Source: a virus
Direction: 5' to 3' (one strand)
IMG/VR virus record: IMGVR_UViG_3300009093_000039
Location: 62,001-126,000 of that record
Length of the DNA: 64,000 nucleotides
Part shown: positions 1 to 64,000 of the stretch, one piece after another
How the letters are laid out: each line of letters begins with the position of its first letter
Numbering within the stretch: the first letter of the stretch is position 1
The notes under the pieces: model-generated
The model's input: the letters and a program-made list of their open reading frames with translations, nothing else
Database searches by the model: none
Told to the model about the DNA's origin: nothing
Made by a program: the position numbers and the translations under genes

Positions 1-16
1 TCGCAAGGGCTGACCG

Positions 17-26
17 CAATTTCATG
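17..26 (+). promoter_or_regulatory. Candidate late promoter element, copy 1
   Basis: The AT-rich decamer CAATTTCATG stands in GC-rich DNA, 57 bases before the first gene. The 14 bases gaccgcaatttcat recur exactly before the gene at 14627. Related copies lie before the genes at 3461, 7556, 42519 and 58395. Promoter function is inferred from recurrence and position only. Confidence 0.45.
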
Positions 27-31
27 AGACA

Positions 32-53
32 GGGTGGGACTACGGTCTCACCC
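32..53 (+). promoter_or_regulatory. Leader hairpin with TACG tetraloop
   Basis: GGGTGGGAC pairs with GTCTCACCC (one G-U pair) around a C(TACG)G loop, the UNCG class of extra-stable RNA tetraloop. It starts about 6 bases after the candidate promoter and has no following T-run, so it may be a 5' stabilising hairpin of the transcript rather than a terminator. Confidence 0.45.
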
Positions 54-82
54 GCTCTCTGATCCACACAAAGGACTGTGAC

Positions 83-832
83 ATGTCGAATCTCTCTGTG
101 ATTCCGCTGAAGAAGGCGATGGCCGAAGCCGGCTTTCTGATCTCCGAAGGCGAAGGCTTCCTCAAGCACGAGTTCCAGATGGCTCGTGACTACCTGACCA
201 ACATCGGGATGGGCCACATCGGCGACAACTTCCACGAGTTCGAGGCCGAGCTGGCCAAGGGCGCGCACGCGCTGGTCTCCGGCGTCACGCACCTCGTGGC
301 CAAGGTCGAAGAGAAGGCGAAGGACCGCTTCGACCCCGAGACCGGGAAGAAGATCGTGGAGCCGCCGCTGAACAACAGCCCGCTGCTGAACACCGATCCG
401 ATCCCCGGGTCCACCGCCAACACCATCTCGGTCGCCGATCTGCACGCCGCGCATCAAGCGCCGCCGGTCGCCGTCGCCGAACAGCCGGGCTTCAGCTTCG
501 AAGGCCAGCCGGTCGACACCGAAGAAGACGAAGCGACGGAAGAAGCCGAGCAAGCCGCTGCCGCCGAGAAGGCCGCAGCCGAAGCTGCTGCGGTGCAAGC
601 TGCCGAAGCCCAGGAAGCCCAGGCTGCGATCGAACGCCAGGCGGCTGCCGAAGCCCAAGCCAAGGCTGAAGCCGAAGCGGCTGCTGCCGCGGAAGCCAAG
701 GCCAAGGCTGATGCGGAAGCCGAGAAGGCCGCTGCGGTCGCTGCTCAACAGGCTGCCGACTCGCAGGTGCAAGCCTCGACCGATCCGACGCACGTCGAGT
801 CGACCGCCAACCAGACCGAAACCAAGGAGTAA
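83..832 (+). CDS. Probable head structural protein with Ala/Glu-rich C-terminus
   Basis: This 249-residue protein is not recognised by family. Residues 1-110 look globular or helical. From about residue 140 to 235 it is an almost uninterrupted Ala/Glu/Gln/Lys-rich stretch predicted to form a long helix or coiled coil. It is the first gene of the morphogenesis block, just upstream of a small Gly-rich protein and the prohead protease, so a minor head or portal-associated role is plausible. The start follows an aaagga ribosome site. The low-complexity tail may be flexible; function is inferred from position only. Confidence 0.7.
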   Translation: MSNLSVIPLKKAMAEAGFLISEGEGFLKHEFQMARDYLTNIGMGHIGDNFHEFEAELAKGAHALVSGVTHLVAKVEEKAKDRFDPETGKKIVEPPLNNSPLLNTDPIPGSTANTISVADLHAAHQAPPVAVAEQPGFSFEGQPVDTEEDEATEEAEQAAAAEKAAAEAAAVQAAEAQEAQAAIERQAAAEAQAKAEAEAAAAAEAKAKADAEAEKAAAVAAQQAADSQVQASTDPTHVESTANQTETKE

Positions 833-835
833 CGC

Positions 836-1261
836 ATGGCCCGAATCGTCGGTAACGGTGGCGGCTCTGGTGGCCTCGGCGCTTCGGGCTCCGGCTCGGG
901 CGTCGCCCGCCAGCGCGCCCCCTTCGGTCGTGTCACCATCGTCGCGGATGCCGATGGTGACATCATCTACCTGCCCATCACGGCGCTGATGGTGCACAAC
1001 GGCCAGCTGTACCAGGGCATCTTCGCGCAGGCGGCCGCCATCACCGGCGGCACCGTGCAGATCGATACCACGCTGGTCGAGCCTGACCTCGCGCTCAACC
1101 ACTCGCAGGACACTCCTGCGGCTGGCGAGCCGAGCCACTGGCATCCCGACACCACGGTCGCGGTCGGCAACGGCATCTCCAAGCTCACGACTCCGGTCGC
1201 GACCGCACTCCGCATCACCTTCGCCAAGAAGGGCACGATGCTCTTCCTCGCAGGAGTCTGA
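836..1261 (+). CDS. Small structural protein with Gly/Ser-rich N-terminus
   Basis: The 141-residue product starts three bases after the upstream stop, with its ribosome site (aaggag) inside the end of the previous gene. Residues 5-22 are almost pure Gly, Ser and Ala, a flexible linker, followed by a beta-rich domain. Such an arm plus a compact domain is common in phage head decoration or head-fibre proteins. Its place next to the prohead protease supports a virion role. The exact function is unknown. Confidence 0.7.
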   Translation: MARIVGNGGGSGGLGASGSGSGVARQRAPFGRVTIVADADGDIIYLPITALMVHNGQLYQGIFAQAAAITGGTVQIDTTLVEPDLALNHSQDTPAAGEPSHWHPDTTVAVGNGISKLTTPVATALRITFAKKGTMLFLAGV

Positions 1262-1262
1262 C

Positions 1263-2051
1263 ATGGGTGGCCGTTTTCCCGCACAGTACTTCGACCGCGA
1301 GGAGCGTGATCGCATGCTCACGGCCGCCACGCTCATCAAGGGCGTGGGCGTCAGCGAGGAGCCGGCCTTCGATGCAGATGCGAAGCCGGATACCGAAGCG
1401 GCCGAGATGGTTCGCAAGCTCGACTTCGAGACGTGGCTGCCGTTCGCGGCAAAGACGTACCACATCAGTCCTCACATCGAGGACTACATCATGAAGTCGA
1501 TGCCGATCTGCCCGTCGGATTTCCCGAATCGGAACGGCATCGGCTTCCCGCTGCAAGAGCTCATCGCCTTCCAGCCGCCTCCGATGAACCGCCAGGTCTA
1601 CAAGGCCTGGACCGGCTGCCCGATTCACCTCGAGCACGACAACGAGGACTGGACCAAGGCCTACGGTGTCATGTTCGACACGGCACTGACCAAGATCACG
1701 AACTTCGGGCGCGGCAAGCACTGGAAGGTCATGGGTCTGGTCGGCGTCGACAAGAACAAGTACCCCGACATCGCGAAGGAGCTGCTCGAAGGCAAGATCA
1801 CGACCGGCTCGATGGGTGCGCTGGCTGACAGGTTCTCGTGCGCGGTCTGCGGTCGCGAAGCCACGGAGAACAAGTTCATGAACTGCAACCACGTGGGCTC
1901 CACCAAGGAGGTCAACTGGAAGCTCGTGGACTACATGGGCAAGCAGCGCATCGCGTACCTCAACGCTCACGGCCTGTCGCCGATCGAGTACTCCATCGTC
2001 CGCGATCCCGCCTGGGTCTCGGCCATGTCCGACCACATCATGAGCTGGTGA
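1263..2051 (+). CDS. Prohead (capsid maturation) protease
   Basis: The 262-residue protein has the layout of phage prohead serine proteases. A histidine lies in the segment HLEHDNED (H122 or H125). It is followed by a conserved core strand and then the serine in EGKITTGSMGA (S183), which matches the His...Ser spacing of the herpesvirus/HK97-type protease fold. C193, C196, C208 and H210 form a possible zinc site just after the serine, and the C-terminal IEYSIVRDPAW is typical of this group. It would cut scaffold and other internal proteins during head maturation. It lies upstream of scaffold and capsid genes as expected. The assignment rests on remembered family patterns, without a search. Confidence 0.7.
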   Translation: MGGRFPAQYFDREERDRMLTAATLIKGVGVSEEPAFDADAKPDTEAAEMVRKLDFETWLPFAAKTYHISPHIEDYIMKSMPICPSDFPNRNGIGFPLQELIAFQPPPMNRQVYKAWTGCPIHLEHDNEDWTKAYGVMFDTALTKITNFGRGKHWKVMGLVGVDKNKYPDIAKELLEGKITTGSMGALADRFSCAVCGREATENKFMNCNHVGSTKEVNWKLVDYMGKQRIAYLNAHGLSPIEYSIVRDPAWVSAMSDHIMSW

Positions 2052-2055
2052 CACC

Positions 2056-2424
2056 ATGACCAAACTGCAAGCAAAGTCGCGGCTCGTCGCCGCAGCCATC
2101 GCACGTGTCGTGACCGCGACCAACATCCCGTGGGACAAGACGTTCAAGAAGACGTTCACGGGAAGTCCGTCGACCGGCACCTACGGTCTCAAGACCAAGG
2201 AAGGCGGTCACGCGCAGGTGCGCGTCATGATCGACAGTGAGGACGAGACTCCGGACTCGAAGAAGCTGCGCGAGATGGACCAGAAGTATGGCGGCAACCT
2301 CATGGACGGCGTGCCGAACATCGAGCTCAAGATCGCGGGCAAGGACATCGCCCTGACCTGGGAAGAAGCCTACAACCTGGGCTTCATGCTGATGAAGAAC
2401 GCAGAGAGCGCCTACTACGGCTGA
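2056..2424 (+). CDS. Tagged small protein (KLQAKSRL N-terminus), unknown
   Basis: The 122-residue product begins MTKLQAKSRL, the tag shared by eight proteins in this window. The rest is a mixed alpha/beta domain with no recognised family. It lies between the protease and the scaffold gene, where T4-like phages encode core or internal proteins. I infer that it is packed into the prohead. The start follows the upstream stop by four bases. Confidence 0.7.
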   Translation: MTKLQAKSRLVAAAIARVVTATNIPWDKTFKKTFTGSPSTGTYGLKTKEGGHAQVRVMIDSEDETPDSKKLREMDQKYGGNLMDGVPNIELKIAGKDIALTWEEAYNLGFMLMKNAESAYYG

Positions 2425-2433
2425 AGGACGACC

Positions 2434-2697
2434 ATGAACGACATCAAGCTGAAGGCCAAGAGCCGCCTCGGTTCCGAACTCGGAGCCTCGACCTCGCTGC
2501 ACACGAGCGAGAACACCGCACCGCAGACGCAACCGGTTGCCAGGCTCGGCAACGGTGGCTCGCGAGCTGTCGGTCTGAATGCCGAACCCGCTGCCAACGC
2601 GGAAGCTCCGAACCCGATGAAGGTGGGCGCCGTTGCCCGCCTGAAGAACGCGGGCTCGAGCGCCAGCGCCGTCAAGGCGCAGAAGACGAACCAATAA
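2434..2697 (+). CDS. Tagged low-complexity protein (KLKAKSRL N-terminus), unknown
   Basis: The 87-residue protein begins MNDIKLKAKSRL, a variant of the shared tag. The remainder is rich in Ala, Asn, Ser and Gly and carries two copies of a VARL-x-N-x-G-S motif (near residues 36 and 69), so it is probably unstructured. Such composition suits a small core or internal head peptide. An aaggacg ribosome site precedes the start. Confidence 0.6.
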   Translation: MNDIKLKAKSRLGSELGASTSLHTSENTAPQTQPVARLGNGGSRAVGLNAEPAANAEAPNPMKVGAVARLKNAGSSASAVKAQKTNQ

Positions 2698-2764
2698 GAA
2701 CCGAGAAAACCTAAGTGTGCGTGCGGTCGTCGAGAGGGTCGATCGCATTCAAACGAGGGAGACC

Positions 2765-3250
2765 ATGAAGACGCACCTGAGCGATCCGTCCCAGCGTGCA
2801 TATGTCGGTACACTGGTTGCCATGCTGCAGCCAGGGCTCCGACCTCTAGACAAGGTGCAGACAGACGCGCGGCAAGCCGTGGCCGCGTTTCTGATCGCGC
2901 ACAGGGACGATGAACTCGACGCCGACCTCGTGCTGGTTGGCGACTCTTTCTCCGATCCACTTCCGATCCACTGCTTCGTTCAGGCTCGCACCGGTGTGCG
3001 ACTTGCAGACTCCAACAGGTGCTGCAAGATTCGAGGCAAGGTCTACGAGTGGCCGAATCGTCATGGCGTCACCATCAGTGGTGTAGTCATTGCACGCATC
3101 TCGGTTCGTCACCTACTTGGTGACTACGTATTACTCGCGTCGTTGGAGACCAAATTGCAGCGCCGTCACAATCGCCGGAGAGCAAGTGATGCTCCGGAAT
3201 TGAAACGGCGTTTCACACCACTCGATGCGGATGTGAGAACGCAGTTGTAA
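2765..3250 (+). CDS. Hypothetical protein
   Basis: The 161-residue basic protein is not recognised. I chose the ATG at 2765 because gaggga lies just upstream; an in-frame GTG at 2717 would add 16 residues. Its codon use is less G+C-biased than that of its neighbours and it has no shared tag, so it may be a later insertion. A strong terminator lies directly after its stop, which supports a real gene end here. Confidence 0.5.
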   Translation: MKTHLSDPSQRAYVGTLVAMLQPGLRPLDKVQTDARQAVAAFLIAHRDDELDADLVLVGDSFSDPLPIHCFVQARTGVRLADSNRCCKIRGKVYEWPNRHGVTISGVVIARISVRHLLGDYVLLASLETKLQRRHNRRRASDAPELKRRFTPLDADVRTQL

Positions 3251-3266
3251 AGCGAGATCAACGAAC

Positions 3267-3301
3267 AAGGCCGTGACTTGGCAACGAGTCACGGCCTTTT
3301 T
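3267..3301 (+). terminator. Rho-independent terminator
   Basis: A perfect 12-bp stem, AAGGCCGTGACT with AGTCACGGCCTT, encloses an 8-base loop and runs into a T-run. It closes the unit that contains the protease and the small tagged proteins. Confidence 0.8.
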
Positions 3302-3353
3302 CTCGCCCTGACTTTCGGGTGCACCTCTGATTTCGCCCGGATTCTGCGACATA

Positions 3354-3363
3354 CATTTTTATT
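3354..3363 (+). promoter_or_regulatory. Candidate late promoter element, divergent copy
   Basis: CATTTTTATT lies in an AT-rich patch (tacatttttatttt) between the terminator at 3267 and the scaffold gene. It resembles the (C/T)AATTT(T/C)AT element found elsewhere, though it fits less well. A new promoter is needed here if the terminator works. Confidence 0.35.
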
Positions 3364-3394
3364 TTGCGGGCGGGAACGCCTGAGAACGCGAGCG

Positions 3395-3430
3395 GGTTAG
3401 CCTGAGCGGACTAGTACGCTTTGGCTAACC
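3395..3430 (+). promoter_or_regulatory. Two-tier leader hairpin before the scaffold gene
   Basis: GGTTAGCC pairs with GGCTAACC (8 bp). After a 2x2 internal loop, AGCG pairs with CGCT around an 8-base loop. It ends about 20 bases before the aaggag ribosome site of the scaffold gene. It could act as a translational operator or mRNA stabiliser; there is no T-run for termination. Confidence 0.45.
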
Positions 3431-3460
3431 TACTCATCAACTTTGACCCAAGGAGTGCTC

Positions 3461-4987
3461 ATGACCGACAAGGTTCACGCAGCAGCCTCGACCACGATGA
3501 CCCATGACGGCAACGGCAAGGATCTCAAGGTCGAGCAGGGCGACCAAGGTCTCGAAAACTCGCAACAGCCGATGATGCTCATCGACCCCGCGAGCCTCGA
3601 GTCCGGCCCCACGCATTCGCAAGAGGAGCCCAAGATGCCCGGCAAGACCAAGGCCCCCACGACCGCCAGCGCCACGCCGGTGGCCGCGGCCAAGAAGAAG
3701 CCGGCGGTGCAAGCCAACGGCGCACCTGCCCAGTCGCTGAAGGACGAGACCATGCCTTCCAGCGGCAACATCTCGCAGCTCGACAACGACGTCGATCCCG
3801 GCGCCGGTTACCTGGAGAAGGAAGCGGGCATGCCCGTCGTCCACAACGCCAGTGCCGACGAAGAGAACGAGCTGAACGACGCCCCGGCGCCGGAAGCTCC
3901 GGGTGCCGACGAGTTCGAGGAAGACGACGAGTCCGATCCGATGGCCGCCAGCACCGAGTTCGACGACCTCCCGTCGCTGAGCGCCGGCGCCGACGACCTG
4001 GACGACGACGAGTTCGAGGACGTGGGCTTCGAAGCCCCGGCCCCGGAAGCCCCGGTCGAAGCCGACATGGGCGCGGGCGCGCCGAACGAAGCCCCGGCGA
4101 TGGAATGCGCCGACTTCGAAGCCGAAGCCCCGGCCGCTGCTGAAGAGCAGATGCCGCTGGTCGACGTCGACAACGTGGAAGACGGCGAAGGCAGTGATGC
4201 CCTCGCGTTCGCCTCCATCGGCGCCGCCGTGCACGTGATCCGCAGCAACCGCATCATCGCTTCGATGGGTCCGGCCGCGGCGCGCAAGCTCAACGTCACG
4301 GACGTGTACCAGACCCCGCAGTACCAGGACGTCGTCGCTCACGCGATCGACACCAAGGGCCTGCGTCGCGGCCTGGTGGCACAAGGCTTCACGCTGGCCA
4401 AGGTCACGCTGTCGGCTTCCAAGGCCACCAGCCGTGTCGTGCAGGCCAAGGTCGAAGCCGGCATGAAGTCGCGCGTCGAAGCCATTGCCAAGCAGAACGC
4501 CGCGATGGAACAGAGCCTGGCCATCGCCGCCGTCGGCATCAACAAGCGCTACTTCAAGGATGCGCCCAACCCGCTCAAGGCCGCTCTGCTCGAACAGCTC
4601 AAGCAGGCCGGCGTGCGCGGCGCGCAGTCCCTGATCTCGGCCGCGTTCGCCGAACACGGCGTCGAGTACGCGAAGTCGATCCTCACCCTCGCGCAACGCA
4701 TCGCTGCCATGCCCGAGGAAGTCCGTGACAACCACGCTGAAGCGCTGGACATGACCAGCGACGAGGACTTCGTGGATGACGCGGGCACCGAGGTCGACAG
4801 CGAAGTCGATGGCGACGACACGGAAGACGAGTTCGAGGACATCGGCGCTCCGTCGTCGGTGACCGCGGCCCTCTCGTCGGCCGGCCCCCGTCGTCTCTCG
4901 CAACCCGGTGGCAAGGTCACCGCTGGCATCTCCGACATGGCCAGCGTGAACAAGCTGCTGTTCGGCAACCAGTCGCTGGTCGGCTGA
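3461..4987 (+). CDS. Probable prohead scaffold/core protein
   Basis: I chose the ATG at 3461 (508 residues) because aaggag lies five bases upstream; an in-frame TTG further upstream overlaps that site. Roughly residues 100-245 are strongly acidic (long Asp/Glu/Ala/Pro runs). Residues about 250-420 form a helical, Lys/Arg/Ala-rich domain, and another acidic stretch follows before a short C-terminus (SVNKLLFGNQSLVG). High charge, low complexity and position just before the decoration-like and major capsid genes fit an assembly core protein removed by the prohead protease. No catalytic motif is seen. Confidence 0.6.
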   Translation: MTDKVHAAASTTMTHDGNGKDLKVEQGDQGLENSQQPMMLIDPASLESGPTHSQEEPKMPGKTKAPTTASATPVAAAKKKPAVQANGAPAQSLKDETMPSSGNISQLDNDVDPGAGYLEKEAGMPVVHNASADEENELNDAPAPEAPGADEFEEDDESDPMAASTEFDDLPSLSAGADDLDDDEFEDVGFEAPAPEAPVEADMGAGAPNEAPAMECADFEAEAPAAAEEQMPLVDVDNVEDGEGSDALAFASIGAAVHVIRSNRIIASMGPAAARKLNVTDVYQTPQYQDVVAHAIDTKGLRRGLVAQGFTLAKVTLSASKATSRVVQAKVEAGMKSRVEAIAKQNAAMEQSLAIAAVGINKRYFKDAPNPLKAALLEQLKQAGVRGAQSLISAAFAEHGVEYAKSILTLAQRIAAMPEEVRDNHAEALDMTSDEDFVDDAGTEVDSEVDGDDTEDEFEDIGAPSSVTAALSSAGPRRLSQPGGKVTAGISDMASVNKLLFGNQSLVG

Positions 4988-5017
4988 TCTCCTTCCCAAC
5001 TTTCCAACGGAGTCCAC

Positions 5018-5698
5018 ATGCTCTACCTGCCTCTCTCGAAGTTCCCGGACAGCAGCGAAACCGTCGTCGCTTCCGGTGCCGCCATCACCGCCGAGGGCCA
5101 AGCCCTGGTCCGCGCCGCGGGCGCCACGTCCACCGGCGTGACCCCGTCGCAAGGCACGAGCGGCGAGCTCTTCGCCGGCTTCTCGTTCGCCGGCGTCAGC
5201 GCTGCCCCGTTCGCGGCCGCGTACCTGTCCAAGGTCGAGAAGTTCATCGTCCCGTCCTCGGGCACCGTGCAGCTGGCCTTCGCGCCGCAAGCCGGCCAGG
5301 TCTTCGTCTTCGACTCGACCACCGGCGCCGCCGTCCCCATCACGGGTGGCGTGACCGTCGTGGGCAACACCGTCAACGGCCTGACCTCCGGCGACACCGT
5401 GCTGGTGACCTACAAGTACCCGGCCTCGGTGATCCAGGCGCGCGCCATGCAAGGTGACGTGCAGCCCGGCGGCTACGCCGGCGCCTACGTCGGCCAGATC
5501 GGCCTCATCAAGCGCGGCCTGATCTACACCGACCAGTTCGACGCGTCGGTCAACTGGTTCTCGCCCGCCTCGATCAACCTGGGCGCCGGCGGCATCCTGA
5601 CCGTGGGCGGCTCCGGCGTGGCCCTGGTCGGTGCCTACGTGGTCGCGCAGCCGACGCAGGACGTGCCGTTCCTCGGCATCGAGTTCAGCGCCGCCTGA
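5018..5698 (+). CDS. Probable capsid decoration/head structural protein
   Basis: The 226-residue protein is rich in Gly, Ala, Val and Ser and looks all-beta. It has no charged low-complexity regions and lies directly upstream of the major capsid gene, a usual place for head decoration (cement) proteins. An acgga ribosome site precedes the ATG. No specific family is recognised, and a minor capsid protein is the main alternative. Confidence 0.6.
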   Translation: MLYLPLSKFPDSSETVVASGAAITAEGQALVRAAGATSTGVTPSQGTSGELFAGFSFAGVSAAPFAAAYLSKVEKFIVPSSGTVQLAFAPQAGQVFVFDSTTGAAVPITGGVTVVGNTVNGLTSGDTVLVTYKYPASVIQARAMQGDVQPGGYAGAYVGQIGLIKRGLIYTDQFDASVNWFSPASINLGAGGILTVGGSGVALVGAYVVAQPTQDVPFLGIEFSAA

Positions 5699-5740
5699 TC
5701 GGTCGTCTGACACACATCAACCAATCAGGAGTTTCCCAAC

Positions 5741-6814
5741 ATGCGTACCCAAGTGAACATCCGCGCGGCCAAGTCGCCCGTGCTCGCCACCGACCTCCGC
5801 CCGGTCGACGGCGGCGAATCCTTCGTCGGCCGCTACCAAGGCTCCGGCAAGGGCGAGCTGAACGCCAGTTCGAAGCGCGACCTGCTCGAGCAGCAGCGCA
5901 AGTTCCTGACCGCAGCGTCGGCCGGCAACATGCTCGCGATCACGGCTTCCGAGTCGAAGGACCTGGTCCGTGCCGCGTTCAACAGCCCCGAGGCCCACCG
6001 CGTGCTCGGCGAGAAGATCAGCGAGTCGCTGTACATCACGGCGAACCGTCAGGGCTTCATGCGCAAGTACCTGGCCAAGATCGACGTCGAGATGGGCTCG
6101 ATCCCGCGCTTCCCGCTGCGCAACAAGAACGTGACCGCGGTCTGGTCCACCAGCCCGACCAAGGTCGAGTCGCAGATCACCCGCGACAAGTGGTTCACCC
6201 CGCCGGAACTGACGGTCGTGGCCCGTCCGTTCATCCCCCAGGTGGAACTGAACCAGTCCAGCGGCGACGTGCTGCAGGAGAAGTACATCGAGGCCGTCGA
6301 GGCCACGATGGTGGCGGAAGACCGCCTCTACTACAACCAGCTGCAGAGCCTGGTCGGCGTCGACAACAACCTGACCATCGTGTCGGGCCAGCTGACGCCG
6401 TACAGCCTGATGACGGTCGTGACCAACGTGACCCGCTGGGGTCTGAAGGGCGCGCACCTGCTGATGGCGACGGACCTGTGGCAGGACGTGGTCGGCAACT
6501 CCGACTTCTTCACCGCCATCGACCCGGTGGCCCGTCACGAGCTCCTGCTCACCGGCGAGCTGGGCACGATGTACGGCATGACCGTCACGTCGGACGCGTT
6601 CCGTCATCCGGAGCACAAGGTCCTGGGCCAAGGCGAGTTCTTCGTGATCTCGGACGCCCTGAACCACGGCGCGTACTCGGATCGCGGCGGCCTGCAATCG
6701 ACCCCGATCGACATCTCGATCGAGAAGATCCCGGGTCGCGGCTTCGTGCTGCACGAGGCCCTGGCCGTGTCGGTGGCGAACAGCCGCTCCTTCGCGAAGG
6801 GCTACCGCCTGTAA
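5741..6814 (+). CDS. Major capsid protein
   Basis: The 357-residue protein has the pattern of an HK97-fold capsid protein: a charged helical N-terminal arm, a long central region (about 110-260) with LTVVARPFIPQVEL and a helix EKYIEAVEATMVAEDRLYY resembling the long spine helix, and a C-terminal beta-rich segment. It is preceded by a strong tcaggag ribosome site and flanked by scaffold and decoration-like genes upstream and tail genes downstream. A hairpin follows, suggesting its own transcript end. Its N-terminal segment (NIRAAKSPVL) weakly echoes the tag of the small head-region proteins. Confidence 0.85.
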   Translation: MRTQVNIRAAKSPVLATDLRPVDGGESFVGRYQGSGKGELNASSKRDLLEQQRKFLTAASAGNMLAITASESKDLVRAAFNSPEAHRVLGEKISESLYITANRQGFMRKYLAKIDVEMGSIPRFPLRNKNVTAVWSTSPTKVESQITRDKWFTPPELTVVARPFIPQVELNQSSGDVLQEKYIEAVEATMVAEDRLYYNQLQSLVGVDNNLTIVSGQLTPYSLMTVVTNVTRWGLKGAHLLMATDLWQDVVGNSDFFTAIDPVARHELLLTGELGTMYGMTVTSDAFRHPEHKVLGQGEFFVISDALNHGAYSDRGGLQSTPIDISIEKIPGRGFVLHEALAVSVANSRSFAKGYRL

Positions 6815-6826
6815 TCGAATCGGCCG

Positions 6827-6859
6827 GGGAGGGCTTAGTCACTAGTTGACGGCCCTCCC
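6827..6859 (+). terminator. Hairpin after the major capsid gene
   Basis: GGGAGGGC and GCCCTCCC form an 8-bp stem around a 17-base loop, starting 13 bases after the capsid stop. There is no clear T-run, so it may be a weak terminator or a 3' mRNA-stabilising stem. Confidence 0.5.
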
Positions 6860-6906
6860 TGGTTGGTCCGAAACAGACGCAACCCAACGCAACCAGGAGA
6901 ACTGAC

Positions 6907-7437
6907 ATGGCCCAGCCGATGCTGAAGTACAACCGCGCGCTCGACTGCCTGGCCCTGGCCGCGCAGGCGATGCATCGCGACGGTGACGAAGTCCTGGCGG
7001 CGCGCCTCTTCGCGAAGGCGATGAAGCAGCCCGACATCCAGGCCGCGATCAACACGATCGAAGCGACGAACCGCGTGGCGTTCGCACAACTCGAGGCCTC
7101 CAACAAGGCCGCGAAGGAAGCGACGCCCGCGACCAAGCCCGTGACGACCACGGCGGCTGCGAAGCCCGCCGCGGCTCCGACGAAGCCCACGCAAGCCAAG
7201 CCGGTCTCGGCCGCGAAGCGTGTGCAAGCGGCGGAGGAAATGGTCGAAGAAGCCCCGGTCGCCGAAGAGGTGATCGAGGAGGAGCCCGTCATCGAAGCCG
7301 ACGCTTTCGACGGTGACCCGCTCGACGACGTCGTCGAGGACGAAGAAGTCGACGAAGCCCCGGTCGAGCCGGTGGTGGCCGGCCGCCGCATGGCGGAAGT
7401 CCTGTCGTCGATGAAGCGCACCCGCGACGGCAAGTAA
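6907..7437 (+). CDS. Hypothetical virion-region protein with acidic C-terminus
   Basis: This 176-residue protein has a helical N-terminal half (MLKYNRALDCLALAAQ and onward), a Lys/Ala/Pro/Thr-rich linker, a strongly acidic stretch (about 110-160) and a basic end (MKRTRDGK). The ribosome site aggaga precedes the start. It is the last gene before two terminators, in one unit with the capsid genes. Its role is unknown; an assembly cofactor or minor head protein would suit the position. Confidence 0.6.
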   Translation: MAQPMLKYNRALDCLALAAQAMHRDGDEVLAARLFAKAMKQPDIQAAINTIEATNRVAFAQLEASNKAAKEATPATKPVTTTAAAKPAAAPTKPTQAKPVSAAKRVQAAEEMVEEAPVAEEVIEEEPVIEADAFDGDPLDDVVEDEEVDEAPVEPVVAGRRMAEVLSSMKRTRDGK

Positions 7438-7465
7438 GCACGAGCCGCACCCTACGGTGCTTTGG

Positions 7466-7490
7466 AAAGGGAGCCCTCGTGCTCCCTTTT
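7466..7490 (+). terminator. Rho-independent terminator
   Basis: AAAGGGAGC and GCTCCCTTT form a 9-bp stem with a 6-base loop and a short T-run. It is the first of two stacked terminators closing the capsid unit. Confidence 0.75.
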
Positions 7491-7498
7491 CTCACATG

Positions 7499-7529
7499 GG
7501 TCGCAGCATTTAACTATGCTGCGACCTTT
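7499..7529 (+). terminator. Second terminator of the capsid unit
   Basis: GGTCGCAGCAT and ATGCTGCGACC form a perfect 11-bp stem with a 6-base loop, followed by TTTG. With the hairpin at 7466 it makes a tandem terminator just before a candidate promoter. Confidence 0.7.
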
Positions 7530-7535
7530 GTCCCC

Positions 7536-7545
7536 TAATTTTATG
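7536..7545 (+). promoter_or_regulatory. Candidate late promoter element, copy 2
   Basis: TAATTTTATG lies directly after the double terminator and is identical to the copy at 42470. Only ten bases separate it from the start codon at 7556, so if it is a -10-like element the transcript would be nearly leaderless. Confidence 0.45.
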
Positions 7546-7555
7546 GGCATCGAAC

Positions 7556-8209
7556 ATGGACGCTAAGCCGCAAACCGAAATCGACCCAGTAGACAAGTTC
7601 GTGCGGGCGGGCTTCGAGCAGCGGATGCAGAGCCAGTTCCGTGCCCCTGCCATTTGGGTTCAGAGCCCTGACGCGCTCCCGACCCTGAAGACGATGCTGG
7701 GTAACCGTCAGCCCGAGTATCCGTACCTGTTCCTCTACGAGTCCGGGTCCAGCCCGAACACGGAGTCGTATCCGACCAACCGCCTGGCTCGACATGGTAT
7801 CCCCGTGACAATGAACCAGGACGGCAAGCAGTTCCAGACCGTGAAGGTGCTGCCGACGAACTTCGAGGTCGAGGTCACGTACATCACCGACAAGTTCCAA
7901 GGCAATGAGGACTCGGTCGACTTCTTCAAGCGCCGGTGGTGGTTCACGCGGCGCAATGGTGCGCTGAATTTCGGCATCGACTATGGACTCTCCAAGCTCA
8001 CGGTCACATCGACCTTGACGGACAGCCTGCAGATCCCGAAGCGCGAGAATCCGGCAGAGACCGAGTCCGTCTACACGGTCACCACCAACGTCACGATCCA
8101 CGGTTGGCTCTCCGAGGCGTTGCTGATGACGCGCGGTCGGATCAATCAGGTCGTTCTTGCTGACGGCCCGCCACCGAAGCCCGGCGAGCAGTTCTTCCCC
8201 TTCAACTAG
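7556..8209 (+). CDS. Candidate tail terminator/completion protein
   Basis: The 217-residue protein precedes the sheath gene. Its central part (about residues 95-195) reads as beta strands around TNFEVEVTYITDKF, RRWWFTRRNG, LTDSLQIPKRE and TTNVTIHGWLS. This resembles the strand order of tail sheath-terminator proteins such as T4 gp15, which sit between head and tail. The likeness is structural intuition, and other neck or tail-completion roles are possible. There is no clear ribosome site and no in-frame alternative start nearby upstream. Confidence 0.6.
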   Translation: MDAKPQTEIDPVDKFVRAGFEQRMQSQFRAPAIWVQSPDALPTLKTMLGNRQPEYPYLFLYESGSSPNTESYPTNRLARHGIPVTMNQDGKQFQTVKVLPTNFEVEVTYITDKFQGNEDSVDFFKRRWWFTRRNGALNFGIDYGLSKLTVTSTLTDSLQIPKRENPAETESVYTVTTNVTIHGWLSEALLMTRGRINQVVLADGPPPKPGEQFFPFN

Positions 8210-8220
8210 AGGACCCCAAA

Positions 8221-8538
8221 ATGGACGTTCTGAACCTGAACAAGCACGCGGTGCCGGTCAAGCTGGTCACACCCGACGGCAAGGTCGACTACGCAACCGT
8301 GGCACCCAGCCGCCGCGTCACGATCCCGGACGGCTACAAGGTCAACACGAACTGGCTGAGTCAGCAAGGCTCCAAGGTCAAGACCTTCACCGACTCGAAG
8401 TCGGAGACCCCGATGGAAATCCCGCAGGCACCGATCAGCGACGCGGCCGCCGCAGCCTCGAAGTCGAGCGCGGCCGTGAAGATCACCGCGGTGGCCAAGG
8501 CTCCGGCTCCCGTCACCAACGACACGAAGGCTGAATAA
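8221..8538 (+). CDS. Small virion-region protein, unknown
   Basis: The 105-residue protein has a compact beta-rich first half (about 1-60: VPVKLVTPDGKVDYATVAPS) and an Ala/Ser/Lys-rich flexible tail. It sits two bases before the sheath gene. The aggacc ribosome site supports the ATG. A neck or tail accessory part is inferred from position only. Confidence 0.6.
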   Translation: MDVLNLNKHAVPVKLVTPDGKVDYATVAPSRRVTIPDGYKVNTNWLSQQGSKVKTFTDSKSETPMEIPQAPISDAAAAASKSSAAVKITAVAKAPAPVTNDTKAE

Positions 8539-8540
8539 TC

Positions 8541-10478
8541 ATGACCCAGCTCGTTTCCCGCGCATCGGACATCCGTGTCACCGAGATCAACCTCAGCTCC
8601 GTCATCACCAGCACGTCGGTCACGGTGGCTGCGGTCCCCGTGATCTCGAAGCAAGGTTCGACCCATCCCCTGCTGTTCACGAACGCTCGGGACTGGCTCG
8701 ACGAATACGGCAACCCGGACCCGTCGATCTCGATGACGGTCCAGGCCGGCCTGAACTACTTCACCGAAGGCAACCAGGCGTGGGGTCTGCGCGTCGTCGG
8801 CGCCGGTGCCGAATACGCCGGCGTGCTGATGTACGCCAACAGCTCGGGCACGACCGTGCTGAAGGGTCAGGTCACGGCCGACCCGCTGAACACGGACCTG
8901 AGCACCCTGGTGAGCCCGGGTGAAAAGGCCATCGCTCTGTTCTACCCGAACCGCGGTCCTGGCTCCTACGGCAACAACTACTCGATCGAAATCGCGACGG
9001 CGGCCGTGCAAGCCCCGACCGGCCTGGATGCCAACGCGCAGACCGGCAGCGGCTCGATGTCGCCTGCGACCTACACGTACCAAGTGTCGGCCCTGAGCCC
9101 GACCGGCGAATCGCTGGCCAGCTCGCAGGTGCAAGTGGTGCTGGGCGGCCTGTCGGTCCCGATCGCCTCCATCACCCTGACCTGGGATGCGGTCGACGGC
9201 GCCATCGGCTACAACCTGTACGGCCGTGCCACGGGCGGCACCTACGGTCTGGTGGCCACGGTCGGCGCCTCGACTCTGACGTTCGTGGATGACGGCACCG
9301 TCGTTCCCGACACTGGACACCAGCCGATCACGGACGGCGGCCTGGTCGTCGGCTCGGACGAGTTCATCGTCTACGTCACGGACAACACGCAGCCGAACCA
9401 AGGCGCGCTGGAAGCCTGGACCTGCACGCTCAAGCAGAAGATCGGGTCCGACGGCACGCAGCTGGAACTCGAGCACCACATCAACCCGTTCTCGTCCTAC
9501 ATCCAGGTGGTGTCGAACGTGCCGGCGCTGACGTCGGTGCCCGCAATCGGCAACGCAGGCCCGCAGGCCATGACCGGCGGCGCGTCGGGTTCGACCCCGA
9601 CCAGCTACCAGATCGCGGCTGCGATGCAGGTGTTCTCGAACAAGAGTCTGTACGGCACGAACGTGTTCGTGAACGCGGGTATCGCCGACCCGATCTACCA
9701 GCTGGCGATCGACTCGCTGGTGCAGGCCCGCGGCGATGCCGTGTCCCTGATCGACGTTCCCTCGGCCAGCCAGAAGTTCCAGGCTTCGATCGACTACCGC
9801 AACCTGAGCCTGAACCTCAACTCGACGTACAGCGCGCTGTTCGGTCCCGACCTGCTGCAGGCGGACCTCATCAACGGCATGCAGGTCTACAACCCGCCTT
9901 CGGGCTGGGCGGCTGCCCTGTGCGCGCGTACCGATCGCGTGGCGAACCCCGCGTACTCGATCGCCGGCCTGAACCGCGGCCTGCTGAACGTGCTGAAGCA
10001 GCGCTACGCCTACGATGACGGCGAAGCCACGGCCCTCTTCAACGCGCAGGTGTCCTACACCCGCACGTTCGTGGGTCAAGGCATCGCGCTGTGGGAGCAA
10101 CTGACGCTGGCGGGCCAGCAGTCGGCCCTGTCGTGGCTGTCGGTGCGTCGCATCACGAACGTCATCAAGGTCTCGCTGTACAAGTTCCTGCTGTACTCGC
10201 TGCAAGAGATGGACACGGACGCCGTCCGTCGCCAGATCATCAACAGCTGCAGCCAGTACCTGGATGCCGTGGTCCGTGCCAACGGCCTGAACTCGTACAC
10301 GGTCGAGTGCGACAACGGCAACAACAGCGCGGCGACGGCCAACGCAGGCGTGCTCGTGGTGACGGTGGTCCTCGTGCCGAACATCCCGATCCACGAGATC
10401 CAACTGCAGATCGTGATCTCGAAGCAGGGCGTGACGTTCAGCGAAACCCTGTCGCAGGTCAACGGCAACACGCAGTGA
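8541..10478 (+). CDS. Contractile tail sheath protein
   Basis: The 645-residue protein begins with the typical sheath N-terminus (SDIRVTEINLSS, then a strand and the linker to the inner domain). Its C-terminal part (about 470-630) has the conserved sheath core, with NPAYSIAGLNRG and YAYDDGEATALFNAQ, and a region contacting the tube. It forms the contracting outer sleeve that drives the tube into the host. Residues about 155-262 look like an inserted fibronectin type III-like domain (PTGLDANAQTGSG, YTYQVSALSPTGES, ITLTWDAVDGAIGYNLYGR), which the minimal sheath lacks. The next gene is the tube. Confidence 0.9.
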   Translation: MTQLVSRASDIRVTEINLSSVITSTSVTVAAVPVISKQGSTHPLLFTNARDWLDEYGNPDPSISMTVQAGLNYFTEGNQAWGLRVVGAGAEYAGVLMYANSSGTTVLKGQVTADPLNTDLSTLVSPGEKAIALFYPNRGPGSYGNNYSIEIATAAVQAPTGLDANAQTGSGSMSPATYTYQVSALSPTGESLASSQVQVVLGGLSVPIASITLTWDAVDGAIGYNLYGRATGGTYGLVATVGASTLTFVDDGTVVPDTGHQPITDGGLVVGSDEFIVYVTDNTQPNQGALEAWTCTLKQKIGSDGTQLELEHHINPFSSYIQVVSNVPALTSVPAIGNAGPQAMTGGASGSTPTSYQIAAAMQVFSNKSLYGTNVFVNAGIADPIYQLAIDSLVQARGDAVSLIDVPSASQKFQASIDYRNLSLNLNSTYSALFGPDLLQADLINGMQVYNPPSGWAAALCARTDRVANPAYSIAGLNRGLLNVLKQRYAYDDGEATALFNAQVSYTRTFVGQGIALWEQLTLAGQQSALSWLSVRRITNVIKVSLYKFLLYSLQEMDTDAVRRQIINSCSQYLDAVVRANGLNSYTVECDNGNNSAATANAGVLVVTVVLVPNIPIHEIQLQIVISKQGVTFSETLSQVNGNTQ

Positions 10479-10486
10479 TGAGCCCT

Positions 10487-10512
10487 GGCCGGTCCTTTGA
10501 TTAGGACCGGCC
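10487..10512 (+). terminator. Intercistronic hairpin between sheath and tube
   Basis: GGCCGGTCC pairs perfectly with GGACCGGCC around an 8-base loop, between the two tail genes. There is no T-run. It may give partial termination or RNA processing that sets the ratio of tube to sheath mRNA. Confidence 0.5.
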
Positions 10513-10535
10513 TCCAACTCTCTCAAGGAACAGAC

Positions 10536-11054
10536 ATGGCACGTACCAGCTACGACAACATCCAGAACCTGCCCGACGCCGCGCAGTCCTGGAACTTCGA
10601 CCTCTTCTTCCCCACGGTCCCGGGCACCTCCGGTATCGCGCGGTCGATGACGTACAAGTGCAAGACCACGGCCCTGCCTTCCAGCTCCATCGAACCCGTC
10701 GGCATCGAGCTGCACGGCATGAAGAAGCAGGAAGCCGGCCGTGCCACGTACCAGCACACGTTCAACGCCACGATCATGGAGACGGTCGACTACTCGACCT
10801 ACATGGCGATGCGCGCGTGGCGCGACTTCCAGCGCTCGTGGAAGAACAACACGGGCTCGAACTCGGCGGCCTACAAGGTCAACCTGGAGCTCGACGTCTA
10901 CGACAACGCCGGCGCCATCAGCCAGACGATGATCCTCGCTGGCTGCTTCATCACCGAAATCGCGGACGTGCAGTTCGACGGCGCGAGCTCGACGGTGATC
11001 GACCTGAGCCTCACGTTCAGCTTCGACTACATCAACGACGGCAACACGTTCTGA
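10536..11054 (+). CDS. Tail tube protein
   Basis: The 172-residue protein has the size and order of T4 gp19-like tube proteins: an N-terminal DLFFPTVPG segment, a central YKCKTTALPSSS region and a final run of beta strands ending LTFSFDYINDG. It would form the inner tail tube through which DNA passes. An in-frame start at 10497 lies inside the upstream hairpin; the ATG at 10536, preceded by caagga, is preferred. It lies directly downstream of the sheath gene. Confidence 0.85.
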   Translation: MARTSYDNIQNLPDAAQSWNFDLFFPTVPGTSGIARSMTYKCKTTALPSSSIEPVGIELHGMKKQEAGRATYQHTFNATIMETVDYSTYMAMRAWRDFQRSWKNNTGSNSAAYKVNLELDVYDNAGAISQTMILAGCFITEIADVQFDGASSTVIDLSLTFSFDYINDGNTF

Positions 11055-11062
11055 GGCCGATC

Positions 11063-11386
11063 ATGAAGTTGCACGCGAAGTCGCGGCTGCTGGCGTTGCA
11101 GGACCTCAAGACCCTGGGCCCGCGGCTGCTGGAAGTCCTGAAGGACACGTTCGAGACCGCTGACTTCGAGCTCACGCACAACGGGCGCCAGGAGATTAAG
11201 AGCAACGGCCGTCTCTCCGATGGCATGTTCAAGATCGGCGCCCGCGACCTGAACAAGCTGGTGTTCACCCACCTCGGCTACAAGATCGCGGACCACGGGT
11301 CCAAGATCACGTGGTCGAAGAAAGGCGAGCCCGGCTGGGTCATGGAGCACATCGGCGGCAAGGTCCACCTCCACGAGGAACTGTGA
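11063..11386 (+). CDS. Tagged small protein (MKLHAKSRL), unknown
   Basis: The 107-residue protein begins MKLHAKSRLLAL, one of the eight tagged proteins. The body is a small alpha/beta domain with GPRLLEVLKDTF and a C-terminal run rich in His, Lys and Gly. The ATG was chosen because it restores the tag; a longer in-frame reading upstream overlaps the tube gene. I infer packaging into the head by analogy with T4 internal proteins. Confidence 0.65.
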   Translation: MKLHAKSRLLALQDLKTLGPRLLEVLKDTFETADFELTHNGRQEIKSNGRLSDGMFKIGARDLNKLVFTHLGYKIADHGSKITWSKKGEPGWVMEHIGGKVHLHEEL

Positions 11387-11751
11387 TGAAGCTGCAGGCG
11401 AAGGCCAGACTGAGCTCGCTGATCTCCATCCTCGCCTCCGTCGTCAACACAACTGATCGGCCTCCGTCGACCTACATGGACGAAGCGGAGGCCGACCACC
11501 AGTTGCCGCGTGAAGACGAAGTCGACGATGAGTTGATCGGCAAGGGCATGGATGATGCCGACAACCCGGGTAACACCGGGTATCAGCCGGATGATGAGAA
11601 CCAGAACCTCATCAAGCAGAGTGACGCCGAGATCATGCACAGCGAACCCGGCCCCATCTCGATGGGCATGGGTCTCGGTGCTGGTCATCGACTTCTGTCG
11701 ACGGGTCCTCTGCAAGCCATGCCCGATCTCGGAGACTATCAGACCCTTTAA
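11386..11751 (+). CDS. Tagged acidic protein (MKLQAKARL), unknown
   Basis: The 121-residue protein begins MKLQAKARLSSL and shares one base with the upstream stop (TGATG). After about residue 30 it is Asp/Glu/Asn-rich and probably unstructured, ending in a Gly/Met-rich segment. It has no recognised domain. It belongs to the tagged set and may be internal to the head or removed during maturation. Confidence 0.6.
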   Translation: MKLQAKARLSSLISILASVVNTTDRPPSTYMDEAEADHQLPREDEVDDELIGKGMDDADNPGNTGYQPDDENQNLIKQSDAEIMHSEPGPISMGMGLGAGHRLLSTGPLQAMPDLGDYQTL

Positions 11752-11761
11752 GGAGGACACG

Positions 11762-12454
11762 ATGAGCGACCCCATCCAGTGTTTCATGCTCGAAGTCGTG
11801 GAGCGCGAGACCGCGTTCGTATGCGCTTCGCTGAAGAGCGAACTGCGCGGCGGCTCCGTTCCAGCCGAACAGCGAGCATGCCCGAAGATGCCCGGTCGCC
11901 TCCATCGTGCAGAGATCCAGGTGCCTGTCGGCTTCGGTCTCTCCAACGTCTTCACGGGCGCCGACGACACCCTCTACGTGCAGCTGAGTGACAAGCGCGT
12001 CCAGCTGTGCTGCGACGGCTGCGGCATGGCCTTCAAGGCTGACGAGTCGGACGCATGGTCTTCCCATCCGACTCGCTGGTACCGCAATCCGCGCACGGGC
12101 AAGGAAGGCTCGAACGCATATCAGGTGGGGTCACCTGGCGCCATCTACAGCGCGGACTGGCTCGACGATGAAGAGCACATGTCCGACCTGCTCAGCGACT
12201 ACTACCGTCAGCAGTGGCGCGGCAGGCGCAAGCCCCTGACGGTGGTGCTGCCCGACAACACGCACTGGGTCGTGGATCAGAAGTCCACGATCCGCGGTCA
12301 ACCGAATCAATGGGGTCCCGGCTGGACCATCACGGGCGATGCACCGTACCTGACTGCGAGCCCCAGCATCGACACGAACACGTACCACGGCTTCCTCCAG
12401 TCGGGTGTCCTCACCCCTGACCTCGAAGGTCGTACATACACAACCAGGACCTGA
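11762..12454 (+). CDS. Conserved phage hypothetical with CxxC motif
   Basis: The 230-residue protein starts at the ATG after aaggagg. C83-C84-x-x-C87 in LCCDGCGMAF looks like half a metal knuckle. The C-terminal half carries PLTVVLPDNTHWVVDQ and TASPSID followed by YHGFLQSGVLTPDLEGRTY. These are features I recall from a widespread family of uncharacterised phage proteins that often precede genes of unknown function. It lacks the N-terminal tag of its neighbours. Confidence 0.65.
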   Translation: MSDPIQCFMLEVVERETAFVCASLKSELRGGSVPAEQRACPKMPGRLHRAEIQVPVGFGLSNVFTGADDTLYVQLSDKRVQLCCDGCGMAFKADESDAWSSHPTRWYRNPRTGKEGSNAYQVGSPGAIYSADWLDDEEHMSDLLSDYYRQQWRGRRKPLTVVLPDNTHWVVDQKSTIRGQPNQWGPGWTITGDAPYLTASPSIDTNTYHGFLQSGVLTPDLEGRTYTTRT

Positions 12455-12456
12455 CG

Positions 12457-13308
12457 ATGAAGCTGCAAGCCAAGTCCCGTCTGTTGGCGTTCGCGCCAAC
12501 GTCCGAGCTGACCGATGTGATCCGCACGCGGGTCGCTGAAGCGCTCCACAAGGTGGGGCTCAAGGTGCAGCCGCAGCACAGCGCCGGGATCTACCCCACC
12601 ATCCTGTACTTCGACTTCGAGTCCAGCTCGTGGGCCATCTCCATCGGTGAGGTCCAGCATGGCGTGGCACAGCTCTTCGTCGAGACGCCACGCGAGATCA
12701 CGAACGAAGCGCTGCGGCTCTTCACTCGCACCAAGAGCTGGGACGGTGTGGAGGCTGCGAACGAGCTGGTTCGACGTTGCCTCGCGATCCTGAAGAAGAC
12801 GGGCATCCACTTCGAGCTCGAGCAGCCGAACGTGATTCACAAGCTGGTGACGATCGCCGGCACGTTCCCGGTCCCGAAGCAGCTGAAAGCCGCCAAGCAA
12901 CAGCTGGCTTACCACTTCACCGAAGGCAAGAACGTGCGCAAGATCGAGCGCGAAGGCCTGAAGCTGACGAAAGAAGGCCAGGGCCTGTGGAAGGGCAGCC
13001 TCAAGTACGGCAAGCCCTCGATCTTCCTGACGATGTCGAAGAAGCCCGAAGTCGTGTCCCAGGTCATGGGCATGCTGCTGTCCAAGCGCTGGTCGCTGGA
13101 GGAGTGGGGCGAGTTCGATGAGTCGAAACTTCGTGCTGTCAACGCGCAGTATCGTGCGGTCACGATCGATCTCGCGAAGGTCCCCGGCGCGGTGCTGTAC
13201 CAGGACGAGCTGGTCGATGAGCCGGAGTTCAAGTTCATCACCGTGCCCGTGCCGCCCGAAGCCATCGTCTCCTTTTTCATGGTCGAACCCAACTGGTGGA
13301 ATGCCTGA
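12457..13308 (+). CDS. Tagged protein with ADP-ribosyltransferase-like C-terminal domain
   Basis: The 283-residue protein begins MKLQAKSRLLAF, the clearest copy of the shared tag. Residues about 148-275 read like an ADP-ribosyltransferase fold: H153 in AYHFTEGKNVRKIEREGL, then the strand SIFLTMSKK (188-196), the strand YRAVTIDLAKVPGAVLYQDE (232-251) and E257 in EPEFKF before VPVPPEAI. This is the H-aromatic-E order of DarT/tRNA phosphotransferase-like families. Residues 20-140 are unassigned. A packaged, tagged ART would parallel T4 Alt. If the fold is wrong it remains a tagged unknown. Confidence 0.55.
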   Translation: MKLQAKSRLLAFAPTSELTDVIRTRVAEALHKVGLKVQPQHSAGIYPTILYFDFESSSWAISIGEVQHGVAQLFVETPREITNEALRLFTRTKSWDGVEAANELVRRCLAILKKTGIHFELEQPNVIHKLVTIAGTFPVPKQLKAAKQQLAYHFTEGKNVRKIEREGLKLTKEGQGLWKGSLKYGKPSIFLTMSKKPEVVSQVMGMLLSKRWSLEEWGEFDESKLRAVNAQYRAVTIDLAKVPGAVLYQDELVDEPEFKFITVPVPPEAIVSFFMVEPNWWNA

Positions 13309-13309
13309 G

Positions 13310-14290
13310 ATGAAACTCGAAGCTGAGACGCGCCTCATGCTCATGGAGGCGGCCGACGTCACCTATGAGAAGTACGCGACAGTGGTCGAAGCCCTGGCGC
13401 GTGATCCGCACGAGCTGCAAGCCTTCGAGTTCAAGGTGCCGGGTGCACTGAAGAAGCTGTGGTCCGAGCTGAAGGAAGTCGGAGCACTGCTGGCCGAGTC
13501 GGCTCACATCGGCTGGGACTCCATCGTCCAGGCCTTCAAAGAGAAGTCGGTGTTCCGACTCCTGAAGGGTGTGGGCTTCTCGATCGCCAAGCTACTCAAG
13601 GCCGTCAAGAAGGCGATGGCACTTCCGGCGACCGCGTTGTTCGCGGCCTTCGATGATCTGATCGAGACCTTCGGTTCCTCGAAGTTGATGCAGCATCTCG
13701 ATGTCCACGAGCGCGTGAAGAAGCTGGACGAAGTGATCCATCGCCACCCGGTGCTGACCAAGGTCACGGGTCTTGCAGTCGCAGGTTTCCTCGTGTGGGG
13801 ATTCCTTCACGCGTCGTCGACCGGTGACGCAGACTACGACCTGGGCATCGTCGACGCGGTCATCAACTGCGTCAAGGGTGACTACAGCCTGGCCGACATG
13901 TTCGCCTCCAAGCAGGGCCTGAAGGACATCAGTGTCCTGCTGTTCGGTCTCGCGTCCGGTGGTCTCGGCATCACGGCCTACGGCGCCTCTCATGTGGAAG
14001 GACTGCTGCACTTCCTCGGCTCCCACTCGGGCGACGCTGCATCCCTCATGGTCGCGCTCTTCTACGCGGCGGCAAAGAAGCTGCACCTCAAGATCAACTA
14101 CGAGCACATGCCGCAGCCGCTGCACGGCGCGCTCGTCATCGATCCGAAGGAGCCGCACGGTCGGACCCACAAGTGGTTCCACTCGCTGCCTGCCGAGGAT
14201 CGCAAGGCCTACATGAAGAAATACCCGGGTACGAAATTCGGGCGCGAGCACAAGCTCATCCTCCCCAAGCATCAAGGAGCACACAAGTGA
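13310..14290 (+). CDS. Tagged membrane-associated protein, unknown
   Basis: The 326-residue protein begins MKLEAETRLMLM, a weaker form of the tag; an ATG three codons earlier (MPE...) is also possible. Residues 45-120 form amphipathic Lys/Leu/Ala helices. There are likely membrane segments at about 150-168 (VTGLAVAGFLVWGFLH) and 203-225, and a further hydrophobic helix at 240-255. The end is basic and His/Lys-rich. A virion protein that inserts into the host membrane at DNA entry is one reading. The next gene overlaps its stop by four bases. Confidence 0.6.
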   Translation: MKLEAETRLMLMEAADVTYEKYATVVEALARDPHELQAFEFKVPGALKKLWSELKEVGALLAESAHIGWDSIVQAFKEKSVFRLLKGVGFSIAKLLKAVKKAMALPATALFAAFDDLIETFGSSKLMQHLDVHERVKKLDEVIHRHPVLTKVTGLAVAGFLVWGFLHASSTGDADYDLGIVDAVINCVKGDYSLADMFASKQGLKDISVLLFGLASGGLGITAYGASHVEGLLHFLGSHSGDAASLMVALFYAAAKKLHLKINYEHMPQPLHGALVIDPKEPHGRTHKWFHSLPAEDRKAYMKKYPGTKFGREHKLILPKHQGAHK

Positions 14291-14541
14291 CCAAGCTCAA
14301 GGCCATCTGGCTGGCTCTCAAGCACTACCTGTTCGGCGTCTTCATCTGCCTCGACTACCTGGCCAACGCCCTGTTCCTCCGCGGCAACCCGTGGGAGACG
14401 ATGTCGTCGGTGGCGTTCCGCAAGCACCGCGACAAGAAGAAGTTCGGGTTCATGATGTACATCATCAACGGCCTGGCCTTCTCCAGGACGCACTGCGCCG
14501 ACGCGTACAAGGCCGACCGCGACCGTCAGCTCCCGATCTGA
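14287..14541 (+). CDS. Small conserved phage membrane-like protein
   Basis: The 84-residue protein uses GTG overlapping the upstream stop (GTGA). It has a hydrophobic first half (IWLALKHYLFGVFICLDYLAN) and the pattern LANALFLRGNPWETMSS...HC, which I recall from short uncharacterised proteins of many phages. Its role is unknown; translational coupling to the membrane protein upstream suggests linked function. Confidence 0.6.
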   Translation: MTKLKAIWLALKHYLFGVFICLDYLANALFLRGNPWETMSSVAFRKHRDKKKFGFMMYIINGLAFSRTHCADAYKADRDRQLPI

Positions 14542-14547
14542 AGACCG

Positions 14548-14557
14548 CAATTTCATC
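14548..14557 (+). promoter_or_regulatory. Candidate late promoter element, copy 3
   Basis: CAATTTCATC sits within gaccgcaatttcat, identical over 14 bases to the copy near position 17. It is 70 bases before the gene at 14627. Confidence 0.45.
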
Positions 14558-14626
14558 GCGTACCAAGGCGACTCCCGTATCGGATAGCCTCTCATTCTGT
14601 CTAACCAGTCACAACGGAGAAACTCC

Positions 14627-15379
14627 ATGTCCGATTTCCAGACCAACACCGTCGCCATCACCGACTACCGCGTCAAGACCCCGACGCTGGCCAAGGTGAT
14701 CCTCAGCTACACCGGCAAGTTCGGCCGCGACTTCATGCACGACGAAGTCGCCCGCATCTTCGACAACCAGGTCTCGCTGGTCAAGTCGTCGGTGAAGAAG
14801 ATCAAGGAAGGCGTCGCCGTCGGCTTCGTCAAGGCGAACCGTGCGATCCGCGTCGTCACCGAGAAGGAGCTCAAGGCCAGCTACCGCGTCATGGGCTCGA
14901 ACATGCTCATGGACGACGCCGACAAGTCGCTGTGGGAAGTGCGCCAGGGTGCCGGCGGCAACAAGTTCCTCGCCCGCCACGGCCAGGAAGACCTGACGGC
15001 GCTGGTGCAGGCCTCGCGTCTCGCCCGTCCCGATGTCCCGCGCCTGTCGCAGCTGACCATCGCCAAGGCCGGCCGCAACGAGCTGGTGGCCTTCGTCGAC
15101 GCCGAAGGCGACGTCGATCACGGCTTCACCGTCGCGTCTTCGGACGACAAGGTCAAGGTCGTGTCGTTCGCGCGCAAGGCCGTGGCCACCGTCGACTACG
15201 ACAACGTGGTGTCCATCACCCCGGTGCAGATCGACGCCGGTGTCCACGCGGCTGTCATGGCGAGCCTGACGCCCGAGGAAAAGAAGGTGGCCAACGCCTA
15301 CTGGACGCGTCTCTACAGCTACGACCCCGAGTACATGCGCGAGACCATCCGCCAGGTCAACGAAGGCACGTTCGCCTGA
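14627..15379 (+). CDS. Probable virion structural protein
   Basis: The 250-residue protein is preceded by a candidate promoter and a strong acggaga ribosome site and followed by a terminator, so it forms its own transcription unit, as expected for an abundant product. It is mixed alpha/beta with GKFGRDFMHDEVARIF near the start and a helical C-terminus (LTPEEKKVANAYWTRLYSYD). I do not recognise the family. High expression and codon use like that of the capsid genes suggest a virion component. Confidence 0.6.
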   Translation: MSDFQTNTVAITDYRVKTPTLAKVILSYTGKFGRDFMHDEVARIFDNQVSLVKSSVKKIKEGVAVGFVKANRAIRVVTEKELKASYRVMGSNMLMDDADKSLWEVRQGAGGNKFLARHGQEDLTALVQASRLARPDVPRLSQLTIAKAGRNELVAFVDAEGDVDHGFTVASSDDKVKVVSFARKAVATVDYDNVVSITPVQIDAGVHAAVMASLTPEEKKVANAYWTRLYSYDPEYMRETIRQVNEGTFA

Positions 15380-15387
15380 TCTCCGAT

Positions 15388-15408
15388 GCGGGGCCCTAGC
15401 GGCCCCGC
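15388..15408 (+). terminator. GC-rich terminator hairpin
   Basis: GCGGGGCC and GGCCCCGC form a perfect 8-bp stem around CTAGC, nine bases after the stop codon, followed by TT. Confidence 0.65.
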
Positions 15409-15433
15409 TTCCACATCCGAAGCGGAGAACAGA

Positions 15434-15733
15434 ATGGAAATCCAACTGCAAGCGAAGGCGCGACTCTCGGCTTTCAAGATCATGGCCGACGACATGCCGG
15501 ATCACCTCAAGCACCTCGCGCAGTCGATGGCGCAGAAGCTGGGCGTCGGCCTCAAGGGCGTCGAGCGTCTCGGCACCGACGAAGCCGCGATCTACTTCGA
15601 GGCGCCGTTCAAGCCCGAGGCTCTGGAAAAGGTCCCGCACAAGGGACGCCAGTACTACCCGGACGGCAACGGCGAGTACCTGGAGATCGAGCACTGGTTC
15701 CAGAAGGAATCGATCCTCTACGTCGCGCTCTAA
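15434..15733 (+). CDS. Tagged small protein (IQLQAKARL), unknown
   Basis: The 99-residue protein begins MEIQLQAKARLSAF. It has a helical first half (MPDHLKHLAQSMAQKLGVGL) and a beta-rich second half. The ATG at 15434 was chosen because it gives the tag and follows gcggagaac. It is the seventh tagged protein along the window and lies directly before the eighth. Confidence 0.65.
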   Translation: MEIQLQAKARLSAFKIMADDMPDHLKHLAQSMAQKLGVGLKGVERLGTDEAAIYFEAPFKPEALEKVPHKGRQYYPDGNGEYLEIEHWFQKESILYVAL

Positions 15734-15743
15734 GGAGAACGAG

Positions 15744-16211
15744 ATGGACATCCAAGCGAAGGCCCGGCTGCAGGAAATGCAGCGACTCGAGGCCAAGCCG
15801 CAGGGTTCTGCCGAGGACGCGAAGGCGGCCGTCGAGCAGGCCTTCGCGTCCTCCGGTCTGAAGGTCAAGATCGAGGTCGATGCCTGGGGTGACCTGGCCT
15901 GTTCGTGCGAAGTCACGTTCGGCGAGAACCGAGTCGTCACGTTCGACATCAGTCTCAACGAAAAGGGCAAGGGTTCCAAGTCTCTCGACCTGGACTTCAG
16001 CGCCAAGCCGGAGCTGAGCTTCAGCGAGCACATGGAAGATGTGGTGTACGGCATCGACCAGAAGGAGATCGCTGACATCGGCAAGATCATCAACTACGCG
16101 GAAGGATTCGCGCAGCGGGTGGACAAGGAGGTCGAAGCCTACACCGCCTGGTGGATGAAGTTCAGCCTGGCGCTGCGCAAGCTCAACCAGTTGTCCGAGG
16201 ACAATAAGTGA
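15744..16211 (+). CDS. Tagged small protein (IQAKARL), unknown
   Basis: The 155-residue protein begins MDIQAKARLQEM and follows a strong aaggag site. Residues 25-115 look like a compact alpha/beta domain (LKVKIEVDAWGDLACSCEVTFG), followed by a helical C-terminus. It has no recognised family. It overlaps the next start by four bases. Confidence 0.65.
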   Translation: MDIQAKARLQEMQRLEAKPQGSAEDAKAAVEQAFASSGLKVKIEVDAWGDLACSCEVTFGENRVVTFDISLNEKGKGSKSLDLDFSAKPELSFSEHMEDVVYGIDQKEIADIGKIINYAEGFAQRVDKEVEAYTAWWMKFSLALRKLNQLSEDNK

Positions 16212-16531
16212 GCATCCTCAGGCGTGAGATCAGGAACCCGACGCGCGTCTACCTCTGGTGTCCCGGCTGTCGCACCAGTCACGTCATTGCCGTCGAGCCG
16301 CACCCGAACCCGTGGACCTTCAACGGTGACACGACGAAGCCGACGTTCCAGCCGTCTCTGCTGGTCACGAGTTCGCGTCGCAAGGCAGAGACCGTCTGTC
16401 ACTCGTTCGTGACCGATGGTCAGATCAACTTCCTGCCGGACACGACGGCCCACGAATTGCGCGGCCTGCATCCGATCCCGGACTGGCCGAAAGAATCGGA
16501 ACCGGACCCCGCGTGGTTCGAGAGGTTCTGA
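16208..16531 (+). CDS. DUF6527-like small protein
   Basis: The 107-residue protein starts at GTG overlapping the upstream stop. It has the pattern I associate with DUF6527: YLWCPGCRTSH (C19, C22), WTFNGDTTKPTFQPSLLV, VCHSFVTDGQINFLPD and a closing LPDW-like HPIPDW. It is probably a small zinc-binding protein of unknown function, common in phages. It is the last plus-strand gene before the convergent junction. Confidence 0.7.
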   Translation: MSILRREIRNPTRVYLWCPGCRTSHVIAVEPHPNPWTFNGDTTKPTFQPSLLVTSSRRKAETVCHSFVTDGQINFLPDTTAHELRGLHPIPDWPKESEPDPAWFERF

Positions 16532-16546
16532 CCGAGTGTGGTGTTT

Positions 16547-16613
16547 GCTGGGGCTTGGTCGTTTCACACGCGGCCCGGCGAGTTGCATCCTAGCGAAGCC
16601 CCAGCTTCTTTTT
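16547..16613 (+). terminator. Long-loop hairpin with T-rich tail
   Basis: GCTGGGGCTT pairs with AAGCCCCAGC (10 bp) across a 39-base loop, followed by TTCTTTTT. It may be a terminator of the rightward unit ahead of the stronger one at 16632. Confidence 0.4.
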
Positions 16614-16631
16614 CACCGTACAGCAGATGGC

Positions 16632-16669
16632 AAAAGGGCCGCACAGAAGTGATTCTGTGCGGCCCTTTT
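16632..16669. terminator. Bidirectional terminator at convergent junction
   Basis: A perfect 17-bp stem, AAAAGGGCCGCACAGAA with TTCTGTGCGGCCCTTTT, has a GTGA loop and A/T-runs on both sides, so it can stop transcription from either strand. It separates rightward head/tail genes from leftward replication genes. Confidence 0.85.
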
Positions 16670-16757
16670 CTTTGCCTGAGTCCTGGCTCACAACGCCCGT
16701 TTTCGACCAGAAAACAGGTGTCCTGCTGCAGCAGGGAGTACCTCTTTTCCGCCCTTT

Positions 16758-18164
16758 TCAGGTGCCCGTGCGATGCAGCGGAACCACGTTTTCGGCGCCC
16801 GCGTTCTTGCGGCCGAAACCGGCCTTGCGCTCCAGCGCGACGTGGATGCACGCGGCCTGGAACTGCGCGGCCGTCGTATCCACGTTCGCGGCCACGAGCT
16901 CTTCGATCATGTCCGGCGCCGTGTCGTTGAGCGTGTAGTTCGCGATGTCACGACGTTGCTTCTCGGTCGTGTTGCCCATGTGCAGGATGTGGTCGATGCG
17001 ACCCGGTCGTGTCGGCCTGCCCTGTTCATCGAGGCGTCCGAGGGCCGGGTCGACGTGCTCGATGTGGTTCGTCGTCACCATGAGCAAGATCCCCGACTTC
17101 GAACTGATGCCACTGATCTGGTTCAGCACGCACTCGAAGCTCAGGCTCTTGTGGACCGTGACACACTCGCGTCCGTGGAACACGGTGTCGAAGTCCTCGA
17201 GCGCGACCACGCACGGCGTCTCCATCTCACCCCACTTGGTGACGAAGTCACGGTCGTTGAAGGTGTTGAGGTAGTACTGGTAGAGAGGGATGCCGAGTTC
17301 CATCGCCACGGCCTTGGACAGGCTCGACTTGCCGGTGCCGCCGGGACCTTCTGTCAGGACACCCGTGCGCCAGGGCACGTTGTGTTCCTCGTACCACGTG
17401 CGCTCGTTGTACCAGGACTTCAGGGTCTCGATCATCGCGTAGACCTCTTCCGGGTAGAAGAGGCCCTTGAACGGATCGACTCGCCCTTGGTCCTTCAAGT
17501 ACTCGTCGCGCGCGTACATGAACGACTCGTCGAAGCGCAGGTCCGGATCGATCCACCAGTCGTCTTCGCTCTTCAGCCCGCCAGAATTCGGAGCCGGCGA
17601 GACCGATGTGCTGGCCTCACTGGAGCGATCACGTTTGAAGAGGTCGGACATGGCCTCGCCGACAGTTCCCATGACCGGGACGACACGGAAGTTCGATGCA
17701 CGTGCCGCCTCTTTCAGGTAGTCGGCATTGCGTCGCGTGTTCGAGGTCTTGATGGCGTCGGCGATCAAGCCCTTCGGGTCAGAGAAGCCGCGCAACGACA
17801 GGAGCTTGAGCCCTCCGTCGACATTGACGAAGAAGATGCCTCGGGGTCCACGCCAGACACCGGCTGAGCCATGCATCTCGAACGGTACGTCCGACCACAG
17901 AGCGTCGCCCTCGATCTTGGCGCTGACGTGGGTGAAGATCATGGAGCCCGACGGCAGCGGCTTGTAGTGCTCGCGGATGTACTTGCCGACGATTCGGCTC
18001 ATGTAACGACCTTCGATCCGGCGGTGAAGCACGAGAGCGCTGGAGATGTACGAGCCGAAGCTCTTGACGCGAGACCAGCCGGCAGCGATGACAGCGAATA
18101 CAGCCATGAGGCCGGTACCGGTCGCCAGCTGGTGCAGCGGCGAACCGTGAGAGAAGAAGTCCAT
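16758..18164 (-). CDS. BCS1-like AAA+ ATPase with N-terminal membrane segment
   Basis: The 468-residue protein has one likely membrane segment (about 16-30), then a BCS1_N-like region, then an AAA+ module: Walker A GPGGTGKS (273-280), Walker B VVALEDFD (319-326), a sensor TTNH (364-367) and the RPGRID box (386-391) typical of BCS1. BCS1 proteins move folded substrates across membranes in mitochondria; phage and bacterial members are uncharacterised. It is the last gene of the leftward unit. The task in infection is unknown. Confidence 0.8.
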   Translation of the reverse strand: MDFFSHGSPLHQLATGTGLMAVFAVIAAGWSRVKSFGSYISSALVLHRRIEGRYMSRIVGKYIREHYKPLPSGSMIFTHVSAKIEGDALWSDVPFEMHGSAGVWRGPRGIFFVNVDGGLKLLSLRGFSDPKGLIADAIKTSNTRRNADYLKEAARASNFRVVPVMGTVGEAMSDLFKRDRSSEASTSVSPAPNSGGLKSEDDWWIDPDLRFDESFMYARDEYLKDQGRVDPFKGLFYPEEVYAMIETLKSWYNERTWYEEHNVPWRTGVLTEGPGGTGKSSLSKAVAMELGIPLYQYYLNTFNDRDFVTKWGEMETPCVVALEDFDTVFHGRECVTVHKSLSFECVLNQISGISSKSGILLMVTTNHIEHVDPALGRLDEQGRPTRPGRIDHILHMGNTTEKQRRDIANYTLNDTAPDMIEELVAANVDTTAAQFQAACIHVALERKAGFGRKNAGAENVVPLHRTGT

Positions 18165-18194
18165 GTTTGATCCTAGCTCTGTGGTGTGAAGGTC

Positions 18195-18665
18195 TCAGCC
18201 TCTGAGGGCCGATGCCGCGTTGTCGAGATCCGACCTGCGCGTCCATACGCGCTGCGGATCAATCTCGTGGAGTATCGCGTCGTCGATCTCGGGTCGGTTG
18301 CCGAGTTTCAACTTCAGGAACGTGTGGACCACGGCATCGATGATGGTCTTGCCGTAGCACTCGTGCTTGGCGCCGCACTCGTTGCGGACGAATGCGTGGA
18401 AGAGCGTACCCGACGGCTGGATGTAGATTTTGTAGCTCTCCATCAGCGCGATGATGACGTGAGGGTCCGTGCTCGGACTCGTCAGCAGCGTATCGCAGCC
18501 GGGACCCTGCCTGCGGGCCACGCCCTTCTGCAGCGGACGTTGCTGGCCGCAGAAGGGTTCGGTGTACAGGTAGACGTTCTCGCCCAGCTCACGCGCCAGC
18601 AGGTAGTCGATCAGTTGACGAGGCATGTCCCTGATCCAGACCTTCGTCTTACTGCTGCTTGTCAT
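18195..18665 (-). CDS. Hypothetical protein
   Basis: The 156-residue protein starts at an ATG with aaaggaacc upstream; longer in-frame starts would lie inside the previous gene. The content is mixed alpha/beta, with FHAFVRNECGAKHECYGKTI (two Cys) near the middle and a helical end. No family is recognised. It overlaps the small membrane gene upstream by 17 bases, which suggests translational coupling. Confidence 0.55.
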   Translation of the reverse strand: MTSSSKTKVWIRDMPRQLIDYLLARELGENVYLYTEPFCGQQRPLQKGVARRQGPGCDTLLTSPSTDPHVIIALMESYKIYIQPSGTLFHAFVRNECGAKHECYGKTIIDAVVHTFLKLKLGNRPEIDDAILHEIDPQRVWTRRSDLDNAASALRG

Positions 18666-18843
18666 CGTCCGGTTCCTTTCGAGACAGGACCGCGCCGGTA
18701 ATGCAGACGAAGATGGCACCGACGACGTCGATCACCAGGTCGTTGAACCAGAAGTGCGATGGCAGCACCTTCATGAGCTGGAAGCAGAAGATGATGAGGC
18801 CGAGTAGGATGCCCTTGATGATGCCGTAGGTGACGTTGCTCAC
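18649..18843 (-). CDS. Small two-pass membrane protein
   Basis: The 64-residue protein starts at GTG after aaggagctatac. It has hydrophobic segments at about 8-24 (IIKGILLGLIIFCFQLM) and 36-53 (VIDVVGAIFVCITGAVL), with a charged tail (SRKEPDDDKQQ). A holin or other inner-membrane role is possible, but nothing links it to lysis. Confidence 0.55.
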   Translation of the reverse strand: MSNVTYGIIKGILLGLIIFCFQLMKVLPSHFWFNDLVIDVVGAIFVCITGAVLSRKEPDDDKQQ

Positions 18844-19169
18844 GTATAGCTCCTTGTCTTGTGATCGTAGCCGATGGCCTTGAACAGCGCCCACACCGTT
18901 GCAACCTCTGCGGCACCAGCCGTGATCTTGTACTCCACAGCACGAGTCCAGTCGGTGAAGGTGCAGAAGCGACGCTGCTTCGAGTTGGAGCGCGCGAGTT
19001 CTAGGTGCATGAACTCGGCGAAGGCCGTCAGCTGCTGCGCGTAGTCCTTGGCATCCGGATCAGGCATGGGCATCGAGTAACGACCGCACATGCGGTCGTT
19101 TATGTCGCGGAGTGTCACCAGGTAGCGATCGGGGACCGTCCAGGCCGGGGTGTGGTTTGCTTGGGTCAT
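18840..19169 (-). CDS. Hypothetical protein
   Basis: The 109-residue, mainly helical protein contains DYAQQLTAFAEFMHLELAR and FCTFTDWTRAVEYK. No family is recognised. It lies between the helicase and the small membrane gene, and its stop overlaps the next GTG. Confidence 0.55.
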   Translation of the reverse strand: MTQANHTPAWTVPDRYLVTLRDINDRMCGRYSMPMPDPDAKDYAQQLTAFAEFMHLELARSNSKQRRFCTFTDWTRAVEYKITAGAAEVATVWALFKAIGYDHKTRSYT

Positions 19170-19172
19170 TGG

Positions 19173-20492
19173 TCAAACGTCTGCGAGGTTGGTCATGTGC
19201 TCCTTCGTCTCGGTGCTCGTGTCAGGAACGGACTCGACGTCAACCAGCTTCATCCAGGCCCAGTGGAAGCCGACCTCGAACGGATAGCTCGCGCTGTTCC
19301 GTGCCTTCGGCTGCTCGACCTTGATGACACCGACTTCCTTCTCGCGTTCTTCCTTCTTCGTCACCCACACGAACGAGTTGTTCGAGTGCTCGCTGATGGC
19401 GCGTGCGTAGCGGACCTTGCCGTCCTCGTTCACCTGGCAGAGCAGGATGTTGACCGTGTTGGTCGCACCTGCGTTCACCTTGGCGAGACGTGCGATCGCA
19501 CCCAGTGCCTGCCAGCTGTCGTCGCCGTCAGCACCCTTCAGCAGCGAGATGTAGTCGACGATACGGACGTCGCAATCGTAGGCGTTCACCGCCGCGATCA
19601 CGTCTTCCATCGTCACGTCTTCTTCTGGCTTGTAGATCGAGAGCCGCCCGCCGAGGCTCTTGATCTTCTTCATGAACTTCTTGAACTTGATGAACGCAGC
19701 GTCCTTCTCGTCCTGCGTCAGCTTGCCCGTCAAGATGCGGGTCACGTCCACCTTGTTCAGGTTCGCGCCGATACGCGCGATCATCTCGGCCTTGGTCATC
19801 TCCAGCGGGACGATGACGACCTTGTAGCCCTGCAGCGCGAAGTTGATCGCGAGCTGACAGGCCATGAGCGACTTGCCGCCGCCGGATGATGCACCGATGG
19901 TGACGAGACCACCACGCAGCAGGCCACCGGCCTTCTCATCGAAGGGGCGGATGCCCGTCGGCAGCACGTCCTCGCTCTTGTCACCGTAGAGCAAGTCCTT
20001 GACGATGGACAGCGAGTTGTTGTTGAGGCCGAAGTGGACGAACTCGTTCTTCGCCGCCTTCGACATCCGTGCCTGCGAGACACGACGGCTGCACTCCTCG
20101 AGCATCGCCTCGGTGTCGAGCTTGCCAGTCTGGAAGCTGGCGTCGATCGCCACCATCATCTCGTGGAGCGCACGGTTCTTGCGGTAGCGATTCAGGACCT
20201 GCACCGCCTTGGCCGCCGCCTCCTTCGACTGGATCGTGGCTTCGCTGTCCTTGAAGAAGGCGCGTGCCTCTTCGCTGATGTCGGGATCGGAGATCACCAG
20301 CTTGTAGAGCGGCGGTTCTCCGGTCGTCGCCATCTGCTTGCGGATCGAGGCAAGCACCTCCTTGGCCTCGACCGTATCGAAGTAGTTCTCGTCGGTGCCG
20401 CCGAGAAGCGTGCCGGCGATGACGCGGTTCTTGTGGCACATGCCGCGCAGCACCATCAACTCGGTGCGGGGCGAAACGGTTTTGGTCCTCAC
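19173..20492 (-). CDS. Replicative DNA helicase (DnaB/T4 gp41-like)
   Basis: The 439-residue protein is a RecA-fold hexameric helicase. It has an N-terminal helical domain (1-140), the linker, LLRGGLVTIGASSGGGKS with Walker A at 200-208, the DnaB-type VPLEM motif (228-232), and a Walker B-like strand RIVDYISLLKG. A later segment, NILLCQVNEDGKVR, matches the DnaB motif 3/4 order. It should unwind the phage fork 5'-3'. The start overlaps the upstream gene by four bases (ATGA). No primase is visible in the window. Confidence 0.85.
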   Translation of the reverse strand: MRTKTVSPRTELMVLRGMCHKNRVIAGTLLGGTDENYFDTVEAKEVLASIRKQMATTGEPPLYKLVISDPDISEEARAFFKDSEATIQSKEAAAKAVQVLNRYRKNRALHEMMVAIDASFQTGKLDTEAMLEECSRRVSQARMSKAAKNEFVHFGLNNNSLSIVKDLLYGDKSEDVLPTGIRPFDEKAGGLLRGGLVTIGASSGGGKSLMACQLAINFALQGYKVVIVPLEMTKAEMIARIGANLNKVDVTRILTGKLTQDEKDAAFIKFKKFMKKIKSLGGRLSIYKPEEDVTMEDVIAAVNAYDCDVRIVDYISLLKGADGDDSWQALGAIARLAKVNAGATNTVNILLCQVNEDGKVRYARAISEHSNNSFVWVTKKEEREKEVGVIKVEQPKARNSASYPFEVGFHWAWMKLVDVESVPDTSTETKEHMTNLADV

Positions 20493-21073
20493 ACGATCTC
20501 CTGGACGTTCTTGGAAGCTTTGGCATTAGCGAAGTAGGCAATGCCGTGGCATGGGATATGCAGTCGCTGGGCCGCGAAGCTGATGGGGTCCTCGCCGGCC
20601 ACCACCACGATCTTCGGGATCGACGGGAAGCGTTCGATCACGTCCTTCGCCTTGTCGTACTTGAGGAAGTTCGACTTGACGCTCAGGTTCGAGAGCACGA
20701 TCAGCGTCGGACTGATGCCCGACTTCAGGATCGGATTGTCGTAGCCGTTGAACACCGTCTCCCAGTGCACGTTGGCGTTGATGCCGAGACGCTGACGATG
20801 GACGTCCACGAGGTAGGCCGCGAAGTACTTCGCCACCTCATCCTCAGGCGACCCCGCCACCACGTAGGTCATCGGTGCCTTCGGGTTGTCTTCCCACTTG
20901 GCCAGGCTCATGTCCTGGACCGAGGCCTCGATGATCTTGTGCTCCATGCGTTCGTGCTCGATGACGAAACCGCTCGGGTTCCACTGCAGGCGCTTCAGGC
21001 GGAACGCGATCTGGTCGGGCAGCGAGTCGATCGTCTTCTTCGAGACCTTGAGCCACACCTTCTCAGTAGCCAC
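20489..21073 (-). CDS. Candidate helicase loader with degenerate P-loop
   Basis: The 194-residue protein is directly upstream of, and coupled to, the helicase. Residues about 69-190 have the order of a DnaC/DnaA-like AAA+ core: a strand and loop MTYVVAGSPEDEVAKYF where GxxGxGKT would be, a Walker B-like LIVLSNLS, and a sensor strand KIVVVAGEDPISFAAQRL. The P-loop lacks the Gly-Lys-Ser/Thr, so ATP binding is doubtful. A loader or adaptor role for the helicase is inferred from fold and neighbourhood. Confidence 0.55.
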   Translation of the reverse strand: MATEKVWLKVSKKTIDSLPDQIAFRLKRLQWNPSGFVIEHERMEHKIIEASVQDMSLAKWEDNPKAPMTYVVAGSPEDEVAKYFAAYLVDVHRQRLGINANVHWETVFNGYDNPILKSGISPTLIVLSNLSVKSNFLKYDKAKDVIERFPSIPKIVVVAGEDPISFAAQRLHIPCHGIAYFANAKASKNVQEIV

Positions 21074-21245
21074 GGGGCTTTACCTCCTTGATGCTGACGT
21101 GAGCAACAGGCAGACACGCACCGGAATGCGTGTACTTGTTGCCGCTGAACTGGAAGTGCTTCACGTCCTTGCCTGCGCAGAAGGTGCAGCCACCCTGGAC
21201 CTTGGGGAACATCGAAGACAGGCACCGCCCGCATTGCATTCTCAT
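21063..21245 (-). CDS. Small zinc-ribbon-like protein
   Basis: The 60-residue protein has two CxxC pairs (C5-x-x-C8, C20-x-x-C23), which would bind one zinc ion. It overlaps the following gene by 11 bases. The function is unknown; similar tiny zinc proteins occur in phage replication regions. Confidence 0.55.
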   Translation of the reverse strand: MRMQCGRCLSSMFPKVQGGCTFCAGKDVKHFQFSGNKYTHSGACLPVAHVSIKEVKPRGY

Positions 21246-21254
21246 CTCACACCT

Positions 21255-22802
21255 CTAGAGTTCAAACTTGCCTTCGGCCCTGCCACCCGACTTGGCCTTG
21301 AAGTACGTATCGAGCAGCAGCTGCGTGCGTTCATCGATGTGGGGCTGGAGCTTCGGCCGCAGCACATTGAAGAACTCGTTCTTCGCGCAGTTCCTACGGA
21401 CGTTCATGTCGTCGAGGAAGTACTTTATGCACGGGTCTGGCTTCGGGAATCCCGGGCGCTCGTCCTCGGGCTTCATCTTCGTCGTGACCCGGCGCATCCG
21501 CTGCTCCGCATTTTCCTTGTTGCTCGACATCGCAACCTCGTAGAGCATCGACGCACGCGGGATGTTGAGTCCCACGCTCAGCTTCTTGGTCGTGCCCACG
21601 AGGATCTTGACCCGGTACTTGCGTGCCCGCTCCAGCGTCTGGTCGAGCACCTTCTTCGGCACCTGACCATGATACGGATAGGCCAACGTCTTGCCCGCAA
21701 GCTCGTTGATCCTCTTTATAGTTGCGAGCACCGGCTTCATCTGCGTGTACGGGATCATCACAAGGTGACCCGCGGCCACGTCCTTGATCGCTTCCTTCGC
21801 GATCTGGTCGATGCGCTTCTTGTCGTTCTCGAGTGCGCTGACCATACGCACCCACAGCACGTTGCCCTTGTGCGTCTTCTGGTACGAGGTGAACCTGACC
21901 TTGACGTGCGGCCGCAGCGACTCGACCTTGACCTCGTGGATGATGGGGCCGACCACGTGTCGGACCAGGACATACTTCGCGTCCTTGCGACTCGGCGTGC
22001 CCGAGAGGCCAATCATCCACCGGACGTTGAACTTCGAGAGGATGCCGATGAACTTGTCGGCAGCACCCATGTGCACTTCGTCGACGAACATGACCTCGAA
22101 CATGTCCCGCAGCTTCGCAAGGATCGCCTGCCCCTTGTCGGAGTAGAAGATGTTGGGAGTGCACAGGCAGATGTCGTGGTTCTTGAAGTCCTCGTAGGTC
22201 TTGCAGAGCTTGATGCGCTTGGGGTCCAGGTTCGTCAGGGCCTTCTGCGTCTTCGAGCCGATGAAGGTCTCGATGAAGCCGTTGAGCCACTCGCGCTGCG
22301 CTGCGATCACGATGGTCTTGCGCTGGAGCTTGCAGATGACGGCTGTGCCGCTCACGGTCTTGCCGCTTCGAGGTGGCGCCTTCATGACGCCACGACGCTT
22401 GCGGCGCATCGCCACCACTGCGTCGGCTTGGCCTTCACGGAACTTGCCGCGCCACTGGATGGCACGGATCGGACGCTTCGGGCTCTTGTCCTTGATCGTG
22501 ACCTCGTAGCCCTTGGTCTCCAGGTAGTCGACGATCAGGTTGTGAGACCCGACCGGCACCTTGATGTAGCGGTTCTCGTTGACCTTGACCGTGGGTGCGA
22601 GGTTGTAGCCGGCCTTGAAGCCAGGGCACGTGTCGCAGATGTCGCAATGACGCTCCGACAACCACTCGCAGTCCTTGCACGCCTTCTCGTCGTAGAACTT
22701 GAAGTCGAGCTTCTGCTTGATGCGGTCCCTGATCTCGGTCGTGATCGCCTTGATCGGAATGAAGACCGCCTCGCGCTTGGTGAGGGTGATCTGCTTCGTC
22801 AC
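21255..22802 (-). CDS. UvsW-like superfamily 2 DNA helicase
   Basis: The 515-residue protein has Walker A KAPPRSGKT (141-149), motif Ia near IVIAAQREW, motif II DEVH (241-244), motif III SGTP (267-270), and C-terminal helicase motifs around ILVGTTKKLSVGLNIP and QRMRR (motif VI). The overall plan matches T4 UvsW, which remodels recombination intermediates and forks. Cys 42, 45, 53, 56 and 59 near the N-terminus form a probable zinc site that T4 UvsW lacks, as far as I recall. The next gene overlaps by four bases. Confidence 0.8.
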   Translation of the reverse strand: MTKQITLTKREAVFIPIKAITTEIRDRIKQKLDFKFYDEKACKDCEWLSERHCDICDTCPGFKAGYNLAPTVKVNENRYIKVPVGSHNLIVDYLETKGYEVTIKDKSPKRPIRAIQWRGKFREGQADAVVAMRRKRRGVMKAPPRSGKTVSGTAVICKLQRKTIVIAAQREWLNGFIETFIGSKTQKALTNLDPKRIKLCKTYEDFKNHDICLCTPNIFYSDKGQAILAKLRDMFEVMFVDEVHMGAADKFIGILSKFNVRWMIGLSGTPSRKDAKYVLVRHVVGPIIHEVKVESLRPHVKVRFTSYQKTHKGNVLWVRMVSALENDKKRIDQIAKEAIKDVAAGHLVMIPYTQMKPVLATIKRINELAGKTLAYPYHGQVPKKVLDQTLERARKYRVKILVGTTKKLSVGLNIPRASMLYEVAMSSNKENAEQRMRRVTTKMKPEDERPGFPKPDPCIKYFLDDMNVRRNCAKNEFFNVLRPKLQPHIDERTQLLLDTYFKAKSGGRAEGKFEL

Positions 22803-23347
22803 AGCGTGCGACCTCGCCCTTCGCTCAGGATCTTGATTAGCTCGCCGCAGCGATGCAGACCATGCCCTGCGCTGTCGATGTCACGGATGAGGTGGTCGAT
22901 GCTGGCGATCAGCAGATCGGCTTCTTCCACGTACTCGATGGCCGCCTTCATCACGCGGTCAGCCACAGCCTTCTGCATCGTGACTCCACCGTAGGCCTTC
23001 AGCTCCTCCGCGTACTTCGTCAGGATGTGCTTGCGCATCGCACCGATGCCCTTGCGCAGTGCCCCCACCTTCTTGTCGAGGCGGACACGAATCAGGGTCA
23101 TGCGACCGCGGCTCGACATGTCGGTCGTGTTCGCATCCAGCAACGTCTTCGGGCTGTAGCGGCCGTCCCCCGTGAGGCCGGTGCTGGTTCGGCCGACGTG
23201 CAGACCGATCACCTCGTTCGACAGCGCTTCGAGATCGAGGCCCTGCTTTGCACCGGTCAGGATCGTCTTGAACGTCTTGTAGGTCTCGTCCTCACGGATC
23301 GTAGCGATGAGGCCCTGGTTCGCGGGTTGTGTCTTCTTCACCATCAT
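22799..23347 (-). CDS. Helical protein next to UvsW-like helicase, unknown
   Basis: The 182-residue, mostly helical protein has basic segments (MSSRGRMTLIRVRLDKKVGALRKG starts near residue 77). In T4 the recombination mediator gene uvsY neighbours uvsW; this helical protein has a similar place, but I see no sequence proof of relation. ATG at 23347 or 23344 could be used; both overlap the previous gene. Confidence 0.55.
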   Translation of the reverse strand: MMVKKTQPANQGLIATIREDETYKTFKTILTGAKQGLDLEALSNEVIGLHVGRTSTGLTGDGRYSPKTLLDANTTDMSSRGRMTLIRVRLDKKVGALRKGIGAMRKHILTKYAEELKAYGGVTMQKAVADRVMKAAIEYVEEADLLIASIDHLIRDIDSAGHGLHRCGELIKILSEGRGRTL

Positions 23348-23733
23348 TGACCTTCCAGGATCTTTTGCATGTGCTCGCTGACTTCCATGCTGATCGCCAT
23401 AGCGCCGCAGTTGGGGAAGTCGAAGAGCAGGAACTCGGGGCTGCGGATCAACAGGTTCCAGGTCTCGGCGCGACCGCGCTTCGACTCCATGAACGTGACG
23501 ATGTAGCCGCCCTTCGACTCGACCTTCATGCCGGAGAGGAAGAAGTGCCCGACGGGTTTACCGTCGCGCTTCAGCTCCCACATCTCGAACATGCAGATGA
23601 GATTGAACTTGGCGCCCAGCTCGTAGGTGCCGGGCTCCTGAGGTGTGGAGACAATCGCGTGCCCCTGACCCAGCCTGTGGAACAGGCCTGTCTCCCACGG
23701 GATCAGTGAGCGCAGGGTTGCGCCTTGGATCAT
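23344..23733 (-). CDS. Hypothetical protein next to the clamp
   Basis: The 129-residue alpha/beta protein starts with an ATG overlapping the clamp stop by four bases. It includes a strand-rich centre (YELGAKFNLICMFEMWELK) and FLLFDFPNCGAMAISMEV near the end. No family is recognised. Coupling to the clamp suggests a replication accessory role. Confidence 0.6.
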   Translation of the reverse strand: MIQGATLRSLIPWETGLFHRLGQGHAIVSTPQEPGTYELGAKFNLICMFEMWELKRDGKPVGHFFLSGMKVESKGGYIVTFMESKRGRAETWNLLIRSPEFLLFDFPNCGAMAISMEVSEHMQKILEGQ

Positions 23734-24818
23734 TGCTGGTTCAACGCTACGATTGCATTGGAGCCGGCCAGCGCGATGGACAGGAACGAACCGTCCACGA
23801 CGTTGAGCATCATCTCGTCCGACGCCCTGCTGATGAGCTCCTGGATGTAGTCGAGGTCGACCGTGAACGAGCGCTCCTTGGTCCCGCCCGTGCCGCCGGC
23901 GACCAGGGTCTTGACCTGGCCTTGGCCCGTCTTCACCAGCAGCTCCAGCTTGTCGCCCTTCGATCCCTTGGCGCTCGTGACCAGGATCTCGGCGCGCTCC
24001 TTGCCCATGACCGCGCGTGCGTTGTCGATGAAGGCCAGCATGTCCTTCTGGCCGACCTTGAAGGTCGTGGCCTTGACCGCCATCGCTTCCTTGATCTTGG
24101 CCCGCACCTGCTCGAGCGTCGGCAGGTCTTCCGTGTTCGGGAGCGACAGCAGGACGTTGACCGTCTTGTTCCTGACACGGATCGAGTTCTTCGTCAGGTG
24201 GATCACGAAGTTGCCCGTGTGGAAGACCTCGACCAGAGCCTTCGCGGTCTCGAGCGGCATCACGCACTCGAACTCGCCCTTGATCGTCTTGTCGTTGACC
24301 CAGCTCATGTGGGCCGCATCGTAGCAGGCCACGAACGCACCCGACGACGAGAGGCGAATGCCGACGGGCATCCACGCGCTGAGGATCGAGGTCGGCTTCA
24401 GCGTCACGTCCTTCAGCGCCTTGCGAAGCCACGTCGCCTGGTCGGCCGTCAGCTTCCAGTCCTGCGTCTCTTCCTTCGGCACTTCGTCTGGCGGCACCAC
24501 GTCGAGGGTCGCGAGGTCAGCCGTGTAGCCGCCGGCAGCCTTGACGTTGAGCGTGCCGTCCTTGTAGGCGAGGCTCAGCTCCTTCTTCCCCTTCGAGGCC
24601 GAGCGCAGCGACTCCATCGGGATCGCGAACTCGCCTTCGCCCTTCGACGTGCAGGGGATGACGACGGTGGCCCGGCTCAAGTCGGAGACGGAGTTGACCG
24701 TGACCTTGTTGTCCTTGATGCGGAACGTGACTTCGCCCTCGAACGGCGGCGCCGTCTTCGAGATGACGTCGAGGGCAGTGTGCAGTGCGTCGGTTTCGAC
24801 TTGGATGTTGAGAGCCAT
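23730..24818 (-). CDS. Beta-type sliding clamp
   Basis: The 362-residue protein has the length and threefold repeat of the bacterial DNA polymerase III beta clamp. Domain 1 (about 1-115) contains HTALDVISKTAP and VNSVSDLSRATVVIP, domain 2 spans about 120-250, and domain 3 (about 260-362) includes RSFTVDLDYIQELISRA and ends AIVALNQQ. T4 uses a shorter two-domain clamp, gp45, of about 228 residues. It should tether the phage polymerase. A GTAAATA promoter-like element lies 43 bases upstream. Confidence 0.8.
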   Translation of the reverse strand: MALNIQVETDALHTALDVISKTAPPFEGEVTFRIKDNKVTVNSVSDLSRATVVIPCTSKGEGEFAIPMESLRSASKGKKELSLAYKDGTLNVKAAGGYTADLATLDVVPPDEVPKEETQDWKLTADQATWLRKALKDVTLKPTSILSAWMPVGIRLSSSGAFVACYDAAHMSWVNDKTIKGEFECVMPLETAKALVEVFHTGNFVIHLTKNSIRVRNKTVNVLLSLPNTEDLPTLEQVRAKIKEAMAVKATTFKVGQKDMLAFIDNARAVMGKERAEILVTSAKGSKGDKLELLVKTGQGQVKTLVAGGTGGTKERSFTVDLDYIQELISRASDEMMLNVVDGSFLSIALAGSNAIVALNQQ

Positions 24819-24861
24819 GGTTACTCTGTGGTGTTGGATGGAAGGGACTGCTATGTCCCCT

Positions 24862-24868
24862 TATTTAC
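24862..24868 (-). promoter_or_regulatory. Candidate GTAAATA promoter element before the clamp
   Basis: On the minus strand this reads CTGTAAATAAGG, 43 bases before the clamp start, in the only intergenic gap here. Its core matches copies before the genes at 30144, 37209 and 42422 and resembles the T4 late element TATAAATA. Confidence 0.45.
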
Positions 24869-24905
24869 AGTCTCGGACCGTGAACTTCGAGTCCAGAACG
24901 AAAAG

Positions 24906-24937
24906 AGGGTCCCTGACTTTTGAAGGCCAGGGACCCT
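24906..24937 (-). terminator. Terminator of the leftward structural-like unit
   Basis: AGGGTCCCTG and CAGGGACCCT form a perfect 10-bp stem around a 12-base loop. Read leftward, the stem is followed by CTTTTCG. It lies between the gene ending at 24969 and the clamp promoter. Confidence 0.7.
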
Positions 24938-24968
24938 AAGGAGGTCCAGGGGACCCATGCAAGTTGGA

Positions 24969-25766
24969 TTACACGACCGTGAGGTTGAGCGTCGCGGCCG
25001 TGCTCTGGCCCAGGTCGTCGTAGATCGTGAAGGTGAAGGCGTAGGCGCCGGGCGGCACTTCGTCCATGAGCTTCATGATGCGGATCGAGTCGTAGATCGG
25101 AGCACCCGTCGGGCCGGCCACCGGGATGCCGATGTTCACGGCCTTCATCGGGGGCAGCGGATCGGGAGCGATGGGCGCCGGGTTCGTGTTGACGACGATG
25201 CGGATGCCGGTCGTGTTCGACTTGGCCGCGAAGAGCGTGATCCAGTTGAAGTCGAAGAACGGGCAGTCGCCGTTGAGCATCGCGTACTCGATGGACGCTT
25301 GCCAGGTCTGCGCGGCAGGAGTGGTCACGGTCGGAGCGCTCGGGTTGGACGCGGCAGAGACCGCGAGGTTGAGGGTGCCGCCGGTCAGACCGTCGATGAG
25401 CGCTCCCTTCGTGAAGTGCTCGAACCACGACTCGGTCGCCATCGAGTACCAGCGCGAATAGCCGACATCCGGCTTCTGCAGCAACGTCGATGCCCACGGC
25501 TGGTAGTTGGCCGCGAGGCCGGTGGGCCAGACCGCCGCCATGTACTGGGGCAGACCGATGCCCGAGTCCTGCGTCACGGACATGACAGGGATCACGGTGC
25601 CTGCGCCGCCGTTGCCCGTGTCCGGGATCGTGACCGAGGTCTCCGCACCGGTGAAGGTCTGTGCAGCGATTGGATACCAGCCGATGATGCGGCCGTCCTT
25701 CGTCATGGCCGGGAGGATCGTCTGGCGGATGGGAGCCGCGAGGGGCTGGCCGTACTTGTTCATCAT
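24969..25766 (-). CDS. Structural-looking protein, unknown
   Basis: The 265-residue protein is rich in Thr, Ala, Pro and Gly with few charged residues, and its C-terminus reads like an Ig-type beta sandwich (AYAFTFTIYDDLGQSTAATLNLTVV). This composition is typical of virion surface proteins, yet it is encoded on the replication strand. The ribosome site aaggaac supports the start. It is the last of three genes (26907 to 24969) before a terminator. Confidence 0.6.
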   Translation of the reverse strand: MMNKYGQPLAAPIRQTILPAMTKDGRIIGWYPIAAQTFTGAETSVTIPDTGNGGAGTVIPVMSVTQDSGIGLPQYMAAVWPTGLAANYQPWASTLLQKPDVGYSRWYSMATESWFEHFTKGALIDGLTGGTLNLAVSAASNPSAPTVTTPAAQTWQASIEYAMLNGDCPFFDFNWITLFAAKSNTTGIRIVVNTNPAPIAPDPLPPMKAVNIGIPVAGPTGAPIYDSIRIMKLMDEVPPGAYAFTFTIYDDLGQSTAATLNLTVV

Positions 25767-25789
25767 AGTTCCTTGCTTGGGATTGAGGA

Positions 25790-26170
25790 TCAGGCGGTGA
25801 CGTTCGCCACCTGGACGTACTGGAGATCACGGCCCTGGCAGCTGATGCCGCAGACGCAGGCTCCGTTGTTGGGATCGTTGACGGCGACTACATCCTGGTC
25901 ACCGATCGTTGTCTGATTGATGGCGATGACCTCGCACAACCAGTAGTTGGTCCAGGTCAGGGCCGCCTGGTCAATCGTCTGCGTCTCGGGCCAGGGTGGT
26001 GGCACGTTCTCCGGCCCCACCGTCACGGTCTCGATGATGGCGACGAACTTCGCGTCTTGCGGTCTGACGAACTCGAAGCCATTGAAGACCAGGGCATTCT
26101 GTTGAAGCCCGAGCAGCACCTGCCTGCCGTTGAACCACGCCTTGATAGAGGGGCCGCTCGGAGTACTCAT
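25790..26170 (-). CDS. Small beta-rich protein, unknown
   Basis: The 126-residue protein has beta-rich content with ACVCGISCQG (three Cys) near the end. It begins in a four-base overlap with the upstream gene and precedes the structural-looking gene. No family is recognised. Confidence 0.55.
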   Translation of the reverse strand: MSTPSGPSIKAWFNGRQVLLGLQQNALVFNGFEFVRPQDAKFVAIIETVTVGPENVPPPWPETQTIDQAALTWTNYWLCEVIAINQTTIGDQDVVAVNDPNNGACVCGISCQGRDLQYVQVANVTA

Positions 26171-26907
26171 TTCTTCACCTTGGGCTTCTTCTCGGGCTTG
26201 GGCTTGCCCGCGTTGTGGAAGTACTGGATGTCGAAGGCCGGCACACCGGTCTGCAACGCAATGGTCTCGGCGTCCATCGTCTTCATCATCTCCACGGCGT
26301 CGCGCAGCGTCTTGCCTTCAACGATCAGCGGCTTCAGACGTTCGAGCCGCAGCGTCTTCGACAGGAAGGTCATGACCGTGCGCTCGGCGACGCGTCCATT
26401 GAAGTACGCAATGATGAGCGCCTGCGTCTGTTTCCGCAACGGGTTGTAGGGCTGGATGCCTTGCAACTCGGTGAGGATCTTGTTCAGCAGCGACGGCTTG
26501 GCCACGTGGTTGATGTAGTCGACCGGGCTCATCGTCGAGACCTTGATCTTCGTGGTCTGGTGCGACAGCAGAGCCGTCTTCAACGCAGTCGCGAGATCGG
26601 GGCCGATCAGTTGCGGGATGTTTGTCTGCGACAGCATCCCATACGAACCCACGATGAAATTGATGGAGCCGGGACGGAGCGCAGCCACGGATGTGGTGAT
26701 GTGCACCGGCCGCGGCTGTGCCCGTTTCAGGTTCACGTTCAGCACCTTCTGACCCTTGGTCTCAGGGTCGATGGTGTGGCTGACCTTGAGCCTACGCAGT
26801 CCATCGCTGATGTCCCACACCGAGAAGATGCTGGAGCTGAAGACGCTTAGTTCCGTTGTCATTGTGATGCTGGCGCTGACGACGCTTCGTTCAGTTGACA
26901 CTGGCAT
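26167..26907 (-). CDS. Hypothetical protein with basic C-terminus
   Basis: The 246-residue protein starts at an ATG with gaaggga upstream, 17 bases inside the end of the Rad50-like gene. The N-terminal half is beta-rich, the second half helical (LNKILTELQGIQPYNPLRKQ), and the end is Lys/Pro-rich (KPKPEKKPKVKK), suggesting nucleic-acid contact or a flexible arm. No family is recognised. Confidence 0.55.
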   Translation of the reverse strand: MPVSTERSVVSASITMTTELSVFSSSIFSVWDISDGLRRLKVSHTIDPETKGQKVLNVNLKRAQPRPVHITTSVAALRPGSINFIVGSYGMLSQTNIPQLIGPDLATALKTALLSHQTTKIKVSTMSPVDYINHVAKPSLLNKILTELQGIQPYNPLRKQTQALIIAYFNGRVAERTVMTFLSKTLRLERLKPLIVEGKTLRDAVEMMKTMDAETIALQTGVPAFDIQYFHNAGKPKPEKKPKVKK

Positions 26908-29047
26908 GTCCCTTCTTGAGGCAGGCACCGCTTTGGTCGCGGTAGATGGTGTACTCCTTGGCCCCGGGGTATCGCTCGTACTCCTTCGGGGTTGCGATCA
27001 GGATGCTGGGAATCACCTTCAGCATCTCGGGCAGCAGCGCGTGGAACTTCGGGATCATGCGCTCGTGGAAGCTGGCGCACGGCTCATCGAGGATCAGCAG
27101 CGACAGGCGCTTCCGCGACGGCACGAACATGAGGAGCGAGAAGACCATGATGAGCGTGAACAGCATCGTCTCCGCGCCACTGAGCTTGCGCACGTCGGTC
27201 GGTGCCTTGCCCTGACGATGAACCAGGATGCGCACCTGCGAGTCCCACACGAACTCGAACCGGTAGTCAGGAAAGACGATCGTGCCCATCTTGTTGATGG
27301 TCGCCATCATCTGCTCGCTGATTGCCTCGACTGCCATGCGCTTGATCGCCGTGTCAGAGTAGGCCTCGAGTGCGAACAGCACGGCCTCTTCGTCCTCAAG
27401 CTGCGCCTTCAGCTCGGCCAGTCGCTCGCGCATCTCCGACGCACGACCCTTGACCGTGTTGTGAACGTCGAGCTTCGTCTTCATGCCCGAGAGCTTGTCC
27501 TGCACGCGCTCCATGACTTCTGAGTCGAAGCTGAGCTCGCGCTCTTCCTTGGTCAGAGCGCGGAGCTCTTCGATGTTCGACTGGTGCTGCAGCAGGAACT
27601 TCAGGAGCTCGATGTCACGATTCAGGACCTCAACGTCCTCTGCTTCTTCGGGCTTCTCGACCTTGTCGGGCCGGGGCCCCAGGCGTTGACGCTGCTTGTA
27701 CAGCACGTGAGCTTCGCGGTTCTCGTTCTGCACCTTCTCGGCTGCGTCACGGCGCTTCGCTTTCGGCTCGTAGTCCTTGAGCTCGGCTTCGAAGTTACGA
27801 CGATGCTCTGCCCATTCGTCGTACTTGTCCCATGCGTCGCCCAGTTTCTTGACCTTGGACTTCATGCGGTCGATCTTCTCCGGGTCGGCCTTGGCCACGG
27901 GTTGACCGCACTCGTCGCAGACGCCCGAGCTGAACTTGCGGCTGTGCTCCTGCAGGTGGCGCAGCTTGACCCGCATCTCGGCCAGCTCGTCCTTCGACTG
28001 CTCAGGCTTCGTCACCGGGTCCAACAGGTGCCCTGGATGGATCAGCCGCGGGTCGACCAGCTTCTCGTAGACCCGGAGCTCGGCCGTCGCCTTCGTGAAC
28101 TTGGCGCTCGCGTCCTCCAGCGTACGCATGTCGTCCCGGGTGTCGATGCCTTCGGCTGCGGTCTCCCAGGCCTCGAGCGCACGCCTGTACGCCTTGTACT
28201 CGGCTAGCTGTTCGCTCGCACGGAGTGCGGCCCTGCGACGCTTCTGCAAGCCGGCAATCATGGGCTCCAGCTCATCGAAGTCGGAGCAGAGCTTGAGGCC
28301 GGCTTCGATCTTGTCCTTGGCGAACGACTCGAAGCTCAGGAGCGACTTGACCTTGGCCGCACGATCCGACTTGGAACGCAGCGCCTTCAGACGAGCGGAA
28401 AGGTCAGCGACTTGAGACTCGAGCTCCAGCCGCTGACCCTTCTTCAGCATGTCGGTCTTGACCGCGTTGAACGTGGTCTCGAGTTCGTTGAACCTGGCCC
28501 TCACCTTCTTCAGCTCGGAGCTGTAGGCGGCCAGCACCTTCTTCTCGGCGTCGAGACGGTCGAGTTGAAAGAAGGAGGTGAAGAAGGCCTTGCGCGCAGT
28601 CGAGTTCCCCATGACCAGCGGATGCGGCACGTTCGCCGAGAGGAAGCCGTAGGTCCGGAACTCGTCCTCGTTGATCGGCCAGTACTTGGGCGCCAGCTTC
28701 TTCGTCATCGACGGAGTGCGGCCCTTCTTCTCGACGCCGTCGACCGCGATCTTGAATCGCTCCGACCGGCCCTTGAACGTCGACTGGATCTTGATGTCCT
28801 TGTCGCCGCGCTTGAACCGAACCATGCGAACGCCGGTCTTCGGCTTGTCGGTCTTCTCGCCCACCATCGGGGTGTCGTAGAAGATGTCGGCGAGGCTGGA
28901 GGCGAACACAGACTTGCCAGCGGCGTTGCCGATGCCGTCCATCAGCATGTTCTTGCCATACAGGTAGGTGACGCCCGGCGTCACCTTGAGAACCGTCGGC
29001 TTGAAGTCGGCAACGCCGCCGAGGCCGATCTCCGTGATGAGTAGCAT
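26891..29047 (-). CDS. Rad50/SbcC-like recombination protein (T4 gp46-like)
   Basis: The 718-residue ATPase has Walker A GIGNAAGKS (38-46), long coiled coils on either side of a zinc hook CDEC (377-380), the ABC signature LSGAE (622-626) and Walker B LLILDEP (650-656). It should work with an Mre11/gp47 nuclease in end resection and replication-recombination coupling. No metallophosphoesterase partner lies within this window. The insertion between strand 2 and the P-loop (GKNMLMDGIGNAAGKS) is longer than in the E. coli protein. Confidence 0.85.
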   Translation of the reverse strand: MLLITEIGLGGVADFKPTVLKVTPGVTYLYGKNMLMDGIGNAAGKSVFASSLADIFYDTPMVGEKTDKPKTGVRMVRFKRGDKDIKIQSTFKGRSERFKIAVDGVEKKGRTPSMTKKLAPKYWPINEDEFRTYGFLSANVPHPLVMGNSTARKAFFTSFFQLDRLDAEKKVLAAYSSELKKVRARFNELETTFNAVKTDMLKKGQRLELESQVADLSARLKALRSKSDRAAKVKSLLSFESFAKDKIEAGLKLCSDFDELEPMIAGLQKRRRAALRASEQLAEYKAYRRALEAWETAAEGIDTRDDMRTLEDASAKFTKATAELRVYEKLVDPRLIHPGHLLDPVTKPEQSKDELAEMRVKLRHLQEHSRKFSSGVCDECGQPVAKADPEKIDRMKSKVKKLGDAWDKYDEWAEHRRNFEAELKDYEPKAKRRDAAEKVQNENREAHVLYKQRQRLGPRPDKVEKPEEAEDVEVLNRDIELLKFLLQHQSNIEELRALTKEERELSFDSEVMERVQDKLSGMKTKLDVHNTVKGRASEMRERLAELKAQLEDEEAVLFALEAYSDTAIKRMAVEAISEQMMATINKMGTIVFPDYRFEFVWDSQVRILVHRQGKAPTDVRKLSGAETMLFTLIMVFSLLMFVPSRKRLSLLILDEPCASFHERMIPKFHALLPEMLKVIPSILIATPKEYERYPGAKEYTIYRDQSGACLKKGHASVN

Positions 29048-29776
29048 TTACTTGTCCTTGCCTTGCAGCCGCGCCTCGACCTGGTCGAAGGTGTGAGGCA
29101 ACGAAGTGCGGTTGTCGATCATGAGGTCGTAGTCGTTCCAGAGCGTAAACTGCCACTCCGACTCGTGGATCGGAACGCCGCCGACGAACCTGTTGGCGAT
29201 GGCAGCCATGGCGAGACGCCCTTGACCCAGGAGATCCATGCGGATCTTCTCGTTGGCGAGGTTGAGCTGGGACCACGCCTCTTGCGTGAGCCCGCCCTTC
29301 TCGACCTCGCGGTAGAAGGGCCGCAACCAATCGGGCTGCCGACGGTGGATGCCCCACACCTGGCCGCCCCACTCGTGGACGTGGTAGAGCTCGTTCAGGA
29401 AACGGCCGTCGGTGATGACGACCGGGCCGTCGTGAAGTTCGATCTGGCGCTGGAGCGCGAAGATCCAGAAGTTGTCGTGGAGGTTGCGCCTGACGACCTC
29501 GGTGCCGAAGTTCTGCATCATCCAGCGCGGCGTCACCGCCTGATCGAGGTCCAGCTTCTCCGTCCACCACTCGTCGATCTCGTTGCGCCACTCGCGCGAC
29601 TCCTCGGTCGTGCCGTCCAGCATCTTGCGATCCCAGCCGAACATGGAGGCCATGGCATCCTTCATGACGCCGGCGAAGCTCATGCGCTTGAAGCCGTGGT
29701 TCTTGACGAGGTAGTCGCCGACCGTGTCCTTGCCCGAGCCGATGTTGCCGGCGATGGCGATGATCTTGTGCTTCAT
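29048..29776 (-). CDS. Deoxynucleoside monophosphate kinase (T4 gp1-like)
   Basis: The 242-residue protein has Walker A GNIGSGKDT (10-18) followed by the DTVGDYL helix, then MSFAGVMKDAMASMFGW and TPRWMMQNFGTEVVRR, hallmarks of phage dNMP kinases. VVITDGRFLNEL supplies a Walker B-like acidic strand. It would phosphorylate dNMPs (in T4 including the modified hydroxymethyl-dCMP). Nothing in the window shows base modification. It abuts the Rad50-like gene. Confidence 0.85.
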   Translation of the reverse strand: MKHKIIAIAGNIGSGKDTVGDYLVKNHGFKRMSFAGVMKDAMASMFGWDRKMLDGTTEESREWRNEIDEWWTEKLDLDQAVTPRWMMQNFGTEVVRRNLHDNFWIFALQRQIELHDGPVVITDGRFLNELYHVHEWGGQVWGIHRRQPDWLRPFYREVEKGGLTQEAWSQLNLANEKIRMDLLGQGRLAMAAIANRFVGGVPIHESEWQFTLWNDYDLMIDNRTSLPHTFDQVEARLQGKDK

Positions 29777-30144
29777 GCTTCACGCTCCGCGATTGCGGCC
29801 TTCACCGCCTTGAGGACAGACCCGAGGTTGGCCGTCTTCGGCATCACCTTGAGCAGCAGCCCGATGATGATCTTCAGCTCCTTGCCGTCCGGCTCGTTCT
29901 TGGTCATGAAGCCGTTGATGAAGTGCTGGGTGCCGTCGCGCTTGGTGATGACCTGCTTGACGGAACGGAGCTTGCGGCCGTCGTTGCAGGCGCTGAGTTG
30001 TGCCACCCAGTGATGGCCTTCGGAGACCTCGACCTCGGCGATGGTCTTGTTCTTCCACTCGACGCCGGTTGCCGCCTTCTTGGCCGCCGGTGTCTTGCGG
30101 GGCTTGAGGGCCGCAGCCTTCACTTTGCGATTCGCAGTTGCCAC
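29773..30144 (-). CDS. Basic hypothetical protein
   Basis: The 123-residue protein has a Lys/Ala/Arg/Pro-rich first 30 residues, suggestive of nucleic-acid binding, followed by a compact domain (VSEGHHWVAQLSACNDGRKL). A GTAAATA element lies 26 bases upstream. It overlaps the dNMP kinase start by four bases. The function is unknown. Confidence 0.6.
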   Translation of the reverse strand: MATANRKVKAAALKPRKTPAAKKAATGVEWKNKTIAEVEVSEGHHWVAQLSACNDGRKLRSVKQVITKRDGTQHFINGFMTKNEPDGKELKIIIGLLLKVMPKTANLGSVLKAVKAAIAEREA

Positions 30145-30170
30145 TTCGTTCTCCGTTCTGTAGATCCGTC

Positions 30171-30177
30171 TATTTAC
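30171..30177 (-). promoter_or_regulatory. Candidate GTAAATA promoter element
   Basis: Minus-strand GTGTAAATAGACGG spans the stop codon of the preceding gene and lies 26 bases before the start at 30144. Confidence 0.35.
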
Positions 30178-30569
30178 ACGTTCTTCTTGAAGGCGAGCCA
30201 GACGCGCTTGTACCAGGGCAGGGCGTTGAAGGCTCGCTTGTCGGCCTTGACCTTGAGATCCAGGTCCTCGTGCTTCCGGTTGTAGTTCGCGGCCACGGAT
30301 ACCAGGTGCTCGCGCTCCTCGTTGAACACGAAGTCGATGAGCTCGAAGACTTCCTTGTCCATGGCGATGAACGCGTCCTCGCCCTTGGCCACGTAGTACT
30401 TGACGGGGATCGCGTGCCGCTTGATGTTGTCTCGCGCAACCTGCTCCGGTCCGAAGGCCGGTCTGCTCAGCGGATCACCGTAGGCCATGTACTCGTAGAC
30501 GGCATCGGGCCGGCACGCCGAGAGCGGGAGCGGGTCGACCTTCAGTCGATAGATGCGGCCGCCGCTCAT
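30174..30569 (-). CDS. Hypothetical protein
   Basis: The 131-residue protein starts at ATG overlapping the previous stop by four bases. Helical centre (KEVFELIDFVFNEEREHLVS) and basic end (PWYKRVWLAFKKNV). No family is recognised. Confidence 0.6.
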   Translation of the reverse strand: MSGGRIYRLKVDPLPLSACRPDAVYEYMAYGDPLSRPAFGPEQVARDNIKRHAIPVKYYVAKGEDAFIAMDKEVFELIDFVFNEEREHLVSVAANYNRKHEDLDLKVKADKRAFNALPWYKRVWLAFKKNV

Positions 30570-31174
30570 AGCATGATCCTCTGCGGCGCCTTGACCTCGA
30601 ACGTGCCGGACTGGCCGTGGTTGACCGAGGTCGTCCACTGCCGGCCGCACGTCATGCACTCGCGGTTCTGGCGATAGACCTCCGGGTCATCGAAGATCCA
30701 CTGGCCGTTGGGCGTCTGCGTCGGCGTGTCAGCCCGCATCGTCTCGTTCACGACCTTGATCTTGCAGCGCCCGAGTTCCATGCAGCGGACGTTCGGACGT
30801 TGGGCCGGCGTCGTCACCGGCGCACCCGGCAGTACTTCGGTCACTTCCAGCAGCTGCTCGAGATCCTTCAGCACGGCTTCGTAGCTCGTGGCCGTCGCCT
30901 GATCGCGACTCGTCCAGAAGAGGATCGTGTCTTCGAGCAGGCCCTTGTACTCGTTGAGCACGGCCGCGAGGTGCGGGCTCATCGGCGGCTGCGGTCCGTC
31001 CGTGGTCTCGTACTCGTGGAGCTCGAAGTTCACGTCGGACATCATGCCCTTGTAGCGCTTCTCGGCCTCGCCTGGAAAGGGCTCACGACCCAGCCACGAC
31101 TCCATCTTGTTGCCGATAAGCGCCTTCGCGTTCTGGAGGTGCTGCACGGTCTTGGTGCTCAGCTTGTTGCTCAT
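30566..31174 (-). CDS. Hypothetical protein with C-terminal CxxC
   Basis: The 202-residue protein starts MSNKLSTKTVQ. The first 115 residues are helical. The C-terminal part contains C131, C137 and CMTC (173-176), a possible zinc knuckle, in a beta-rich region (RQWTTSVNHGQSGTFEVK). A longer upstream reading overlaps another gene and is less likely. The function is unknown. Confidence 0.6.
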   Translation of the reverse strand: MSNKLSTKTVQHLQNAKALIGNKMESWLGREPFPGEAEKRYKGMMSDVNFELHEYETTDGPQPPMSPHLAAVLNEYKGLLEDTILFWTSRDQATATSYEAVLKDLEQLLEVTEVLPGAPVTTPAQRPNVRCMELGRCKIKVVNETMRADTPTQTPNGQWIFDDPEVYRQNRECMTCGRQWTTSVNHGQSGTFEVKAPQRIML

Positions 31175-31185
31175 CGTCGTGCCTC

Positions 31186-31542
31186 TCAGTCTTCGTTCAT
31201 GCGGAGGTCGAGCCGGGCACGGAAGGCCAGGATGCCCGCACGCGTGCGCTCTTCGGAGCCAGCGGGCAGACCATGCTGAGCGCGCGCCGCGGCTTCGCAG
31301 CAGAGCTCGATGTCCTTGTCGCTGAGCCAGCCGGTCGAAGCGAGGATGCCCTCGGAAGCCGTGACATCGATGACACGGACCTTCACGGGCTTCGAGGTCG
31401 TGGTCGCTACCACGGAGCCGTTCGGGTCCATGTCCGCGTGCATGAACTGCTCGACGAGGGTCTGCAGTTCTTCGTGGGTGGGCTCCCACATGTCGCCGCC
31501 GGCGACGATGGTCGTGATCTTGCGGGTCTTGGGTTCGCTCAT
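31186..31542 (-). CDS. Hypothetical protein
   Basis: The 118-residue alpha/beta protein contains PTHEELQTLVEQFMHADMDPNG and a strand VKVRVIDVTASEG. It overlaps the upstream stop by four bases. No family is recognised. Confidence 0.55.
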   Translation of the reverse strand: MSEPKTRKITTIVAGGDMWEPTHEELQTLVEQFMHADMDPNGSVVATTTSKPVKVRVIDVTASEGILASTGWLSDKDIELCCEAAARAQHGLPAGSEERTRAGILAFRARLDLRMNED

Positions 31543-31793
31543 GATTGTTCCTGTTCGGGTTTGGGGACCAACGACCAGCCGTTGGTGCGGCAGTGCTGGA
31601 TGATCTTCTGGTCGCGCAACTTCTGCATCCGGGTCTTGATGGCGTTGGCGACATACGGGTTGTCGTCGCGCTCCGTCACTTCGGACATCGCGTTCCAGAT
31701 CACCCCGTTATTTACATGATCGGTCTTCTGGCCGCGCCGGATCGCGGCCACGATCAGGTCCTCGACTTCCTGGTACTTGTTCACCAACGTCAC
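31539..31793 (-). CDS. Small helical, possibly HTH protein
   Basis: The 84-residue protein uses GTG overlapping the upstream stop (GTGA); in-frame codons further upstream lie inside that gene. It is helical, with an order that could form a winged helix (VEDLIVAAIRRGQ, AIKTRMQKLRDQKII, GWSLVPK). DNA binding is only a suggestion. A GTAAATA sequence occurs within it and may be chance. Confidence 0.5.
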   Translation of the reverse strand: MTLVNKYQEVEDLIVAAIRRGQKTDHVNNGVIWNAMSEVTERDDNPYVANAIKTRMQKLRDQKIIQHCRTNGWSLVPKPEQEQS

Positions 31794-32278
31794 CGCATGA
31801 TCCTCACTGCTGCAGTCTTTGCCTCGAACTCCCACCGGCCATCCTCATGGACCCTGGCCCGCCAGCCAGAGTGCCAGAGGCGGATGCGCTCGTCTTCGCG
31901 ATAGAGCAGCCGCTCCTTGATCGTGCGTTCGGTACCGAGTCGCGAGACCAGGAACTCATCCTGCCGCTGCATCTCGCGCACTGTGTCCTGGAAGGAACGG
32001 AAGCCCGGCGTGTTCACGAACCAGAGCCGGACGACCGGGACGTTGATCGACGCGTAGTGCGCGCCTTCGATCTCGGTCTCGACAGTACGCGGCACCATTT
32101 CGGGGTCCACGACACGGACCATGCGCACTCGGCTCTCGTCGAGGTGCGGCCGCGCCTGTTCGTCCCACGGCAGGTGGGTGTAGCGCCGCTTGCCGTCGAA
32201 GGGCTTGTGGCTGAAGGCCACCGTGCAGAGGAAGCTCTCGGTGCCTCGCCGCATGTAGTCGCGTTGATCGTCGTTCAT
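31790..32278 (-). CDS. Hypothetical protein, paralogue of the 39449 gene
   Basis: The 162-residue protein ends in a segment (IRLWHSGWRARV then TAAVRIM) that matches the end of the protein at 39449 (LRLWHRGWVVAP then TAVAAIRL). The two are likely duplicated genes. The start MNDDQRDYM overlaps the upstream stop by four bases. The function is unknown. Confidence 0.6.
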   Translation of the reverse strand: MNDDQRDYMRRGTESFLCTVAFSHKPFDGKRRYTHLPWDEQARPHLDESRVRMVRVVDPEMVPRTVETEIEGAHYASINVPVVRLWFVNTPGFRSFQDTVREMQRQDEFLVSRLGTERTIKERLLYREDERIRLWHSGWRARVHEDGRWEFEAKTAAVRIMR

Positions 32279-32691
32279 TGCAGTTCCTTGATCGCACTCA
32301 CGGTGCGCGTGAAGTCCATCCGGCCGGCCCACTCGCGCCAGCTCCACTCGTTGCTGAAGCGGAAGAGATGGAGCACTCCTTCGTCCTTCCTGTTCATCAT
32401 GTCGATGAAGCGCTGCTCCGAGGCCAGCAGCTGTCGAGTCACGTTGTGCCGCTCCATCTGGTTCGCGGTCAGCGTCACGCTCAGCTGCACGCGTCTCAGC
32501 GCCACCGTGCCGTCAGACACAAACTCGCGGCTCAGAAACTCGGACATGGGAACACGAACCTTCGTCCCTGCAGCGATGTCGGCCTCGTTCGTTCGGTACA
32601 GCCATGGCGCAGACTCGAAGAGCGAGCCGTTCCCGCGCTTTGTCAGGAACTCGTTCACGTTGGACGTGAGGATCAGGTCGAGGTCGCTCAT
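32275..32691 (-). CDS. Hypothetical protein
   Basis: The 138-residue protein has a beta-rich centre (ALRRVQLSVTLTANQ) and a Trp-rich helical end (FRFSNEWSWREWAGRMDF). No family is recognised. It overlaps both neighbours by four bases. Confidence 0.55.
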   Translation of the reverse strand: MSDLDLILTSNVNEFLTKRGNGSLFESAPWLYRTNEADIAAGTKVRVPMSEFLSREFVSDGTVALRRVQLSVTLTANQMERHNVTRQLLASEQRFIDMMNRKDEGVLHLFRFSNEWSWREWAGRMDFTRTVSAIKELQ

Positions 32692-33149
32692 AGCAACTCC
32701 TTGTATTCAATCGTACCGCGCAGCGCACGCTCCCGTTCAAAGGTACGACCGTGCGTCGCACACTTGCAGACCGATCGCCAGAAGGAGACGACCGGCGACT
32801 TGTGAGCCTTCCGTGCTGCAGGACCTTCGCGCTCCTCAGCAACTGACGCACGACGTTCGACCGTGCGATGCTGCAGACGCTCAGGCTCCACGGTGGTCAG
32901 GGTGCACATCGGAGTCCGCGGGCATTCGATGTCACCGTCCCTCGCATTCCAAGCGTTGACGACCTCGGTGAAGAGGAAACGAGTGCACGTCTCCCAGGAC
33001 TCGAAGTTGTTCCGTCGCGCCTGCTCGATGGCTCGTTCGGTATCCCAAACGGCAACGAAGGACAGAGCGGCGATGAGGTTCGGCTCTTGCAGAGCACGAA
33101 CGATCAGCTCGCTCATGTCCTTCACTTGTTCGGCTGTGTACTTGGTCAT
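32688..33149 (-). CDS. Hypothetical protein
   Basis: The 153-residue protein has a helical first half (YTAEQVKDMSELIVRALQE) and a Cys-containing basic end (SVCKCATHGRTFERERAL). Two adjacent ATG codons (33152, 33149) are possible; the second has better spacing from gagaagg. No family is recognised. Confidence 0.5.
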   Translation of the reverse strand: MTKYTAEQVKDMSELIVRALQEPNLIAALSFVAVWDTERAIEQARRNNFESWETCTRFLFTEVVNAWNARDGDIECPRTPMCTLTTVEPERLQHRTVERRASVAEEREGPAARKAHKSPVVSFWRSVCKCATHGRTFERERALRGTIEYKELL

Positions 33150-33676
33150 CATGCCTTCTCGTAGGTGACTCGCTCTTCGGTGCGGACTCGCATGAGTAGC
33201 GTCTGGTGAGTACGGCACATGCACTTCATGGTGAAGATGCGTTCTCGCGGACGTTCATGGCATATGACTCGATAGTCTTCGAGACTTGGCGGCGGATCGA
33301 ACGAAGATCGCGCCCACGAGTCGTGCTCGTTCTGTTCGCACTCGACGATGAAGCAGGCCGTGAGGTTCGGGCACTGCACGTCGGCAGCGAGCTCGACGGG
33401 GCCCGTGCAGTCGCTGTTGCCACAGTGGCTGACGCAGCGCGCGCCCTGACGGCCGCCACCGTGCCTGCATTTCCCGTTCTCACCAAGCTGCCCCGTGTTG
33501 AGGAGCTTGCTGACAGGCAGTACCGGAGTCGGCAGACACTGGAGCCCACCTTGAGAATCGAAGTTCAGCGCAACCCATGTGCGCAGCAGCTTCTTCGCTG
33601 CAACGGACTCGAGACCCGGGTAGTGGCTGAAGAGCGTCTGCTCCAGTGTCTGCAGTATGTCTTGAGACTTGCTCAT
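33149..33676 (-). CDS. Cys-rich hypothetical protein
   Basis: The 175-residue protein begins MSKSQDILQTLEQT and contains about ten cysteines from residue 47 on (CRHGGGRQGARCVSHCG, DC, VQC, VEC, MKCMC), suggesting one or two metal sites. No family is recognised. Its ATG overlaps the stop of the upstream membrane gene. Confidence 0.5.
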   Translation of the reverse strand: MSKSQDILQTLEQTLFSHYPGLESVAAKKLLRTWVALNFDSQGGLQCLPTPVLPVSKLLNTGQLGENGKCRHGGGRQGARCVSHCGNSDCTGPVELAADVQCPNLTACFIVECEQNEHDSWARSSFDPPPSLEDYRVICHERPRERIFTMKCMCRTHQTLLMRVRTEERVTYEKA

Positions 33677-33915
33677 CGCCTGATCCCCTTCCGCCGCTTG
33701 AGGTTGCGCTTCAGCCACATCTCGATGCCGGCCTGGCTGAGATGCGACTTCCGCTTCTTGGTCTCCGGCTGCTGCAGGCGCTCGATCATCCGGTTCAGGT
33801 CGTGGAGTTCCACTTCGGTTTCCTTCATGGCGAAGACAAGAGATCGGAGCACGAACACGAAGGCGACGATGAGTGCCACCGATATCCACGAGATGAGCTG
33901 ATCGAACGGGATCAC
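33673..33915 (-). CDS. Small membrane-anchored coiled-coil protein
   Basis: The 80-residue protein has one N-terminal membrane segment (about 5-28: DQLISWISVALIVAFVFVLR), a short coiled coil (KETEVELHDLNRMIERLQQ) and a very basic end. The layout resembles small phage spanin-like or inhibitor proteins, but no lysis genes are nearby. Confidence 0.55.
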   Translation of the reverse strand: MIPFDQLISWISVALIVAFVFVLRSLVFAMKETEVELHDLNRMIERLQQPETKKRKSHLSQAGIEMWLKRNLKRRKGIRR

Positions 33916-34685
33916 TTCAGCTCTCCACGGGTGTGCTTGTCCTTGGCCTGCTGCAGCGTGCGCTGCGGAGTTGCGCCGAAGAAGAAGTGCCCGTCGGATT
34001 TCCAGTCCATGCAGATGTTCACACGCCAGAAGACGCCGGCGCGCTGGATCTCCCTGAAGTCCGTGTCGGTCAACCAGTTCTCACGCGCGAAGGTCTCCAT
34101 GGTTCTCGGGCCCACGACTTCCTTCGTCAGCTGCGCACGCACGCAGTTGAGACCCGCCAGCCAGGAGAGCAGGTCGGCGACCACGATCTTCGGATCGCGC
34201 GGCGTGGCCTTGAAGTGCATCTGGTGTGCCGTCTGGACCATGTGCGTCGTGATCTCGGCGAAGCCCGTGCCGACCCTGTACTCGAACTTGTAGTTCTCGG
34301 GATCGCCGGTGAAGCTCATCATCGTCATCAGCGTCGAGCGATCGATCAGACCCGCCGCCGGCGCCTTGAACGTCAGACCGTTGACGTAGATGGTCGGGTT
34401 CGACAGGTTGCGACCCTCGATCCCGCCGTTGATCCACTCGCGGCTCACATCGTTCCAGGCCACGTAGACGGGCTCGAACGACCACGCGTCCGACGTGATG
34501 ACCCAGGTCCCGGACTGGCGCTTCGGGTCCGCCAGAAACGCGCCGACGGAGTGGAACCACTTGCCGTTGAAGTCCTCGGGCATGGCGATGCCGAACTGGC
34601 GCTTGATCGTGATCGGCGACTTGTGGCCGTCCTCGTTCAGCAATGCCGCCGGCAGGTTCCGCATGGGGTTGTAGTCGTGGATCAT
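33912..34685 (-). CDS. Hypothetical protein
   Basis: The 257-residue alpha/beta protein contains ITSDAWSFEPVYVAWNDV, YKFEYRVGTGFAEITTHM and DGHFFFGATPQR. No family is recognised. It overlaps genes on both sides by four bases. Confidence 0.6.
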   Translation of the reverse strand: MIHDYNPMRNLPAALLNEDGHKSPITIKRQFGIAMPEDFNGKWFHSVGAFLADPKRQSGTWVITSDAWSFEPVYVAWNDVSREWINGGIEGRNLSNPTIYVNGLTFKAPAAGLIDRSTLMTMMSFTGDPENYKFEYRVGTGFAEITTHMVQTAHQMHFKATPRDPKIVVADLLSWLAGLNCVRAQLTKEVVGPRTMETFARENWLTDTDFREIQRAGVFWRVNICMDWKSDGHFFFGATPQRTLQQAKDKHTRGELK

Positions 34686-35071
34686 TTCTTCGACTCCTCG
34701 AAGTAGTACTTGTCAGCCGCGATCACGTCGGCAGCCACGACACCGGCCACCATGAGGGTCCGCACCTGGTCCTCGACCGTAGCCGTGAACCGCGGGTCCT
34801 TGTCGTCGAGGTAGCGACGGTGCGGGATCGTGAACTCGCCATCGGGCAGGTCTTTCACCTGCATGTAGGAGGTGCCGAACATGACCCGCTTGTAGACGAC
34901 CTTGCGCAGCTCGTCCAGCTCGTGGATCGAGTAGGCCTTGCAGCCGACCGGGTTCACGTTGGCCGGCAGTCCGGTGTGGCAGCTGAAGTCCTGGAACATC
35001 TGGTCAGCGCCGCAACGCGCATTACCCACGGCGTTCTGGTAGAAGTGCTTGCACGAATCACACCTGCTCAT
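34682..35071 (-). CDS. Hypothetical protein with Cys-rich N-terminus
   Basis: The 129-residue protein begins MSRCDSCKHFYQNAVG; C4, C7, C20, C31 and C44 could hold a metal. The rest is helical and acidic. It lies directly after the ubiquitin-like gene, one base apart. The function is unknown. Confidence 0.55.
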   Translation of the reverse strand: MSRCDSCKHFYQNAVGNARCGADQMFQDFSCHTGLPANVNPVGCKAYSIHELDELRKVVYKRVMFGTSYMQVKDLPDGEFTIPHRRYLDDKDPRFTATVEDQVRTLMVAGVVAADVIAADKYYFEESKK

Positions 35072-35395
35072 CTAGCGCTCCTTGACGAAGAAGCGCTGGC
35101 CTTGGAAGACCGGCATCGACTCGCCATCGTTGAGACCCACGTCGTAGCCGCCGCGCCGGAAGGTGACGCGACCGTCGGTCATGCCGGCCAGCTTGAGGAT
35201 CTTCTCCTTCGTCATCGACGGGTTGCCGACGTTGTAGAGCTTGCCATTGACCTCGATCTGCAAGCACTTCAGGGTCCCGGCCAACGGGTCTCGTTCCTTC
35301 GGCTTGCCGAAGATGCGGTCGTAGCCCTCGGCGTACTCCTTGGTGTTGGCCTTCGTCACCAGCTCGGCGCCCGTGATGTCGTTCTTGCGGCTCAT
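35072..35395 (-). CDS. Probable ubiquitin-like (multiubiquitin-family) protein
   Basis: The 107-residue protein has a short N-terminal part with EYAEGYDRIFGKPKERD, then a domain (about 43-107) that reads like the multiubiquitin beta-grasp family: LQIEVNGKLYNV (strands 1-2), PSMTKEKILKLAGM (helix), RVTFRRGGYD, LNDGESMPVFQGQRFFV. The VNGK-helix-GE-x-x-x-V-x-x-G-x-x-FF order is the signature I recall. No Gly-Gly C-terminus is present (it ends VKER), and no E1, E2 or JAB protease is recognised nearby. The start MSRKND overlaps nothing. The fold call comes from pattern memory. Confidence 0.5.
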   Translation of the reverse strand: MSRKNDITGAELVTKANTKEYAEGYDRIFGKPKERDPLAGTLKCLQIEVNGKLYNVGNPSMTKEKILKLAGMTDGRVTFRRGGYDVGLNDGESMPVFQGQRFFVKER

Positions 35396-35429
35396 TGCCT
35401 TGTTCCTTGTATTGAGGTTGTGAAATGGT

Positions 35430-36071
35430 CTAGTCCCTGGGCGGGAGAATGCCACGACTGATCAGCGCACGCAGCGTTGCTCGGATCTCTGCTTCGCGCT
35501 TGTCGTGTGGGAACAGCATCGGTATCCGGCACCGGCCATCAACCCACAGCAGCCCCTCCCAAAGAACGAGACCGCGGCCCACGATGTTGCGAATGACGTT
35601 GAGTCCCGTGCGCCAGGCTTCATCACGTTCTGCCTCGCACTGGGGCTTCGGTACCAGCGTGAAGTGCTCTTCCTCGGTGAGAGCGTGGCGCTCGAGATCG
35701 ATGAAGCCACGCTGCAGGCCCGCTATCATGTGCGTCTCGTCGACTGAGCAGTTCAAGTAGCATCCGGCCCAGTGCTTGACGATGATCTCGTGCCAGCGCG
35801 CGATGTGCTTGTCCTTCACGTTCACGTAGTACGGGACGCAGGCTCCGTGCTTCGGTACCAACGACGTGTCGAGCTTGTTGGTGACGAAGATCACGGTCTC
35901 GAGTCGAGCCACGATCTCCTCGAACGTCGGCCTATCCGGGTACATGTTGACAGCCACATCGGGACCGTGCATGATGATGTGGCTGACCTGGGCATCGAGG
36001 TATGCCTTGGCGAACCGACCGAAGATCCGATCCCAACCTTCGCGGTACGCATCGTTGGTGTGGCTGCTCAT
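35430..36071 (-). CDS. Hypothetical protein with EGWDRIFG motif
   Basis: The 213-residue protein begins MSSHTNDAYREGWDRIFG, sharing a motif with the ubiquitin-like protein downstream (EYAEGYDRIFG). The remainder contains TVIFVTNKLDTSLVPKHG and a repeat-free helical C-terminus. The short motif is, to my memory, common at the start of unrelated small phage proteins. The function is unknown. Confidence 0.6.
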   Translation of the reverse strand: MSSHTNDAYREGWDRIFGRFAKAYLDAQVSHIIMHGPDVAVNMYPDRPTFEEIVARLETVIFVTNKLDTSLVPKHGACVPYYVNVKDKHIARWHEIIVKHWAGCYLNCSVDETHMIAGLQRGFIDLERHALTEEEHFTLVPKPQCEAERDEAWRTGLNVIRNIVGRGLVLWEGLLWVDGRCRIPMLFPHDKREAEIRATLRALISRGILPPRD

Positions 36072-36072
36072 G

Positions 36073-37209
36073 TCAGTCCTTCTTCTCGGCTGCCGGGGCC
36101 ACCACGTTCTTGATGTAGCGGTAGATCTTCTGCGAGATCAGGGCGCCGGCGTCGACCGTGAAGTCCATCGACTCGTTCTTCAGCTGGACGGCCATCTCGA
36201 GCAGCCCGGCGTAGTGACCGAGAGGGATCTTCTGGCCCTTCGTCTTCTCCCAGGCCATGCGGCACACCGGAGCCCAAATGAGCTTCGGGTGCTTCTTGCC
36301 GTTGAGGACGATCATGTTGAGCATGAAGTTCGCGGCCATCACCATCTTGTTGATGGCCTGGAAGCTGTCGCCGATGTCGAGGATCGCGAGCTGCGCCTGC
36401 GTGAACTTGCCGACGAGCGCAGACGAGAGGATCGTGGCCACGGCCGCATCGTCGTTGCCCTCGATGCTGGTCAGCACCTCCATGAGGGCTTCCTCGTCCA
36501 GCTTCTTCGGCTTCTTCTCCAGCCCCTCGTAGTACTCGGAGATGGCCTGCAGTTGGTTCGCGATCTCGCGCATGGTGCCAGCGCGCTCCACGACCTTGGT
36601 CAGGAGTTCGCTGTCCTTCATGTACGTCATCTCTTCGCCGACGACGATGCGCTTCGCCATCTTCATGAGATCGGACTGCGTGTGCGGCGGAAGGACGAAC
36701 TGCGTGCAGCGGCCGGCGATGGCCTTGCCTTCGGTCGTGGTCTGGAACTTGCCCGGGTCCATCGAGCACAGAATCCAGATGGTGTCCCTGGTGCCCGAGT
36801 CCTCGATGGGCTTCAGCAGCGCTTGCGCGGCCGGCTTGTTCGTCAGGATCGACTGCGCCTCGTCGATGACGAAGATGCGCTTGCCGCCACCCATAGGCTT
36901 GTGTCGCGAGTTCTGGATCAGCTCGCGCATGTCATCGATGGTGCGCTGCGAGCCGCCGTCGATCTCGCGGTACGTGCCGTTCCGCACCTGCTCGGCGATC
37001 GACTTGCCGTTGATGGCCGTGGCGATGCAGCGCGCCAGCGTCGTCTTGCCCGCCGATGGTGCGCCAGTCATCAGCATCGCCGACGGCCAGTTGCCCTTGG
37101 CGATGATGCCCTTGACACGGGTCACGGCCTGCTCGTGGCCGATCATCCGCTCGAAGGTCTCGGGTCGGTAGCGCGTGTGGAAAAGTGCGCTCTTCACTTC
37201 TTGCGTCAT
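36073..37209 (-). CDS. Clamp loader AAA+ subunit (gp44/RFC-like)
   Basis: The 378-residue AAA+ ATPase begins FHTRYRPETFERMIGHE, the classic clamp-loader N-terminus. Walker A GAPSAGKT lies at 49-56, Walker B FVIDEAQ (113-119) and sensor 1 near ILCSMDP. Loaders have SRC and zinc variants; here the sensor-1 region shows RCTQFVLPPH. It should open the beta-type clamp encoded at 24818. No small loader subunit is recognised. A GTAAATA element is 25 bases upstream. Confidence 0.85.
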   Translation of the reverse strand: MTQEVKSALFHTRYRPETFERMIGHEQAVTRVKGIIAKGNWPSAMLMTGAPSAGKTTLARCIATAINGKSIAEQVRNGTYREIDGGSQRTIDDMRELIQNSRHKPMGGGKRIFVIDEAQSILTNKPAAQALLKPIEDSGTRDTIWILCSMDPGKFQTTTEGKAIAGRCTQFVLPPHTQSDLMKMAKRIVVGEEMTYMKDSELLTKVVERAGTMREIANQLQAISEYYEGLEKKPKKLDEEALMEVLTSIEGNDDAAVATILSSALVGKFTQAQLAILDIGDSFQAINKMVMAANFMLNMIVLNGKKHPKLIWAPVCRMAWEKTKGQKIPLGHYAGLLEMAVQLKNESMDFTVDAGALISQKIYRYIKNVVAPAAEKKD

Positions 37210-37233
37210 GTGGTGTCCTCTGTCTTGACCTCG

Positions 37234-37479
37234 TTATTTACAGTCGACGGGCTGCCCGTTGACCAGGATCATGTTGTCCGCCACGTTGCTGCCCCTGAAG
37301 TAGTGGCTGGTCCAGACCTGGCCACCGTGACACGTGGTCTGCACGGTCGGGACAGGTGGCGGTACGTGCACATCGGGCGGCGCCGTCAGGATCTTGTCGA
37401 TCACGAAGACGAATCCCATGATGGCACAGACCACCCACAGCGTGGTGACCACATCATCGTCTTTGCTTTTGTTGCTCAT
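37234..37479 (-). CDS. Small membrane protein, tandem paralogue 2
   Basis: The 81-residue protein has a membrane segment (about 10-32) and an outer domain CHGGQVWTSHYF...MILVNGQPVDC with two Cys that could pair. It is a duplicate of the gene directly upstream. Its last codons overlap the GTAAATA element. Confidence 0.55.
   Translation of the reverse strand: MSNKSKDDDVVTTLWVVCAIMGFVFVIDKILTAPPDVHVPPPVPTVQTTCHGGQVWTSHYFRGSNVADNMILVNGQPVDCK
37235..37241 (-). promoter_or_regulatory. Candidate GTAAATA promoter element before clamp loader
   Basis: Minus-strand ACTGTAAATAACGAGG spans the stop of the small membrane gene and lies 25 bases before the clamp loader start. Confidence 0.4.
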
Positions 37480-37694
37480 CACTGCTCCACACATGGGACA
37501 GGCTTGTCGTCGACCAGGATCAGCTTGTCCTTGTGCCGTCCCTTCTTCCAGTACGTGGTCCAGAGCTGGCCATCGTAGCACTTGGAGACCACGGTGTCGT
37601 GCGGCTTGAAGAACCACCAGCCGCCGACCGCGGTCAGCACCACGAGCACGAAGGCTAGGACAGCCCACGTTTCTGCTTCGCTGCGCCTCGCCAT
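37479..37694 (-). CDS. Small membrane protein, tandem paralogue 1
   Basis: The 71-residue protein has an N-terminal membrane segment (about 10-28) and a domain CYDGQLWTTYW...LILVDDKPVPC matching the next gene in order and Cys spacing. The pair overlaps by one base. Roles are unknown; both should sit in the inner membrane with the Cys domain outside or inside. Confidence 0.55.
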   Translation of the reverse strand: MARRSEAETWAVLAFVLVVLTAVGGWWFFKPHDTVVSKCYDGQLWTTYWKKGRHKDKLILVDDKPVPCVEQ

Positions 37695-38455
37695 CACAGC
37701 ACCTTGTTCTCTCTGATCGAGTCGAGGATCTTCTCGACGGTATCGCCCTGGCCCGTGACCCGGATCAGCGTCGAGCCCTTGAGGTGGTTGTGGTCGGGAT
37801 GGATCACCGTCGAGTTGCGCTCGAGCTTCTTCCAGCGCTGCTGGTCGATCACGGGCTGCGATCGCGCGAAGTTCGCGTTGATCTGCGACTCCATGTCCTG
37901 CGCTTGCTCCCAGGACTTGCCGCTGGTCGAGTCCAGGACCTGCACGCTTTCGACGATCAGCTTCCACGACCGCGGGTCCTTGCCCGGTTGGAGGAAGGCG
38001 ATGCGCGGCGCGTTGACCTTGCGCAGGGGACCATGCTCGGCCATCCGCGTCTGGACACGAGGACGGCGCACCAGGATCGCATCGCGCTCGCCAGCTGTGG
38101 GGCCGAACAGGGTGCGGATACGACCGTGGTCGATCATGACGGCCAGGTCACCGCAGCCACGGCGCAGGTCCAGCATGTCGTCGATGGTAGTGCCGTGCAG
38201 GTAGTAGATGCCGTCGGGCATCGCCTGCTGCAGGTTCTCGGCCATCATGTAGAACTCGGCGATCGTCGGCAGCGAGTACGGACCCTTCAGGATCTCGCGC
38301 ATCTCGGCCTCGGTGACCTTGACCCGGACCGTGCGATCCATGATGAGGTAGGTCTGCTCTCCGACCGGGCCCGTGATGCCGATCAGGAGTTCAGAGTCGA
38401 GAACAGCCGGCATCGAGGGGTCGATGATCGGCTGTTGGGTTTGGTCTTCGTTCAT
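37694..38455 (-). CDS. Hypothetical protein
   Basis: The 253-residue alpha/beta protein contains SELLIGITGPVGEQTYLIMDRTVRV and GKDPRSWKLIVESVQVLD. No family is recognised. It begins a run of small genes that ends at the clamp loader. Confidence 0.6.
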   Translation of the reverse strand: MNEDQTQQPIIDPSMPAVLDSELLIGITGPVGEQTYLIMDRTVRVKVTEAEMREILKGPYSLPTIAEFYMMAENLQQAMPDGIYYLHGTTIDDMLDLRRGCGDLAVMIDHGRIRTLFGPTAGERDAILVRRPRVQTRMAEHGPLRKVNAPRIAFLQPGKDPRSWKLIVESVQVLDSTSGKSWEQAQDMESQINANFARSQPVIDQQRWKKLERNSTVIHPDHNHLKGSTLIRVTGQGDTVEKILDSIRENKVL

Positions 38456-38478
38456 GATGTCCTCTGTGTGGTGAGTGG

Positions 38479-38904
38479 TCAGCGCCTTTTAGCGTGGCGT
38501 CTGTACCAGGGTTGATTCTTCTTCGGCTCGTACTTCTTGGCGACGCGATACTCCTGCTGGATGCCTTCGTTGCCACTGAACCCGAACGTTGGCATGGTCG
38601 AGAGCGCAGTCGGGTCAAAGTTCGCAAAGCCGCCACTGAACAACGGCGTCGACTTGCCGTTCTCGTCGAACTGAATCGACACGGAGTCCGAGCCCAGCGC
38701 CGGCTGACCATCGTGGACCTCGATCCAGTCCGTCTTGGTCAGGTCGACGCCGTAGTTGTCCATGTACTCCTTGACGTGAGCCGAGGTCATGATGACCTTG
38801 AGTTTGCGTGGCTTGTAGTGCTCACGAATCCGTTGCAGCGTCTCCGGAGTCCACTTGTTGTGCGGGAGCTGGAGGAGTTCCAGCAGCGTCTTGTCGTCGT
38901 CCAT
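38479..38904 (-). CDS. Hypothetical protein
   Basis: The 141-residue protein is helical at the start, beta-rich in the middle (DWIEVHDGQPALGSDSVSIQF) and basic at the end (NQPWYRRHAKRR). It overlaps the upstream gene by 83 bases in another frame, which is unusual here; its ribosome site is weak, so a later start is possible. Confidence 0.5.
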   Translation of the reverse strand: MDDDKTLLELLQLPHNKWTPETLQRIREHYKPRKLKVIMTSAHVKEYMDNYGVDLTKTDWIEVHDGQPALGSDSVSIQFDENGKSTPLFSGGFANFDPTALSTMPTFGFSGNEGIQQEYRVAKKYEPKKNQPWYRRHAKRR

Positions 38905-39130
38905 CGAAGGCCTCGTAGTCGAAGGTGAAGGTGACGGTCACGACATGGGACATCGGCTCTGCCGTGAGATCGCCGACGGACGATGGCCATGCGCGACCGA
39001 TGACCTCGCCGCTGTCCTCGTCCACGACCGGGACGTAGTACGGCCTGGCCGCAGCCGCGTTCCGGCACCAGTTGTCCATGAAGGGCTTGACCGCGCGCTC
39101 GGCGGCGCCTTCAAATCTTTTCGTCGCCAT
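38822..39130 (-). CDS. Hypothetical protein
   Basis: The 102-residue protein has an ordered part (ARPYYVPVVDEDSGEVIGRAWP and HVVTVTFTFDYEAF) and a low-complexity tail that lies over the start of the next gene. It overlaps the upstream gene by 20 bases. No family is recognised. Confidence 0.5.
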   Translation of the reverse strand: MATKRFEGAAERAVKPFMDNWCRNAAAARPYYVPVVDEDSGEVIGRAWPSSVGDLTAEPMSHVVTVTFTFDYEAFDGRRQDAAGTPPAPAQQVDSGDAATDS

Positions 39131-39452
39131 CGCCGGCCTCCTGCATCATGCCGCGCCACACGGCCTCGAACTCGACGATGAGCTCGAGCGTCAGGACCTG
39201 GCCCTCGTGGCGGTTGAGCCAGTCGACGACGACATCGGACAGCGGCGTCATCTTGTCGAACCAGTCGAACGCGGTCTTCGACCACTTCTTCCCGTTCGGC
39301 CCCACGTAGTTGATGGTGACCGGGTACTGATCCTGGCGGTCGCTCAGGTTCGTGACATCGATGACCTTGTAGATGTTGCCATTCCTGTGCTTCCAGTACG
39401 AGTTCTGCCGTGGCAGCGTCTGGAGCCCCTTGTTCGTCATCACCTGGATCAT
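39111..39452 (-). CDS. Hypothetical protein
   Basis: The 113-residue protein contains YWKHRNGNIYKVIDVTN and YPVTINYVGPNGKKWSK, which recall short DUF1653-like beta-barrel domains found in phages, followed by a helical end. The likeness is weak. Confidence 0.55.
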   Translation of the reverse strand: MIQVMTNKGLQTLPRQNSYWKHRNGNIYKVIDVTNLSDRQDQYPVTINYVGPNGKKWSKTAFDWFDKMTPLSDVVVDWLNRHEGQVLTLELIVEFEAVWRGMMQEAGDGDEKI

Positions 39453-39880
39453 GCTGCCTCCTTGCTCGGGAGACGAATCGCGGCCACCGCCGTCGAGATG
39501 TGGAAGTCGACCGTTGAGTCGTTGATCGGAGCCACGACCCAGCCACGATGCCAGAGCCGCAGGTCCGGATCAGAGCCCGCACCTTGGAGCATCTTCTCGA
39601 CGACCACGGCTTCGGCCTCGACCATGAACGGCTCGACTTCAGCGACCGTCATGTTGCTGCTCGTGAAGCGCAGCATGATCGAGTACTCGCCGATGGTGTC
39701 ACCGGGCTTGAAGGCACGCATCTTGACCGCATCGCTGCGATGGAACTCGATGCCCGTCGTGGCTTCGCCTTCGTAGGTCGGCTTGGAGCCCGACGCTTGG
39801 AAGTAGTAGAGTCGGCCGCCGAACGGGGCGTGCGCCTTGGCCACAGCCTTCAGCTGCTCGAAAAGTGTGAGGTCGGTCAT
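39449..39880 (-). CDS. Hypothetical protein, paralogue of the 31790 gene
   Basis: The 143-residue protein shares its C-terminal RLWHRGW...TAVAAIRL pattern with the protein at 31790. The N-terminal half differs (GGRLYYFQASGSKPTYEGEA). The function is unknown. Confidence 0.6.
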   Translation of the reverse strand: MTDLTLFEQLKAVAKAHAPFGGRLYYFQASGSKPTYEGEATTGIEFHRSDAVKMRAFKPGDTIGEYSIMLRFTSSNMTVAEVEPFMVEAEAVVVEKMLQGAGSDPDLRLWHRGWVVAPINDSTVDFHISTAVAAIRLPSKEAA

Positions 39881-39881
39881 G

Positions 39882-40097
39882 TCAGTCGTCCTTCTTGCTC
39901 TTGGCGTACTTCGCCACTTCGTTGTCGATGCACTTCTTGACGCGCTTGGTCACCTGCTTGTAGAGCTCGAACTCGCAGGTCTCGATGTCGTCGTCAGGTT
40001 CCAGGTCGGCCGCTTCTTCGATCGTGACCTGCACGGGTTCGAAGCGATCCACCTGCACGGTGCGGCTCACCGTCACCTTGATGCTCTTGATTCTCAT
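39882..40097 (-). CDS. Small conserved phage protein
   Basis: The 71-residue protein has the pattern VTVSRTVQVDRFEPVQVTIE, acidic turn, helix YKQVTKRVKKCIDNEV, which I recall in many phages as a small uncharacterised family. It overlaps the upstream gene by four bases. Confidence 0.6.
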   Translation of the reverse strand: MRIKSIKVTVSRTVQVDRFEPVQVTIEEAADLEPDDDIETCEFELYKQVTKRVKKCIDNEVAKYAKSKKDD

Positions 40098-40312
40098 GGT
40101 TTCTCCACGTTGGAAATCGAACTGTCCCTCTCGACCTGGAGGATGAAGTGCAACTCGTCGCCACGGTCGTCACCACGTTTTGCGATGATACGCATGGCCT
40201 CTGCTCGGAGACGCTCCAGAGCCTCATCCACAGCCCCGGCTGCCGTCTTGTTGCGGCGGCACACGTCACTAACGATTGCGTGCTTGGCAGTGATCTGAAC
40301 GCGCTTGGTCAT
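40094..40312 (-). CDS. Hypothetical protein
   Basis: The 72-residue, mostly helical protein starts MTKRVQITAKHAIVSDVC. Longer in-frame starts lie inside the upstream gene. The function is unknown. Confidence 0.5.
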   Translation of the reverse strand: MTKRVQITAKHAIVSDVCRRNKTAAGAVDEALERLRAEAMRIIAKRGDDRGDELHFILQVERDSSISNVEKP

Positions 40313-40674
40313 GTGATGCGTCCTTCGCGGTTGTTGAACTGGTTGAACAGCGCAGCCTTGTACTGTGCTTCCTTGTTGAGCGGCCGACGCTCCGTGTTCG
40401 CGGTTGCGACCTCGATGTTGTGCAGCAGCGCCTCGATGAAGACGATGGCCAGGCAGTGATCGAGACTGACTCGACCCAGGGTCGTCATCTCGTTCTCGAC
40501 CATGTACTGGAGGTTGCGGAGCTTGGTCCGATTCAGCGGAGTCGCTGTCAGACCCAGGAAGTCCTGGGCCCGCGTCAGCCACGTCGTCTGCGGCGCTTCC
40601 GGCTCATTGAATGGACTCGCCGTCTGCGTCATCAGTGGCATGTGCAGTCGGCCGTTGTGGTTCATGTCATTCAT
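40309..40674 (-). CDS. Hypothetical helical protein
   Basis: The 121-residue protein has a flexible first 30 residues and a helical remainder (RTKLRNLQYMVENEMTTLG, LDHCLAIVFIEALLHNIEV). No family is recognised. Confidence 0.55.
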   Translation of the reverse strand: MNDMNHNGRLHMPLMTQTASPFNEPEAPQTTWLTRAQDFLGLTATPLNRTKLRNLQYMVENEMTTLGRVSLDHCLAIVFIEALLHNIEVATANTERRPLNKEAQYKAALFNQFNNREGRIT

Positions 40675-41348
40675 TGCGCGATACTCCCGTTCTTGAGCAT
40701 CATGCGATCCAGGAACCGCACGAGCGTCACGACTTCTTCAGGGCTGTAGTTCTCGGTGCGGCCACGGCGTTCGATCGTCAGCGAGCCGTCGCTGAAGATG
40801 CCGACCTTCATGTCGGTAGCCGCGACCGGAACCTTCATCATCTTCGTCTTCTCCCTGGCAGGAGGCACACCCTCGGTCATGATCTTGTCGCGCATCTCCA
40901 TGACGGGCGAGCGCTCTTCGTCGTCGAGGATTCGCGGGTCGGCGAACTTCTTGGTCAGCGACGACTCCTCAGGCTTGCCTTGCGGCGGGCCCGGATTGAA
41001 GCCCGAACCCATGACCTGGCCGACGACGATCTGTGCCGCACCCTCGTGACCGTTCGTCGCCTTGGGCACGTAGTCGAGCTCGGGCATCTTCGCGGGACGA
41101 TGACGCTCGATGTACTCCTGAGGCGGGCTCTTGTGGCCGCGCTTGTAGAAGTACTTGTAGCCGACCTTCGTCCTGAGCATGTAGCCAGCCATGACACAGC
41201 GATCACCGCTGTTGATGATGTCGGCACTGCTCACACCTGTAGCCTCGGAGATCGTGGCCGAACCGACCTCCGCATCCTCGGGAATCAGATGCAGGTAGGA
41301 GATGATCTTCGCAGCGCTCGTGCCTACGCCAGGGAGATAGTCACTCAT
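40671..41348 (-). CDS. Hypothetical protein with possible winged-helix N-terminus
   Basis: The 225-residue protein starts MSDYLPGVGTS. Residues about 10-62 could form a winged helix (AAKIISYLHLIPEDAEVGSA, SEATGVSSADIIN, YKYFYKRG). The C-terminal half is Lys/Met-rich and ends in a helical segment. A DNA-binding regulator is one guess. Confidence 0.5.
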   Translation of the reverse strand: MSDYLPGVGTSAAKIISYLHLIPEDAEVGSATISEATGVSSADIINSGDRCVMAGYMLRTKVGYKYFYKRGHKSPPQEYIERHRPAKMPELDYVPKATNGHEGAAQIVVGQVMGSGFNPGPPQGKPEESSLTKKFADPRILDDEERSPVMEMRDKIMTEGVPPAREKTKMMKVPVAATDMKVGIFSDGSLTIERRGRTENYSPEEVVTLVRFLDRMMLKNGSIAQ

Positions 41349-41572
41349 TCGTTCACCTTCTTGAGAATGCGATCGTCTTCCGGCGTCGCTTGTCTGCGGC
41401 CTCGCCGCTCTCGTGCTCGTTCGACGTATGCCTGTGCGAGAGTCATACATCGACCGAACGTTGTCGTTCCAAACTTGTTGAGTTCGTCGTGCAACTCCTT
41501 CTCCAACCTGACGCAGCGCTCCTCCGCGCGGTCAAGGGAGCGCCGCATGTACGGGGGCCTGCCGTCAGACAT
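41345..41572 (-). CDS. Small helical protein
   Basis: The 75-residue, highly charged protein (RSLDRAEERCVRLEKELHDE) is predicted to be coiled coil. It overlaps the nuclease gene by eight bases. The function is unknown. Confidence 0.5.
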   Translation of the reverse strand: MSDGRPPYMRRSLDRAEERCVRLEKELHDELNKFGTTTFGRCMTLAQAYVERARERRGRRQATPEDDRILKKVNE

Positions 41573-42422
41573 GAGCCGCCTCCGCCTTCTTGATCGGCAG
41601 CTTCGACAGCTTGGGCTTCAGGTCTGCCAGCAACATCTTGGCCGGCTTCTTGCAATGATCGCAGTACTCGCCGCCGCAGTTGGTCATGAAGAGATCGCGC
41701 ACCTCTTCCCACGTGGACGCCACCATGGTACGCTTGTGGAGCTTGCGGTCCGCGCTCAGCTCCTTCCGCGCTTCCTCGTAGTGGTGCTCGTTCATCCGCA
41801 GTTCCCAAATGGTGGGGACCCGCGGGTTGTCCCTGGGCAGGAAGACGAGCATCACGCCCTCGACCTTGATGCCGTACTGCTTCCACAGCAAGTAGGCGTA
41901 GGCCCTGACCTGTCGCTTGTAGTTCGCGCCCGGATTGACCTTCTTCTTTTTCGCGCCGGCGACGCTGCAGGTCTTGAAGTCAACGATCCAGTACTTGCCC
42001 TTCGAGTCCTTGAAGATGGCGTCGATGTGGCCGCCGATCCCCTTGTAGTCGATGGTGACTTCCTCGTACTGGGTCGGGAAGCCGCAGCACTCGTGTCGGT
42101 GCGAGAAGGGATACTTCTTGCGACACTCGCGGCAGTAGTAGTCAGCCAGCAGAACCCCGGTCGTCGCCAGATAGGTCTGCATGACGTTGTGAACAGCATG
42201 CCCGACGCCCACGTAGTAGGCCATCATCATGTCCATAGACTGGTACATGCCGAGCGTCACGTAGTTCATGATGACGGATCGGGGGCAGTATGGAAGCTGC
42301 GAACAGCGCAACTTGAAGAGCCGACTCGGGTCGGCTTTGTGGATGACGGTAGCCTCGTCGATCGCAGTCTTGAAGACTTTGAGGAACTCGGCACTACCCG
42401 TCCTTGATGGCGAGATTTTCAT
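41565..42422 (-). CDS. Cas4/RecB-like PD-(D/E)XK nuclease
   Basis: The 285-residue protein has the Cas4 order: H75 or H78 in VGVGHAVHNV, D134 in GGHIDAIF, D148 and K150 in WIVDFKTC, and Q171 with following tyrosines (RQVRAYAYLLW). Cys 40 and 46 near the start and C249, C254 and C257 near the end suit an iron-sulphur site; C97, C100, C112 and C113 may bind a second metal. It is probably a 5'-3' exonuclease acting in phage recombination or host DNA breakdown. There is no CRISPR array. It is the first gene of the leftward train. Confidence 0.75.
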   Translation of the reverse strand: MKISPSRTGSAEFLKVFKTAIDEATVIHKADPSRLFKLRCSQLPYCPRSVIMNYVTLGMYQSMDMMMAYYVGVGHAVHNVMQTYLATTGVLLADYYCRECRKKYPFSHRHECCGFPTQYEEVTIDYKGIGGHIDAIFKDSKGKYWIVDFKTCSVAGAKKKKVNPGANYKRQVRAYAYLLWKQYGIKVEGVMLVFLPRDNPRVPTIWELRMNEHHYEEARKELSADRKLHKRTMVASTWEEVRDLFMTNCGGEYCDHCKKPAKMLLADLKPKLSKLPIKKAEAAHV

Positions 42423-42438
42423 GGGGTACCTCAGGTCG

Positions 42439-42445
42439 TATTTAC
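42439..42445 (-). promoter_or_regulatory. Candidate GTAAATA promoter element at the divergent start
   Basis: Minus-strand ACGGTAAATACGACC lies 16 bases before the Cas4-like gene start, in the 96-base gap between divergent units. Confidence 0.45.
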
Positions 42446-42469
42446 CGTTTCAGTCTGGTCGGCGTCCTC

Positions 42470-42479
42470 TAATTTTATG
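42470..42479 (+). promoter_or_regulatory. Candidate late promoter element, copy 4
   Basis: TAATTTTATG, preceded by CTC, is identical in ten bases to the copy at 7536. It lies 40 bases before the first rightward tail-region gene. Confidence 0.45.
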
Positions 42480-42518
42480 CCAACCTCCCCATGAAACTAT
42501 CCATTTTCGGGTGCCAAG

Positions 42519-42884
42519 ATGAACATCGTCGACCTCATTGCCCTTCTGTTCTTCAGCCGCGACTACGCGCACCGCGCCCACCTTCGGACCAAGAGCTACG
42601 CGCAGCACAAGGCGCTCGAAGGCTTCTACGAAACCATGACCGAGCAGGCTGACAAGCTGACCGAGACGTACCAGGGTCGGTTCCAGAAGCTGCTCGACAT
42701 CGGTTACATGCACGACGAGCCGGACGCGACCGCACCGGCACTCGTGCTCGAGAAGTACTGGCGCATGGTCCGCGAGATGCGCTACAAGGCCGTCCCGAAG
42801 GACGAGACGATGCTCCAGAATCAGATCGATGAGATCGAGCAGACGTTCGCGTCGGCGATCTACAAACTCAAGTTCCTCGCTTAA
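42519..42884 (+). CDS. DUF5856-like ferritin-fold protein
   Basis: The 121-residue protein matches the pattern I recall for DUF5856 and related Dps-like helical bundles in T4-like phages: LIALLFFSRDYAHRAHLRTKSYAQHKAL, EQADKLTETYQGRF, and a closing helix NQIDEIEQTFASAIYKLKFL. It should be a four-helix bundle of unknown role. It is the first gene of the rightward tail unit and has no strong ribosome site. Confidence 0.7.
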   Translation: MNIVDLIALLFFSRDYAHRAHLRTKSYAQHKALEGFYETMTEQADKLTETYQGRFQKLLDIGYMHDEPDATAPALVLEKYWRMVREMRYKAVPKDETMLQNQIDEIEQTFASAIYKLKFLA

Positions 42885-42892
42885 GGACCTCC

Positions 42893-45800
42893 ATGAGCCA
42901 CATCCAGATCACGGACGCCGGCGTCGCCCTCATGGCAGCGTCGGAGTCGCCCATCGTGCTGACGAGCTACAAGCTCGGCTCCGCATACGGCTACATCCCA
43001 ACCGCGGGTCAAACCGCACTGCAAGGCTCGGTCGTCGCCACTGGGGTCCCGGGTGCCCCGGTGATCCAGACCTCGAACACGGTCCTGTATCCGACGCTGC
43101 TGGGTCAGAGCGATGGCCCGTACACCTTCGGTGAGATCGGCTACTACTACGGGTCGACGCTGTTCGCCGTCCTGGTGCTCGACACGCTGGTGACAAAGAC
43201 TCCGCTCGACGTCAACACCAACGCGGGTGGTGCGATTGTCATCGACGCGTTCGTCCCCATGGTGGGATCGAACTACCAGATGTGGGCGAACGTCAGCCAG
43301 TCCAACATCAACAAGGTGAGCGTCGCTGCCGGCCCGGAAGCCCTGCCCTACAGCGTCAACTCGAACCCGAACGTCTTCATCGTCCAGGCGTACGGCAGTG
43401 CCAAGCCATTCCTGGCCTACACCGACCGCCTGGGTCTCTGGACCTTCGACGCCTACGACAAGAGCAACGACGTCGTCACCGTCGGCAACAGTGTCACCGC
43501 CGTCACCATCACTCTCAGCGACTACGGGTCGCTGAACTTCACTACGGTCGGGTCTCTGCTGCTCCAGTTCCAGGACGGCATCAACGCTGCGGCTGTCCGC
43601 TACGTGACGGCGGCGACACCTGACGGCCATGGCAACATGGTCCTGACGCTGAACGCTCCGCTGACTCGTGCGTCGAACAACGGCGACCGCCTGGGCATCT
43701 ACGTCCCGACCACGACCGTCATCAACGAGGGTGGCGGTGGCGGTCAGGACCTGACCAACCTGCCGCACATCCCCAGTCTGCCGTCGACCAGCGCGCAGAT
43801 GCCGGTCGTCATCAACGGCACGGTCTACCAGTGGAACCTGGGCGAGCTCACGACCTGGCTCTCGCAGCAAGGCTTCAATCGTCCGCCCACGGGCACCGAC
43901 TACACGGTCGGTACGCTCGACTCGGCAGGTCAGCTCACGGGCAACCTGTACTCGACGATCTCGGACCCGGATGCCGATCCGCTGACGCTGCAGACCATCG
44001 GCTACACGAACGACGGTGGTGCCTTCACCACCTACGACCCGACCCAGGGTTCTGTGCAGCTGACCCTCGGCGTCTTCTTCGTCGATCCGACATCCGGCAA
44101 CTGGACGTTCACGCTGGGCCAGGGTGCGCGTGCGCTCAACACGGGCGACATCGGGCACGAGATCATCACCTACGTGATGGCCGACGGCAAGGGTGGCATC
44201 CGCACCAACCACCTGACCATCACGGTCACAGGCACGAACCAGGCGCCGATCGTCTCGTTCGTCAACAGCGGCACGCCAACGAACACGACGGTCAGCGGCA
44301 ACCTGATCTACCGCCTGGCCTTCGACTACGAGACCACGCCCTCGATCGCAGGCTACACGGTCGCCGGCATGACCGGCACGTTCACGGGCACGACCACCAT
44401 CACGGTCGGGTCCACGACCTACGGCCAGATCAGCATCGCTTCGGACGGCACGTGGTCGTTCGCTCCCGCACAGGACTACGTGGGTCCGGTTCCGACCGTG
44501 ACCTATAACGTGACCGACGGTGTCAATGTCGTCCCGTCGTACCTGACGCTCGCCGTCACGCCCATGATCTCCGGCTCGCAACCGCAGATTCTCGGTACTG
44601 ACGTCGTGGCTGGTCCGACGACCGGCGGTGAGAACAACCAGGGCATGTACCTGACGATTTACGGTCGTCGTTTCGGCCCCAACTCGGGCATCGGCACCAA
44701 CACCAAGGTCTTCATCGGTGGCGTCGAAGTCGTTCACTACATCCAGATGGTGGACGATCAGCTGGCTCCGAAGTTCAGCGGCCTGCAACGCATCGACGTG
44801 CGCGTCGGCGCTCTCGGGTCTCCGGTTCAGGGTGAAGCCCTCCACATCAAGGTCACCTACGGCGGCCAGGACTCGAACCAGGACTTCACGTTCACGCCGA
44901 ACCCGGGTCGCTTCCTCTACGTCTCGCACGCGGGCAACGACACGACTGCGGTCGTCGGCGACATCACGCATCCGTTCCGAATGCTCCAGTATCCGACACG
45001 GACGCAGCGCTCGGTCTACACCGAACTCCTGGCTGGTGACACCGTCATCATCATGGACTCGGACGGCCAGCCGTGGACCGACATCGGGTACAACTCGACG
45101 TGGTTCCGCTTCCGTGACCCGCAACAACAGGGCAAGGCCCCGACCGGCCAAGCTGGTACCGGCTGGATGACCTTCAAGGGTTACCCCGGCCAGTACATCC
45201 ACTACATCACGACCGGCAACGATCTGGCGGGTGGTCTCCAAGGTCCGGGCTCTGCCTTCACTGGCACGTGCGGTGACTGGGTGGCGGTGTCGAACCTCAA
45301 CATGGAGGTTCAAGGTGGATCGCGGCGCGATGCTGGCCCGATCAACATGCAGTACAACTCGGAGCGCTGGCGCATCACGGGTTGCAACCTCGGTCCCTGG
45401 GTCGCGGGTAGCTCCGCAGTTCTGAACGCGGCATGCATCACGGGTGAAGGCAACTTCATCTACATCGCGTTCAACAAGATGCACGACATCGAGGGAACGT
45501 CGGCACTACAGAACCACGGCATCTACGCGGGCACGACCAGCTACGGCTGGGAGATCTGCTTCAACTGGATCACCAACTGCATCGGTGGCTCGCACATCCA
45601 GTTCAACGACTCGGACGGCGGCACCAACATCTTCCAGACGCCCTACGGTGTGTGGACCGGCTTCACCAACATCAAGATCCACCACAACTGGCTGGACACG
45701 AGCGCGAAGTACGGCATCCTCTTCGCCGACATCAACACCGGCAACGGTGGTCAGCTCGACTTCCTGGTCTGGAACAACATCATCCTCAACACGGGGCTGG

Positions 45801-47569
45801 CACCGCTGCGTCTCAACACCAACACGACGACATCGAGCGGTCTCTACGCCTTCAACACGTGCTACAACTGCGTGCAGGTCGACCAGGCAGGCACGGGCAA
45901 CGGCTTCCTCCGCAACGAAGGCAACCAGAGCGCGCCCGGTCACGTCATCCGAGCCTACAACAACATCTTCGCCTGCGGTCCACAGACGACGACCAACGCG
46001 ATGCACTGGTTCGTCGCATCCAGTGACAGCACAGGCTCCGATGGCTACGACCTGAAGCGCAACGTCTACTGGGCGGCTGGTCGCACGATTCCCAACGACT
46101 CGACCGAGACGATGGGCATCTACGGCGATCCGCTGTTCACGAACGTCAGCACCGCGGACTTCAGTCTGCAAGCCTCCAGCCCAGCGCTGAACGCGGGCAC
46201 GTACCCGCTGGGTTCGCTGCTGAACGTGGTGGACGACTTCACGGCCATGAACACCCGCCTGTACGGAGGTGCTCCTGACTGTGGCGCTCTCGAGCGCGCG
46301 GTCTCTACCCCGTTCAACATCACGGCACCTGCGTTCTCAGGTGGCCCGCAGGTCGGAGTCTCGACATCGGGTGGTCTCGGTACCTGGGGCAACAGCCCGA
46401 CTTCGTACCGCACCGACTGGACGGTCAACGATGTCATCAAGGCCTCGTTTTTCAACTCGAGCGGCACCAGCAGCTACACCCCTGTGGCTGCGGATGTGCG
46501 CTACGTGCTGAAGGAGGTCGTGACAGCGACAAACGGAAGTGGCTCCAGCCAGTTCACGCGAGTCATCGGCACGATCGCCATGGGCGTTGGCGGTCCCGTC
46601 AACACGAGCCTGCCCACTATCTCGGGCACAGCTCAGGTCGGCAACGTCCTGACCTGCAACCCGGGCACGTGGAGTGGGTCCATCACTGGTGGCTTCCTGT
46701 ACCAGTGGTATCGTGTTGTCTCTGGCGTCGCGACTGCACTCGGGTCCCCGACATCGAGCACGACCTACACGTGCACGAACGGCGACTACCAGAACACGCT
46801 GCTGTGCGAAGTTCAGGCCGTGAACACGACGACCGGCAACGGCATCGTGCGCTCGGGTCAGACCGCTACCGTGATTGCGGGTGTGGCCAATCCGACTCTG
46901 GTCTCGGGTCAAGTTGCGACCGCGGTTCCGACCTCGAACACGAACAACACGATCTCGATGCCGAACCCAGTGAGTTCCGGCAACGCCATCGTCTGTGTCG
47001 CGCAGTCGTGGGACAACGCACCGGACAACGGTCGCATCACCGACACCCAAGGCAACGTCTACGCGGGCTTTGGATCGGGCTCGACCGGTACGTACACCAT
47101 GTACGCGCGGGCGCCGGTGCCGGACTCGAACAACCCGAACTCGCAGTTCTTCGCGGTCAGGCTCACGGCTGACCAGACGACCTACACGACGACCTACAAC
47201 CCTGCGGCTATCGCTTCGGGTGCGTTGATCTTCGTCGAGATCACGGGTGTGGATGTCACCACGTTGGTCGACGTGCCGCAGTCGAGTGCGACCTCGAGTT
47301 CTCACGGCACGGCCATCGCTCTCGTTGGCTCGACGCCGAACACGAAGGCGACGGACTTGGAGCTGGTGCAGGTCACGGTCGAGGGTACAGGCGTCACGTT
47401 CAGCGGTCTGCCTGCGGGCTGGGTCCAGGTTGGCATCATCAGCAGCGCCTTCTCCACGCTGGCGCTGTTCGCCAACAAGGCATCGACAATCGAGACCCTG
47501 AACTTCAGCTGCACGGCTTCGGCCTCTGTCGGTTGGACGGCTCAATCTCTCATCATCAAGGGGGCCTAA
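42893..47569 (+). CDS. Giant modular tail fibre/tailspike protein
   Basis: The 1558-residue protein starts with a domain (1-~210) shared with the gene at 47888 (IQITDAGVALM, PFLAYTDRLGLWTFDAY). Then come Ig/cadherin-like repeats (about 350-560, including VTGTNQAPIV), an IPT/TIG-like domain (about 563-670), a right-handed beta-helix (about 672-1135: VSHAGND, IHHNWLDTSAKYGI), Ig-like repeats and a final beta sandwich. The beta-helix is also present in the genes at 50944 and 53781 and suits a polysaccharide-binding or depolymerising tailspike. A aaggacc ribosome site precedes the start. Confidence 0.75.
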   Translation: MSHIQITDAGVALMAASESPIVLTSYKLGSAYGYIPTAGQTALQGSVVATGVPGAPVIQTSNTVLYPTLLGQSDGPYTFGEIGYYYGSTLFAVLVLDTLVTKTPLDVNTNAGGAIVIDAFVPMVGSNYQMWANVSQSNINKVSVAAGPEALPYSVNSNPNVFIVQAYGSAKPFLAYTDRLGLWTFDAYDKSNDVVTVGNSVTAVTITLSDYGSLNFTTVGSLLLQFQDGINAAAVRYVTAATPDGHGNMVLTLNAPLTRASNNGDRLGIYVPTTTVINEGGGGGQDLTNLPHIPSLPSTSAQMPVVINGTVYQWNLGELTTWLSQQGFNRPPTGTDYTVGTLDSAGQLTGNLYSTISDPDADPLTLQTIGYTNDGGAFTTYDPTQGSVQLTLGVFFVDPTSGNWTFTLGQGARALNTGDIGHEIITYVMADGKGGIRTNHLTITVTGTNQAPIVSFVNSGTPTNTTVSGNLIYRLAFDYETTPSIAGYTVAGMTGTFTGTTTITVGSTTYGQISIASDGTWSFAPAQDYVGPVPTVTYNVTDGVNVVPSYLTLAVTPMISGSQPQILGTDVVAGPTTGGENNQGMYLTIYGRRFGPNSGIGTNTKVFIGGVEVVHYIQMVDDQLAPKFSGLQRIDVRVGALGSPVQGEALHIKVTYGGQDSNQDFTFTPNPGRFLYVSHAGNDTTAVVGDITHPFRMLQYPTRTQRSVYTELLAGDTVIIMDSDGQPWTDIGYNSTWFRFRDPQQQGKAPTGQAGTGWMTFKGYPGQYIHYITTGNDLAGGLQGPGSAFTGTCGDWVAVSNLNMEVQGGSRRDAGPINMQYNSERWRITGCNLGPWVAGSSAVLNAACITGEGNFIYIAFNKMHDIEGTSALQNHGIYAGTTSYGWEICFNWITNCIGGSHIQFNDSDGGTNIFQTPYGVWTGFTNIKIHHNWLDTSAKYGILFADINTGNGGQLDFLVWNNIILNTGLAPLRLNTNTTTSSGLYAFNTCYNCVQVDQAGTGNGFLRNEGNQSAPGHVIRAYNNIFACGPQTTTNAMHWFVASSDSTGSDGYDLKRNVYWAAGRTIPNDSTETMGIYGDPLFTNVSTADFSLQASSPALNAGTYPLGSLLNVVDDFTAMNTRLYGGAPDCGALERAVSTPFNITAPAFSGGPQVGVSTSGGLGTWGNSPTSYRTDWTVNDVIKASFFNSSGTSSYTPVAADVRYVLKEVVTATNGSGSSQFTRVIGTIAMGVGGPVNTSLPTISGTAQVGNVLTCNPGTWSGSITGGFLYQWYRVVSGVATALGSPTSSTTYTCTNGDYQNTLLCEVQAVNTTTGNGIVRSGQTATVIAGVANPTLVSGQVATAVPTSNTNNTISMPNPVSSGNAIVCVAQSWDNAPDNGRITDTQGNVYAGFGSGSTGTYTMYARAPVPDSNNPNSQFFAVRLTADQTTYTTTYNPAAIASGALIFVEITGVDVTTLVDVPQSSATSSSHGTAIALVGSTPNTKATDLELVQVTVEGTGVTFSGLPAGWVQVGIISSAFSTLALFANKASTIETLNFSCTASASVGWTAQSLIIKGA

Positions 47570-47570
47570 C

Positions 47571-47831
47571 ATGGCCATGGACTTCTCGAAGAACAGGTTC
47601 TTCTTCCCCGTCGGTTCGCACCTCGTCATCAAGCCCGGCTTTGAAGCCGAGGTCGGGCTGCCGGGTGGGCCCGACAACGTCTACAAAGTCGTGCAAGAGT
47701 CCCACCTTCCTGACGAAGAGAACGGTTGCGACCTGGAGGTCAAGATCGTGAACGCAGAGGGCAAGACCTTCTACAAAGTGGCGCACGCCTTCATCCGTGA
47801 CGGTGTCGCTCGCAACCTCCACTCGACCTGA
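47571..47831 (+). CDS. Small beta-rich protein between fibre genes
   Basis: The 86-residue protein (MAMDFSKNRFFFPVGSHLV) begins two bases after the fibre stop. It has a compact beta pattern and no known family. It may be a fibre chaperone or clamp; position is the only clue. A terminator follows. Confidence 0.6.
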   Translation: MAMDFSKNRFFFPVGSHLVIKPGFEAEVGLPGGPDNVYKVVQESHLPDEENGCDLEVKIVNAEGKTFYKVAHAFIRDGVARNLHST

Positions 47832-47835
47832 AATC

Positions 47836-47867
47836 AAGGGCTGGCATTCAATTTGATGTCAGCCCTT
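47836..47867 (+). terminator. Terminator between fibre genes
   Basis: AAGGGCTGGCAT pairs with ATGTCAGCCCTT (12 bp with one G-U pair) around an 8-base loop, five bases after the stop. There is no T-run. Confidence 0.6.
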
Positions 47868-47887
47868 CCACCATTCTAGGACTCAAG

Positions 47888-50800
47888 ATGAGCACCATTC
47901 AGATCACCGATGCCGGTCTGGCGTTGATGCAGTCGGCCGTCGAGCCGATTGTCCTCACCAGCTTCAAGCTCGGGACGGGCGTCAACTACATCCCCACCGG
48001 TGGGCAGACGGCGCTGCAAGGCTCGATCGTCTACACCGGCGTCCCAGGCGCTCCCGAAATCCAGGACGGCAACACTGCCCTGTATCCGATCCTGCTGGCA
48101 GCCGACATCGGCCCGTACACGTTCGGTGAGGTCGGCTACTACTACAACACGACCCTGTTCGCGGTCCTGGTCTTCGAGCACACGATCACGAAGTCGCCGC
48201 TGGACGAAGTTGCCGGCACCGGTGGCCCCATCGTCATCGATGCGTTCCTGCCGATGGTGGGCGCCAACTACCAGATGTGGGCCAACGTCGCGCAGTCGAA
48301 CACGAACCGCGCGTCCGTGGTCTCGGGCCCCGAAGGTCTGCCGTATTCGGTGAACTCGAACCCCAACCTCTACATCGTGCAGGCCGTCGGGAGCGCCAAG
48401 CCGTTCCTGGCCTACACCGATCGGCAGGGGCTGTGGAACTTCGACGCCTGGAACGAGCAGCTGTCGACCTCCACTCTCCACTCGTCGACTACCGCGATCA
48501 CGGTCGATCCCACTGACTGGGCGACCGTCACCTACGGCGGCTCCGACACCGTCATCATGCAGGTGGGCACGGGCCAGAACGCTGCGGTGTGTCGCTACGT
48601 CACCGCGGTCTCGGCCGACGGCTCGGGCAACACGGTCCTGACGCTGAACGCACCGATGACCCGCGCCCTGGTTGACGGCACGGTCGTCAAGTTCTACGTC
48701 CCCTACTCGGCCACAGGTGGCGTCGCGCCCCCGCTCCCGAACGATGCGACGTTCCTGACCCTGAGCGTCACCAACACGATCAGTGGCAACGCCTTCACGG
48801 CCTTCATGGCTTCGCCGCCGCCCATCGGCAACGTCGCACCCAGCAGCGGCAAGTTCACGACGCTGCAGGCATCGGGCAACGTCAACCTCAGCGGCAACGT
48901 GACCCTGGGTGCGGTGACTGCGACCTCTATCAACGGCGCCATCATCGGCGGCACGACAGCAGCTGCGGGTCACTTCACGACTGTCTACGCAGGTGACGTG
49001 CAAGCGACACAAGCCGAGATCGCGACCCTGACCGTCAACACGTTGATGGACATCGAGGCTCCGCTGCAACTGTCCAATGGTCTCGGCACTGCAGGCCAGG
49101 TCCCGACCAACACGGGTGGCGGTCACATCGTGTGGGCGACTCCGAGCTCGGGCTCCAGCTTCAACCCTGCGGCCCCCGGCCCCATCGGTGGCACCACGCC
49201 CTCGACCGGCACGTTCACGACCATCACGGCTGCCAACTTCGTGGCCACCGGTACCCTGAGCCTGAACGGCACCGTCGGCACCGCGGGTCAGGTCGCAACC
49301 TCTGCGGGTCCTGGTCAGCCTGCGACCTGGACCTCGATCCCAGTCGTGTACCCGAACCTGAACCAGCGCATGACGCAGGTCCAGAAGACGCTGCGCAAGA
49401 GCATCAACTCGTATCGTCCCGAACCTGCGGCGACGCAACGCCAACTCGCCTATACGAACTACGAAGGCGCACGGAAGACCAACACCGACGGCGCAATCCA
49501 GGTGTGGGAACCGGATGCCAGCGGCTTCTACGGCAAGGCCTGGACTCGCGATCAGGCGATGGCGATGGAGGGATACCTCGAGTACTTCACGCAGACCGAG
49601 ATCCAGGCCGTGGCCTCGTACTGGCTGTCGAAGTCGAACCTGGGCACCGGCGAGGTGCCGGACCACATCGGTCACGACGGCACGGTGTACTGGAAGCCGG
49701 GTTCCAGCTCGGACGTGGGTTCGCGTGCTCCGGTCGACGGCAACTTCTTCCTCATCCAGATGTGGTGGCTGGCCTACGTGTCCGGTGGTTCGACTGCAGC
49801 TTCGGCCGCGACGTACTCGACCAACAAGGTGGCGCTCAAGGGCCTGGTCGAGACCGGTGTCACCTACGACGGCACGACCGGACTGGTCACCATCTCCGAC
49901 TCGACTCCGTTCGTCGGCTTCGGCTTCTACGACTCGGTGACGCTGACCGGCAAGGTCCTGTTCCCATCCATTCTCGCAGTCCGCGCCTACCAGATGCTGG
50001 CCGAGATGGAGTACGCGCTCGCCAACTACAGCGAAGCCAATCGTCTGCTCGGTGTCGCCGACACGATCAAGGCCGGAATCAACTCGACCCTGGTGCATCG
50101 TCGCCCCGCTACCGGTGGTGAACTCGCCGCCGGCTACAACGCGCGCGAGATGGCCTACGGTTATCTGGCGACGACCAAGGGCGCGAACCAGATCGACCTG
50201 TGGTCCACGCCGTATCTGGTGTGGTGCGACATCGTGAGCGAAGCTGACGCACGCGCCATCGGGAACTACCTGTACTACGCGCTGACATCGACGACGGACA
50301 ACTACTTCCGTGGTGGCATCCGTTCGATCGACAAGGCGACGGACTACAACCCGGGTGTCGCCTGCTACCAGACGTACTTCATCACCACGGCCTACGGCAC
50401 GTACCAGAACGGTGGCTTCTGGCCGACGCCGATGCCATGGGTCATCGATGCCATCGCCAAGATCGATCCCGCGAAGGCGAGGGCCAAGTACCTGGAGATG
50501 CACTCCTACAGCCTCGAGCAGGGAGCGAACAGCCTCAACGAGTGGTGGAACACGACCGGCACATTCGGCGCGCAGAAGTACCTGACCTCGACGGCCGCGC
50601 TCCTCTGCGCGAATCAGCCGAATGGTCCGATGCTGCAGGTCGAGGAGTGGCCTGGGATCTATCGCACGGTCGCGAACGAGACGCTGACGCTGGTGCTCAG
50701 TGCCCAGTACGACGGCATCATCACGCAGACGCTGACCAAGTGCGCATCGGGCTCCTGCACACTGGCCTTCGCAATCAACGGAACGCAAATCGGAGGTACC

Positions 50801-50947
50801 GCGAACTCGGTCACGACGGCTGCGAACACGCAGTCGCACACGTCGGGCAACACGTTCAAGAAGGGCGACACGATCACGATGACCGTGACCTCGAACTCGA
50901 GCTGTGTTGACATCTCCTTCATCATGACCATCCTGCGTGCAGCATGA
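47888..50947 (+). CDS. Tail fibre with probable six-hairpin glycosidase domain
   Basis: The 1019-residue protein has the same N-terminal domain as the gene at 42893 (IQITDAGLALM, PFLAYTDRQGLWNFDAW), a repetitive beta region (about 280-490, SSGKFTTLQASGNV), then from about 500 to 930 a helical domain reading like an (alpha/alpha)6 toroid: AWTRDQAMAMEGYLEYF (D near 553), GHDGTVYWKPG, GNFFLIQMWWLAY, REMAYGYLATTKG and NEWWNTTGTFG (E near 884). A small beta domain closes it. This fits a polysaccharide-cutting tail enzyme; the exact glycosidase family is not certain. Likely attaches through the shared N-terminus. Confidence 0.7.
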   Translation: MSTIQITDAGLALMQSAVEPIVLTSFKLGTGVNYIPTGGQTALQGSIVYTGVPGAPEIQDGNTALYPILLAADIGPYTFGEVGYYYNTTLFAVLVFEHTITKSPLDEVAGTGGPIVIDAFLPMVGANYQMWANVAQSNTNRASVVSGPEGLPYSVNSNPNLYIVQAVGSAKPFLAYTDRQGLWNFDAWNEQLSTSTLHSSTTAITVDPTDWATVTYGGSDTVIMQVGTGQNAAVCRYVTAVSADGSGNTVLTLNAPMTRALVDGTVVKFYVPYSATGGVAPPLPNDATFLTLSVTNTISGNAFTAFMASPPPIGNVAPSSGKFTTLQASGNVNLSGNVTLGAVTATSINGAIIGGTTAAAGHFTTVYAGDVQATQAEIATLTVNTLMDIEAPLQLSNGLGTAGQVPTNTGGGHIVWATPSSGSSFNPAAPGPIGGTTPSTGTFTTITAANFVATGTLSLNGTVGTAGQVATSAGPGQPATWTSIPVVYPNLNQRMTQVQKTLRKSINSYRPEPAATQRQLAYTNYEGARKTNTDGAIQVWEPDASGFYGKAWTRDQAMAMEGYLEYFTQTEIQAVASYWLSKSNLGTGEVPDHIGHDGTVYWKPGSSSDVGSRAPVDGNFFLIQMWWLAYVSGGSTAASAATYSTNKVALKGLVETGVTYDGTTGLVTISDSTPFVGFGFYDSVTLTGKVLFPSILAVRAYQMLAEMEYALANYSEANRLLGVADTIKAGINSTLVHRRPATGGELAAGYNAREMAYGYLATTKGANQIDLWSTPYLVWCDIVSEADARAIGNYLYYALTSTTDNYFRGGIRSIDKATDYNPGVACYQTYFITTAYGTYQNGGFWPTPMPWVIDAIAKIDPAKARAKYLEMHSYSLEQGANSLNEWWNTTGTFGAQKYLTSTAALLCANQPNGPMLQVEEWPGIYRTVANETLTLVLSAQYDGIITQTLTKCASGSCTLAFAINGTQIGGTANSVTTAANTQSHTSGNTFKKGDTITMTVTSNSSCVDISFIMTILRAA

Positions 50948-53784
50948 TCTTCTTCATCATCGAGTCCGGGGGTGCGCCGCCCCCGCCCCCGCCGCCCAGT
51001 GGACTGCCGCTCGACAGTTACACAACTGGTATGGCGATCGCCTGCAGCTTCACCGTCCTCGTCTCGTCGTACCTCGGCTCACCACTGATGCGTGTCCGTC
51101 GCGACTCGGACAACACGGAACTCGACATCGGTGCTGACGCAGCAGGCAACATCGACACCGGCGCCCTCATGACCTTCGTCGGTTCGGGTTCTGGCTACGT
51201 CACGACCTGGTACGATCAGTCGGGCAACGGCCGCCACATCGTGCAGGCGACGGCGTCGAAGCAGCCGAAGATCGTCGACAAGGGGCTCTACCTGAACGAG
51301 CTGCACTTCGACGGTGTGGACGACTACATGCACGCGCCGATGGTTGGCGCCAATGCGCTGTCGTTCATGACGAACTACGACTTCTGGCGCATCCAGGACG
51401 CGAACACCATCGTCGGTTGTGACGATGCGTTCCTCAACGGCAGCGGCAACAACGCGACCGTCCTGCACTACGAGTCGAGTCCGAATGCGATCGAGGCCTA
51501 CACGACGACGAACGGCTTCGCCACCTACTCGCAGCTGTCCGACGGTTCGCATCTCATCGACACGGCAGAGCATCAGGTCGGCTTCATCGCCGATCGGAGT
51601 GTCTCGCCGGTCATGACCCTGTGGGACAACGGCACGCAGGTGCAGTCTTCGCAGGTGAACGTGAGCGAGCCCGGGGACTTCGGAGCCTACGAGCTGCGTC
51701 TCGGTGCCATCAGCGCCACGGTCACGACCTCGGCCATCAACTACCGCAACTTCGTCGCCTACACGGGCAACCGCACGTCGACGATGCCTGCGGTCTCGAC
51801 GGCACTGAAGTCCAGCACGGATGCCCTCGTGGCTCCGAACATCCAGGACCACACCTACACGACTCTGGCTTCGGCCGACGGGAACGCGTATACGCTGTAC
51901 CCCGCAGGCGACAAGCCGACGGCGTTCCAGACGTTGCCGGTGCTGCTGGACACGGACAAGTTGTCGACCTCGATGGTCAACAACTACAACGGGCTCGGTG
52001 GCTTCATCCGCTTCTACGGCTACAGCTTCGGCCGGCCCGATCACATGGGTCTGAGCTCTGGTGTTCGCGCTTTCTGCCGCAATCCGCTGGGCGACAACCA
52101 GTGGCACGAGGTAGCGAACTATCGCTACCTCACGCAGTCGAAGGTGTTCGCGACTCACCAGGTTCAGGAGCTCTGTGTCCAGGTCGGGAACTTCGGTGGT
52201 GCCATCGTCGACGGTGCGGCCTGCGACTGGAAGCTCGTGGTCAACGGCGTCGACTCGAACATCCTGGTCGGCCAGTTCACGCCGAACCCGGGTCGCTTCT
52301 GGTACGTCGACAACGTGATCGGCAACGACGCAACGGGCAAGCCCGATGACATGTCGAAGCCGCACCGCTACGTCCAGCACTGGACGGGCACTTCGTCCAG
52401 CTTCTACTCGCTGTGGAATGCAACCACCGACAGCGGCGACGCAGGCCTTCGCGCGGGTGACACGATCATTCCGCGCGAAACCGGAACGCCCTGGTCGGAT
52501 CAAGTCGGCTTCGACAACCGGTTCTGTCGCTTCCGTTCGCATACGGGATCGGCGCCGACCGGAGCCGTCGGTCACGGCTACATCGCCTTCGACGCGTACC
52601 CGGGTCCCATCGGTGGACAGGCGCCGGAGACCGTGTACTACAACGATCCTCCGGGCGGCGGCGGTTGCATCCAGGGCGTCAACAGCGCCTACGCCGGCAC
52701 CTATGGCCAGTACTGGTCGGTCAGCAACTGGGTGATGACCTGCAACGAGACCAGCCGTGGCGACGCCGGCATGGTCAACTTCCAGTACGGGGCGAACAAC
52801 ACTCGCGTCTACGGCTGCGAGATGGGCCCCTGGCCCTCGACCCTGGTGAGTCCGAGCAATGCCAAGGCTGGTGGCGTTGCGGGTGACGGCACGAACATCA
52901 AGGTCAAGTTCTGCTACATCCACGACATCGAGTGCGACAAGAACAACCCGAGCACGAGCGCCAACGAGAACCACCTGATCTACTTCGACGGCGGCAACAA
53001 CGGCAGCGGCTACAACCAATGCGCACAACAGGTCGAGGTCTCCTACAACCGGCTGGAGAACGCCCCTGAGCTCCAGACCGGCGGGTCTGCCATCCAGTTC
53101 TACAACTCGGCTGCGTCGGGCACGAACGCGAAGTTCTTGGGCATCCAGGTCCATCACAACTACATCAACGGATGCCGCAAGTACGGCATCAACTTCGCCG
53201 ACTCTTTTTGGGAGGGTACGGCTTGGGACAACGTGGTTCTCAACACAGGACTCAATGGGTTCCGCACGAACTCGGCAGGCGGCTCGGGCGCTTTCTTCCG
53301 TTGCCTTCACAACCTGTTCTACAACTGCTACACGGGCTCAGGTGCGGCGCAGGGCATCGTCAACAACGACAACGCACTCGATCCTGCTACCGTCTATCCG
53401 ATCCAGCACAACATCCTTGTGCTCGCAGCGAACCGCGGAGTGCCACGAGCTGACAACGACTTCATGACCGACAACGCCTACTCGGTCTCGAATGGTCAGA
53501 TGGCTCCGCTGAACAACCTGTACTACGATCCGGATGCGTTGAAGAGCCCACCGAGCTCGGATACCAGTCCGGTCGTCGGCAACCCGCTGTTTGCCTCGAG
53601 TACCCCGGTCCTGCCCGAAGACTTCGTTGTCCAAGCAGGTTCGCCTGTGCTCAACGCGGTCACACAGGCCGAACTGATCGCGATCGCAAACGACTTCTTC
53701 GGCATGCCGCGGCCTCAGACCGGAACCGGCACACCCATCGGTACGAAGAATGACATTGGACCCTTCCAAGGAGTTGGCGTATGA
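50944..53784 (+). CDS. Tailspike with lectin-like and beta-helix domains
   Basis: The 946-residue protein overlaps the upstream stop by four bases and begins with a short hydrophobic stretch and a proline run. Residues about 20-285 match the arabinofuranosidase-B-like domain common in fibres (MRVRRDSDNTELDIG, YVTTWYDQSGNGRHIVQAT, HFDGVDDYM). A TIG-like region follows (about 300-450), then a beta-helix (about 451-946) paralogous to those at 42893 and 53781 (GHGYIAFDAYPG, IYFDGG...). Probable sugar-binding or cutting receptor protein. Confidence 0.75.
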   Translation: MIFFIIESGGAPPPPPPPSGLPLDSYTTGMAIACSFTVLVSSYLGSPLMRVRRDSDNTELDIGADAAGNIDTGALMTFVGSGSGYVTTWYDQSGNGRHIVQATASKQPKIVDKGLYLNELHFDGVDDYMHAPMVGANALSFMTNYDFWRIQDANTIVGCDDAFLNGSGNNATVLHYESSPNAIEAYTTTNGFATYSQLSDGSHLIDTAEHQVGFIADRSVSPVMTLWDNGTQVQSSQVNVSEPGDFGAYELRLGAISATVTTSAINYRNFVAYTGNRTSTMPAVSTALKSSTDALVAPNIQDHTYTTLASADGNAYTLYPAGDKPTAFQTLPVLLDTDKLSTSMVNNYNGLGGFIRFYGYSFGRPDHMGLSSGVRAFCRNPLGDNQWHEVANYRYLTQSKVFATHQVQELCVQVGNFGGAIVDGAACDWKLVVNGVDSNILVGQFTPNPGRFWYVDNVIGNDATGKPDDMSKPHRYVQHWTGTSSSFYSLWNATTDSGDAGLRAGDTIIPRETGTPWSDQVGFDNRFCRFRSHTGSAPTGAVGHGYIAFDAYPGPIGGQAPETVYYNDPPGGGGCIQGVNSAYAGTYGQYWSVSNWVMTCNETSRGDAGMVNFQYGANNTRVYGCEMGPWPSTLVSPSNAKAGGVAGDGTNIKVKFCYIHDIECDKNNPSTSANENHLIYFDGGNNGSGYNQCAQQVEVSYNRLENAPELQTGGSAIQFYNSAASGTNAKFLGIQVHHNYINGCRKYGINFADSFWEGTAWDNVVLNTGLNGFRTNSAGGSGAFFRCLHNLFYNCYTGSGAAQGIVNNDNALDPATVYPIQHNILVLAANRGVPRADNDFMTDNAYSVSNGQMAPLNNLYYDPDALKSPPSSDTSPVVGNPLFASSTPVLPEDFVVQAGSPVLNAVTQAELIAIANDFFGMPRPQTGTGTPIGTKNDIGPFQGVGV

Positions 53785-56700
53785 GTATCACGCGCTTGCA
53801 AGACATCTACGCCGGATCTGCCGACACGACAGTCAATGTCGTCAAGCAGTACACGAACAACATCCAAGCCGGCTCCGTACTCTTCGCCATGTTCGGCACC
53901 CGCAACGGCAGTGCCTATCTCGTCACCGTCAGCGACGACCTGGGCAATGACTGGCAGGAGATCGGGCAGATCAACGGCTCGAACCAGTGCATCAGCGTCT
54001 GGTACTGCGTCGCCAACTCGGCTTCGATCGGTGCGAAGCCGACGGTGACGTTCGCCAAGAGCTCGAACTTCCAGCTCATGGCAGCTCTCTTCGAGCGCGG
54101 TGGCTTCACCTCCACTGTGTTCGATGCCGTGTACCAAGTCACGGACAACGACACAGGTCCGGTGGATCCGGTGCTGTCTGTTGGCCCGACCACGTTCACC
54201 AACGACGAAGTGCTGGGTTTCCTTGCTGCATGGCCGGAGAGCGTGGTGACGCCGACCGTGGACTCTGGTTTCACGGAGACTCTGGTCCAGAACGACGAGA
54301 CGATCTTCATGCAGCTGCGAACAGCATCGCTGCTGACGACATCGACCGGCACGTTCATGCCAGGTTGGAGCTTCGGGTCCAGCAAGCCATACGCGATGCT
54401 GGCCGTCGCGCTCAAGGGTTCGACCACAGCTCCCCTCATCAACTCGACCAGCCCGTCGAATCCGAAGTATCAAGGTACGTTGACCCTCAACGGCGTGAAC
54501 TTCGGGGCCTCGCAAGGATCGAAGGTCGTGTACCTCGGTGGTGTCGCACAGACAGTGATGTCTTGGTCCGACACCCTGATCGTGCTCGCCTCGCTGGATC
54601 GCGGTACCAACGGTTTCGACCATCCGTTGCCCCTCTACATCGACATGACAGGTGGCATCACGACCAACGTCGTGACCATCAGTGGTCTCGGTGCTCAGAC
54701 TGGCTGGGCCACGACCACGATGGGCGTGCAGGCTGCGGATGCATATCGTCTCCCGGCGCTGCGCAAGCTGCAACCCGGCTGGCAGATCGCATACGACACC
54801 GAGTCCGATCTCGTCGAGGTCCTGCCCGACGGCACAGTCGTCTACATTCCGAACTCGGGGCTCACCGGCTTCAGCGCCCAGGCGTGGGCTCCTGGCTTCG
54901 GCTGGGGTCGTGTCGCCACCATCACGCTGAACACGACTCCGGCGCCGCCTCCGACTCCGGACATCGTGGACAAGACCTGGGGTGGTCTCCTGACTGTCAA
55001 CTTCGACGGCTTCAAGGACACGCTGTATCCGGTGGGCAATCGTCCTGCGGGTCGCGTCACGACTCCGACCATCGTGGGTCTGAGCCTCAAGGCTGGTTCC
55101 TTCATCAACGGTGAGAACGGCCAGGGCTTCCCGCTCTCGGTCTTCGGCTACAGCCTCGGCACGCCCGTCGGCCTCGGCACTTCGACAGGCACGCAGTTCT
55201 GGTTCCGCGATCCGCTGGGCGACAATGCGTGGCATCAGGCTTCGACCTACCGCTACATGAAGACCAGCCGGGTCTACTCGGCACTGGAGCTGCTGGAGCT
55301 CTGCATCCAGCCGGGCAATGCCGCGGGCTTCACGCCGGGCCACGCGCTCGACATCTCGGTCACGGTCAATGGCGTGCGGACCAACGTCCTGGTCGGTGCC
55401 TATGTGTCGCAGCCGGGTCACGTCTACTTCTGCTCTCCGGCCGGCAACGACGGAACGGGTGTCGTCGATGACGTGACGCATCCGTATCGCTACGCGCAGT
55501 TCTTCAACACCACCAGCAACACCTACACCGGCATTTGGGCAACGCTCAAGCCTGGTGACATGATCTGTATGCGTGGCAATGCCGGCACGTGGACGGATCA
55601 GGTTGGTGAGGACGGGCGCTTCCTGGCCTTCCCGCGACCCTCGGTCTCGCCGTTCGCTGGCACCGGTACTGCACCCACGGGTGCGACTGGTCACGGCTAC
55701 ATCACGATCATGGGCTACCCCGGCGAGGACGTGCATTGCTCGTTCACCGGCAAGGGTGGCATCCAGGGTTGCGACTCGGCCCGCGCGCAGGCAGGCTGGG
55801 GTCAGTACGTGCAGGTGACGAACCTGCGGATCGACATCGGTGCGGGCTCTGACCGCGACGGTGCCCCGATCAATCTCCAGAATGGAGCTGACCACTGGAT
55901 CGTCACCAACAACGACTGCGGTCCGTGGATCGCTGGTTCGTCCTCGTTCCTGAACTCGAGCGCCATCGGTGGTCAGGGATCGAACTGCTACATCGCGTTC
56001 AACAAGTGCCACGACATCCAGGGCCTGTCCGATCTCCAGAACCACGGGATGTACTTCGGTGGCGTCTCCGGTGGTACCGGCTACGACAACGCCAGCTTCA
56101 ACATCGAGATCTGCTACAACTGGGTGTTCAACTGCACTGGCGGCTCCGGCATCCAGTTCTACTGGCAGGGCGGCAACTCGAAGTACATGTACGGCAACCT
56201 CGTCCACCACAACGTGGTTCACGACGTGGCGAAGTACTGCCTCAACATCGGCGAGTCGACCACCGGCTATCAGGCCTGGGACAACGTGTGCTGGAATTCG
56301 GGCTTCTCGATCATCCGCTTCTCTCCCGCACAGGTCACTGGCATCGACATCCGTGTCGAGTACAACACGTTCGATGCGTGGGACGTGGTCAACTCGGAAG
56401 GCACACCGTCGGCTGGCGTCCTCATGGACGGCAACATGGACAGTGCCAACGGGACGGTCAAGTTCAACCACAACATCCTGCGTATGCGTCAAGGTCGGAC
56501 AGGCACAGCGCTGACGCAGTACTGGTACACGCTCAATGCGTCGACGGACACGGGCCTGACCGCAAGTCAGAACGTGTACTTCGATCCGATGGGGCAGACG
56601 ACAACCGGCTGGTCGATCGACGCGCAGTCCATCTACGGTGATCCGAAGTTCAACAACCCGCAAGCTGGAGGCGACTACAGCCTGCAGTCCGGATCGCCGG

Positions 56701-56816
56701 CCCTGGCCGCAACGACTGTGGCGGACATCATCAGCGGAGTCACGACCGACATCTACGGGATCACACGGCCTGGCTCTGCCAAGACAATCGGTGCAACTGA
56801 AGGAGTTCTCACATGA
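53781..56816 (+). CDS. Modular tailspike with beta-helix
   Basis: The 1011-residue protein overlaps the previous stop by four bases. Order: N-terminal beta sandwich (1-~217), TIG-like domain (about 218-300), a GW module (about 305-395, PGWQIAYDTESDLVEV and WAPGFGWGRVATITL), a second TIG-like part (395-545) and a beta-helix (about 546-1011, SPAGNDGTGVVDD, GHGYITIMGYPGEDV). The GW module recurs at the end of the next protein. Host polysaccharide recognition is the likely task. Confidence 0.75.
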   Translation: MSITRLQDIYAGSADTTVNVVKQYTNNIQAGSVLFAMFGTRNGSAYLVTVSDDLGNDWQEIGQINGSNQCISVWYCVANSASIGAKPTVTFAKSSNFQLMAALFERGGFTSTVFDAVYQVTDNDTGPVDPVLSVGPTTFTNDEVLGFLAAWPESVVTPTVDSGFTETLVQNDETIFMQLRTASLLTTSTGTFMPGWSFGSSKPYAMLAVALKGSTTAPLINSTSPSNPKYQGTLTLNGVNFGASQGSKVVYLGGVAQTVMSWSDTLIVLASLDRGTNGFDHPLPLYIDMTGGITTNVVTISGLGAQTGWATTTMGVQAADAYRLPALRKLQPGWQIAYDTESDLVEVLPDGTVVYIPNSGLTGFSAQAWAPGFGWGRVATITLNTTPAPPPTPDIVDKTWGGLLTVNFDGFKDTLYPVGNRPAGRVTTPTIVGLSLKAGSFINGENGQGFPLSVFGYSLGTPVGLGTSTGTQFWFRDPLGDNAWHQASTYRYMKTSRVYSALELLELCIQPGNAAGFTPGHALDISVTVNGVRTNVLVGAYVSQPGHVYFCSPAGNDGTGVVDDVTHPYRYAQFFNTTSNTYTGIWATLKPGDMICMRGNAGTWTDQVGEDGRFLAFPRPSVSPFAGTGTAPTGATGHGYITIMGYPGEDVHCSFTGKGGIQGCDSARAQAGWGQYVQVTNLRIDIGAGSDRDGAPINLQNGADHWIVTNNDCGPWIAGSSSFLNSSAIGGQGSNCYIAFNKCHDIQGLSDLQNHGMYFGGVSGGTGYDNASFNIEICYNWVFNCTGGSGIQFYWQGGNSKYMYGNLVHHNVVHDVAKYCLNIGESTTGYQAWDNVCWNSGFSIIRFSPAQVTGIDIRVEYNTFDAWDVVNSEGTPSAGVLMDGNMDSANGTVKFNHNILRMRQGRTGTALTQYWYTLNASTDTGLTASQNVYFDPMGQTTTGWSIDAQSIYGDPKFNNPQAGGDYSLQSGSPALAATTVADIISGVTTDIYGITRPGSAKTIGATEGVLT

Positions 56817-58276
56817 CAGCACCCGTCCGCGTAGGGACTCCGACTGCAGGAGTCGACATTCCGAGTGGAGGCAGCCTGACCCGTACAGGCGTCGCTCTCG
56901 GGTCGGCCCTGCTGGTCGGCGTCAACTCATCGGTGGCTCTGACCTCAGTGACCCACAACGGGAGTCCGATCACTCCCGTGGCCACGGCCACCAACGGCGA
57001 CACTGGCTGGAGCGCCTACTTCTACCTGATCCTCAACGCAGTCGCGGGATCTCACACGATCACCGTGACCCCGTCGGCCACGGGTGAAGTCGGCATCCAG
57101 TTCATCGACGAGTGGGCGAACCTCTACAGCGCCACCGTCGACGTAACGAAGACCGACGGCTCGTATGGCACTCTCTACGGGGTAGGTTCCGTCGGGCCGT
57201 TCGCAGTCACGCCGGAACTCCTGGTCCTCTGCATCGGCAACGTCCACTCCACGATCACGGCGTCGACGTTGCCGACACAGGGTGGCACCTGGACCTCGGG
57301 CGGCATCGGCTACGTGGGTCCTGGCGGCTATGCGATGGCGACCCTGGTGACGAGTGCGACGACAGCGATCAGTCCTGCGTTCTCCGGTGACACGGTGAAC
57401 TATGAGGGCATGAACTTCGCAGTCGCGATCAAGCCCGGAGCACCACTGCCCGCAGCGACCCTGACCTCGCCGAGCGAAAGCACTCCCACGTCTGTCGGTG
57501 CGACCGTGACCTGCGTTACCGACAGTGGCGCCGGTACTCTCTACGCCGTCGGCTATGTCGGCTCGACCCCGACCGATACGCAGATCATCGCGGGCCAAGA
57601 CTCGACTGGTGCAGCAACAGCAGCCGGGTCCACGACGGTCGGTGCCACCGGCTCCGTGTCGGTTCAGCTGCTCAACGGTGCGTCGAACACGACCTACCAC
57701 TACGCGTTCTGTCAGGTCAACACGGGCGGTAACTCGAACGTCCTGGTCGGTGGTTCCACGTTCACGACGCTGCCCCCGATGCCGACGATCACGAGCCTGA
57801 GCTCGACGTCGCCAGCTGAAGGATCGGTGCTGACGATCAACGGCGCTCACTACCACGCTAGCCAGACGACGGGCTCGGTCTACATCGGTGGCGTGCTGCA
57901 GCCTGTCCTCTCGTGGGCTGACGGCATCATCACTGTTACCGTGACGGTCGCGGGCATCAAGTTCGGCACCTACAACCTTGTGGTCACGAACAGCGACGGT
58001 CTCTCGGTCACGCAGTCTGTGGCGCTGAGTCCGCCGACGGGTTGGGCCTATCTGACGCTGGGTCAACCGAACTCGGACCCGACCAAGCGTATGACCTGCG
58101 TGCCCGAGTTCGCGTTCGGTTGGCAGCTCGCCTACGACACGAAGGGCGGCTACTTCGGTGCACGAACCGACGCCTCGTTCTTCTACGATCCGGTCAATGC
58201 CGGGTCGACGACGAGCGCAAAAGCGTGGGCACCGCACATGGGTTGGGGTCGCGTCTCGACGCAAACGCTCGGTTAA
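56813..58276 (+). CDS. Short modular fibre protein
   Basis: The 487-residue protein has an N-terminal beta sandwich (1-~205), an FN3-like domain (about 206-320), an IPT/TIG domain (about 322-405, TITSLSSTSPAEGSVLTINGAHY) and a C-terminal GW module (FGWQLAYDTKGGYFG, WAPHMGWGRVSTQTL) that also occurs inside the previous protein. It has no beta-helix and may be an adaptor or a shortened spike. It overlaps the previous stop by four bases. Confidence 0.7.
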   Translation: MTAPVRVGTPTAGVDIPSGGSLTRTGVALGSALLVGVNSSVALTSVTHNGSPITPVATATNGDTGWSAYFYLILNAVAGSHTITVTPSATGEVGIQFIDEWANLYSATVDVTKTDGSYGTLYGVGSVGPFAVTPELLVLCIGNVHSTITASTLPTQGGTWTSGGIGYVGPGGYAMATLVTSATTAISPAFSGDTVNYEGMNFAVAIKPGAPLPAATLTSPSESTPTSVGATVTCVTDSGAGTLYAVGYVGSTPTDTQIIAGQDSTGAATAAGSTTVGATGSVSVQLLNGASNTTYHYAFCQVNTGGNSNVLVGGSTFTTLPPMPTITSLSSTSPAEGSVLTINGAHYHASQTTGSVYIGGVLQPVLSWADGIITVTVTVAGIKFGTYNLVVTNSDGLSVTQSVALSPPTGWAYLTLGQPNSDPTKRMTCVPEFAFGWQLAYDTKGGYFGARTDASFFYDPVNAGSTTSAKAWAPHMGWGRVSTQTLG

Positions 58277-58301
58277 CGGGTTGCTGGGAAGCACCTAGAG
58301 C

Positions 58302-58319
58302 GCTTACATGAAGCTTACA
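58302..58319 (+). repeat. Direct repeat GCTTACA spaced 11 bases
   Basis: GCTTACA occurs at 58302-58308 and 58313-58319, one DNA turn apart, 19 bases before the candidate promoter at 58338. It may be a regulator site; chance is possible. Confidence 0.3.
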
Positions 58320-58337
58320 ATGGATGGGGTGAAGCAT

Positions 58338-58347
58338 CAATTTCATC
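58338..58347 (+). promoter_or_regulatory. Candidate late promoter element, copy 5
   Basis: CAATTTCATC, matching the copies at 17 and 14548 in nine or more bases, lies 48 bases before the GH5 gene in a gap between the fibre genes. Confidence 0.45.
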
Positions 58348-58394
58348 CCATCTATTCCCCTCCCAACGATCTCGCCGTGGATCAAGGAAGTTTC

Positions 58395-59555
58395 ATGAAG
58401 CGCCTCATCACATTTCTCACCCTCGCGGTCGCGACCCTGAATGCCGCGGTCGCGGGCCAGTACTGCGTCATCGATCCGCCTCGTCCGGCCTCCGGTGCCG
58501 GCTTCTACGTGGCGAAGCCGAGCACGCAGCTCAGCGTCCAGTCGACGGATGACAGCTACAAGCTCTACGATCCGGCGGGCAACGAGTTCCGCATTCGCGG
58601 TCTCAACCGCAATCACTGGGACAGTGGTGGATCGAAGGAGGGTGTCCCGCTCACGGGCGCGAACACCGAGCGCCTCGTCCTCAACTTCGCGAACTCCACG
58701 ACCTACAACTGGAACATCGTCCAGACAGAGATGCTGGACAAGGGCATCGTGCCCATGCCTTCCAGCTGGGTCGGCACGTGCAAGACGGACCCGTCGTACC
58801 TGACCGCCATCGTGGACACGTGGATCGCGCAGGCTTCGACGTGGACACGCCTGAACACTCTCGGCCTCATCAACATCGCCAACGAGTGGGGTCCCGGTAC
58901 TGTCATGGCGGTCACAGACCCCGTGACCAAGCGCGTGTCGAACGTGCCGACCTACGTCTGGCGCGACTCGAACATCGGAGCCATCAGTCGGATGCGTGCC
59001 GGCGGCTACACGGGTACGCTGGTGATCGATGCCGGCAACTGCGGACAGGACGCCGGTACCATCGTGCGCGACGGCCAGGCCGTGTTCGATTCCGATCCGC
59101 TGAAGAACATCCTGTTCTCGGTCCACATCTACGGTTCGTGGCACGTCCCCATTCCCGCAACTGCGACGACGGCAGCGATCCCGCTGCAGCCCTGGATGCA
59201 GAGCTACTCCAAGGCCATGTACGACCTGAAGGCCACGAAGCTGCCGATCATGATCGGCGAGTTCGGCCCTCTGAAGACAGGACCGTCGCAGACGCAGGTG
59301 CCGGCCGAGCAGCTGGTTGCCGATGCGGAGGCCGCCGGCTGGGGTTGGATGCCCTGGTCGTGGGATGACAACAATGGTGCAGCCTGCAGCAGCACCGACG
59401 TCGGCGGCTTCGCCATGAGCAACAAGTGCGGACGCTATACCGGCAACGATGCGACCGAGCTCACCGCGTGGGGCCGCCTCATGGTTCCCATGTACAGGAA
59501 GTACGGCGCCAAGCGCGTCACGATCCAGCTCAGTCCTCTTGCTCCCTCCAACTGA
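58395..59555 (+). CDS. Secreted GH5 glycoside hydrolase
   Basis: The 386-residue protein has a Sec signal peptide (KRLITFLTLAVATLNAAVA, cleavage after residue 20). The body has the GH5 order: FRIRGLNRNHWD (66-76), acid/base E164 in NIANEWGP, H244 and Y246 in SVHIYGSW, nucleophile E289 in MIGEFGP and a closing MPWSWDDN. GH5 enzymes cut beta-linked glucans or mannans; substrate cannot be told. A longer reading from 58308 is unlikely since caaggaag lies before 58395. Its own promoter-like element precedes it. An exported enzyme among tail genes is unusual. Confidence 0.8.
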   Translation: MKRLITFLTLAVATLNAAVAGQYCVIDPPRPASGAGFYVAKPSTQLSVQSTDDSYKLYDPAGNEFRIRGLNRNHWDSGGSKEGVPLTGANTERLVLNFANSTTYNWNIVQTEMLDKGIVPMPSSWVGTCKTDPSYLTAIVDTWIAQASTWTRLNTLGLINIANEWGPGTVMAVTDPVTKRVSNVPTYVWRDSNIGAISRMRAGGYTGTLVIDAGNCGQDAGTIVRDGQAVFDSDPLKNILFSVHIYGSWHVPIPATATTAAIPLQPWMQSYSKAMYDLKATKLPIMIGEFGPLKTGPSQTQVPAEQLVADAEAAGWGWMPWSWDDNNGAACSSTDVGGFAMSNKCGRYTGNDATELTAWGRLMVPMYRKYGAKRVTIQLSPLAPSN

Positions 59556-59573
59556 CGACGGACAGCAAACGCC

Positions 59574-59858
59574 ATGGAACACTTCGACATCGCCACTCTG
59601 CTGGTCGACGGTCTTTTCGCCGTCGTCGCCTTTCTCGGCGGCTTTCTCTTGAAAGCCATGTGGGGCGCAATCGACAAACTCCGCGAGGACATGCTCGAGC
59701 TCAACAAGGCCATCGCCAGGGACTACGTTCGCAGGGACGACTTCTCCGGCCACGTCCAACGCCTGGAAGCCATGTTCACACAGCACCAGGCGCAGATGCA
59801 CGAGATGCTGAATCGCATCTACGACAAGTTGGACGGCAAGGCCGATCGCCCACGTTAA
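59574..59858 (+). CDS. Small membrane-anchored coiled-coil protein
   Basis: The 94-residue protein has one membrane segment (about 8-28: LLVDGLFAVVAFLGGFLLK) and a coiled coil ending EMLNRIYDKLDGKADR, a pattern I recall in short uncharacterised proteins of many phages. Holin or spanin roles are guesses. It lies between the GH5 gene and fibre genes. Confidence 0.55.
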   Translation: MEHFDIATLLVDGLFAVVAFLGGFLLKAMWGAIDKLREDMLELNKAIARDYVRRDDFSGHVQRLEAMFTQHQAQMHEMLNRIYDKLDGKADRPR

Positions 59859-59870
59859 AGGAACAAGCTC

Positions 59871-60485
59871 ATGGTCGCCATCGTAACTGACGCCGACCTC
59901 GACTCGACCACGCTACCAATCGTGGGAGGGAAGGTCAAGGCGCAAGATCCGACGAAGGCACCGAACACACTGTCGGGCTTCGATCCAGGCAACGCCGTGC
60001 CTGTACAAAACGGCGATACCGTCGGCCAGGCCCTGGGCAAGCTCCAGGGCCAGGTGACGCAGGCGCTGGAAGGCGCCAACACGTACTACTCGTACCAGAA
60101 CAACACCGGTGCCGACATGAATCCCGGCACCCCTGTCTTCCTTTCGAGTCCCACACAGGTCCTCGGCGCCATCGGCAATCTTGTCGGTCGTCGCGTCATC
60201 GGCCTCTACGCTGACTCGAGCGTCCTGCCTTGGCTGGGCGTTGGTAACTTCCTGGTCGAGGGGAGCCTCGTCCTCACCGCACTCCAGTGGCAGCAGATCA
60301 CGGGTGATGTCGGTGGTCTCCAACCCGGACAGAGGTACTTCTTGGACCTCCATGTTCCGGGTGCTCTGCGTTCTACGGTCACGTCGGAGGGTGCCCCTTC
60401 GAGTTCCTACCTCGTTCCGGTAGGTTACGCCTTGAGCGCCACAGAATTCGTTCTCGATCTTCAGCCGGTGATCCGGCTTGCGTAA
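59871..60485 (+). CDS. Short tail fibre-like protein
   Basis: The 204-residue protein ends with a beta domain (about 90-204: QQITGDVGGLQPGQRYFLD, PVGYALSATEFVLDLQPVIRL) that is paralogous to the end of the next protein (WDVVTGGSGGLTAGAKYFLS, VYVGKALSTTQLQIEP). It is probably a fibre tip or collar part. A aggaac ribosome site supports the start. Confidence 0.65.
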   Translation: MVAIVTDADLDSTTLPIVGGKVKAQDPTKAPNTLSGFDPGNAVPVQNGDTVGQALGKLQGQVTQALEGANTYYSYQNNTGADMNPGTPVFLSSPTQVLGAIGNLVGRRVIGLYADSSVLPWLGVGNFLVEGSLVLTALQWQQITGDVGGLQPGQRYFLDLHVPGALRSTVTSEGAPSSSYLVPVGYALSATEFVLDLQPVIRLA

Positions 60486-60491
60486 CAACTA

Positions 60492-60508
60492 GGCCGCGGT
60501 GGGCGGCC
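60492..60508 (+). other. Small hairpin in fibre intergenic gap
   Basis: GGCCGC pairs with GCGGCC around a 5-base loop; the flanks carry a direct repeat of AACTAGG. It may be a weak terminator or a leader stem for the next gene. Confidence 0.35.
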
Positions 60509-60524
60509 AACTAGGAGAAAGTCA

Positions 60525-62357
60525 ATGGCCGCAGTTCTTCCTCTCTACATCGACTCGAACAACGACATGTGCCAGATGTTGTCGGGCGACTTCCTTGCCA
60601 TCGCTCAGGGTGGTACGGGAGCGACGACACAGTCTGGTGCAGTCGCCAACCTGGGTCTCACGATCGGCACCAACACGCAGGCCTGGTCTGCGCGTCTCGA
60701 TGCCCTGGCGGCGCTGAACAGCACCGGCCTCATGGTCCAGACCGGCACCAACACGTTCACCGATGTCTCGATCGCTGTCGCGTCGACTGCGCGCCTGACG
60801 GTTGCGAATGCCAACGGCTCGGGCGGCAATCCGACCCTCGACCTCGCAACTCTGACCGACGGCGGCACCGGCTCGTTCCTCAAGTTCACGAGGGACACCT
60901 ACGGCCGTGTCTCGGGCACGACCGCAGTTCTCGCTGCCGACATCAGCAGCCTGGTGGACTCGCGTTACGCGCAGCTCTCCGGTGGCGCTGGTGCGACATT
61001 CACGGGCACCGTGACCCTGGCTGCCGATCCTGTTGCGGCTCTCCAGGCTGCAACGAAGCAGTACGTGGACAACATCGCGCAGGGTCTGCAGCAGAAGCCG
61101 ACCGCGTGGGTTGCGACGACCGCGGCTCTCCCGACCAATACGTACTCGAACGGCACGGCCGGCGTGGGTGCGACCCTGACGGCGACTGCCAACGGCGCGC
61201 TGACGGTTGACGGCGTGGCCACCACGGTGGGCATGGTCGTCTTCGTCAAGAACGAGGCGACCCAAGCCAACAACGGCCTGTACACGCTGACGCAGCTGGG
61301 GGACGGCACGCACCCGTACATCCTGACGCGCCATGTCGACATGGATCAGAGCGCCGAGTTCACCGGTGCCTTCATCGTCGTCGACACGGCCGGCACCTCC
61401 AACGGTGGCTCGCTGTGGATCTGCAACAACAACGGCGCCGTCACCGTCGGCACGACCGCGATCACGTTCACGCAGCTGAACAAGGGTACCGACCTGTCGC
61501 AAGGCAACGGCATCAGCATCAGCGGCAACGTCGTGTCGGTCGTGACTGCGAACTCGGGTCGTATCGTCGTCGGCGGTTCGGGCATCGATCTCGCATCCGG
61601 CATCGTCTCGCCGGGCACGTACACGAAGCTCACGGTCGACACCTACGGTCGGGTCACGACGGGCGCGACTGCGACCGCTGCCGATGTGGGTGCGCAGGCC
61701 TCGAGCACGAGCCTGACCAACATCGCGGCCCTGGCTGGCAACGGCATCGTCGCGCAGACGGGTGCCAACACGTTCGCGAACCGCAGCGTCGCGACCGCAA
61801 GCTCCAGCCGCATCACGGTCTCCAATGGCGACGGCGCTGCAGGCAACCCCACCCTCGACTTGGCCTCTGGCGTCATCGCGACCCCGGGCACGTACAACCA
61901 GGTGACGGTCGACACATACGGCCGCATCACGAGCGGTACGACCGTGTCCTCTGTCGCGGCTGTCGTGCAGACGTCGCTGACGAACAACCAGGGCTCGACG
62001 GTCGTCATCGGTCGTGCGGTCTACTCGGATGCATCGGGCACGTTCAAGCTGGCGCAAGCCAATGCCTCGGCCACGCGTCTCGTCACCGGTCTCGTCCTCG
62101 ACACGTCGGTGAACAACGGTGCGGCCGGCAACATCGCGACCGATGGTGTGCTGACGGCGACAACTGCCCAGTGGGACGTCGTGACCGGCGGCTCGGGTGG
62201 CCTGACCGCGGGCGCGAAGTACTTCCTGTCGAACGGCACAGCCGGTGGCATCACCGCCACTGCTCCGACGACGGGTTACCTCGTCTACGTCGGCAAGGCT
62301 CTGTCGACGACGCAGCTCCAGATCGAACCGGCGCCCGTGCCTATCCGTCTGACCTAA
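60525..62357 (+). CDS. Repetitive tail fibre protein
   Basis: The 610-residue fibre begins VLPLYIDSNNDMCQML, shared with the next gene. It has long Gly/Thr/Ala repeats, including three related segments ending DTYGR(V/I)(T/S) with a following Gly-Thr/Ala run (about 124, 373, 459), the fibre hallmark ALQAATKQYVDNIAQGLQ (about 173-190), and a C-terminal domain shared with the gene at 59871. Trimeric fibre structure is inferred. Confidence 0.75.
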   Translation: MAAVLPLYIDSNNDMCQMLSGDFLAIAQGGTGATTQSGAVANLGLTIGTNTQAWSARLDALAALNSTGLMVQTGTNTFTDVSIAVASTARLTVANANGSGGNPTLDLATLTDGGTGSFLKFTRDTYGRVSGTTAVLAADISSLVDSRYAQLSGGAGATFTGTVTLAADPVAALQAATKQYVDNIAQGLQQKPTAWVATTAALPTNTYSNGTAGVGATLTATANGALTVDGVATTVGMVVFVKNEATQANNGLYTLTQLGDGTHPYILTRHVDMDQSAEFTGAFIVVDTAGTSNGGSLWICNNNGAVTVGTTAITFTQLNKGTDLSQGNGISISGNVVSVVTANSGRIVVGGSGIDLASGIVSPGTYTKLTVDTYGRVTTGATATAADVGAQASSTSLTNIAALAGNGIVAQTGANTFANRSVATASSSRITVSNGDGAAGNPTLDLASGVIATPGTYNQVTVDTYGRITSGTTVSSVAAVVQTSLTNNQGSTVVIGRAVYSDASGTFKLAQANASATRLVTGLVLDTSVNNGAAGNIATDGVLTATTAQWDVVTGGSGGLTAGAKYFLSNGTAGGITATAPTTGYLVYVGKALSTTQLQIEPAPVPIRLT

Positions 62358-62388
62358 GGAGGCCATGGCTTTTGAATGAGGGAACGCT

Positions 62389-63057
62389 ATGGCAAATCGA
62401 CTTCCAATCTACATCGATGCGAATGGGGACCTGTGCCAGCTGCTGTCGACTGACGTAGTCAGCCCGGCGGCGCTGGGCACGGGCACTGCCGACTCGACGA
62501 TGTTCCTGCGTGGAGACAGTCAGTGGTCGAACACGCTGACTGGCAACCTCGCACTCACGTCGGCGGCAGGATCTCCGCTGTTCAGCGTTGCGGCACCCAG
62601 TGCTCAGAACGGCAGCATCGAAATCGCGGGTAACGGCAACGTCATCGGCACCTCGGGCTTCCTGTTCCGTCAGGATTCGTCGTCCATCGCGCAGCTCGTC
62701 CAGCGTGCAAACGCTGACATGCGGTTCTACACGAACAGCACAGAGCGTCTGCGTTTCACGGGCGCCGGTGCCTGGGGTCTCTCGGGTGCGAACTACGGCA
62801 CGAGCGGACAGGTGCTGACCTCGCAGGGCTCCAGCTCTGCGCCGGTCTGGTCCACGGTCAATCCTGCCACGGTGGCTGTGGCCGCTGGTGACACGACGCC
62901 TAACCCCGGTACTACCGGCTATCAGGCGTGGTCGTCAACGCTGGGCCGTCCTGTCTACTGGGACGGAACCTATTGGCACCCGGAGGCATCGGTGTCGGTG
63001 GGTACGACCGCGCCGGCAAATCCTGCGGTTGGTGACATCTGGATCGACACAAACTAA
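62389..63057 (+). CDS. Short tail fibre protein
   Basis: The 222-residue protein begins RLPIYIDANGDLCQLL, the same N-terminus as the gene at 60525, followed by a repetitive beta region (SQWSNTLTGNLALTS, FTGAGAWGLSGANYGTSGQV) and a C-terminal segment ending VGDIWIDTN. It is probably a fibre component joining the same site as its paralogue. Confidence 0.7.
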   Translation: MANRLPIYIDANGDLCQLLSTDVVSPAALGTGTADSTMFLRGDSQWSNTLTGNLALTSAAGSPLFSVAAPSAQNGSIEIAGNGNVIGTSGFLFRQDSSSIAQLVQRANADMRFYTNSTERLRFTGAGAWGLSGANYGTSGQVLTSQGSSSAPVWSTVNPATVAVAAGDTTPNPGTTGYQAWSSTLGRPVYWDGTYWHPEASVSVGTTAPANPAVGDIWIDTN

Positions 63058-63066
63058 GGTACTGAC

Positions 63067-64000
63067 ATGCTCAATCTGAATTCCACAACTGCCATCATCC
63101 GCGTCGTCACGGGCTCTGCCGGCGCAATCGATGTGCAGGCGTCTTACGTGGACGTGAGCCAGTCGACACCCGCTGCAACCGGTGTCGGCGGCCCCGCCGT
63201 GACGCAGATCACGACCGCGACGACGACCACCGTGGTCGCGTCCCCTGCGGCATCCACGTGTCGCAACGTCACTGGCCTGATCGTCGCCAACGATTCGTCG
63301 TCGGTCAACAATGCGATCCGCGTCGAGTTCTACGACGGCACCAACGTGGTCCGCCTGTGGGCCGGCACACTCGGCTTCGGCGAGCGCGTGATCCTCGACG
63401 CGAGCGGCTACTGGACGTACTTCGGTTCGGACGGGACACCCAAGCAGACCGGTGTGGGCTATCGCCTCACGCTGGCCGCGACCACAGTCGACGCGCCGGC
63501 CGCCCCCGATCCGAGCACGCTTGCGATCTACAGCGGTACCGTCGCTCAACGCATGGTGCCTCTGTGGGTTGCGCCTGACGGCCAGTTCCGTCGCTTCCAG
63601 GAGCGTCTGTCCTCGTCCGGCTACAGCTGCTACTTCCCGAACACGGGCTCCACCGTCGGTCTCAACATCGGCGTCGGTTGGACCTCTGGCGGTACGGTCA
63701 GCCACCCGACCCCGTCGGCCGGTATCTACGCGCAGCAGAAGCGCACGCGCTGGGCCAACGTGGTGACGACGACCAATCAGGTCCTCGGTCTTCGCACGGC
63801 GACAGCTGAAAAGCGCTACTGGCGCGGCAATGCCAGCGGGCAGGGTGGCTTCCAGTTCCATGCGCGCTTCGCTGTCGGCCTTTGGGCCGCCGCGACCGTT
63901 CGCCTGTTCGTCGGTCTCAACGATTCGAACTCCGGCTACGTGATCTCCGACACCCTGACCGGCAACGGTATCGGCCTCTGGCATGACACGACGGACTCGG
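63067..64000 (+). CDS. Fibre or virion protein, truncated by window end
   Basis: The reading frame starts MLNLNSTTAIIRVVTGSAG and stays open for 311 codons to the window edge, so the C-terminus is missing. The N-terminal 110 residues form a beta sandwich (RVEFYDGTNVVRLWAGTLGF), then a jelly-roll-like domain follows (about 150-311). The layout resembles fibre or tail-adhesin modules in phages. No stop is seen. Confidence 0.7.
   Translation, partial: MLNLNSTTAIIRVVTGSAGAIDVQASYVDVSQSTPAATGVGGPAVTQITTATTTTVVASPAASTCRNVTGLIVANDSSSVNNAIRVEFYDGTNVVRLWAGTLGFGERVILDASGYWTYFGSDGTPKQTGVGYRLTLAATTVDAPAAPDPSTLAIYSGTVAQRMVPLWVAPDGQFRRFQERLSSSGYSCYFPNTGSTVGLNIGVGWTSGGTVSHPTPSAGIYAQQKRTRWANVVTTTNQVLGLRTATAEKRYWRGNASGQGGFQFHARFAVGLWAAATVRLFVGLNDSNSGYVISDTLTGNGIGLWHDTTDS

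Follow-up and report, generated by a model that had tools for sequence, protein, structure and literature searches.

The 64,000-nucleotide window analyzed here (positions 62,001 to 126,000 of the 139,364-bp phage record IMGVR_UViG_3300009093_000039) carries a head/tail block in which eight genes open with variants of one short N-terminal peptide, the tag. The relevant features, in window coordinates, are as follows.

1263..2051, + strand: head maturation (prohead) protease (phrog_18299, E = 4.8e-77), aligned with its BcepSauron and Motura orthologues
2056..2091, + strand: tag MTKLQAKSRLVA, opening a 122-aa ORF (2056-2424; first residues MTKLQAKSRL)
2434..2475, + strand: tag MNDIKLKAKSRLGS, opening an 87-aa ORF (2434-2697; first residues MNDIKLKAKSRL)
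3443..4987, + strand: 514-aa protein (phrog_20988, labelled ATPase), between the protease and the decoration/major capsid protein (MCP) genes
5018..5698, + strand: virion structural protein (phrog_16710)
5741..6814, + strand: major head protein (phrog_2522, E = 2e-87), N-terminus MRTQVNIRAAKSPVLA
11063..11095, + strand: tag MKLHAKSRLLA, opening a 107-aa ORF (11063-11386); orthologue in genome G009 tagged
11386..11418, + strand: tag MKLQAKARLSS, opening a 121-aa ORF (11386-11751); orthologue in G009 tagged
12457..12489, + strand: tag MKLQAKSRLLA, opening a 283-aa ORF (12457-13308)
13310..13342, + strand: tag MKLEAETRLML, opening a 326-aa ORF (13310-14290); orthologues in G009 and G010 tagged
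15434..15472, + strand: tag MEIQLQAKARLSA, opening a 99-aa ORF (15434-15733; first residues MEIQLQAKARL)
15744..15776, + strand: tag MDIQAKARLQE, opening a 155-aa ORF (15744-16211)
16758..18164, - strand: BCS1-like AAA+ ATPase (Pfam AAA, E = 1.2e-10), adjoining the tagged block

The tail sheath and tail tube genes also lie within the region of the eight tagged genes. The prohead protease is a candidate for removal of the tag. The position of the 514-aa protein and its acidic N-terminal half suggest a scaffold or core protein, an assignment that is unproven. For the AAA+ ATPase the best PDB match is the mitochondrial chaperone BCS1 (E = 1.3e-15), and the protein is possibly a translocase for folded cargo. 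The DNA is GC-rich, and antisense ORFs overlap the tagged genes.

Reading of the ORFs placed the tag at the N-terminus in all eight cases, with the starts given in the preliminary description. Its occurrence exceeds the chance level: the pattern [LIVM]x[AS]xxR[LIVM] near an ATG start with a Shine-Dalgarno sequence was found in 13 ORFs of the record, compared to 1-4 ORFs for each of six permuted or altered control patterns, and when a profile built from nine further genomes was applied to this record, it recognized 11 N-termini but none of the 227 internal windows. The tagged set extends beyond the eight genes first described, with at least six more in the same record (record positions 39573, 40131 (MSHASLELQAKSRL), 42127, 42771, 55178 and 55378) and a degenerate form of the tag at 45482. 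These additional genes precede both the protease gene and the window itself; the eight first described lie between the protease and 16211. The bodies behind the tag had been said to differ completely, which is accurate at the level of sequence (no blastp match between any two at E < 1e-3); a difference in fold is a presumption. Comparison with Pfam and PHROGs gave no match for six of the eight proteins and weak matches only for the other two.

Extending the search to other phages, we surveyed ten records of one jumbo-phage clade (relatives of BcepSauron and of Motura, whose host is Achromobacter animicus) and identified 103 curated tagged proteins with 63 unrelated body families. The tag comprises 11 residues with the consensus M-K-(x-K)-[L/I]-[N/Q]-A-[A/K]-x-R-L-L-A, whose core positions hold R in 100%, A in 99% and L in 98% of the 103 proteins, values that are partly set by the selection criterion. 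The peptide is restricted to N-termini: its core starts at residue 3-7 in 98/103 proteins, and a leave-one-genome-out profile matched 104 of 3,038 N-termini versus 2 of 2,297 internal windows. The tag ends in L-x-A in about 70% and in L-x-E in about 9%, and past it only A/S/T is conserved. In the two annotated genomes, Motura (P = 8e-12) and Sauron (P = 3e-6), all tagged genes are located in late head/tail blocks.

The tag is confined to this clade. When 2.9 million viral contigs were scanned without bias, it occurred only on clade contigs or on fragments with clade genes. Near the MCP genes of six distant relatives (Lu11, GR7B, Aura, SNUABM_35, Afa-NA1 and Xhv-12) no tag was present, and pairwise comparison of N-termini revealed no analogous shared N-terminus there. 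Prokaryote genomes yielded eight matches to the tag pattern, three of them after the ATG of a readable ORF and none with a Shine-Dalgarno sequence; these look like chance matches.

Comparison between genomes identifies the tag as a removable add-on, fused to complete enzymes and present or absent among orthologues. In G000, the oligoribonuclease domain begins at residue ~24-28, after the tag. Homospermidine synthase is tagged in G004 and G001, and its Motura orthologue starts at the first beta strand, untagged and outside the head block. Five genomes have a tagged and five an untagged copy of one clade core gene; of the 'ELPKFRY' orthologues, half lack the tag. The kinase homologues of G000, G009 and G010 are untagged; the existence of untagged kinase and 'ELPKFRY' homologues means that the tag is not needed for their function. 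The tag is also gained and lost as a unit with its gene, as a cassette: the near-identical contig L021 (99.6% to the window) carries an extra tagged 125-aa gene exactly at the 11063 tag, and the junctions of this gene fall at the tag.

We propose that the tag acts like the capsid targeting sequence (CTS) of T4, as a propeptide directing proteins to the capsid; it would be of separate sequence origin and carry a large exchangeable payload. To this reading we assign a probability of roughly 0.6. What stands of the earlier capsid-targeting proposal is a shared, selected and clade-conserved N-terminal peptide on non-homologous late head/tail proteins, with the length and position of a T4 CTS; the capsid destination, the core as receptor, cleavage and injection we infer.

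The T4 CTS, present on IPI, IPII, IPIII and Alt and cleaved off by gp21, is likewise a short N-terminal peptide on unrelated, fast-evolving proteins. It measures 10-19 residues, similar in length and position to the clade tag, and in both T4 and the clade phages a conserved prohead protease is encoded near the tagged genes or in the head module. The end of the tag shows the same hydrophobic-x-residue pattern as the T4 CTS. The sequences differ, MKLNAAxRLLA-like for the clade and MKTYQEFIAE-like for T4, where gp21 cleaves after (L/I)xE; in a comparison by eye, no likeness beyond M-K and the final hydrophobic-x-residue was apparent. Position +8 of the tag is A in 70%, versus the E of T4 and phiKZ-type cleavage sites. 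Moreover, the clade represents another phage lineage with another protease, and each genome record holds about 4-19 tagged proteins.

For T4 IPIII, the first 10 residues suffice, with residues 4 and 7 involved in targeting and residues 8 and 10 directing cleavage (PMC9026906). In P1, the first 30 residues of DarB suffice for a reporter to enter the head, a signal that is N-terminal like the clade tag; the Dar proteins have no consensus (PMC9024508), whereas the clade tag is one consensus on dozens of proteins. In PaBG, a relative of the clade, the MCP is cleaved (PMC7412058). SPN3US (phiKZ-type) is likewise a giant phage, with N-terminal propeptides as proposed for the clade: those of gp45, gp47, gp53, gp54 and gp225 are removed by the prohead protease and have been proposed to target ejection proteins, and the paralogues gp53 and gp54 have 15 N-terminal residues in common (PMC5694885; PMC10052503). 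However, phiKZ-type propeptides are mostly 111-254 residues long, lack a short consensus across unrelated proteins and are cut behind a motif whose last residue is E. The cargo-loading peptides of encapsulins are short and load unrelated enzymes into an HK97-fold shell, but are as a rule C-terminal, uncleaved and without phage context, in contrast to the N-terminal tag in phages.

Under the capsid-targeting reading, the 10-13 N-terminal residues (M-K-x-K-[L/I]-[N/Q]-A-[A/K]-x-R-L-x-A), which probably form a short amphipathic helix, would during late infection bind to one partner shared by all tagged proteins in the prohead under assembly, either the scaffold/core or the inner MCP face. This binding would carry unrelated proteins inside before shell closure. 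The prohead protease would probably then cut at or just past the tag; a cut after L-x-A is our guess, its T4 counterpart being after I-x-E. The freed payload would stay with the DNA and subsequently be injected.

The payload, which would be lineage-specific and exchangeable, includes a T7-gp0.7-kinase-like protein, a ribosome-modulation-factor (RMF) domain protein, Nudix hydrolases, an oligoribonuclease (exonuclease) and the polyamine enzyme homospermidine synthase, as well as small proteins of no assigned function, in some cases fast evolving and charged. The first four fit delivered takeover factors. Homospermidine synthase is not an obvious injected factor and counts against capsid targeting. 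In its widest form, a short, cleavable, clade-wide N-terminal zip code might equip each virion with as many as about 20 interchangeable effectors, with tag-plus-gene cassettes being swapped between phages, the injected proteome readable from sequence, the tag available as a ready-made loading signal and the BCS1-like AAA+ translocase perhaps acting on cargo; we hold this tentatively, at slightly less than even odds.

For most jumbo-phage proteins no function is known. A tag that loads proteins into the head would single out the virion payload among them throughout the clade, and would point to dozens of candidates for host takeover or counter-defence. T4-style loading of unrelated proteins would then have arisen a second time, on another sequence and with a larger repertoire. 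The choice of ejection proteins by giant phages, and the signal behind it, is a long-standing question that the tag makes testable; we found no proteome of a tag-bearing phage in the literature.

It is rather unlikely that the tag sorts proteins to a destination in the cell other than the prohead, be it the membrane, a compartment for replication or a complex of phage proteins. Basic amphipathic N-terminal peptides often act as sorting signals, and metabolic enzymes such as homospermidine synthase are part of the payload. However, core replication proteins (DNA polymerase, ribonucleotide reductase, helicases) are absent among the tag matches, and it is in late head/tail blocks that the tagged genes are found. 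In addition, a search with tubulin (PhuZ) as the marker of a phage nucleus, which returned 13 of 14 controls, found no tubulin-family protein in six clade genomes. By this marker a phiKZ-type nucleus is unlikely, as is a nuclear import signal of the chimallivirus type.

A function in assembly or scaffolding only, in which tagged core proteins nucleate the prohead and then leave instead of being injected, appears quite improbable. The small, charged and fast-evolving nature of some tagged proteins would agree with it, as would the likeness of the MCP N-terminus to the tag noted in the preliminary description. Upon testing, this likeness proved weak, requiring a one-residue gap and placing the MCP no higher than the top 0.5-11% among N-termini, and we consider it only suggestive. 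Complete enzymes carry the tag, however, and the tagged set differs from phage to phage, unlike core assembly genes.

The remaining explanations concern DNA or RNA. Within one genome the conserved Arg is encoded by CGC, AGG, CGG, CGT, AGA and CGA, and the DNA upstream of the tag has only the Shine-Dalgarno sequence in common; with synonymous codons free and upstream DNA unconserved, it is the peptide that is under selection. A scar of recombination, or a 5' end shared by cassettes (a start-site module), lacking peptide function would account for the L021 junctions, but not for residues that are fixed and kept among phages with about 52-70% MCP identity, and is disfavoured as very improbable. 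An RNA or nascent-chain element controlling late-gene translation would fit the position, which is always the extreme 5' end of the ORF, but is hardly credible, as nucleotide conservation in and around the tag is lacking, on which ground an RNA element is rejected, and most late structural genes carry no tag.

Among the individual tagged proteins, the 12457 protein shares its N-terminal half with a tagged G010 protein, the C-terminal halves being different. Our impression is that its C-terminal half may contain an ADP-ribosyltransferase-like motif (YHFT...GL...IFLT). This reading is unproven, because AlphaFold without alignment gave a mean pLDDT of 31 (the only one of the eight bodies modelled) and viral contigs contained near-copies and one short distant match only. 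The Motura protein 143580 shows a weak Arr-ms match (E = 0.18) and no other homologue was found for it, so that its ADP-ribosyltransferase-like character is likewise unproven. One match to ATLF (E = 6e-4) was recorded among the tagged proteins.

All eight open reading frames reported in the preliminary description to share an N-terminal peptide (starting at 2056, 2434, 11063, 11386, 12457, 13310, 15434 and 15744) are present in the window with the N-terminal sequences given for them. The claimed head/tail setting of these tagged genes is borne out as well: the block is of the myovirus type and also encodes a virion structural protein, a tail sheath and a tail tube.

Features within and beside the tagged block (window coordinates)
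1263-2051, prohead protease (phrog_18299)
5741-6814, major head protein (phrog_2522)
16758-18164, minus strand, BCS1-like AAA+ ATPase beside the block (best PDB match mitochondrial BCS1, E=1.3e-15)

The count of eight proved too low, although all eight are real, as further tagged starts lie upstream of the window. A six-frame scan of the full 139,364-bp virus record with the pattern [LIVM]xA[KRE][SATGQN]R[LIVM] gave 13 matches that start no more than a few codons from a start codon. All are on the same strand; eight are those of the window and the other five lie upstream of it, one of them, MSHASLELQAKSRL, having a longer lead. Looser inspection of the record brought up two more, MTKVKQLHAAARL, and MTKPKELRAATRL at the front of a Nudix protein. 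Near starts with an ATG and a Shine-Dalgarno sequence, the record has 13 occurrences of a looser tag pattern, versus 1-4 for six permuted or altered patterns, and at least two of these 13 matches look like chance.

Judged by the major head protein, the closest phages are the Burkholderia phages BcepSauron/BcepSaruman (68%) and the Achromobacter phage Motura (55%). When the tag was looked for in other phages with a related head protein, it was present in many of the 44 IMG/VR loci that have this protein in common. Ten records were read (the window's record, BcepSauron nearly whole, Motura and seven from IMG/VR), yielding 103 curated tagged proteins that, minus the tag, form 63 families (blastp). 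The anchored consensus has K at -1 (46%), L/I at 0 (91%), Q/N at +1 (62%), A at +2 (99%), A/K at +3 (81%), R at +5 (100%), L at +6 (98%), A at +8 (70%) and A/T/S at +9 (58%), where the percentages at 0, +2, +5 and +6 are in part a product of the selection, for which the tag core served as criterion. Independently of that criterion, profiles from nine genomes applied to the tenth, with counts summed, matched 104 of 3,038 N-termini versus 2 of 2,297 windows taken from inside those ORFs. The full-set profile also matched N-termini beyond the original pattern, such as MATNAAQRLKAS. The sequence STSLH occurs in the small tagged protein at window 2434-2697 and also in the N-terminal regions of BcepSauron gp084 and Motura gp186, which are encoded between the protease and head genes; the window protein could be a fragment split off from the N-terminus of such a protein.

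In 2.9 million viral contigs, two exact-pattern scans returned ten stretches, nine of them tagged and belonging to or resembling the clade of BcepSauron and Motura relatives (members already known, a newly found 155-kb contig that encodes the clade's head protein, fragments almost identical to the window, and fragments in which clade genes can be recognised); in stretch L148 from these scans no tagged ORF with a Shine-Dalgarno sequence was seen. Eight matches from the same kind of scan in 85,000 prokaryote genomes look like chance, and in six relatives further removed, the 41 kb surrounding the head-protein gene held no tag above background.

The tag is an add-on to the protein bodies. In the window's record it precedes a complete oligoribonuclease, residues 28-206 of which align to known Orn enzymes at their residues 8-172. 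The tag is also found on homospermidine synthase in two of the phage records, G004 and G001; the Motura orthologue of this enzyme (33% identity), encoded outside the head block, starts directly at the first strand (MQGRNVFIIGCGSIGQ) without the tag. The 'ELPKFRY' family (280-465 aa, no assigned function) occurs in 10/10 records, with tag and basic linker in G001, G002, G003, G004 and G007 and without the tag in the other five. L021, a contig with 99.6% identity to the window across 11 kb, has at the start codon (ATG) of the 11063 gene approximately 375 extra bases that make up a complete tagged 125-aa gene (MKLQAKSRLLASGVDPK..., L021:15323-15700); the gene next to this insertion keeps its body, with its tag written in other synonymous codons. 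The difference amounts to a natural cassette swap: a unit bearing a tag was gained or lost, and its junctions fall at the tag.

In other phages, too, tagged genes lie next to head and tail genes: 16/16 in Motura (76/346 genes; hypergeometric P = 8e-12) and 7/7 in BcepSauron (75/447 genes; P = 3e-6) fall within late structural blocks, these blocks and the tagged counts having been set from annotations after the tags were already known. Few tagged bodies are recognised by Pfam or PHROGs; those that are comprise Nudix (6-7), DUF3175 (6), the saccharopine-dehydrogenase fold/homospermidine synthase (2) and, among others, single cases of an RNase_T exonuclease, a ribosome modulation factor domain and a T7-gp0.7-kinase-like protein. 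These functions (host RNA, nucleotide, kinase, ribosome) would fit delivered takeover factors, the polyamine enzyme homospermidine synthase less well.

Two proteins of the candidate payload families
L091:2823-3056 (Motura), minus strand, tagged 78-aa protein with ribosome modulation factor domain (E=1.7e-5)
L007:4949-5482 (record position ~44949), plus strand, T7-gp0.7-kinase-like protein without tag (phrog_15752, E=2e-10)

The former is possibly a delivered ribosome-hibernation factor; the latter is untagged in the window's record, and its G004 homologue is tagged. An unannotated, tagged DUF3175-like gene lies at Motura 177347-177691 (minus strand); at that place the record has small hypothetical genes on the other strand instead.

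In T4, proteins are directed to the prohead core by the first ten residues of IPIII, in which positions 4 and 7 serve targeting and 8 and 10 cleavage by gp21, and among T4-related phages the packaged set varies while the CTS-like (capsid targeting sequence) ends are kept (PMC9026906). A functional capsid signal is likewise present at the N-terminus of P1 DarB (PMC9024508), and in the giant phage SPN3US N-terminal propeptides thought to target ejection proteins are removed (PMC5694885). In length, position and exchangeable use the tag matches the T4 CTS, and for this reason prohead targeting is its best-supported reading; the two sequences show no homology. The earlier proposal of a T4-like signal on a different sequence is partly supported. 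The tag is unreported in full-text literature searches, which covered few subscription papers, and in passages of a 2026 jumbo-phage review; it would work like the T4 CTS and appears itself to be new to the searched literature. Two facts make cleavage plausible: the presence of a prohead protease, and the processing by which the relative PaBG shortens its head protein by ~20% (PMC7412058). The I-x-E at residues 8-10 in T4 suggests, by analogy, L9-x-A11 as the first place to look for a cut in the tag. Phage BCS1 has been suggested as a possible mover of folded proteins bound for the head (PMC7824862).

The main rival, that the tag directs proteins to another destination, is unlikely, and a phiKZ-type phage nucleus is improbable as that destination because no tubulin gene was found. 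A function in assembly only is less likely, and so is the tag as a recombination scar or a translation element. Its invariant arginine is written with six different codons within the window's record, its alanine and leucine codons likewise vary within single genomes, and the 30 bases upstream of tagged starts have only the Shine-Dalgarno sequence in common, which together make both an RNA element and recent copying of a 5' end unlikely; selection acts on the tag peptide.

The resemblance of the major head protein N-terminus to the tag, also noted in the preliminary description, lies within the top 0.5-11% of N-termini but needs a gap. Head proteins of the clade carry K[VI]xVRA[AS]KTP[MV]VAAS at the N-terminus and F[LIM]xA[AS] near residue 58, and both motifs may, speculatively, be related to the tag sites. 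A second motif, approximately W[WF]xxLxxxQKxxYxxxHPxSKYA, for which no Pfam family accounts, links ten tagged proteins and is placed either directly after the tag or at the C-terminus.

Proteins with the second motif, among others
window 13310-14290
L010:33276-35003
L067:4953-5558
L068:16848-17780

Follow-up and report, generated by a model that had tools for sequence, protein, structure and literature searches.

The locus and its shared N-terminal tag

The gene at 12457–13308 (+ strand) of the window, by which we mean the whole stretch of 64,000 nucleotides analysed here (bases 62001–126000 of a 139,364-base virus record), encodes a 283 aa protein from an ATG start. The protein displays a tag at its N terminus (MKLQAKSRLLA, residues 1–11, 12457–12489), followed by an N-terminal domain whose fold has no assignment (residues 12–125, 12490–12831) and by a predicted ADP-ribosyltransferase (ART) fold (residues 140–283, 12874–13305), all on the + strand. 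The ORF is genuine and under purifying selection: the gene also occurs in two other contigs, and comparison of the window with either of them gives 12 synonymous differences and 1 nonsynonymous one, while those two contigs differ from each other by 10 and 0.

The source of the window is a soil jumbo-type phage whose tail sheath shares 51% identity with its counterpart in Burkholderia phage BcepSaruman and 47% with that in Achromobacter phage Motura; judged by this identity, the gene is therefore carried by a Sarumanvirus/Moturavirus-like myophage, the host of which is probably a member of the Burkholderiales. Structural order is kept in the window, with the head maturation protease (1263–2051, + strand; phrog_18299, E 4.8e-77), the major head protein (5741–6814), the sheath and the tube, and gene 12457–13308 sits in a cluster downstream of the tail tube gene. 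Other tagged genes, all on the + strand, are found directly after the protease gene (2056–2424, tag MTKLQAKSRLVA), at 2434–2697, where a small protein carries extra internal tag-like stretches (PVARLGN and MKVGAVARLKN), next to the ART-fold gene (13310–14290, a tagged 326 aa protein) and, according to the list of tagged proteins, at 11063–11386, 11386–11751, 15434–15733 and 15744–16211. The gene content of this tagged cluster differs between related phages, and contigs L012 (G002) and L013 have no such ART-fold gene at the corresponding cluster position. An AAA ATPase gene also lies beside the tagged cluster (16758–18164, − strand; PF00004, E 1.2e-10); it may be BCS1-like, a type for which a role in transferring folded proteins to the inside of heads has been suggested (PMC7824862).

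The preliminary description of this DNA had proposed that the N-terminal stretch is a tag, and its positional enrichment in three related genomes goes well beyond chance. When the motif L-x-A-[KERAS]-x-R-[LIM] was searched in ORFs that begin with ATG and span 60 aa or more, it was observed near ORF starts 11, 10 and 12 times, against 0.2, 0.1 and 0.47 expected from the internal frequency of the motif. The tag is present on about 15 proteins in the phage of the window and on 11 and about 15 proteins in two relatives, counting proteins encoded on the structural-gene strand and in the structural part of the record. The 41 listed proteins, including one that fits poorly and is probably untagged (G002 82457), give the consensus M(x)n-L-Q-A-K-[SQA]-R-L-L-A, and tag-like N termini are present in BcepSaruman and Motura also. 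The bodies behind the tag are diverse and the majority have no known domain, so that a short N-terminal sequence is common to many otherwise unrelated proteins, the feature looked for in capsid targeting of the T4 type. A search restricted to open-licence papers returned no description of this tag.

Residues 12–125 of the ART-fold protein are homologous to residues 7–134 of another tagged protein (L011:14924–15619, G001; BLASTP E 2e-10, with a match over residues 3–125), the C terminus of which is unrelated to the ART-fold payload. By this homology the protein is modular, with a tag, an N-terminal domain and a separate payload (residues 140–283). A profile of the N-terminal domain found no additional member among the remaining tagged proteins.

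Evidence for an ART fold and its catalytic residues

Pfam, NCBIfam and PADLOC assigned no family at its cut-off to the protein. PF01885 (KptA) gave no match, the DarT family PF14487 is absent from the Pfam results, NCBIfam NF002013 scored 11.6–12.7 bits against a cut-off of 231, and Gp44_lid, YnfE and similar Pfam matches, far under cut-off, were rejected. The only sequence-library matches, weak ones to KptA (E 0.07) and DUF7002 (E 0.27), coincide with the H motif. When the domain was compared by tblastn with phage and plasmid sequences at E up to 10, chance matches only were obtained, and a scan of genome contigs returned no relative. L003, which an initial scan had matched weakly, was set aside as a different kind of contig. 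True DarT proteins also give weak matches to PF22531 (DUF7002), almost always over the H motif, and the DUF7002 family may itself be an ART.

The first motif (YHFTEGKNVRKIEREGL, 12910–12960, + strand) includes H153, and 2.9 million IMG/VR viral contigs were scanned for sequences that encode YHFTxxxNxxxIxxxG with L or F as the next residue. Among 20 of the resulting proteins run through Pfam, eight have an above-cut-off domain over the motif, DarT in every case; the remaining proteins display weak KptA, PARP, HYD1 or ART-PolyVal matches, and several scan proteins carry the further motifs of the query too. A pattern lacking the leading Y had several non-ART matches and was discarded for this reason. 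These further motifs, all on the + strand, are SIFLT with its aromatic F190 (13018–13032), aligned with VYLF or VYLT of relatives, the core strand AVTIDL (13156–13173), aligned with LLTID and similar segments, and the third motif (EFKFITVPVPPEAI, 13225–13266), which includes E257 and K259 and is aligned with YEYISYEPIPPSNI and its like, the register of the catalytic position being uncertain.

With an HMM that covered the sequence after motif 1, the query ranked just 49th of 3983 (top 1.2 percent), and blocks downstream of the H motif were used instead because of this result. The blocks were built from up to eight scan proteins and an L047-related protein, with the query left out, and were chosen by eye, the query being known at that stage; on these terms the query scored 27.8, a value matched by 1 of 5000 shuffles (p = 0.0002) and by none of 2740 natural phage segments. 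The AlphaFold model from the single sequence was uninformative (pLDDT 32), and the model from the query with four ART-like proteins reached pLDDT 68 and pTM 0.67; alignments A2 and A5, in which motif 2 was misplaced, were left out. Foldseek of this model against the PDB gave 18 matches at E ≤ 0.001, all of them Tpt1/KptA (best E 9e-6), with DarT1 next, and a second structure aligner gave Z 9.9 for KptA (94 residues, 2.6 Å) and Z about 7 for DarT, Scabin and other ARTs. Among the viral structure matches are DarT, KptA and phage proteins with no name, and a five-sequence profile searched against all PDB sequences had KptA and DarT1 as its sole matches at E below 0.01. Model and profile both depend on motif 1, because the alignment was chosen by the H motif, so that the model supports the ART fold with moderate strength; the block test is the more independent line. 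Taken together, structure prediction, fold search and motifs indicate that the payload very probably adopts an ART fold, as the preliminary description had suggested.

That description had also read the residues in the order of an H-Y/F-E triad, and the order is correct: H153 within YHFT (152–155), SIFLT (188–192), E257 as the first residue of EFKFIT, and PPEAI (266–270). H153 in YHFT is the motif 1 histidine of the H-Y-E and H-H-h clades, and both it and F190 stand at the expected ART places. A catalytic role of E257 is less certain. This residue lies nine residues ahead of the first P of PPEAI, while the glutamate of the DarT protein L066 and of L063 lies eight ahead, a place taken in the query by F258; in the gapped A3 alignment it is K259 that falls under the glutamate of L047. 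E257 is thus one or two residues out of register, and an H-F-E reading of the residues is possible. Since several relatives also have no acid at the motif 3 position, the domain could be a degenerate ART fold that has lost its catalytic acid and its transferase activity, and that binds nucleic acid or ADP-ribose or forms a structural part of the head. We hold this to be unlikely, as KptA is active although it has no motif 3 glutamate, and as the protein, H153 included, is kept by purifying selection.

Probable packaging of the tagged proteins

Tagged enzymes are also encoded elsewhere in this lineage. Nudix hydrolases bear the tag in all three related phages (L019:5482–6441, record base 45482; L036:2727–3710; L043:19005–19742; E 1.8e-17, 3.6e-15 and 3.2e-19), the Nudix part being C-terminal and preceded by ~115–195 residues that have no assignment, and RNase_T-type exonucleases bear it in two of the three (L019:2127–2771; L043:15928–16524). 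Such co-tagging favours a packaged enzyme set. Altogether, the explanation that we prefer, and consider fairly probable, is that the tag directs modular cargo to the prohead and that the ART-fold protein is an enzyme of the KptA/DarT side, injected and NAD+-using, which shares the head with two other packaged enzymes, a Nudix hydrolase and an exonuclease of the RNase_T type. The 11-residue tag would bring the protein, and roughly a dozen more that carry it, to the prohead core, and the residues after the tag would act as a carrier or regulatory domain. Enclosed in the head and perhaps trimmed, the protein would enter the bacterium along with the phage DNA, where its C-terminal 145 residues would use NAD+ to ADP-ribosylate a protein or a nucleic acid of the host, within the packaged set.

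That the protein is packaged and injected is probable, given the tag it has in common with other proteins, the genes around it and the analogy with T4. In that phage IPIII needs no more than its first ten residues to be packaged, and fusion proteins are delivered as well (PMC9026906; see also PMC5694885). The location of the ART-fold cluster downstream of the tail tube gene would also suit a signal for tail or baseplate assembly, or for another late step, instead of head targeting, with the ART acting late in the producing cell. This is rather improbable, given that the head protease gene has other tagged genes beside it and that the tagged proteins include Nudix and RNase_T enzymes, not tail parts.

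The proposed tag-directed packaging of the ART-fold protein invites comparison with Alt of T4, which is packaged by an N-terminal propeptide and is a member of the R-S-E clade. Alt is a phage ART and the protein described here a predicted one, each with a short N-terminal signal, and entry with the DNA is what we infer for the protein described here; in contrast, its tag sequence is unlike that of T4 and it has an extra N-terminal domain of other origin. The ART type differs as well, the nearest solved relatives of the model being Tpt1/KptA and DarT, so that both differences from T4 anticipated in the preliminary description are borne out. DarT (PF14487) shares the YHFT...N...I...GL H motif, IPxxxI in the third motif and the fold match, whereas the phage protein has no Pfam DarT match and the alignment of the DarT glutamate is uncertain. 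Tpt1/KptA provides the closest fold together with the H motif and the best profile matches, and jumbo phages encode KptA (PMC9503650); yet a KptA-type RNA 2'-phosphotransferase for RNA repair, packaged or not, is very improbable, since PF01885 does not match, no N-terminal lobe of the KptA kind is recognised, residues 12–125 being part of another domain family, and nothing in the GKPSIFLTMS of the query corresponds to the RxHVHLS element, RHYVHLS in E. coli KptA.

MuF- or portal-fused and polyvalent phage ARTs (PMC9503650) are likewise sent in with the phage, as would be the protein studied here, but what packages them is their fusion with a structural protein or a giant injected one, a task that in this lineage seems to fall to a short tag common to many proteins. 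The concept is not new, because packaged ARTs and Nudix proteins have been broadly predicted in myophages (PMC9503650); what is new is the tag and the modular layout in this lineage.

Tags in other viral contigs

The tagged 326 aa protein has homologs in three contigs (31–32% identity) that start with MISFKEYNE or MLSFKEYNE, N termini which we take to resemble the T4 capsid targeting sequence, and one of these contigs has further proteins with similar N termini (MITFSQYIQE and MLRFRSFIQE). The ART-like proteins L047, L049, L089 and L088, from unrelated contigs, start with MIKLKDIL, MIKLTDLL or VIKLKDIL (pattern MIKL[KT]D[IL]L). Neighbouring genes have this type of start too, nine in one 75-kb contig and three in an 11-kb contig, while a reversed-pattern control gave zero. 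Thus, on the basis of these N termini, tagged ARTs may have arisen more than once. Tentatively, a head tag proper to the lineage and unlike that of T4 could load an exchangeable cargo of ART, Nudix, exonuclease and many domains that have no assignment, the same cargo families using other tags in other phages, which would amount to a general and convergently evolved form of delivery.

Short tags that mark cargo would let injected phage proteins, mostly lacking an assigned function, be listed from sequence, and some forty candidates in the three phages could be tested together, provided that the tag has the proposed function. T4 Alt is the one case studied in depth, and a packaged ART of the KptA/DarT side, if confirmed, would add to it. 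In the contigs of L089, L086 (L047) and L049, several genes each start with MIKLKDIL.E or close variants, which form a separate tag family.

Follow-up and report, generated by a model that had tools for sequence, protein, structure and literature searches.

Ubiquitin-like proteins encoded by phages are already known, e.g. the tail assembly protein I (TAPI) of phages lambda and T1 (Iyer et al. 2006; PMC1779556). TAPI is related to ThiS/MoaD, bears a conserved C-terminal glycine and is encoded within the cluster of tail genes, where its neighbour TAPK has JAB and NlpC/P60 domains (PMC1779556). In bacteria, the Bil and CBASS conjugation systems are antiphage (PMC13373217, PMC10097602), and no protective effect against phage has so far been demonstrated for the Bub pathway (PMC13373217). 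CBASS is countered by Vs.4 of phage T4 through cGAMP binding, and not by ubiquitin mimicry (PMC10097602). We found no earlier account of a phage-encoded domain of the Multi_ubiq type, i.e. the type present in the bacterial Multi_ubiq/BubA proteins of Bub operons.

The 107-aa protein described here resembles TAPI in that it is a phage protein with a (predicted) ubiquitin-like beta-grasp domain, but it is of another type and occupies another place. Its domain is Multi_ubiq-like, it ends in VKER without a terminal Gly, and its gene lies in a replication-gene region, where the neighbours encode a clamp loader and two proteins matching no known family. BilABCD and CBASS Cap2/Cap3 represent the kind of host system that would be open to a ubiquitin-like decoy; the phage protein itself is no component of such a system, and the ThiF/E1 and Prok-JAB enzymes were not found in the record.

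The analysed stretch of DNA (the window; 64,000 nucleotides) corresponds to positions 62001-126000 of a virus record of 139,364 bases. The ORF call places the gene of the 107-aa protein on the minus strand, at 35072..35395, with its ATG at 35395 and a TAG stop at 35074-35072. A Shine-Dalgarno-like sequence, AAGGAACAAGG, precedes the ATG, and the stop codon abuts the ATG of the following gene (at 35071). A second virus record (L009) contains a copy of the region with 98% identity, and between the two versions of the gene there are four codon changes, all of them synonymous and in third positions; nonsynonymous changes are absent. The gene is therefore under purifying selection, as judged from this comparison, and the ORF is a real gene. 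An unexpressed ORF, or the decaying remnant of a longer modifier gene, might be suspected from the C-terminal tail, which is short in comparison with bacterial domains, and from the occurrence of the domain in one phage lineage only. We give this explanation hardly any credence, considering the pattern of codon changes, the ribosome-binding-like site, the stop-to-start contact with the next gene and the presence of an intact ORF in both virus records.

The upstream neighbour (35430..36071, minus strand) encodes a 213-aa protein, which starts with MSSHTNDAYREGWDRIFG and contains the second half of a module motif discussed below (window positions 36018-36059). Directly after the stop of the 107-aa gene begins the downstream neighbour (34682..35071, minus strand), whose 129-aa product has a Cys-rich N-terminus. 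The gene under study is located one gene after that of a DNA polymerase clamp loader (phrog_5846, E 1.7e-64; 36073..37209, minus strand), which served as the synteny anchor for the comparison with a related record, L010. The window also contains, as context only, a gene for a DNA polymerase processivity factor/sliding clamp (phrog_947, E 1.6e-12; 23730..24818, minus strand), as well as one for a DnaB-like helicase. By the clamp loader, the nearest cultured relatives are jumbo phages of 221-264 kb, namely Achromobacter phage Motura and the Burkholderia phages BcepSauron and BcepSaruman, with about 40% identity of this protein. Elsewhere in the window, two adjacent plus-strand ORFs, 42893-47569 (1558 aa; no PHROG match) and 47888-50947 (1019 aa), begin alike, with MSxIQITDAGxALMxxxxxPIVLTSxKLG; their common start shows 78% DNA identity over 220 bp, as in a duplicated fibre gene.

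Residues 43-107 of the protein (35075..35269, minus strand; ending ...GQRFFVKER) constitute the putative ubiquitin-like domain. The initial annotation, made from the letters alone, had proposed a Multi_ubiq/beta-grasp pattern for this part, and the proposal was borne out by a curated profile, by a profile of our own and by structure comparison. Pfam Multi_ubiq (PF14452) matches residues 46-104 with 31 bits (E 3e-7; gathering cut-off 24.5), and a search of the whole record with the same model gave a single match, at 25.8 bits, also over the cut-off. An HMM built by us from 30 Multi_ubiq domains of bacterial genomes scored the ORF at 30.5 bits (E 1.7e-8), which was the sole significant match in a six-frame search of the window (778 segments); the next-best segment reached 4.9 bits, and the maximum for 5000 shuffles of the phage domain was 7.0 bits. 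As judged by its sequence, the domain thus belongs to the Multi_ubiq family. The motifs listed in the initial annotation (VNGK, PSMT, LNDGE and GQRFF) and the lack of a terminal Gly-Gly are as described there.

The predicted fold agrees with this assignment. In the best full-length AlphaFold2 model, computed from the single sequence, the blocks of the domain mostly have pLDDT values of 81-91 and follow the order b-b-a-b-b-b, which is that of a ubiquitin-like beta-grasp; it was the one good model of five (means 70, 52, 51, 47 and 46). Modelling of residues 40-107 alone gave the identical order of elements in the best model, with five evenly scored models (mean pLDDT 60-67). In the Foldseek comparison with solved structures, the best matches were bacterial multi-ubiquitin (BubA-type) proteins. 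They took the top four positions for the full-length model, including 9cd2 (E 1.4e-4) and 8u38, and the top 11 also contained BubA entries 9d5a, 9d5b, 9d59 and 9ea8 and one engineered ubiquitin variant, 6cpm. For the domain-only model, 9cd2 was again first (E 1.0e-3). Neither a predicted fold other than beta-grasp nor an absence of relation to ubiquitin-like profiles was seen.

The beta-grasp fold is very common, and the identity between the phage domain and the bacterial Multi_ubiq domains is low, about 20-30%. One may therefore ask whether the protein is a decoy for some other beta-grasp pathway, or a convergent fold merely scoring as Multi_ubiq. We consider this improbable. The match to the sequence profile is independent of the fold and lies far above the shuffles. 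Moreover, VIA-align Z values obtained with the full-length model were 9.9-10.8 for bacterial multi-ubiquitin and at most 8.0 for eukaryotic ubiquitins, which came next at Z 7-8, i.e. 2 to 3 units lower; with the domain-only model, the bacterial proteins (Z 7.6-8.0) had merely a narrow lead or were level with other ubiquitins. The position of the phage domain in trees varies with the taxa included. A placement among C-terminal or internal bacterial domains was considered and dropped, since the domain, found with C-terminal bacterial domains in a first tree, moved elsewhere in a larger one, and HMMs made separately for the two kinds of domain gave it similar scores (15.4 and 16.8 bits).

Searches for relatives in other phages gave little. 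A tblastn search of the domain against 50,697 phage genomes produced chance-level matches only, and two bacterial multi-domain proteins used as queries had no match in the same 50,697 records. No PHROG profile matches the bacterial or the phage domain convincingly, no hit below E 0.001 was obtained in the viral structure library, and no PADLOC model matches the phage protein. Single-sequence scans found the near-identical phage only among viral contigs, and nothing among genome contigs. PF14452 matched none of the 39 records holding proteins with the N-terminal module described below, where no control matched either. Rare phage relatives may nevertheless exist, since tblastn, PHROG and viral structure searches are weak at 25% identity. 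A tblastn match in a Microcystis phage was discarded as a relative, as it is not Multi_ubiq by Pfam.

The initial annotation had described a single domain standing alone in a phage gene train. This holds as far as the surroundings are concerned, i.e. a replication-gene region in a record without ThiF/E1 or Prok-JAB matches; within the protein, however, the domain does not stand alone but is fused to an N-terminal module, which that annotation had overlooked. Only one Multi_ubiq domain is present, and tandem repeats are absent. Being single is not a distinguishing trait, as had been supposed, because single-domain proteins are also normal among the bacterial Multi_ubiq proteins compared, so that tandem repeats do not strictly define the family. 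What sets the phage protein apart is its short C-terminal tail.

In the phage domain, five residues follow the Phe of the last strand and the final residue is Arg (FFVKER). By contrast, all 22 bacterial terminal domains compared, including those of single-domain proteins, extend 8-10 residues past this Phe and end mostly in Ser, otherwise in Gly, Ala or Leu. The phage tail is thus 3 to 5 residues shorter than every one of them and has no terminal Ser or Gly, which makes conjugation of the phage protein unlikely. If it is through these tails that the bacterial proteins are conjugated, as known ubiquitin-like systems lead one to expect, conjugation of the usual kind would be impossible for the phage protein.

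This bears directly on the possibility that the protein is a real modifier, activated by the ubiquitin-like machinery of the host, trimmed or not, and attached to targets. The domain is of a modifier family, and some of its bacterial single-domain members adjoin ThiF-domain genes: we found ThiF in a neighbouring gene at three such loci, L141 (with DUF6791), L149 (with a weak Prok-JAB match) and L107, while at a fourth single-domain locus, L138, a DUF6527 gene is nearby. On the other hand, the phage protein ends too early, in a residue unlike the Ser, Gly, Ala or Leu of the bacterial domains, and has nothing past this Arg to be trimmed. No match to ThiF/E1 was found in the 139-kb record, which is possibly incomplete (control: matched in 12 of 14 genomes). 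We rejected the modifier role as very unlikely, on account of the short tail. The same record, with the same reservation as to completeness, contains no match to Prok-JAB, the one protease family searched for (control: matched in 8 genomes). Prok-E2_B and Prok-E2_A had no match there, but they matched no control genome either.

Bacterial Multi_ubiq/BubA proteins (9cd2, 8u38, 9d59, 9d5a, 9d5b, 9ea8) remain the closest described counterparts, being the best fold match of a domain that scores above the curated cut-off. The present protein differs from them, apart from its tail, in being phage-encoded and in carrying its domain behind a phage module, in a record without a ThiF or Prok-JAB gene.

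This module comprises residues 1-33, MSRKNDITGAELVTKANTKEYAEGYDRIFGKPK (35297..35395, minus strand), and includes a low-confidence helix at residues 19-28 in the model. It was first noticed as N-terminal-only matches in phage pf16 and in MW202481. In the 107-aa protein it reads KNDITGxELxTK...YxxGYDRIFGK, in accordance with the module pattern KND[IV]TG...[YWF][DE]xIF[GR] starting at residue 4-5; the wider pattern across small phage proteins is KND[IV]TGDxIxTK...YxxN[WY]DxIFGK. When IMG/VR was scanned with an alignment of three sequences, 203 relatives were obtained, and 80 were kept. The loci (L001-L093) contain 56 distinct phage ORFs with the module, whose motif begins at residue 5 in all but one (55/56). 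Pseudomonas phage pf16 gp60, for example, has the same 33-aa N-terminal module, with the motif from residue 5. None of the Pfam, PHROG or NCBIfam models matched the module in the members tested. In bacterial genomes it is nearly absent, having been found on two phage-like MAG contigs.

What follows the module is highly variable. The C-terminal parts of the 56 ORFs are short tails in 21 cases, sequences with at least two CxxC-type motifs, as in zinc ribbons, in 13, tails of the YELNKSTGEV type in eight and other sequence in a further 13; the ubiquitin-like domain occurs in one, that of the present phage, and so distinguishes this lineage from all other proteins of the NDITGD-module type found.

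The most informative comparison is that with L010, whose clamp loader is 69% identical to that of the window. Just downstream of it, L010 has a gene with the same module (79% DNA identity over 81 bp), which encodes a zinc ribbon where the gene in the window encodes the ubiquitin-like domain. Since the two share the module and differ in the C-terminal part, the module was kept and the cargo exchanged. Together with the fusion of the module to varied domains, the zinc ribbon of L010 gives, at the sequence level, the pattern of a putative docking tag with exchangeable cargo.

Based on these observations, we tentatively prefer, among the readings considered, to regard the 107-aa protein as a small, two-part, non-enzymatic decoy or adaptor, which is non-conjugatable and possibly directed against systems of the Bub/Bil type. 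Residues 1-33 would be a docking-type module, put by phages on many different small proteins, and residues 43-107 a Multi_ubiq-family domain stopping short of the conjugation tail. The domain would bind those components that recognise bacterial ubiquitin-like proteins, i.e. a ThiF/E1-type enzyme, a protease or the BubA filaments of Bub/Bil-like operons, yet would itself not become attached to any target; the module would tether it to some common target of phage or host origin.

It is nearly as likely, because of the replication region and the zinc ribbon in the relative, that the domain simply mediates protein-protein interactions within the phage replication or host-takeover machinery, having come from a bacterial Multi_ubiq gene by capture and lost any connection with conjugation, and that the module docks it to the replisome, to transcription or to some other partner. 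The position of the gene, one gene after the clamp loader and in a window with sliding clamp and DnaB-like helicase genes, fits such a role. So do the other tails on most module proteins and the zinc ribbon that L010 has at the corresponding place, which indicates a cargo independent of ubiquitin biology. It is harder to reconcile with a domain whose score has remained over the Multi_ubiq cut-off and whose closest solved folds are those of bacterial multi-ubiquitin and not of other beta-grasp adaptors, although these observations are compatible with more than one kind of binding partner.

In favour of the decoy reading, candidate targets exist in bacteria: Multi_ubiq was over the cut-off in 17 of 399 genomes (about 4%) of an order-level sample (Burkholderiales order) around a Sulfuritalea MAG and in 12 of 398 genomes of a phylum-level sample, and the nearest cultured relatives by the clamp loader infect Achromobacter and Burkholderia. 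The ThiF genes beside three of the single-domain loci and the purifying selection on the phage gene are also in line with it. Several points weigh against it. As most of the sampled genomes have no Multi_ubiq system, the phage would seldom meet one, and for the Bub pathway itself an antiphage role is so far undemonstrated (PMC13373217). The zinc ribbon of L010 would be equally expected of a general interaction domain, and the identity of about 20-30% to bacterial domains and the unstable tree position also count against a decoy.

Mimicry or blocking of a host antiphage system, as suggested in the initial annotation, is plausible. A more far-reaching form of this idea, which we regard as rather unlikely, is phage anti-defence by ubiquitin mimicry, in which the tail-less Multi_ubiq domain would jam an E1, a protease or a filament after delivery by the docking tag, with the cargo swapped among related phages and the tag serving many small takeover proteins. 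Should the domain indeed bind the ubiquitin-like machinery of bacteria, it could serve as a naturally occurring probe of the interaction surfaces. Such binding would also be a sign that phages meet these systems, with a bearing on the question of an antiphage role for Bub operons.

The second half of the module deserves separate attention. Alone, as [N]DAYREGWDRIFG, it is found near the N-terminus, in the middle or at the C-terminal end of additional phage proteins, and a conserved protein of Myxococcota and other deltaproteobacteria carries it C-terminally. The appearance of the motif at varied positions in many proteins points to a short linear motif whose partner is widely shared, and its form, Y-x-x-[GN]-[YWF]-[DE]-x-I-F-[GR], looks like one. 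The DxIF motif may resemble the sliding-clamp-binding motif of T4. As dozens of uncharacterised phage proteins have the module and the Y-x-x-[GN]-[YWF]-[DE]-x-I-F motif, and some myxobacterial/deltaproteobacterial proteins have the motif at the C-terminus, knowledge of its partner would give a lead to function for all of the motif-bearing proteins at once.

The myxobacterial/deltaproteobacterial protein (L095 5748-6065, L096 5698-6084, L098 2592-3060 and L099 5571-6077) ends in HKGPxxVxTxAYRxGWDEIFG..D[LMV]N and belongs to no Pfam family; the gene neighbourhoods of these motif proteins gave no clue to their role. Small phage ORFs at four loci (L133, L134, L135 and L136, around base 5001) have VNDAYREGW[DE]RIFG either centrally or at their C-terminal end and lack the NDITGD half. 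Finally, the tails of the module proteins of L026, L044, L051, L060, L061, L086 and L088 have a second short motif, YEL[ND]KSTGEV.K, which may be another docking motif.
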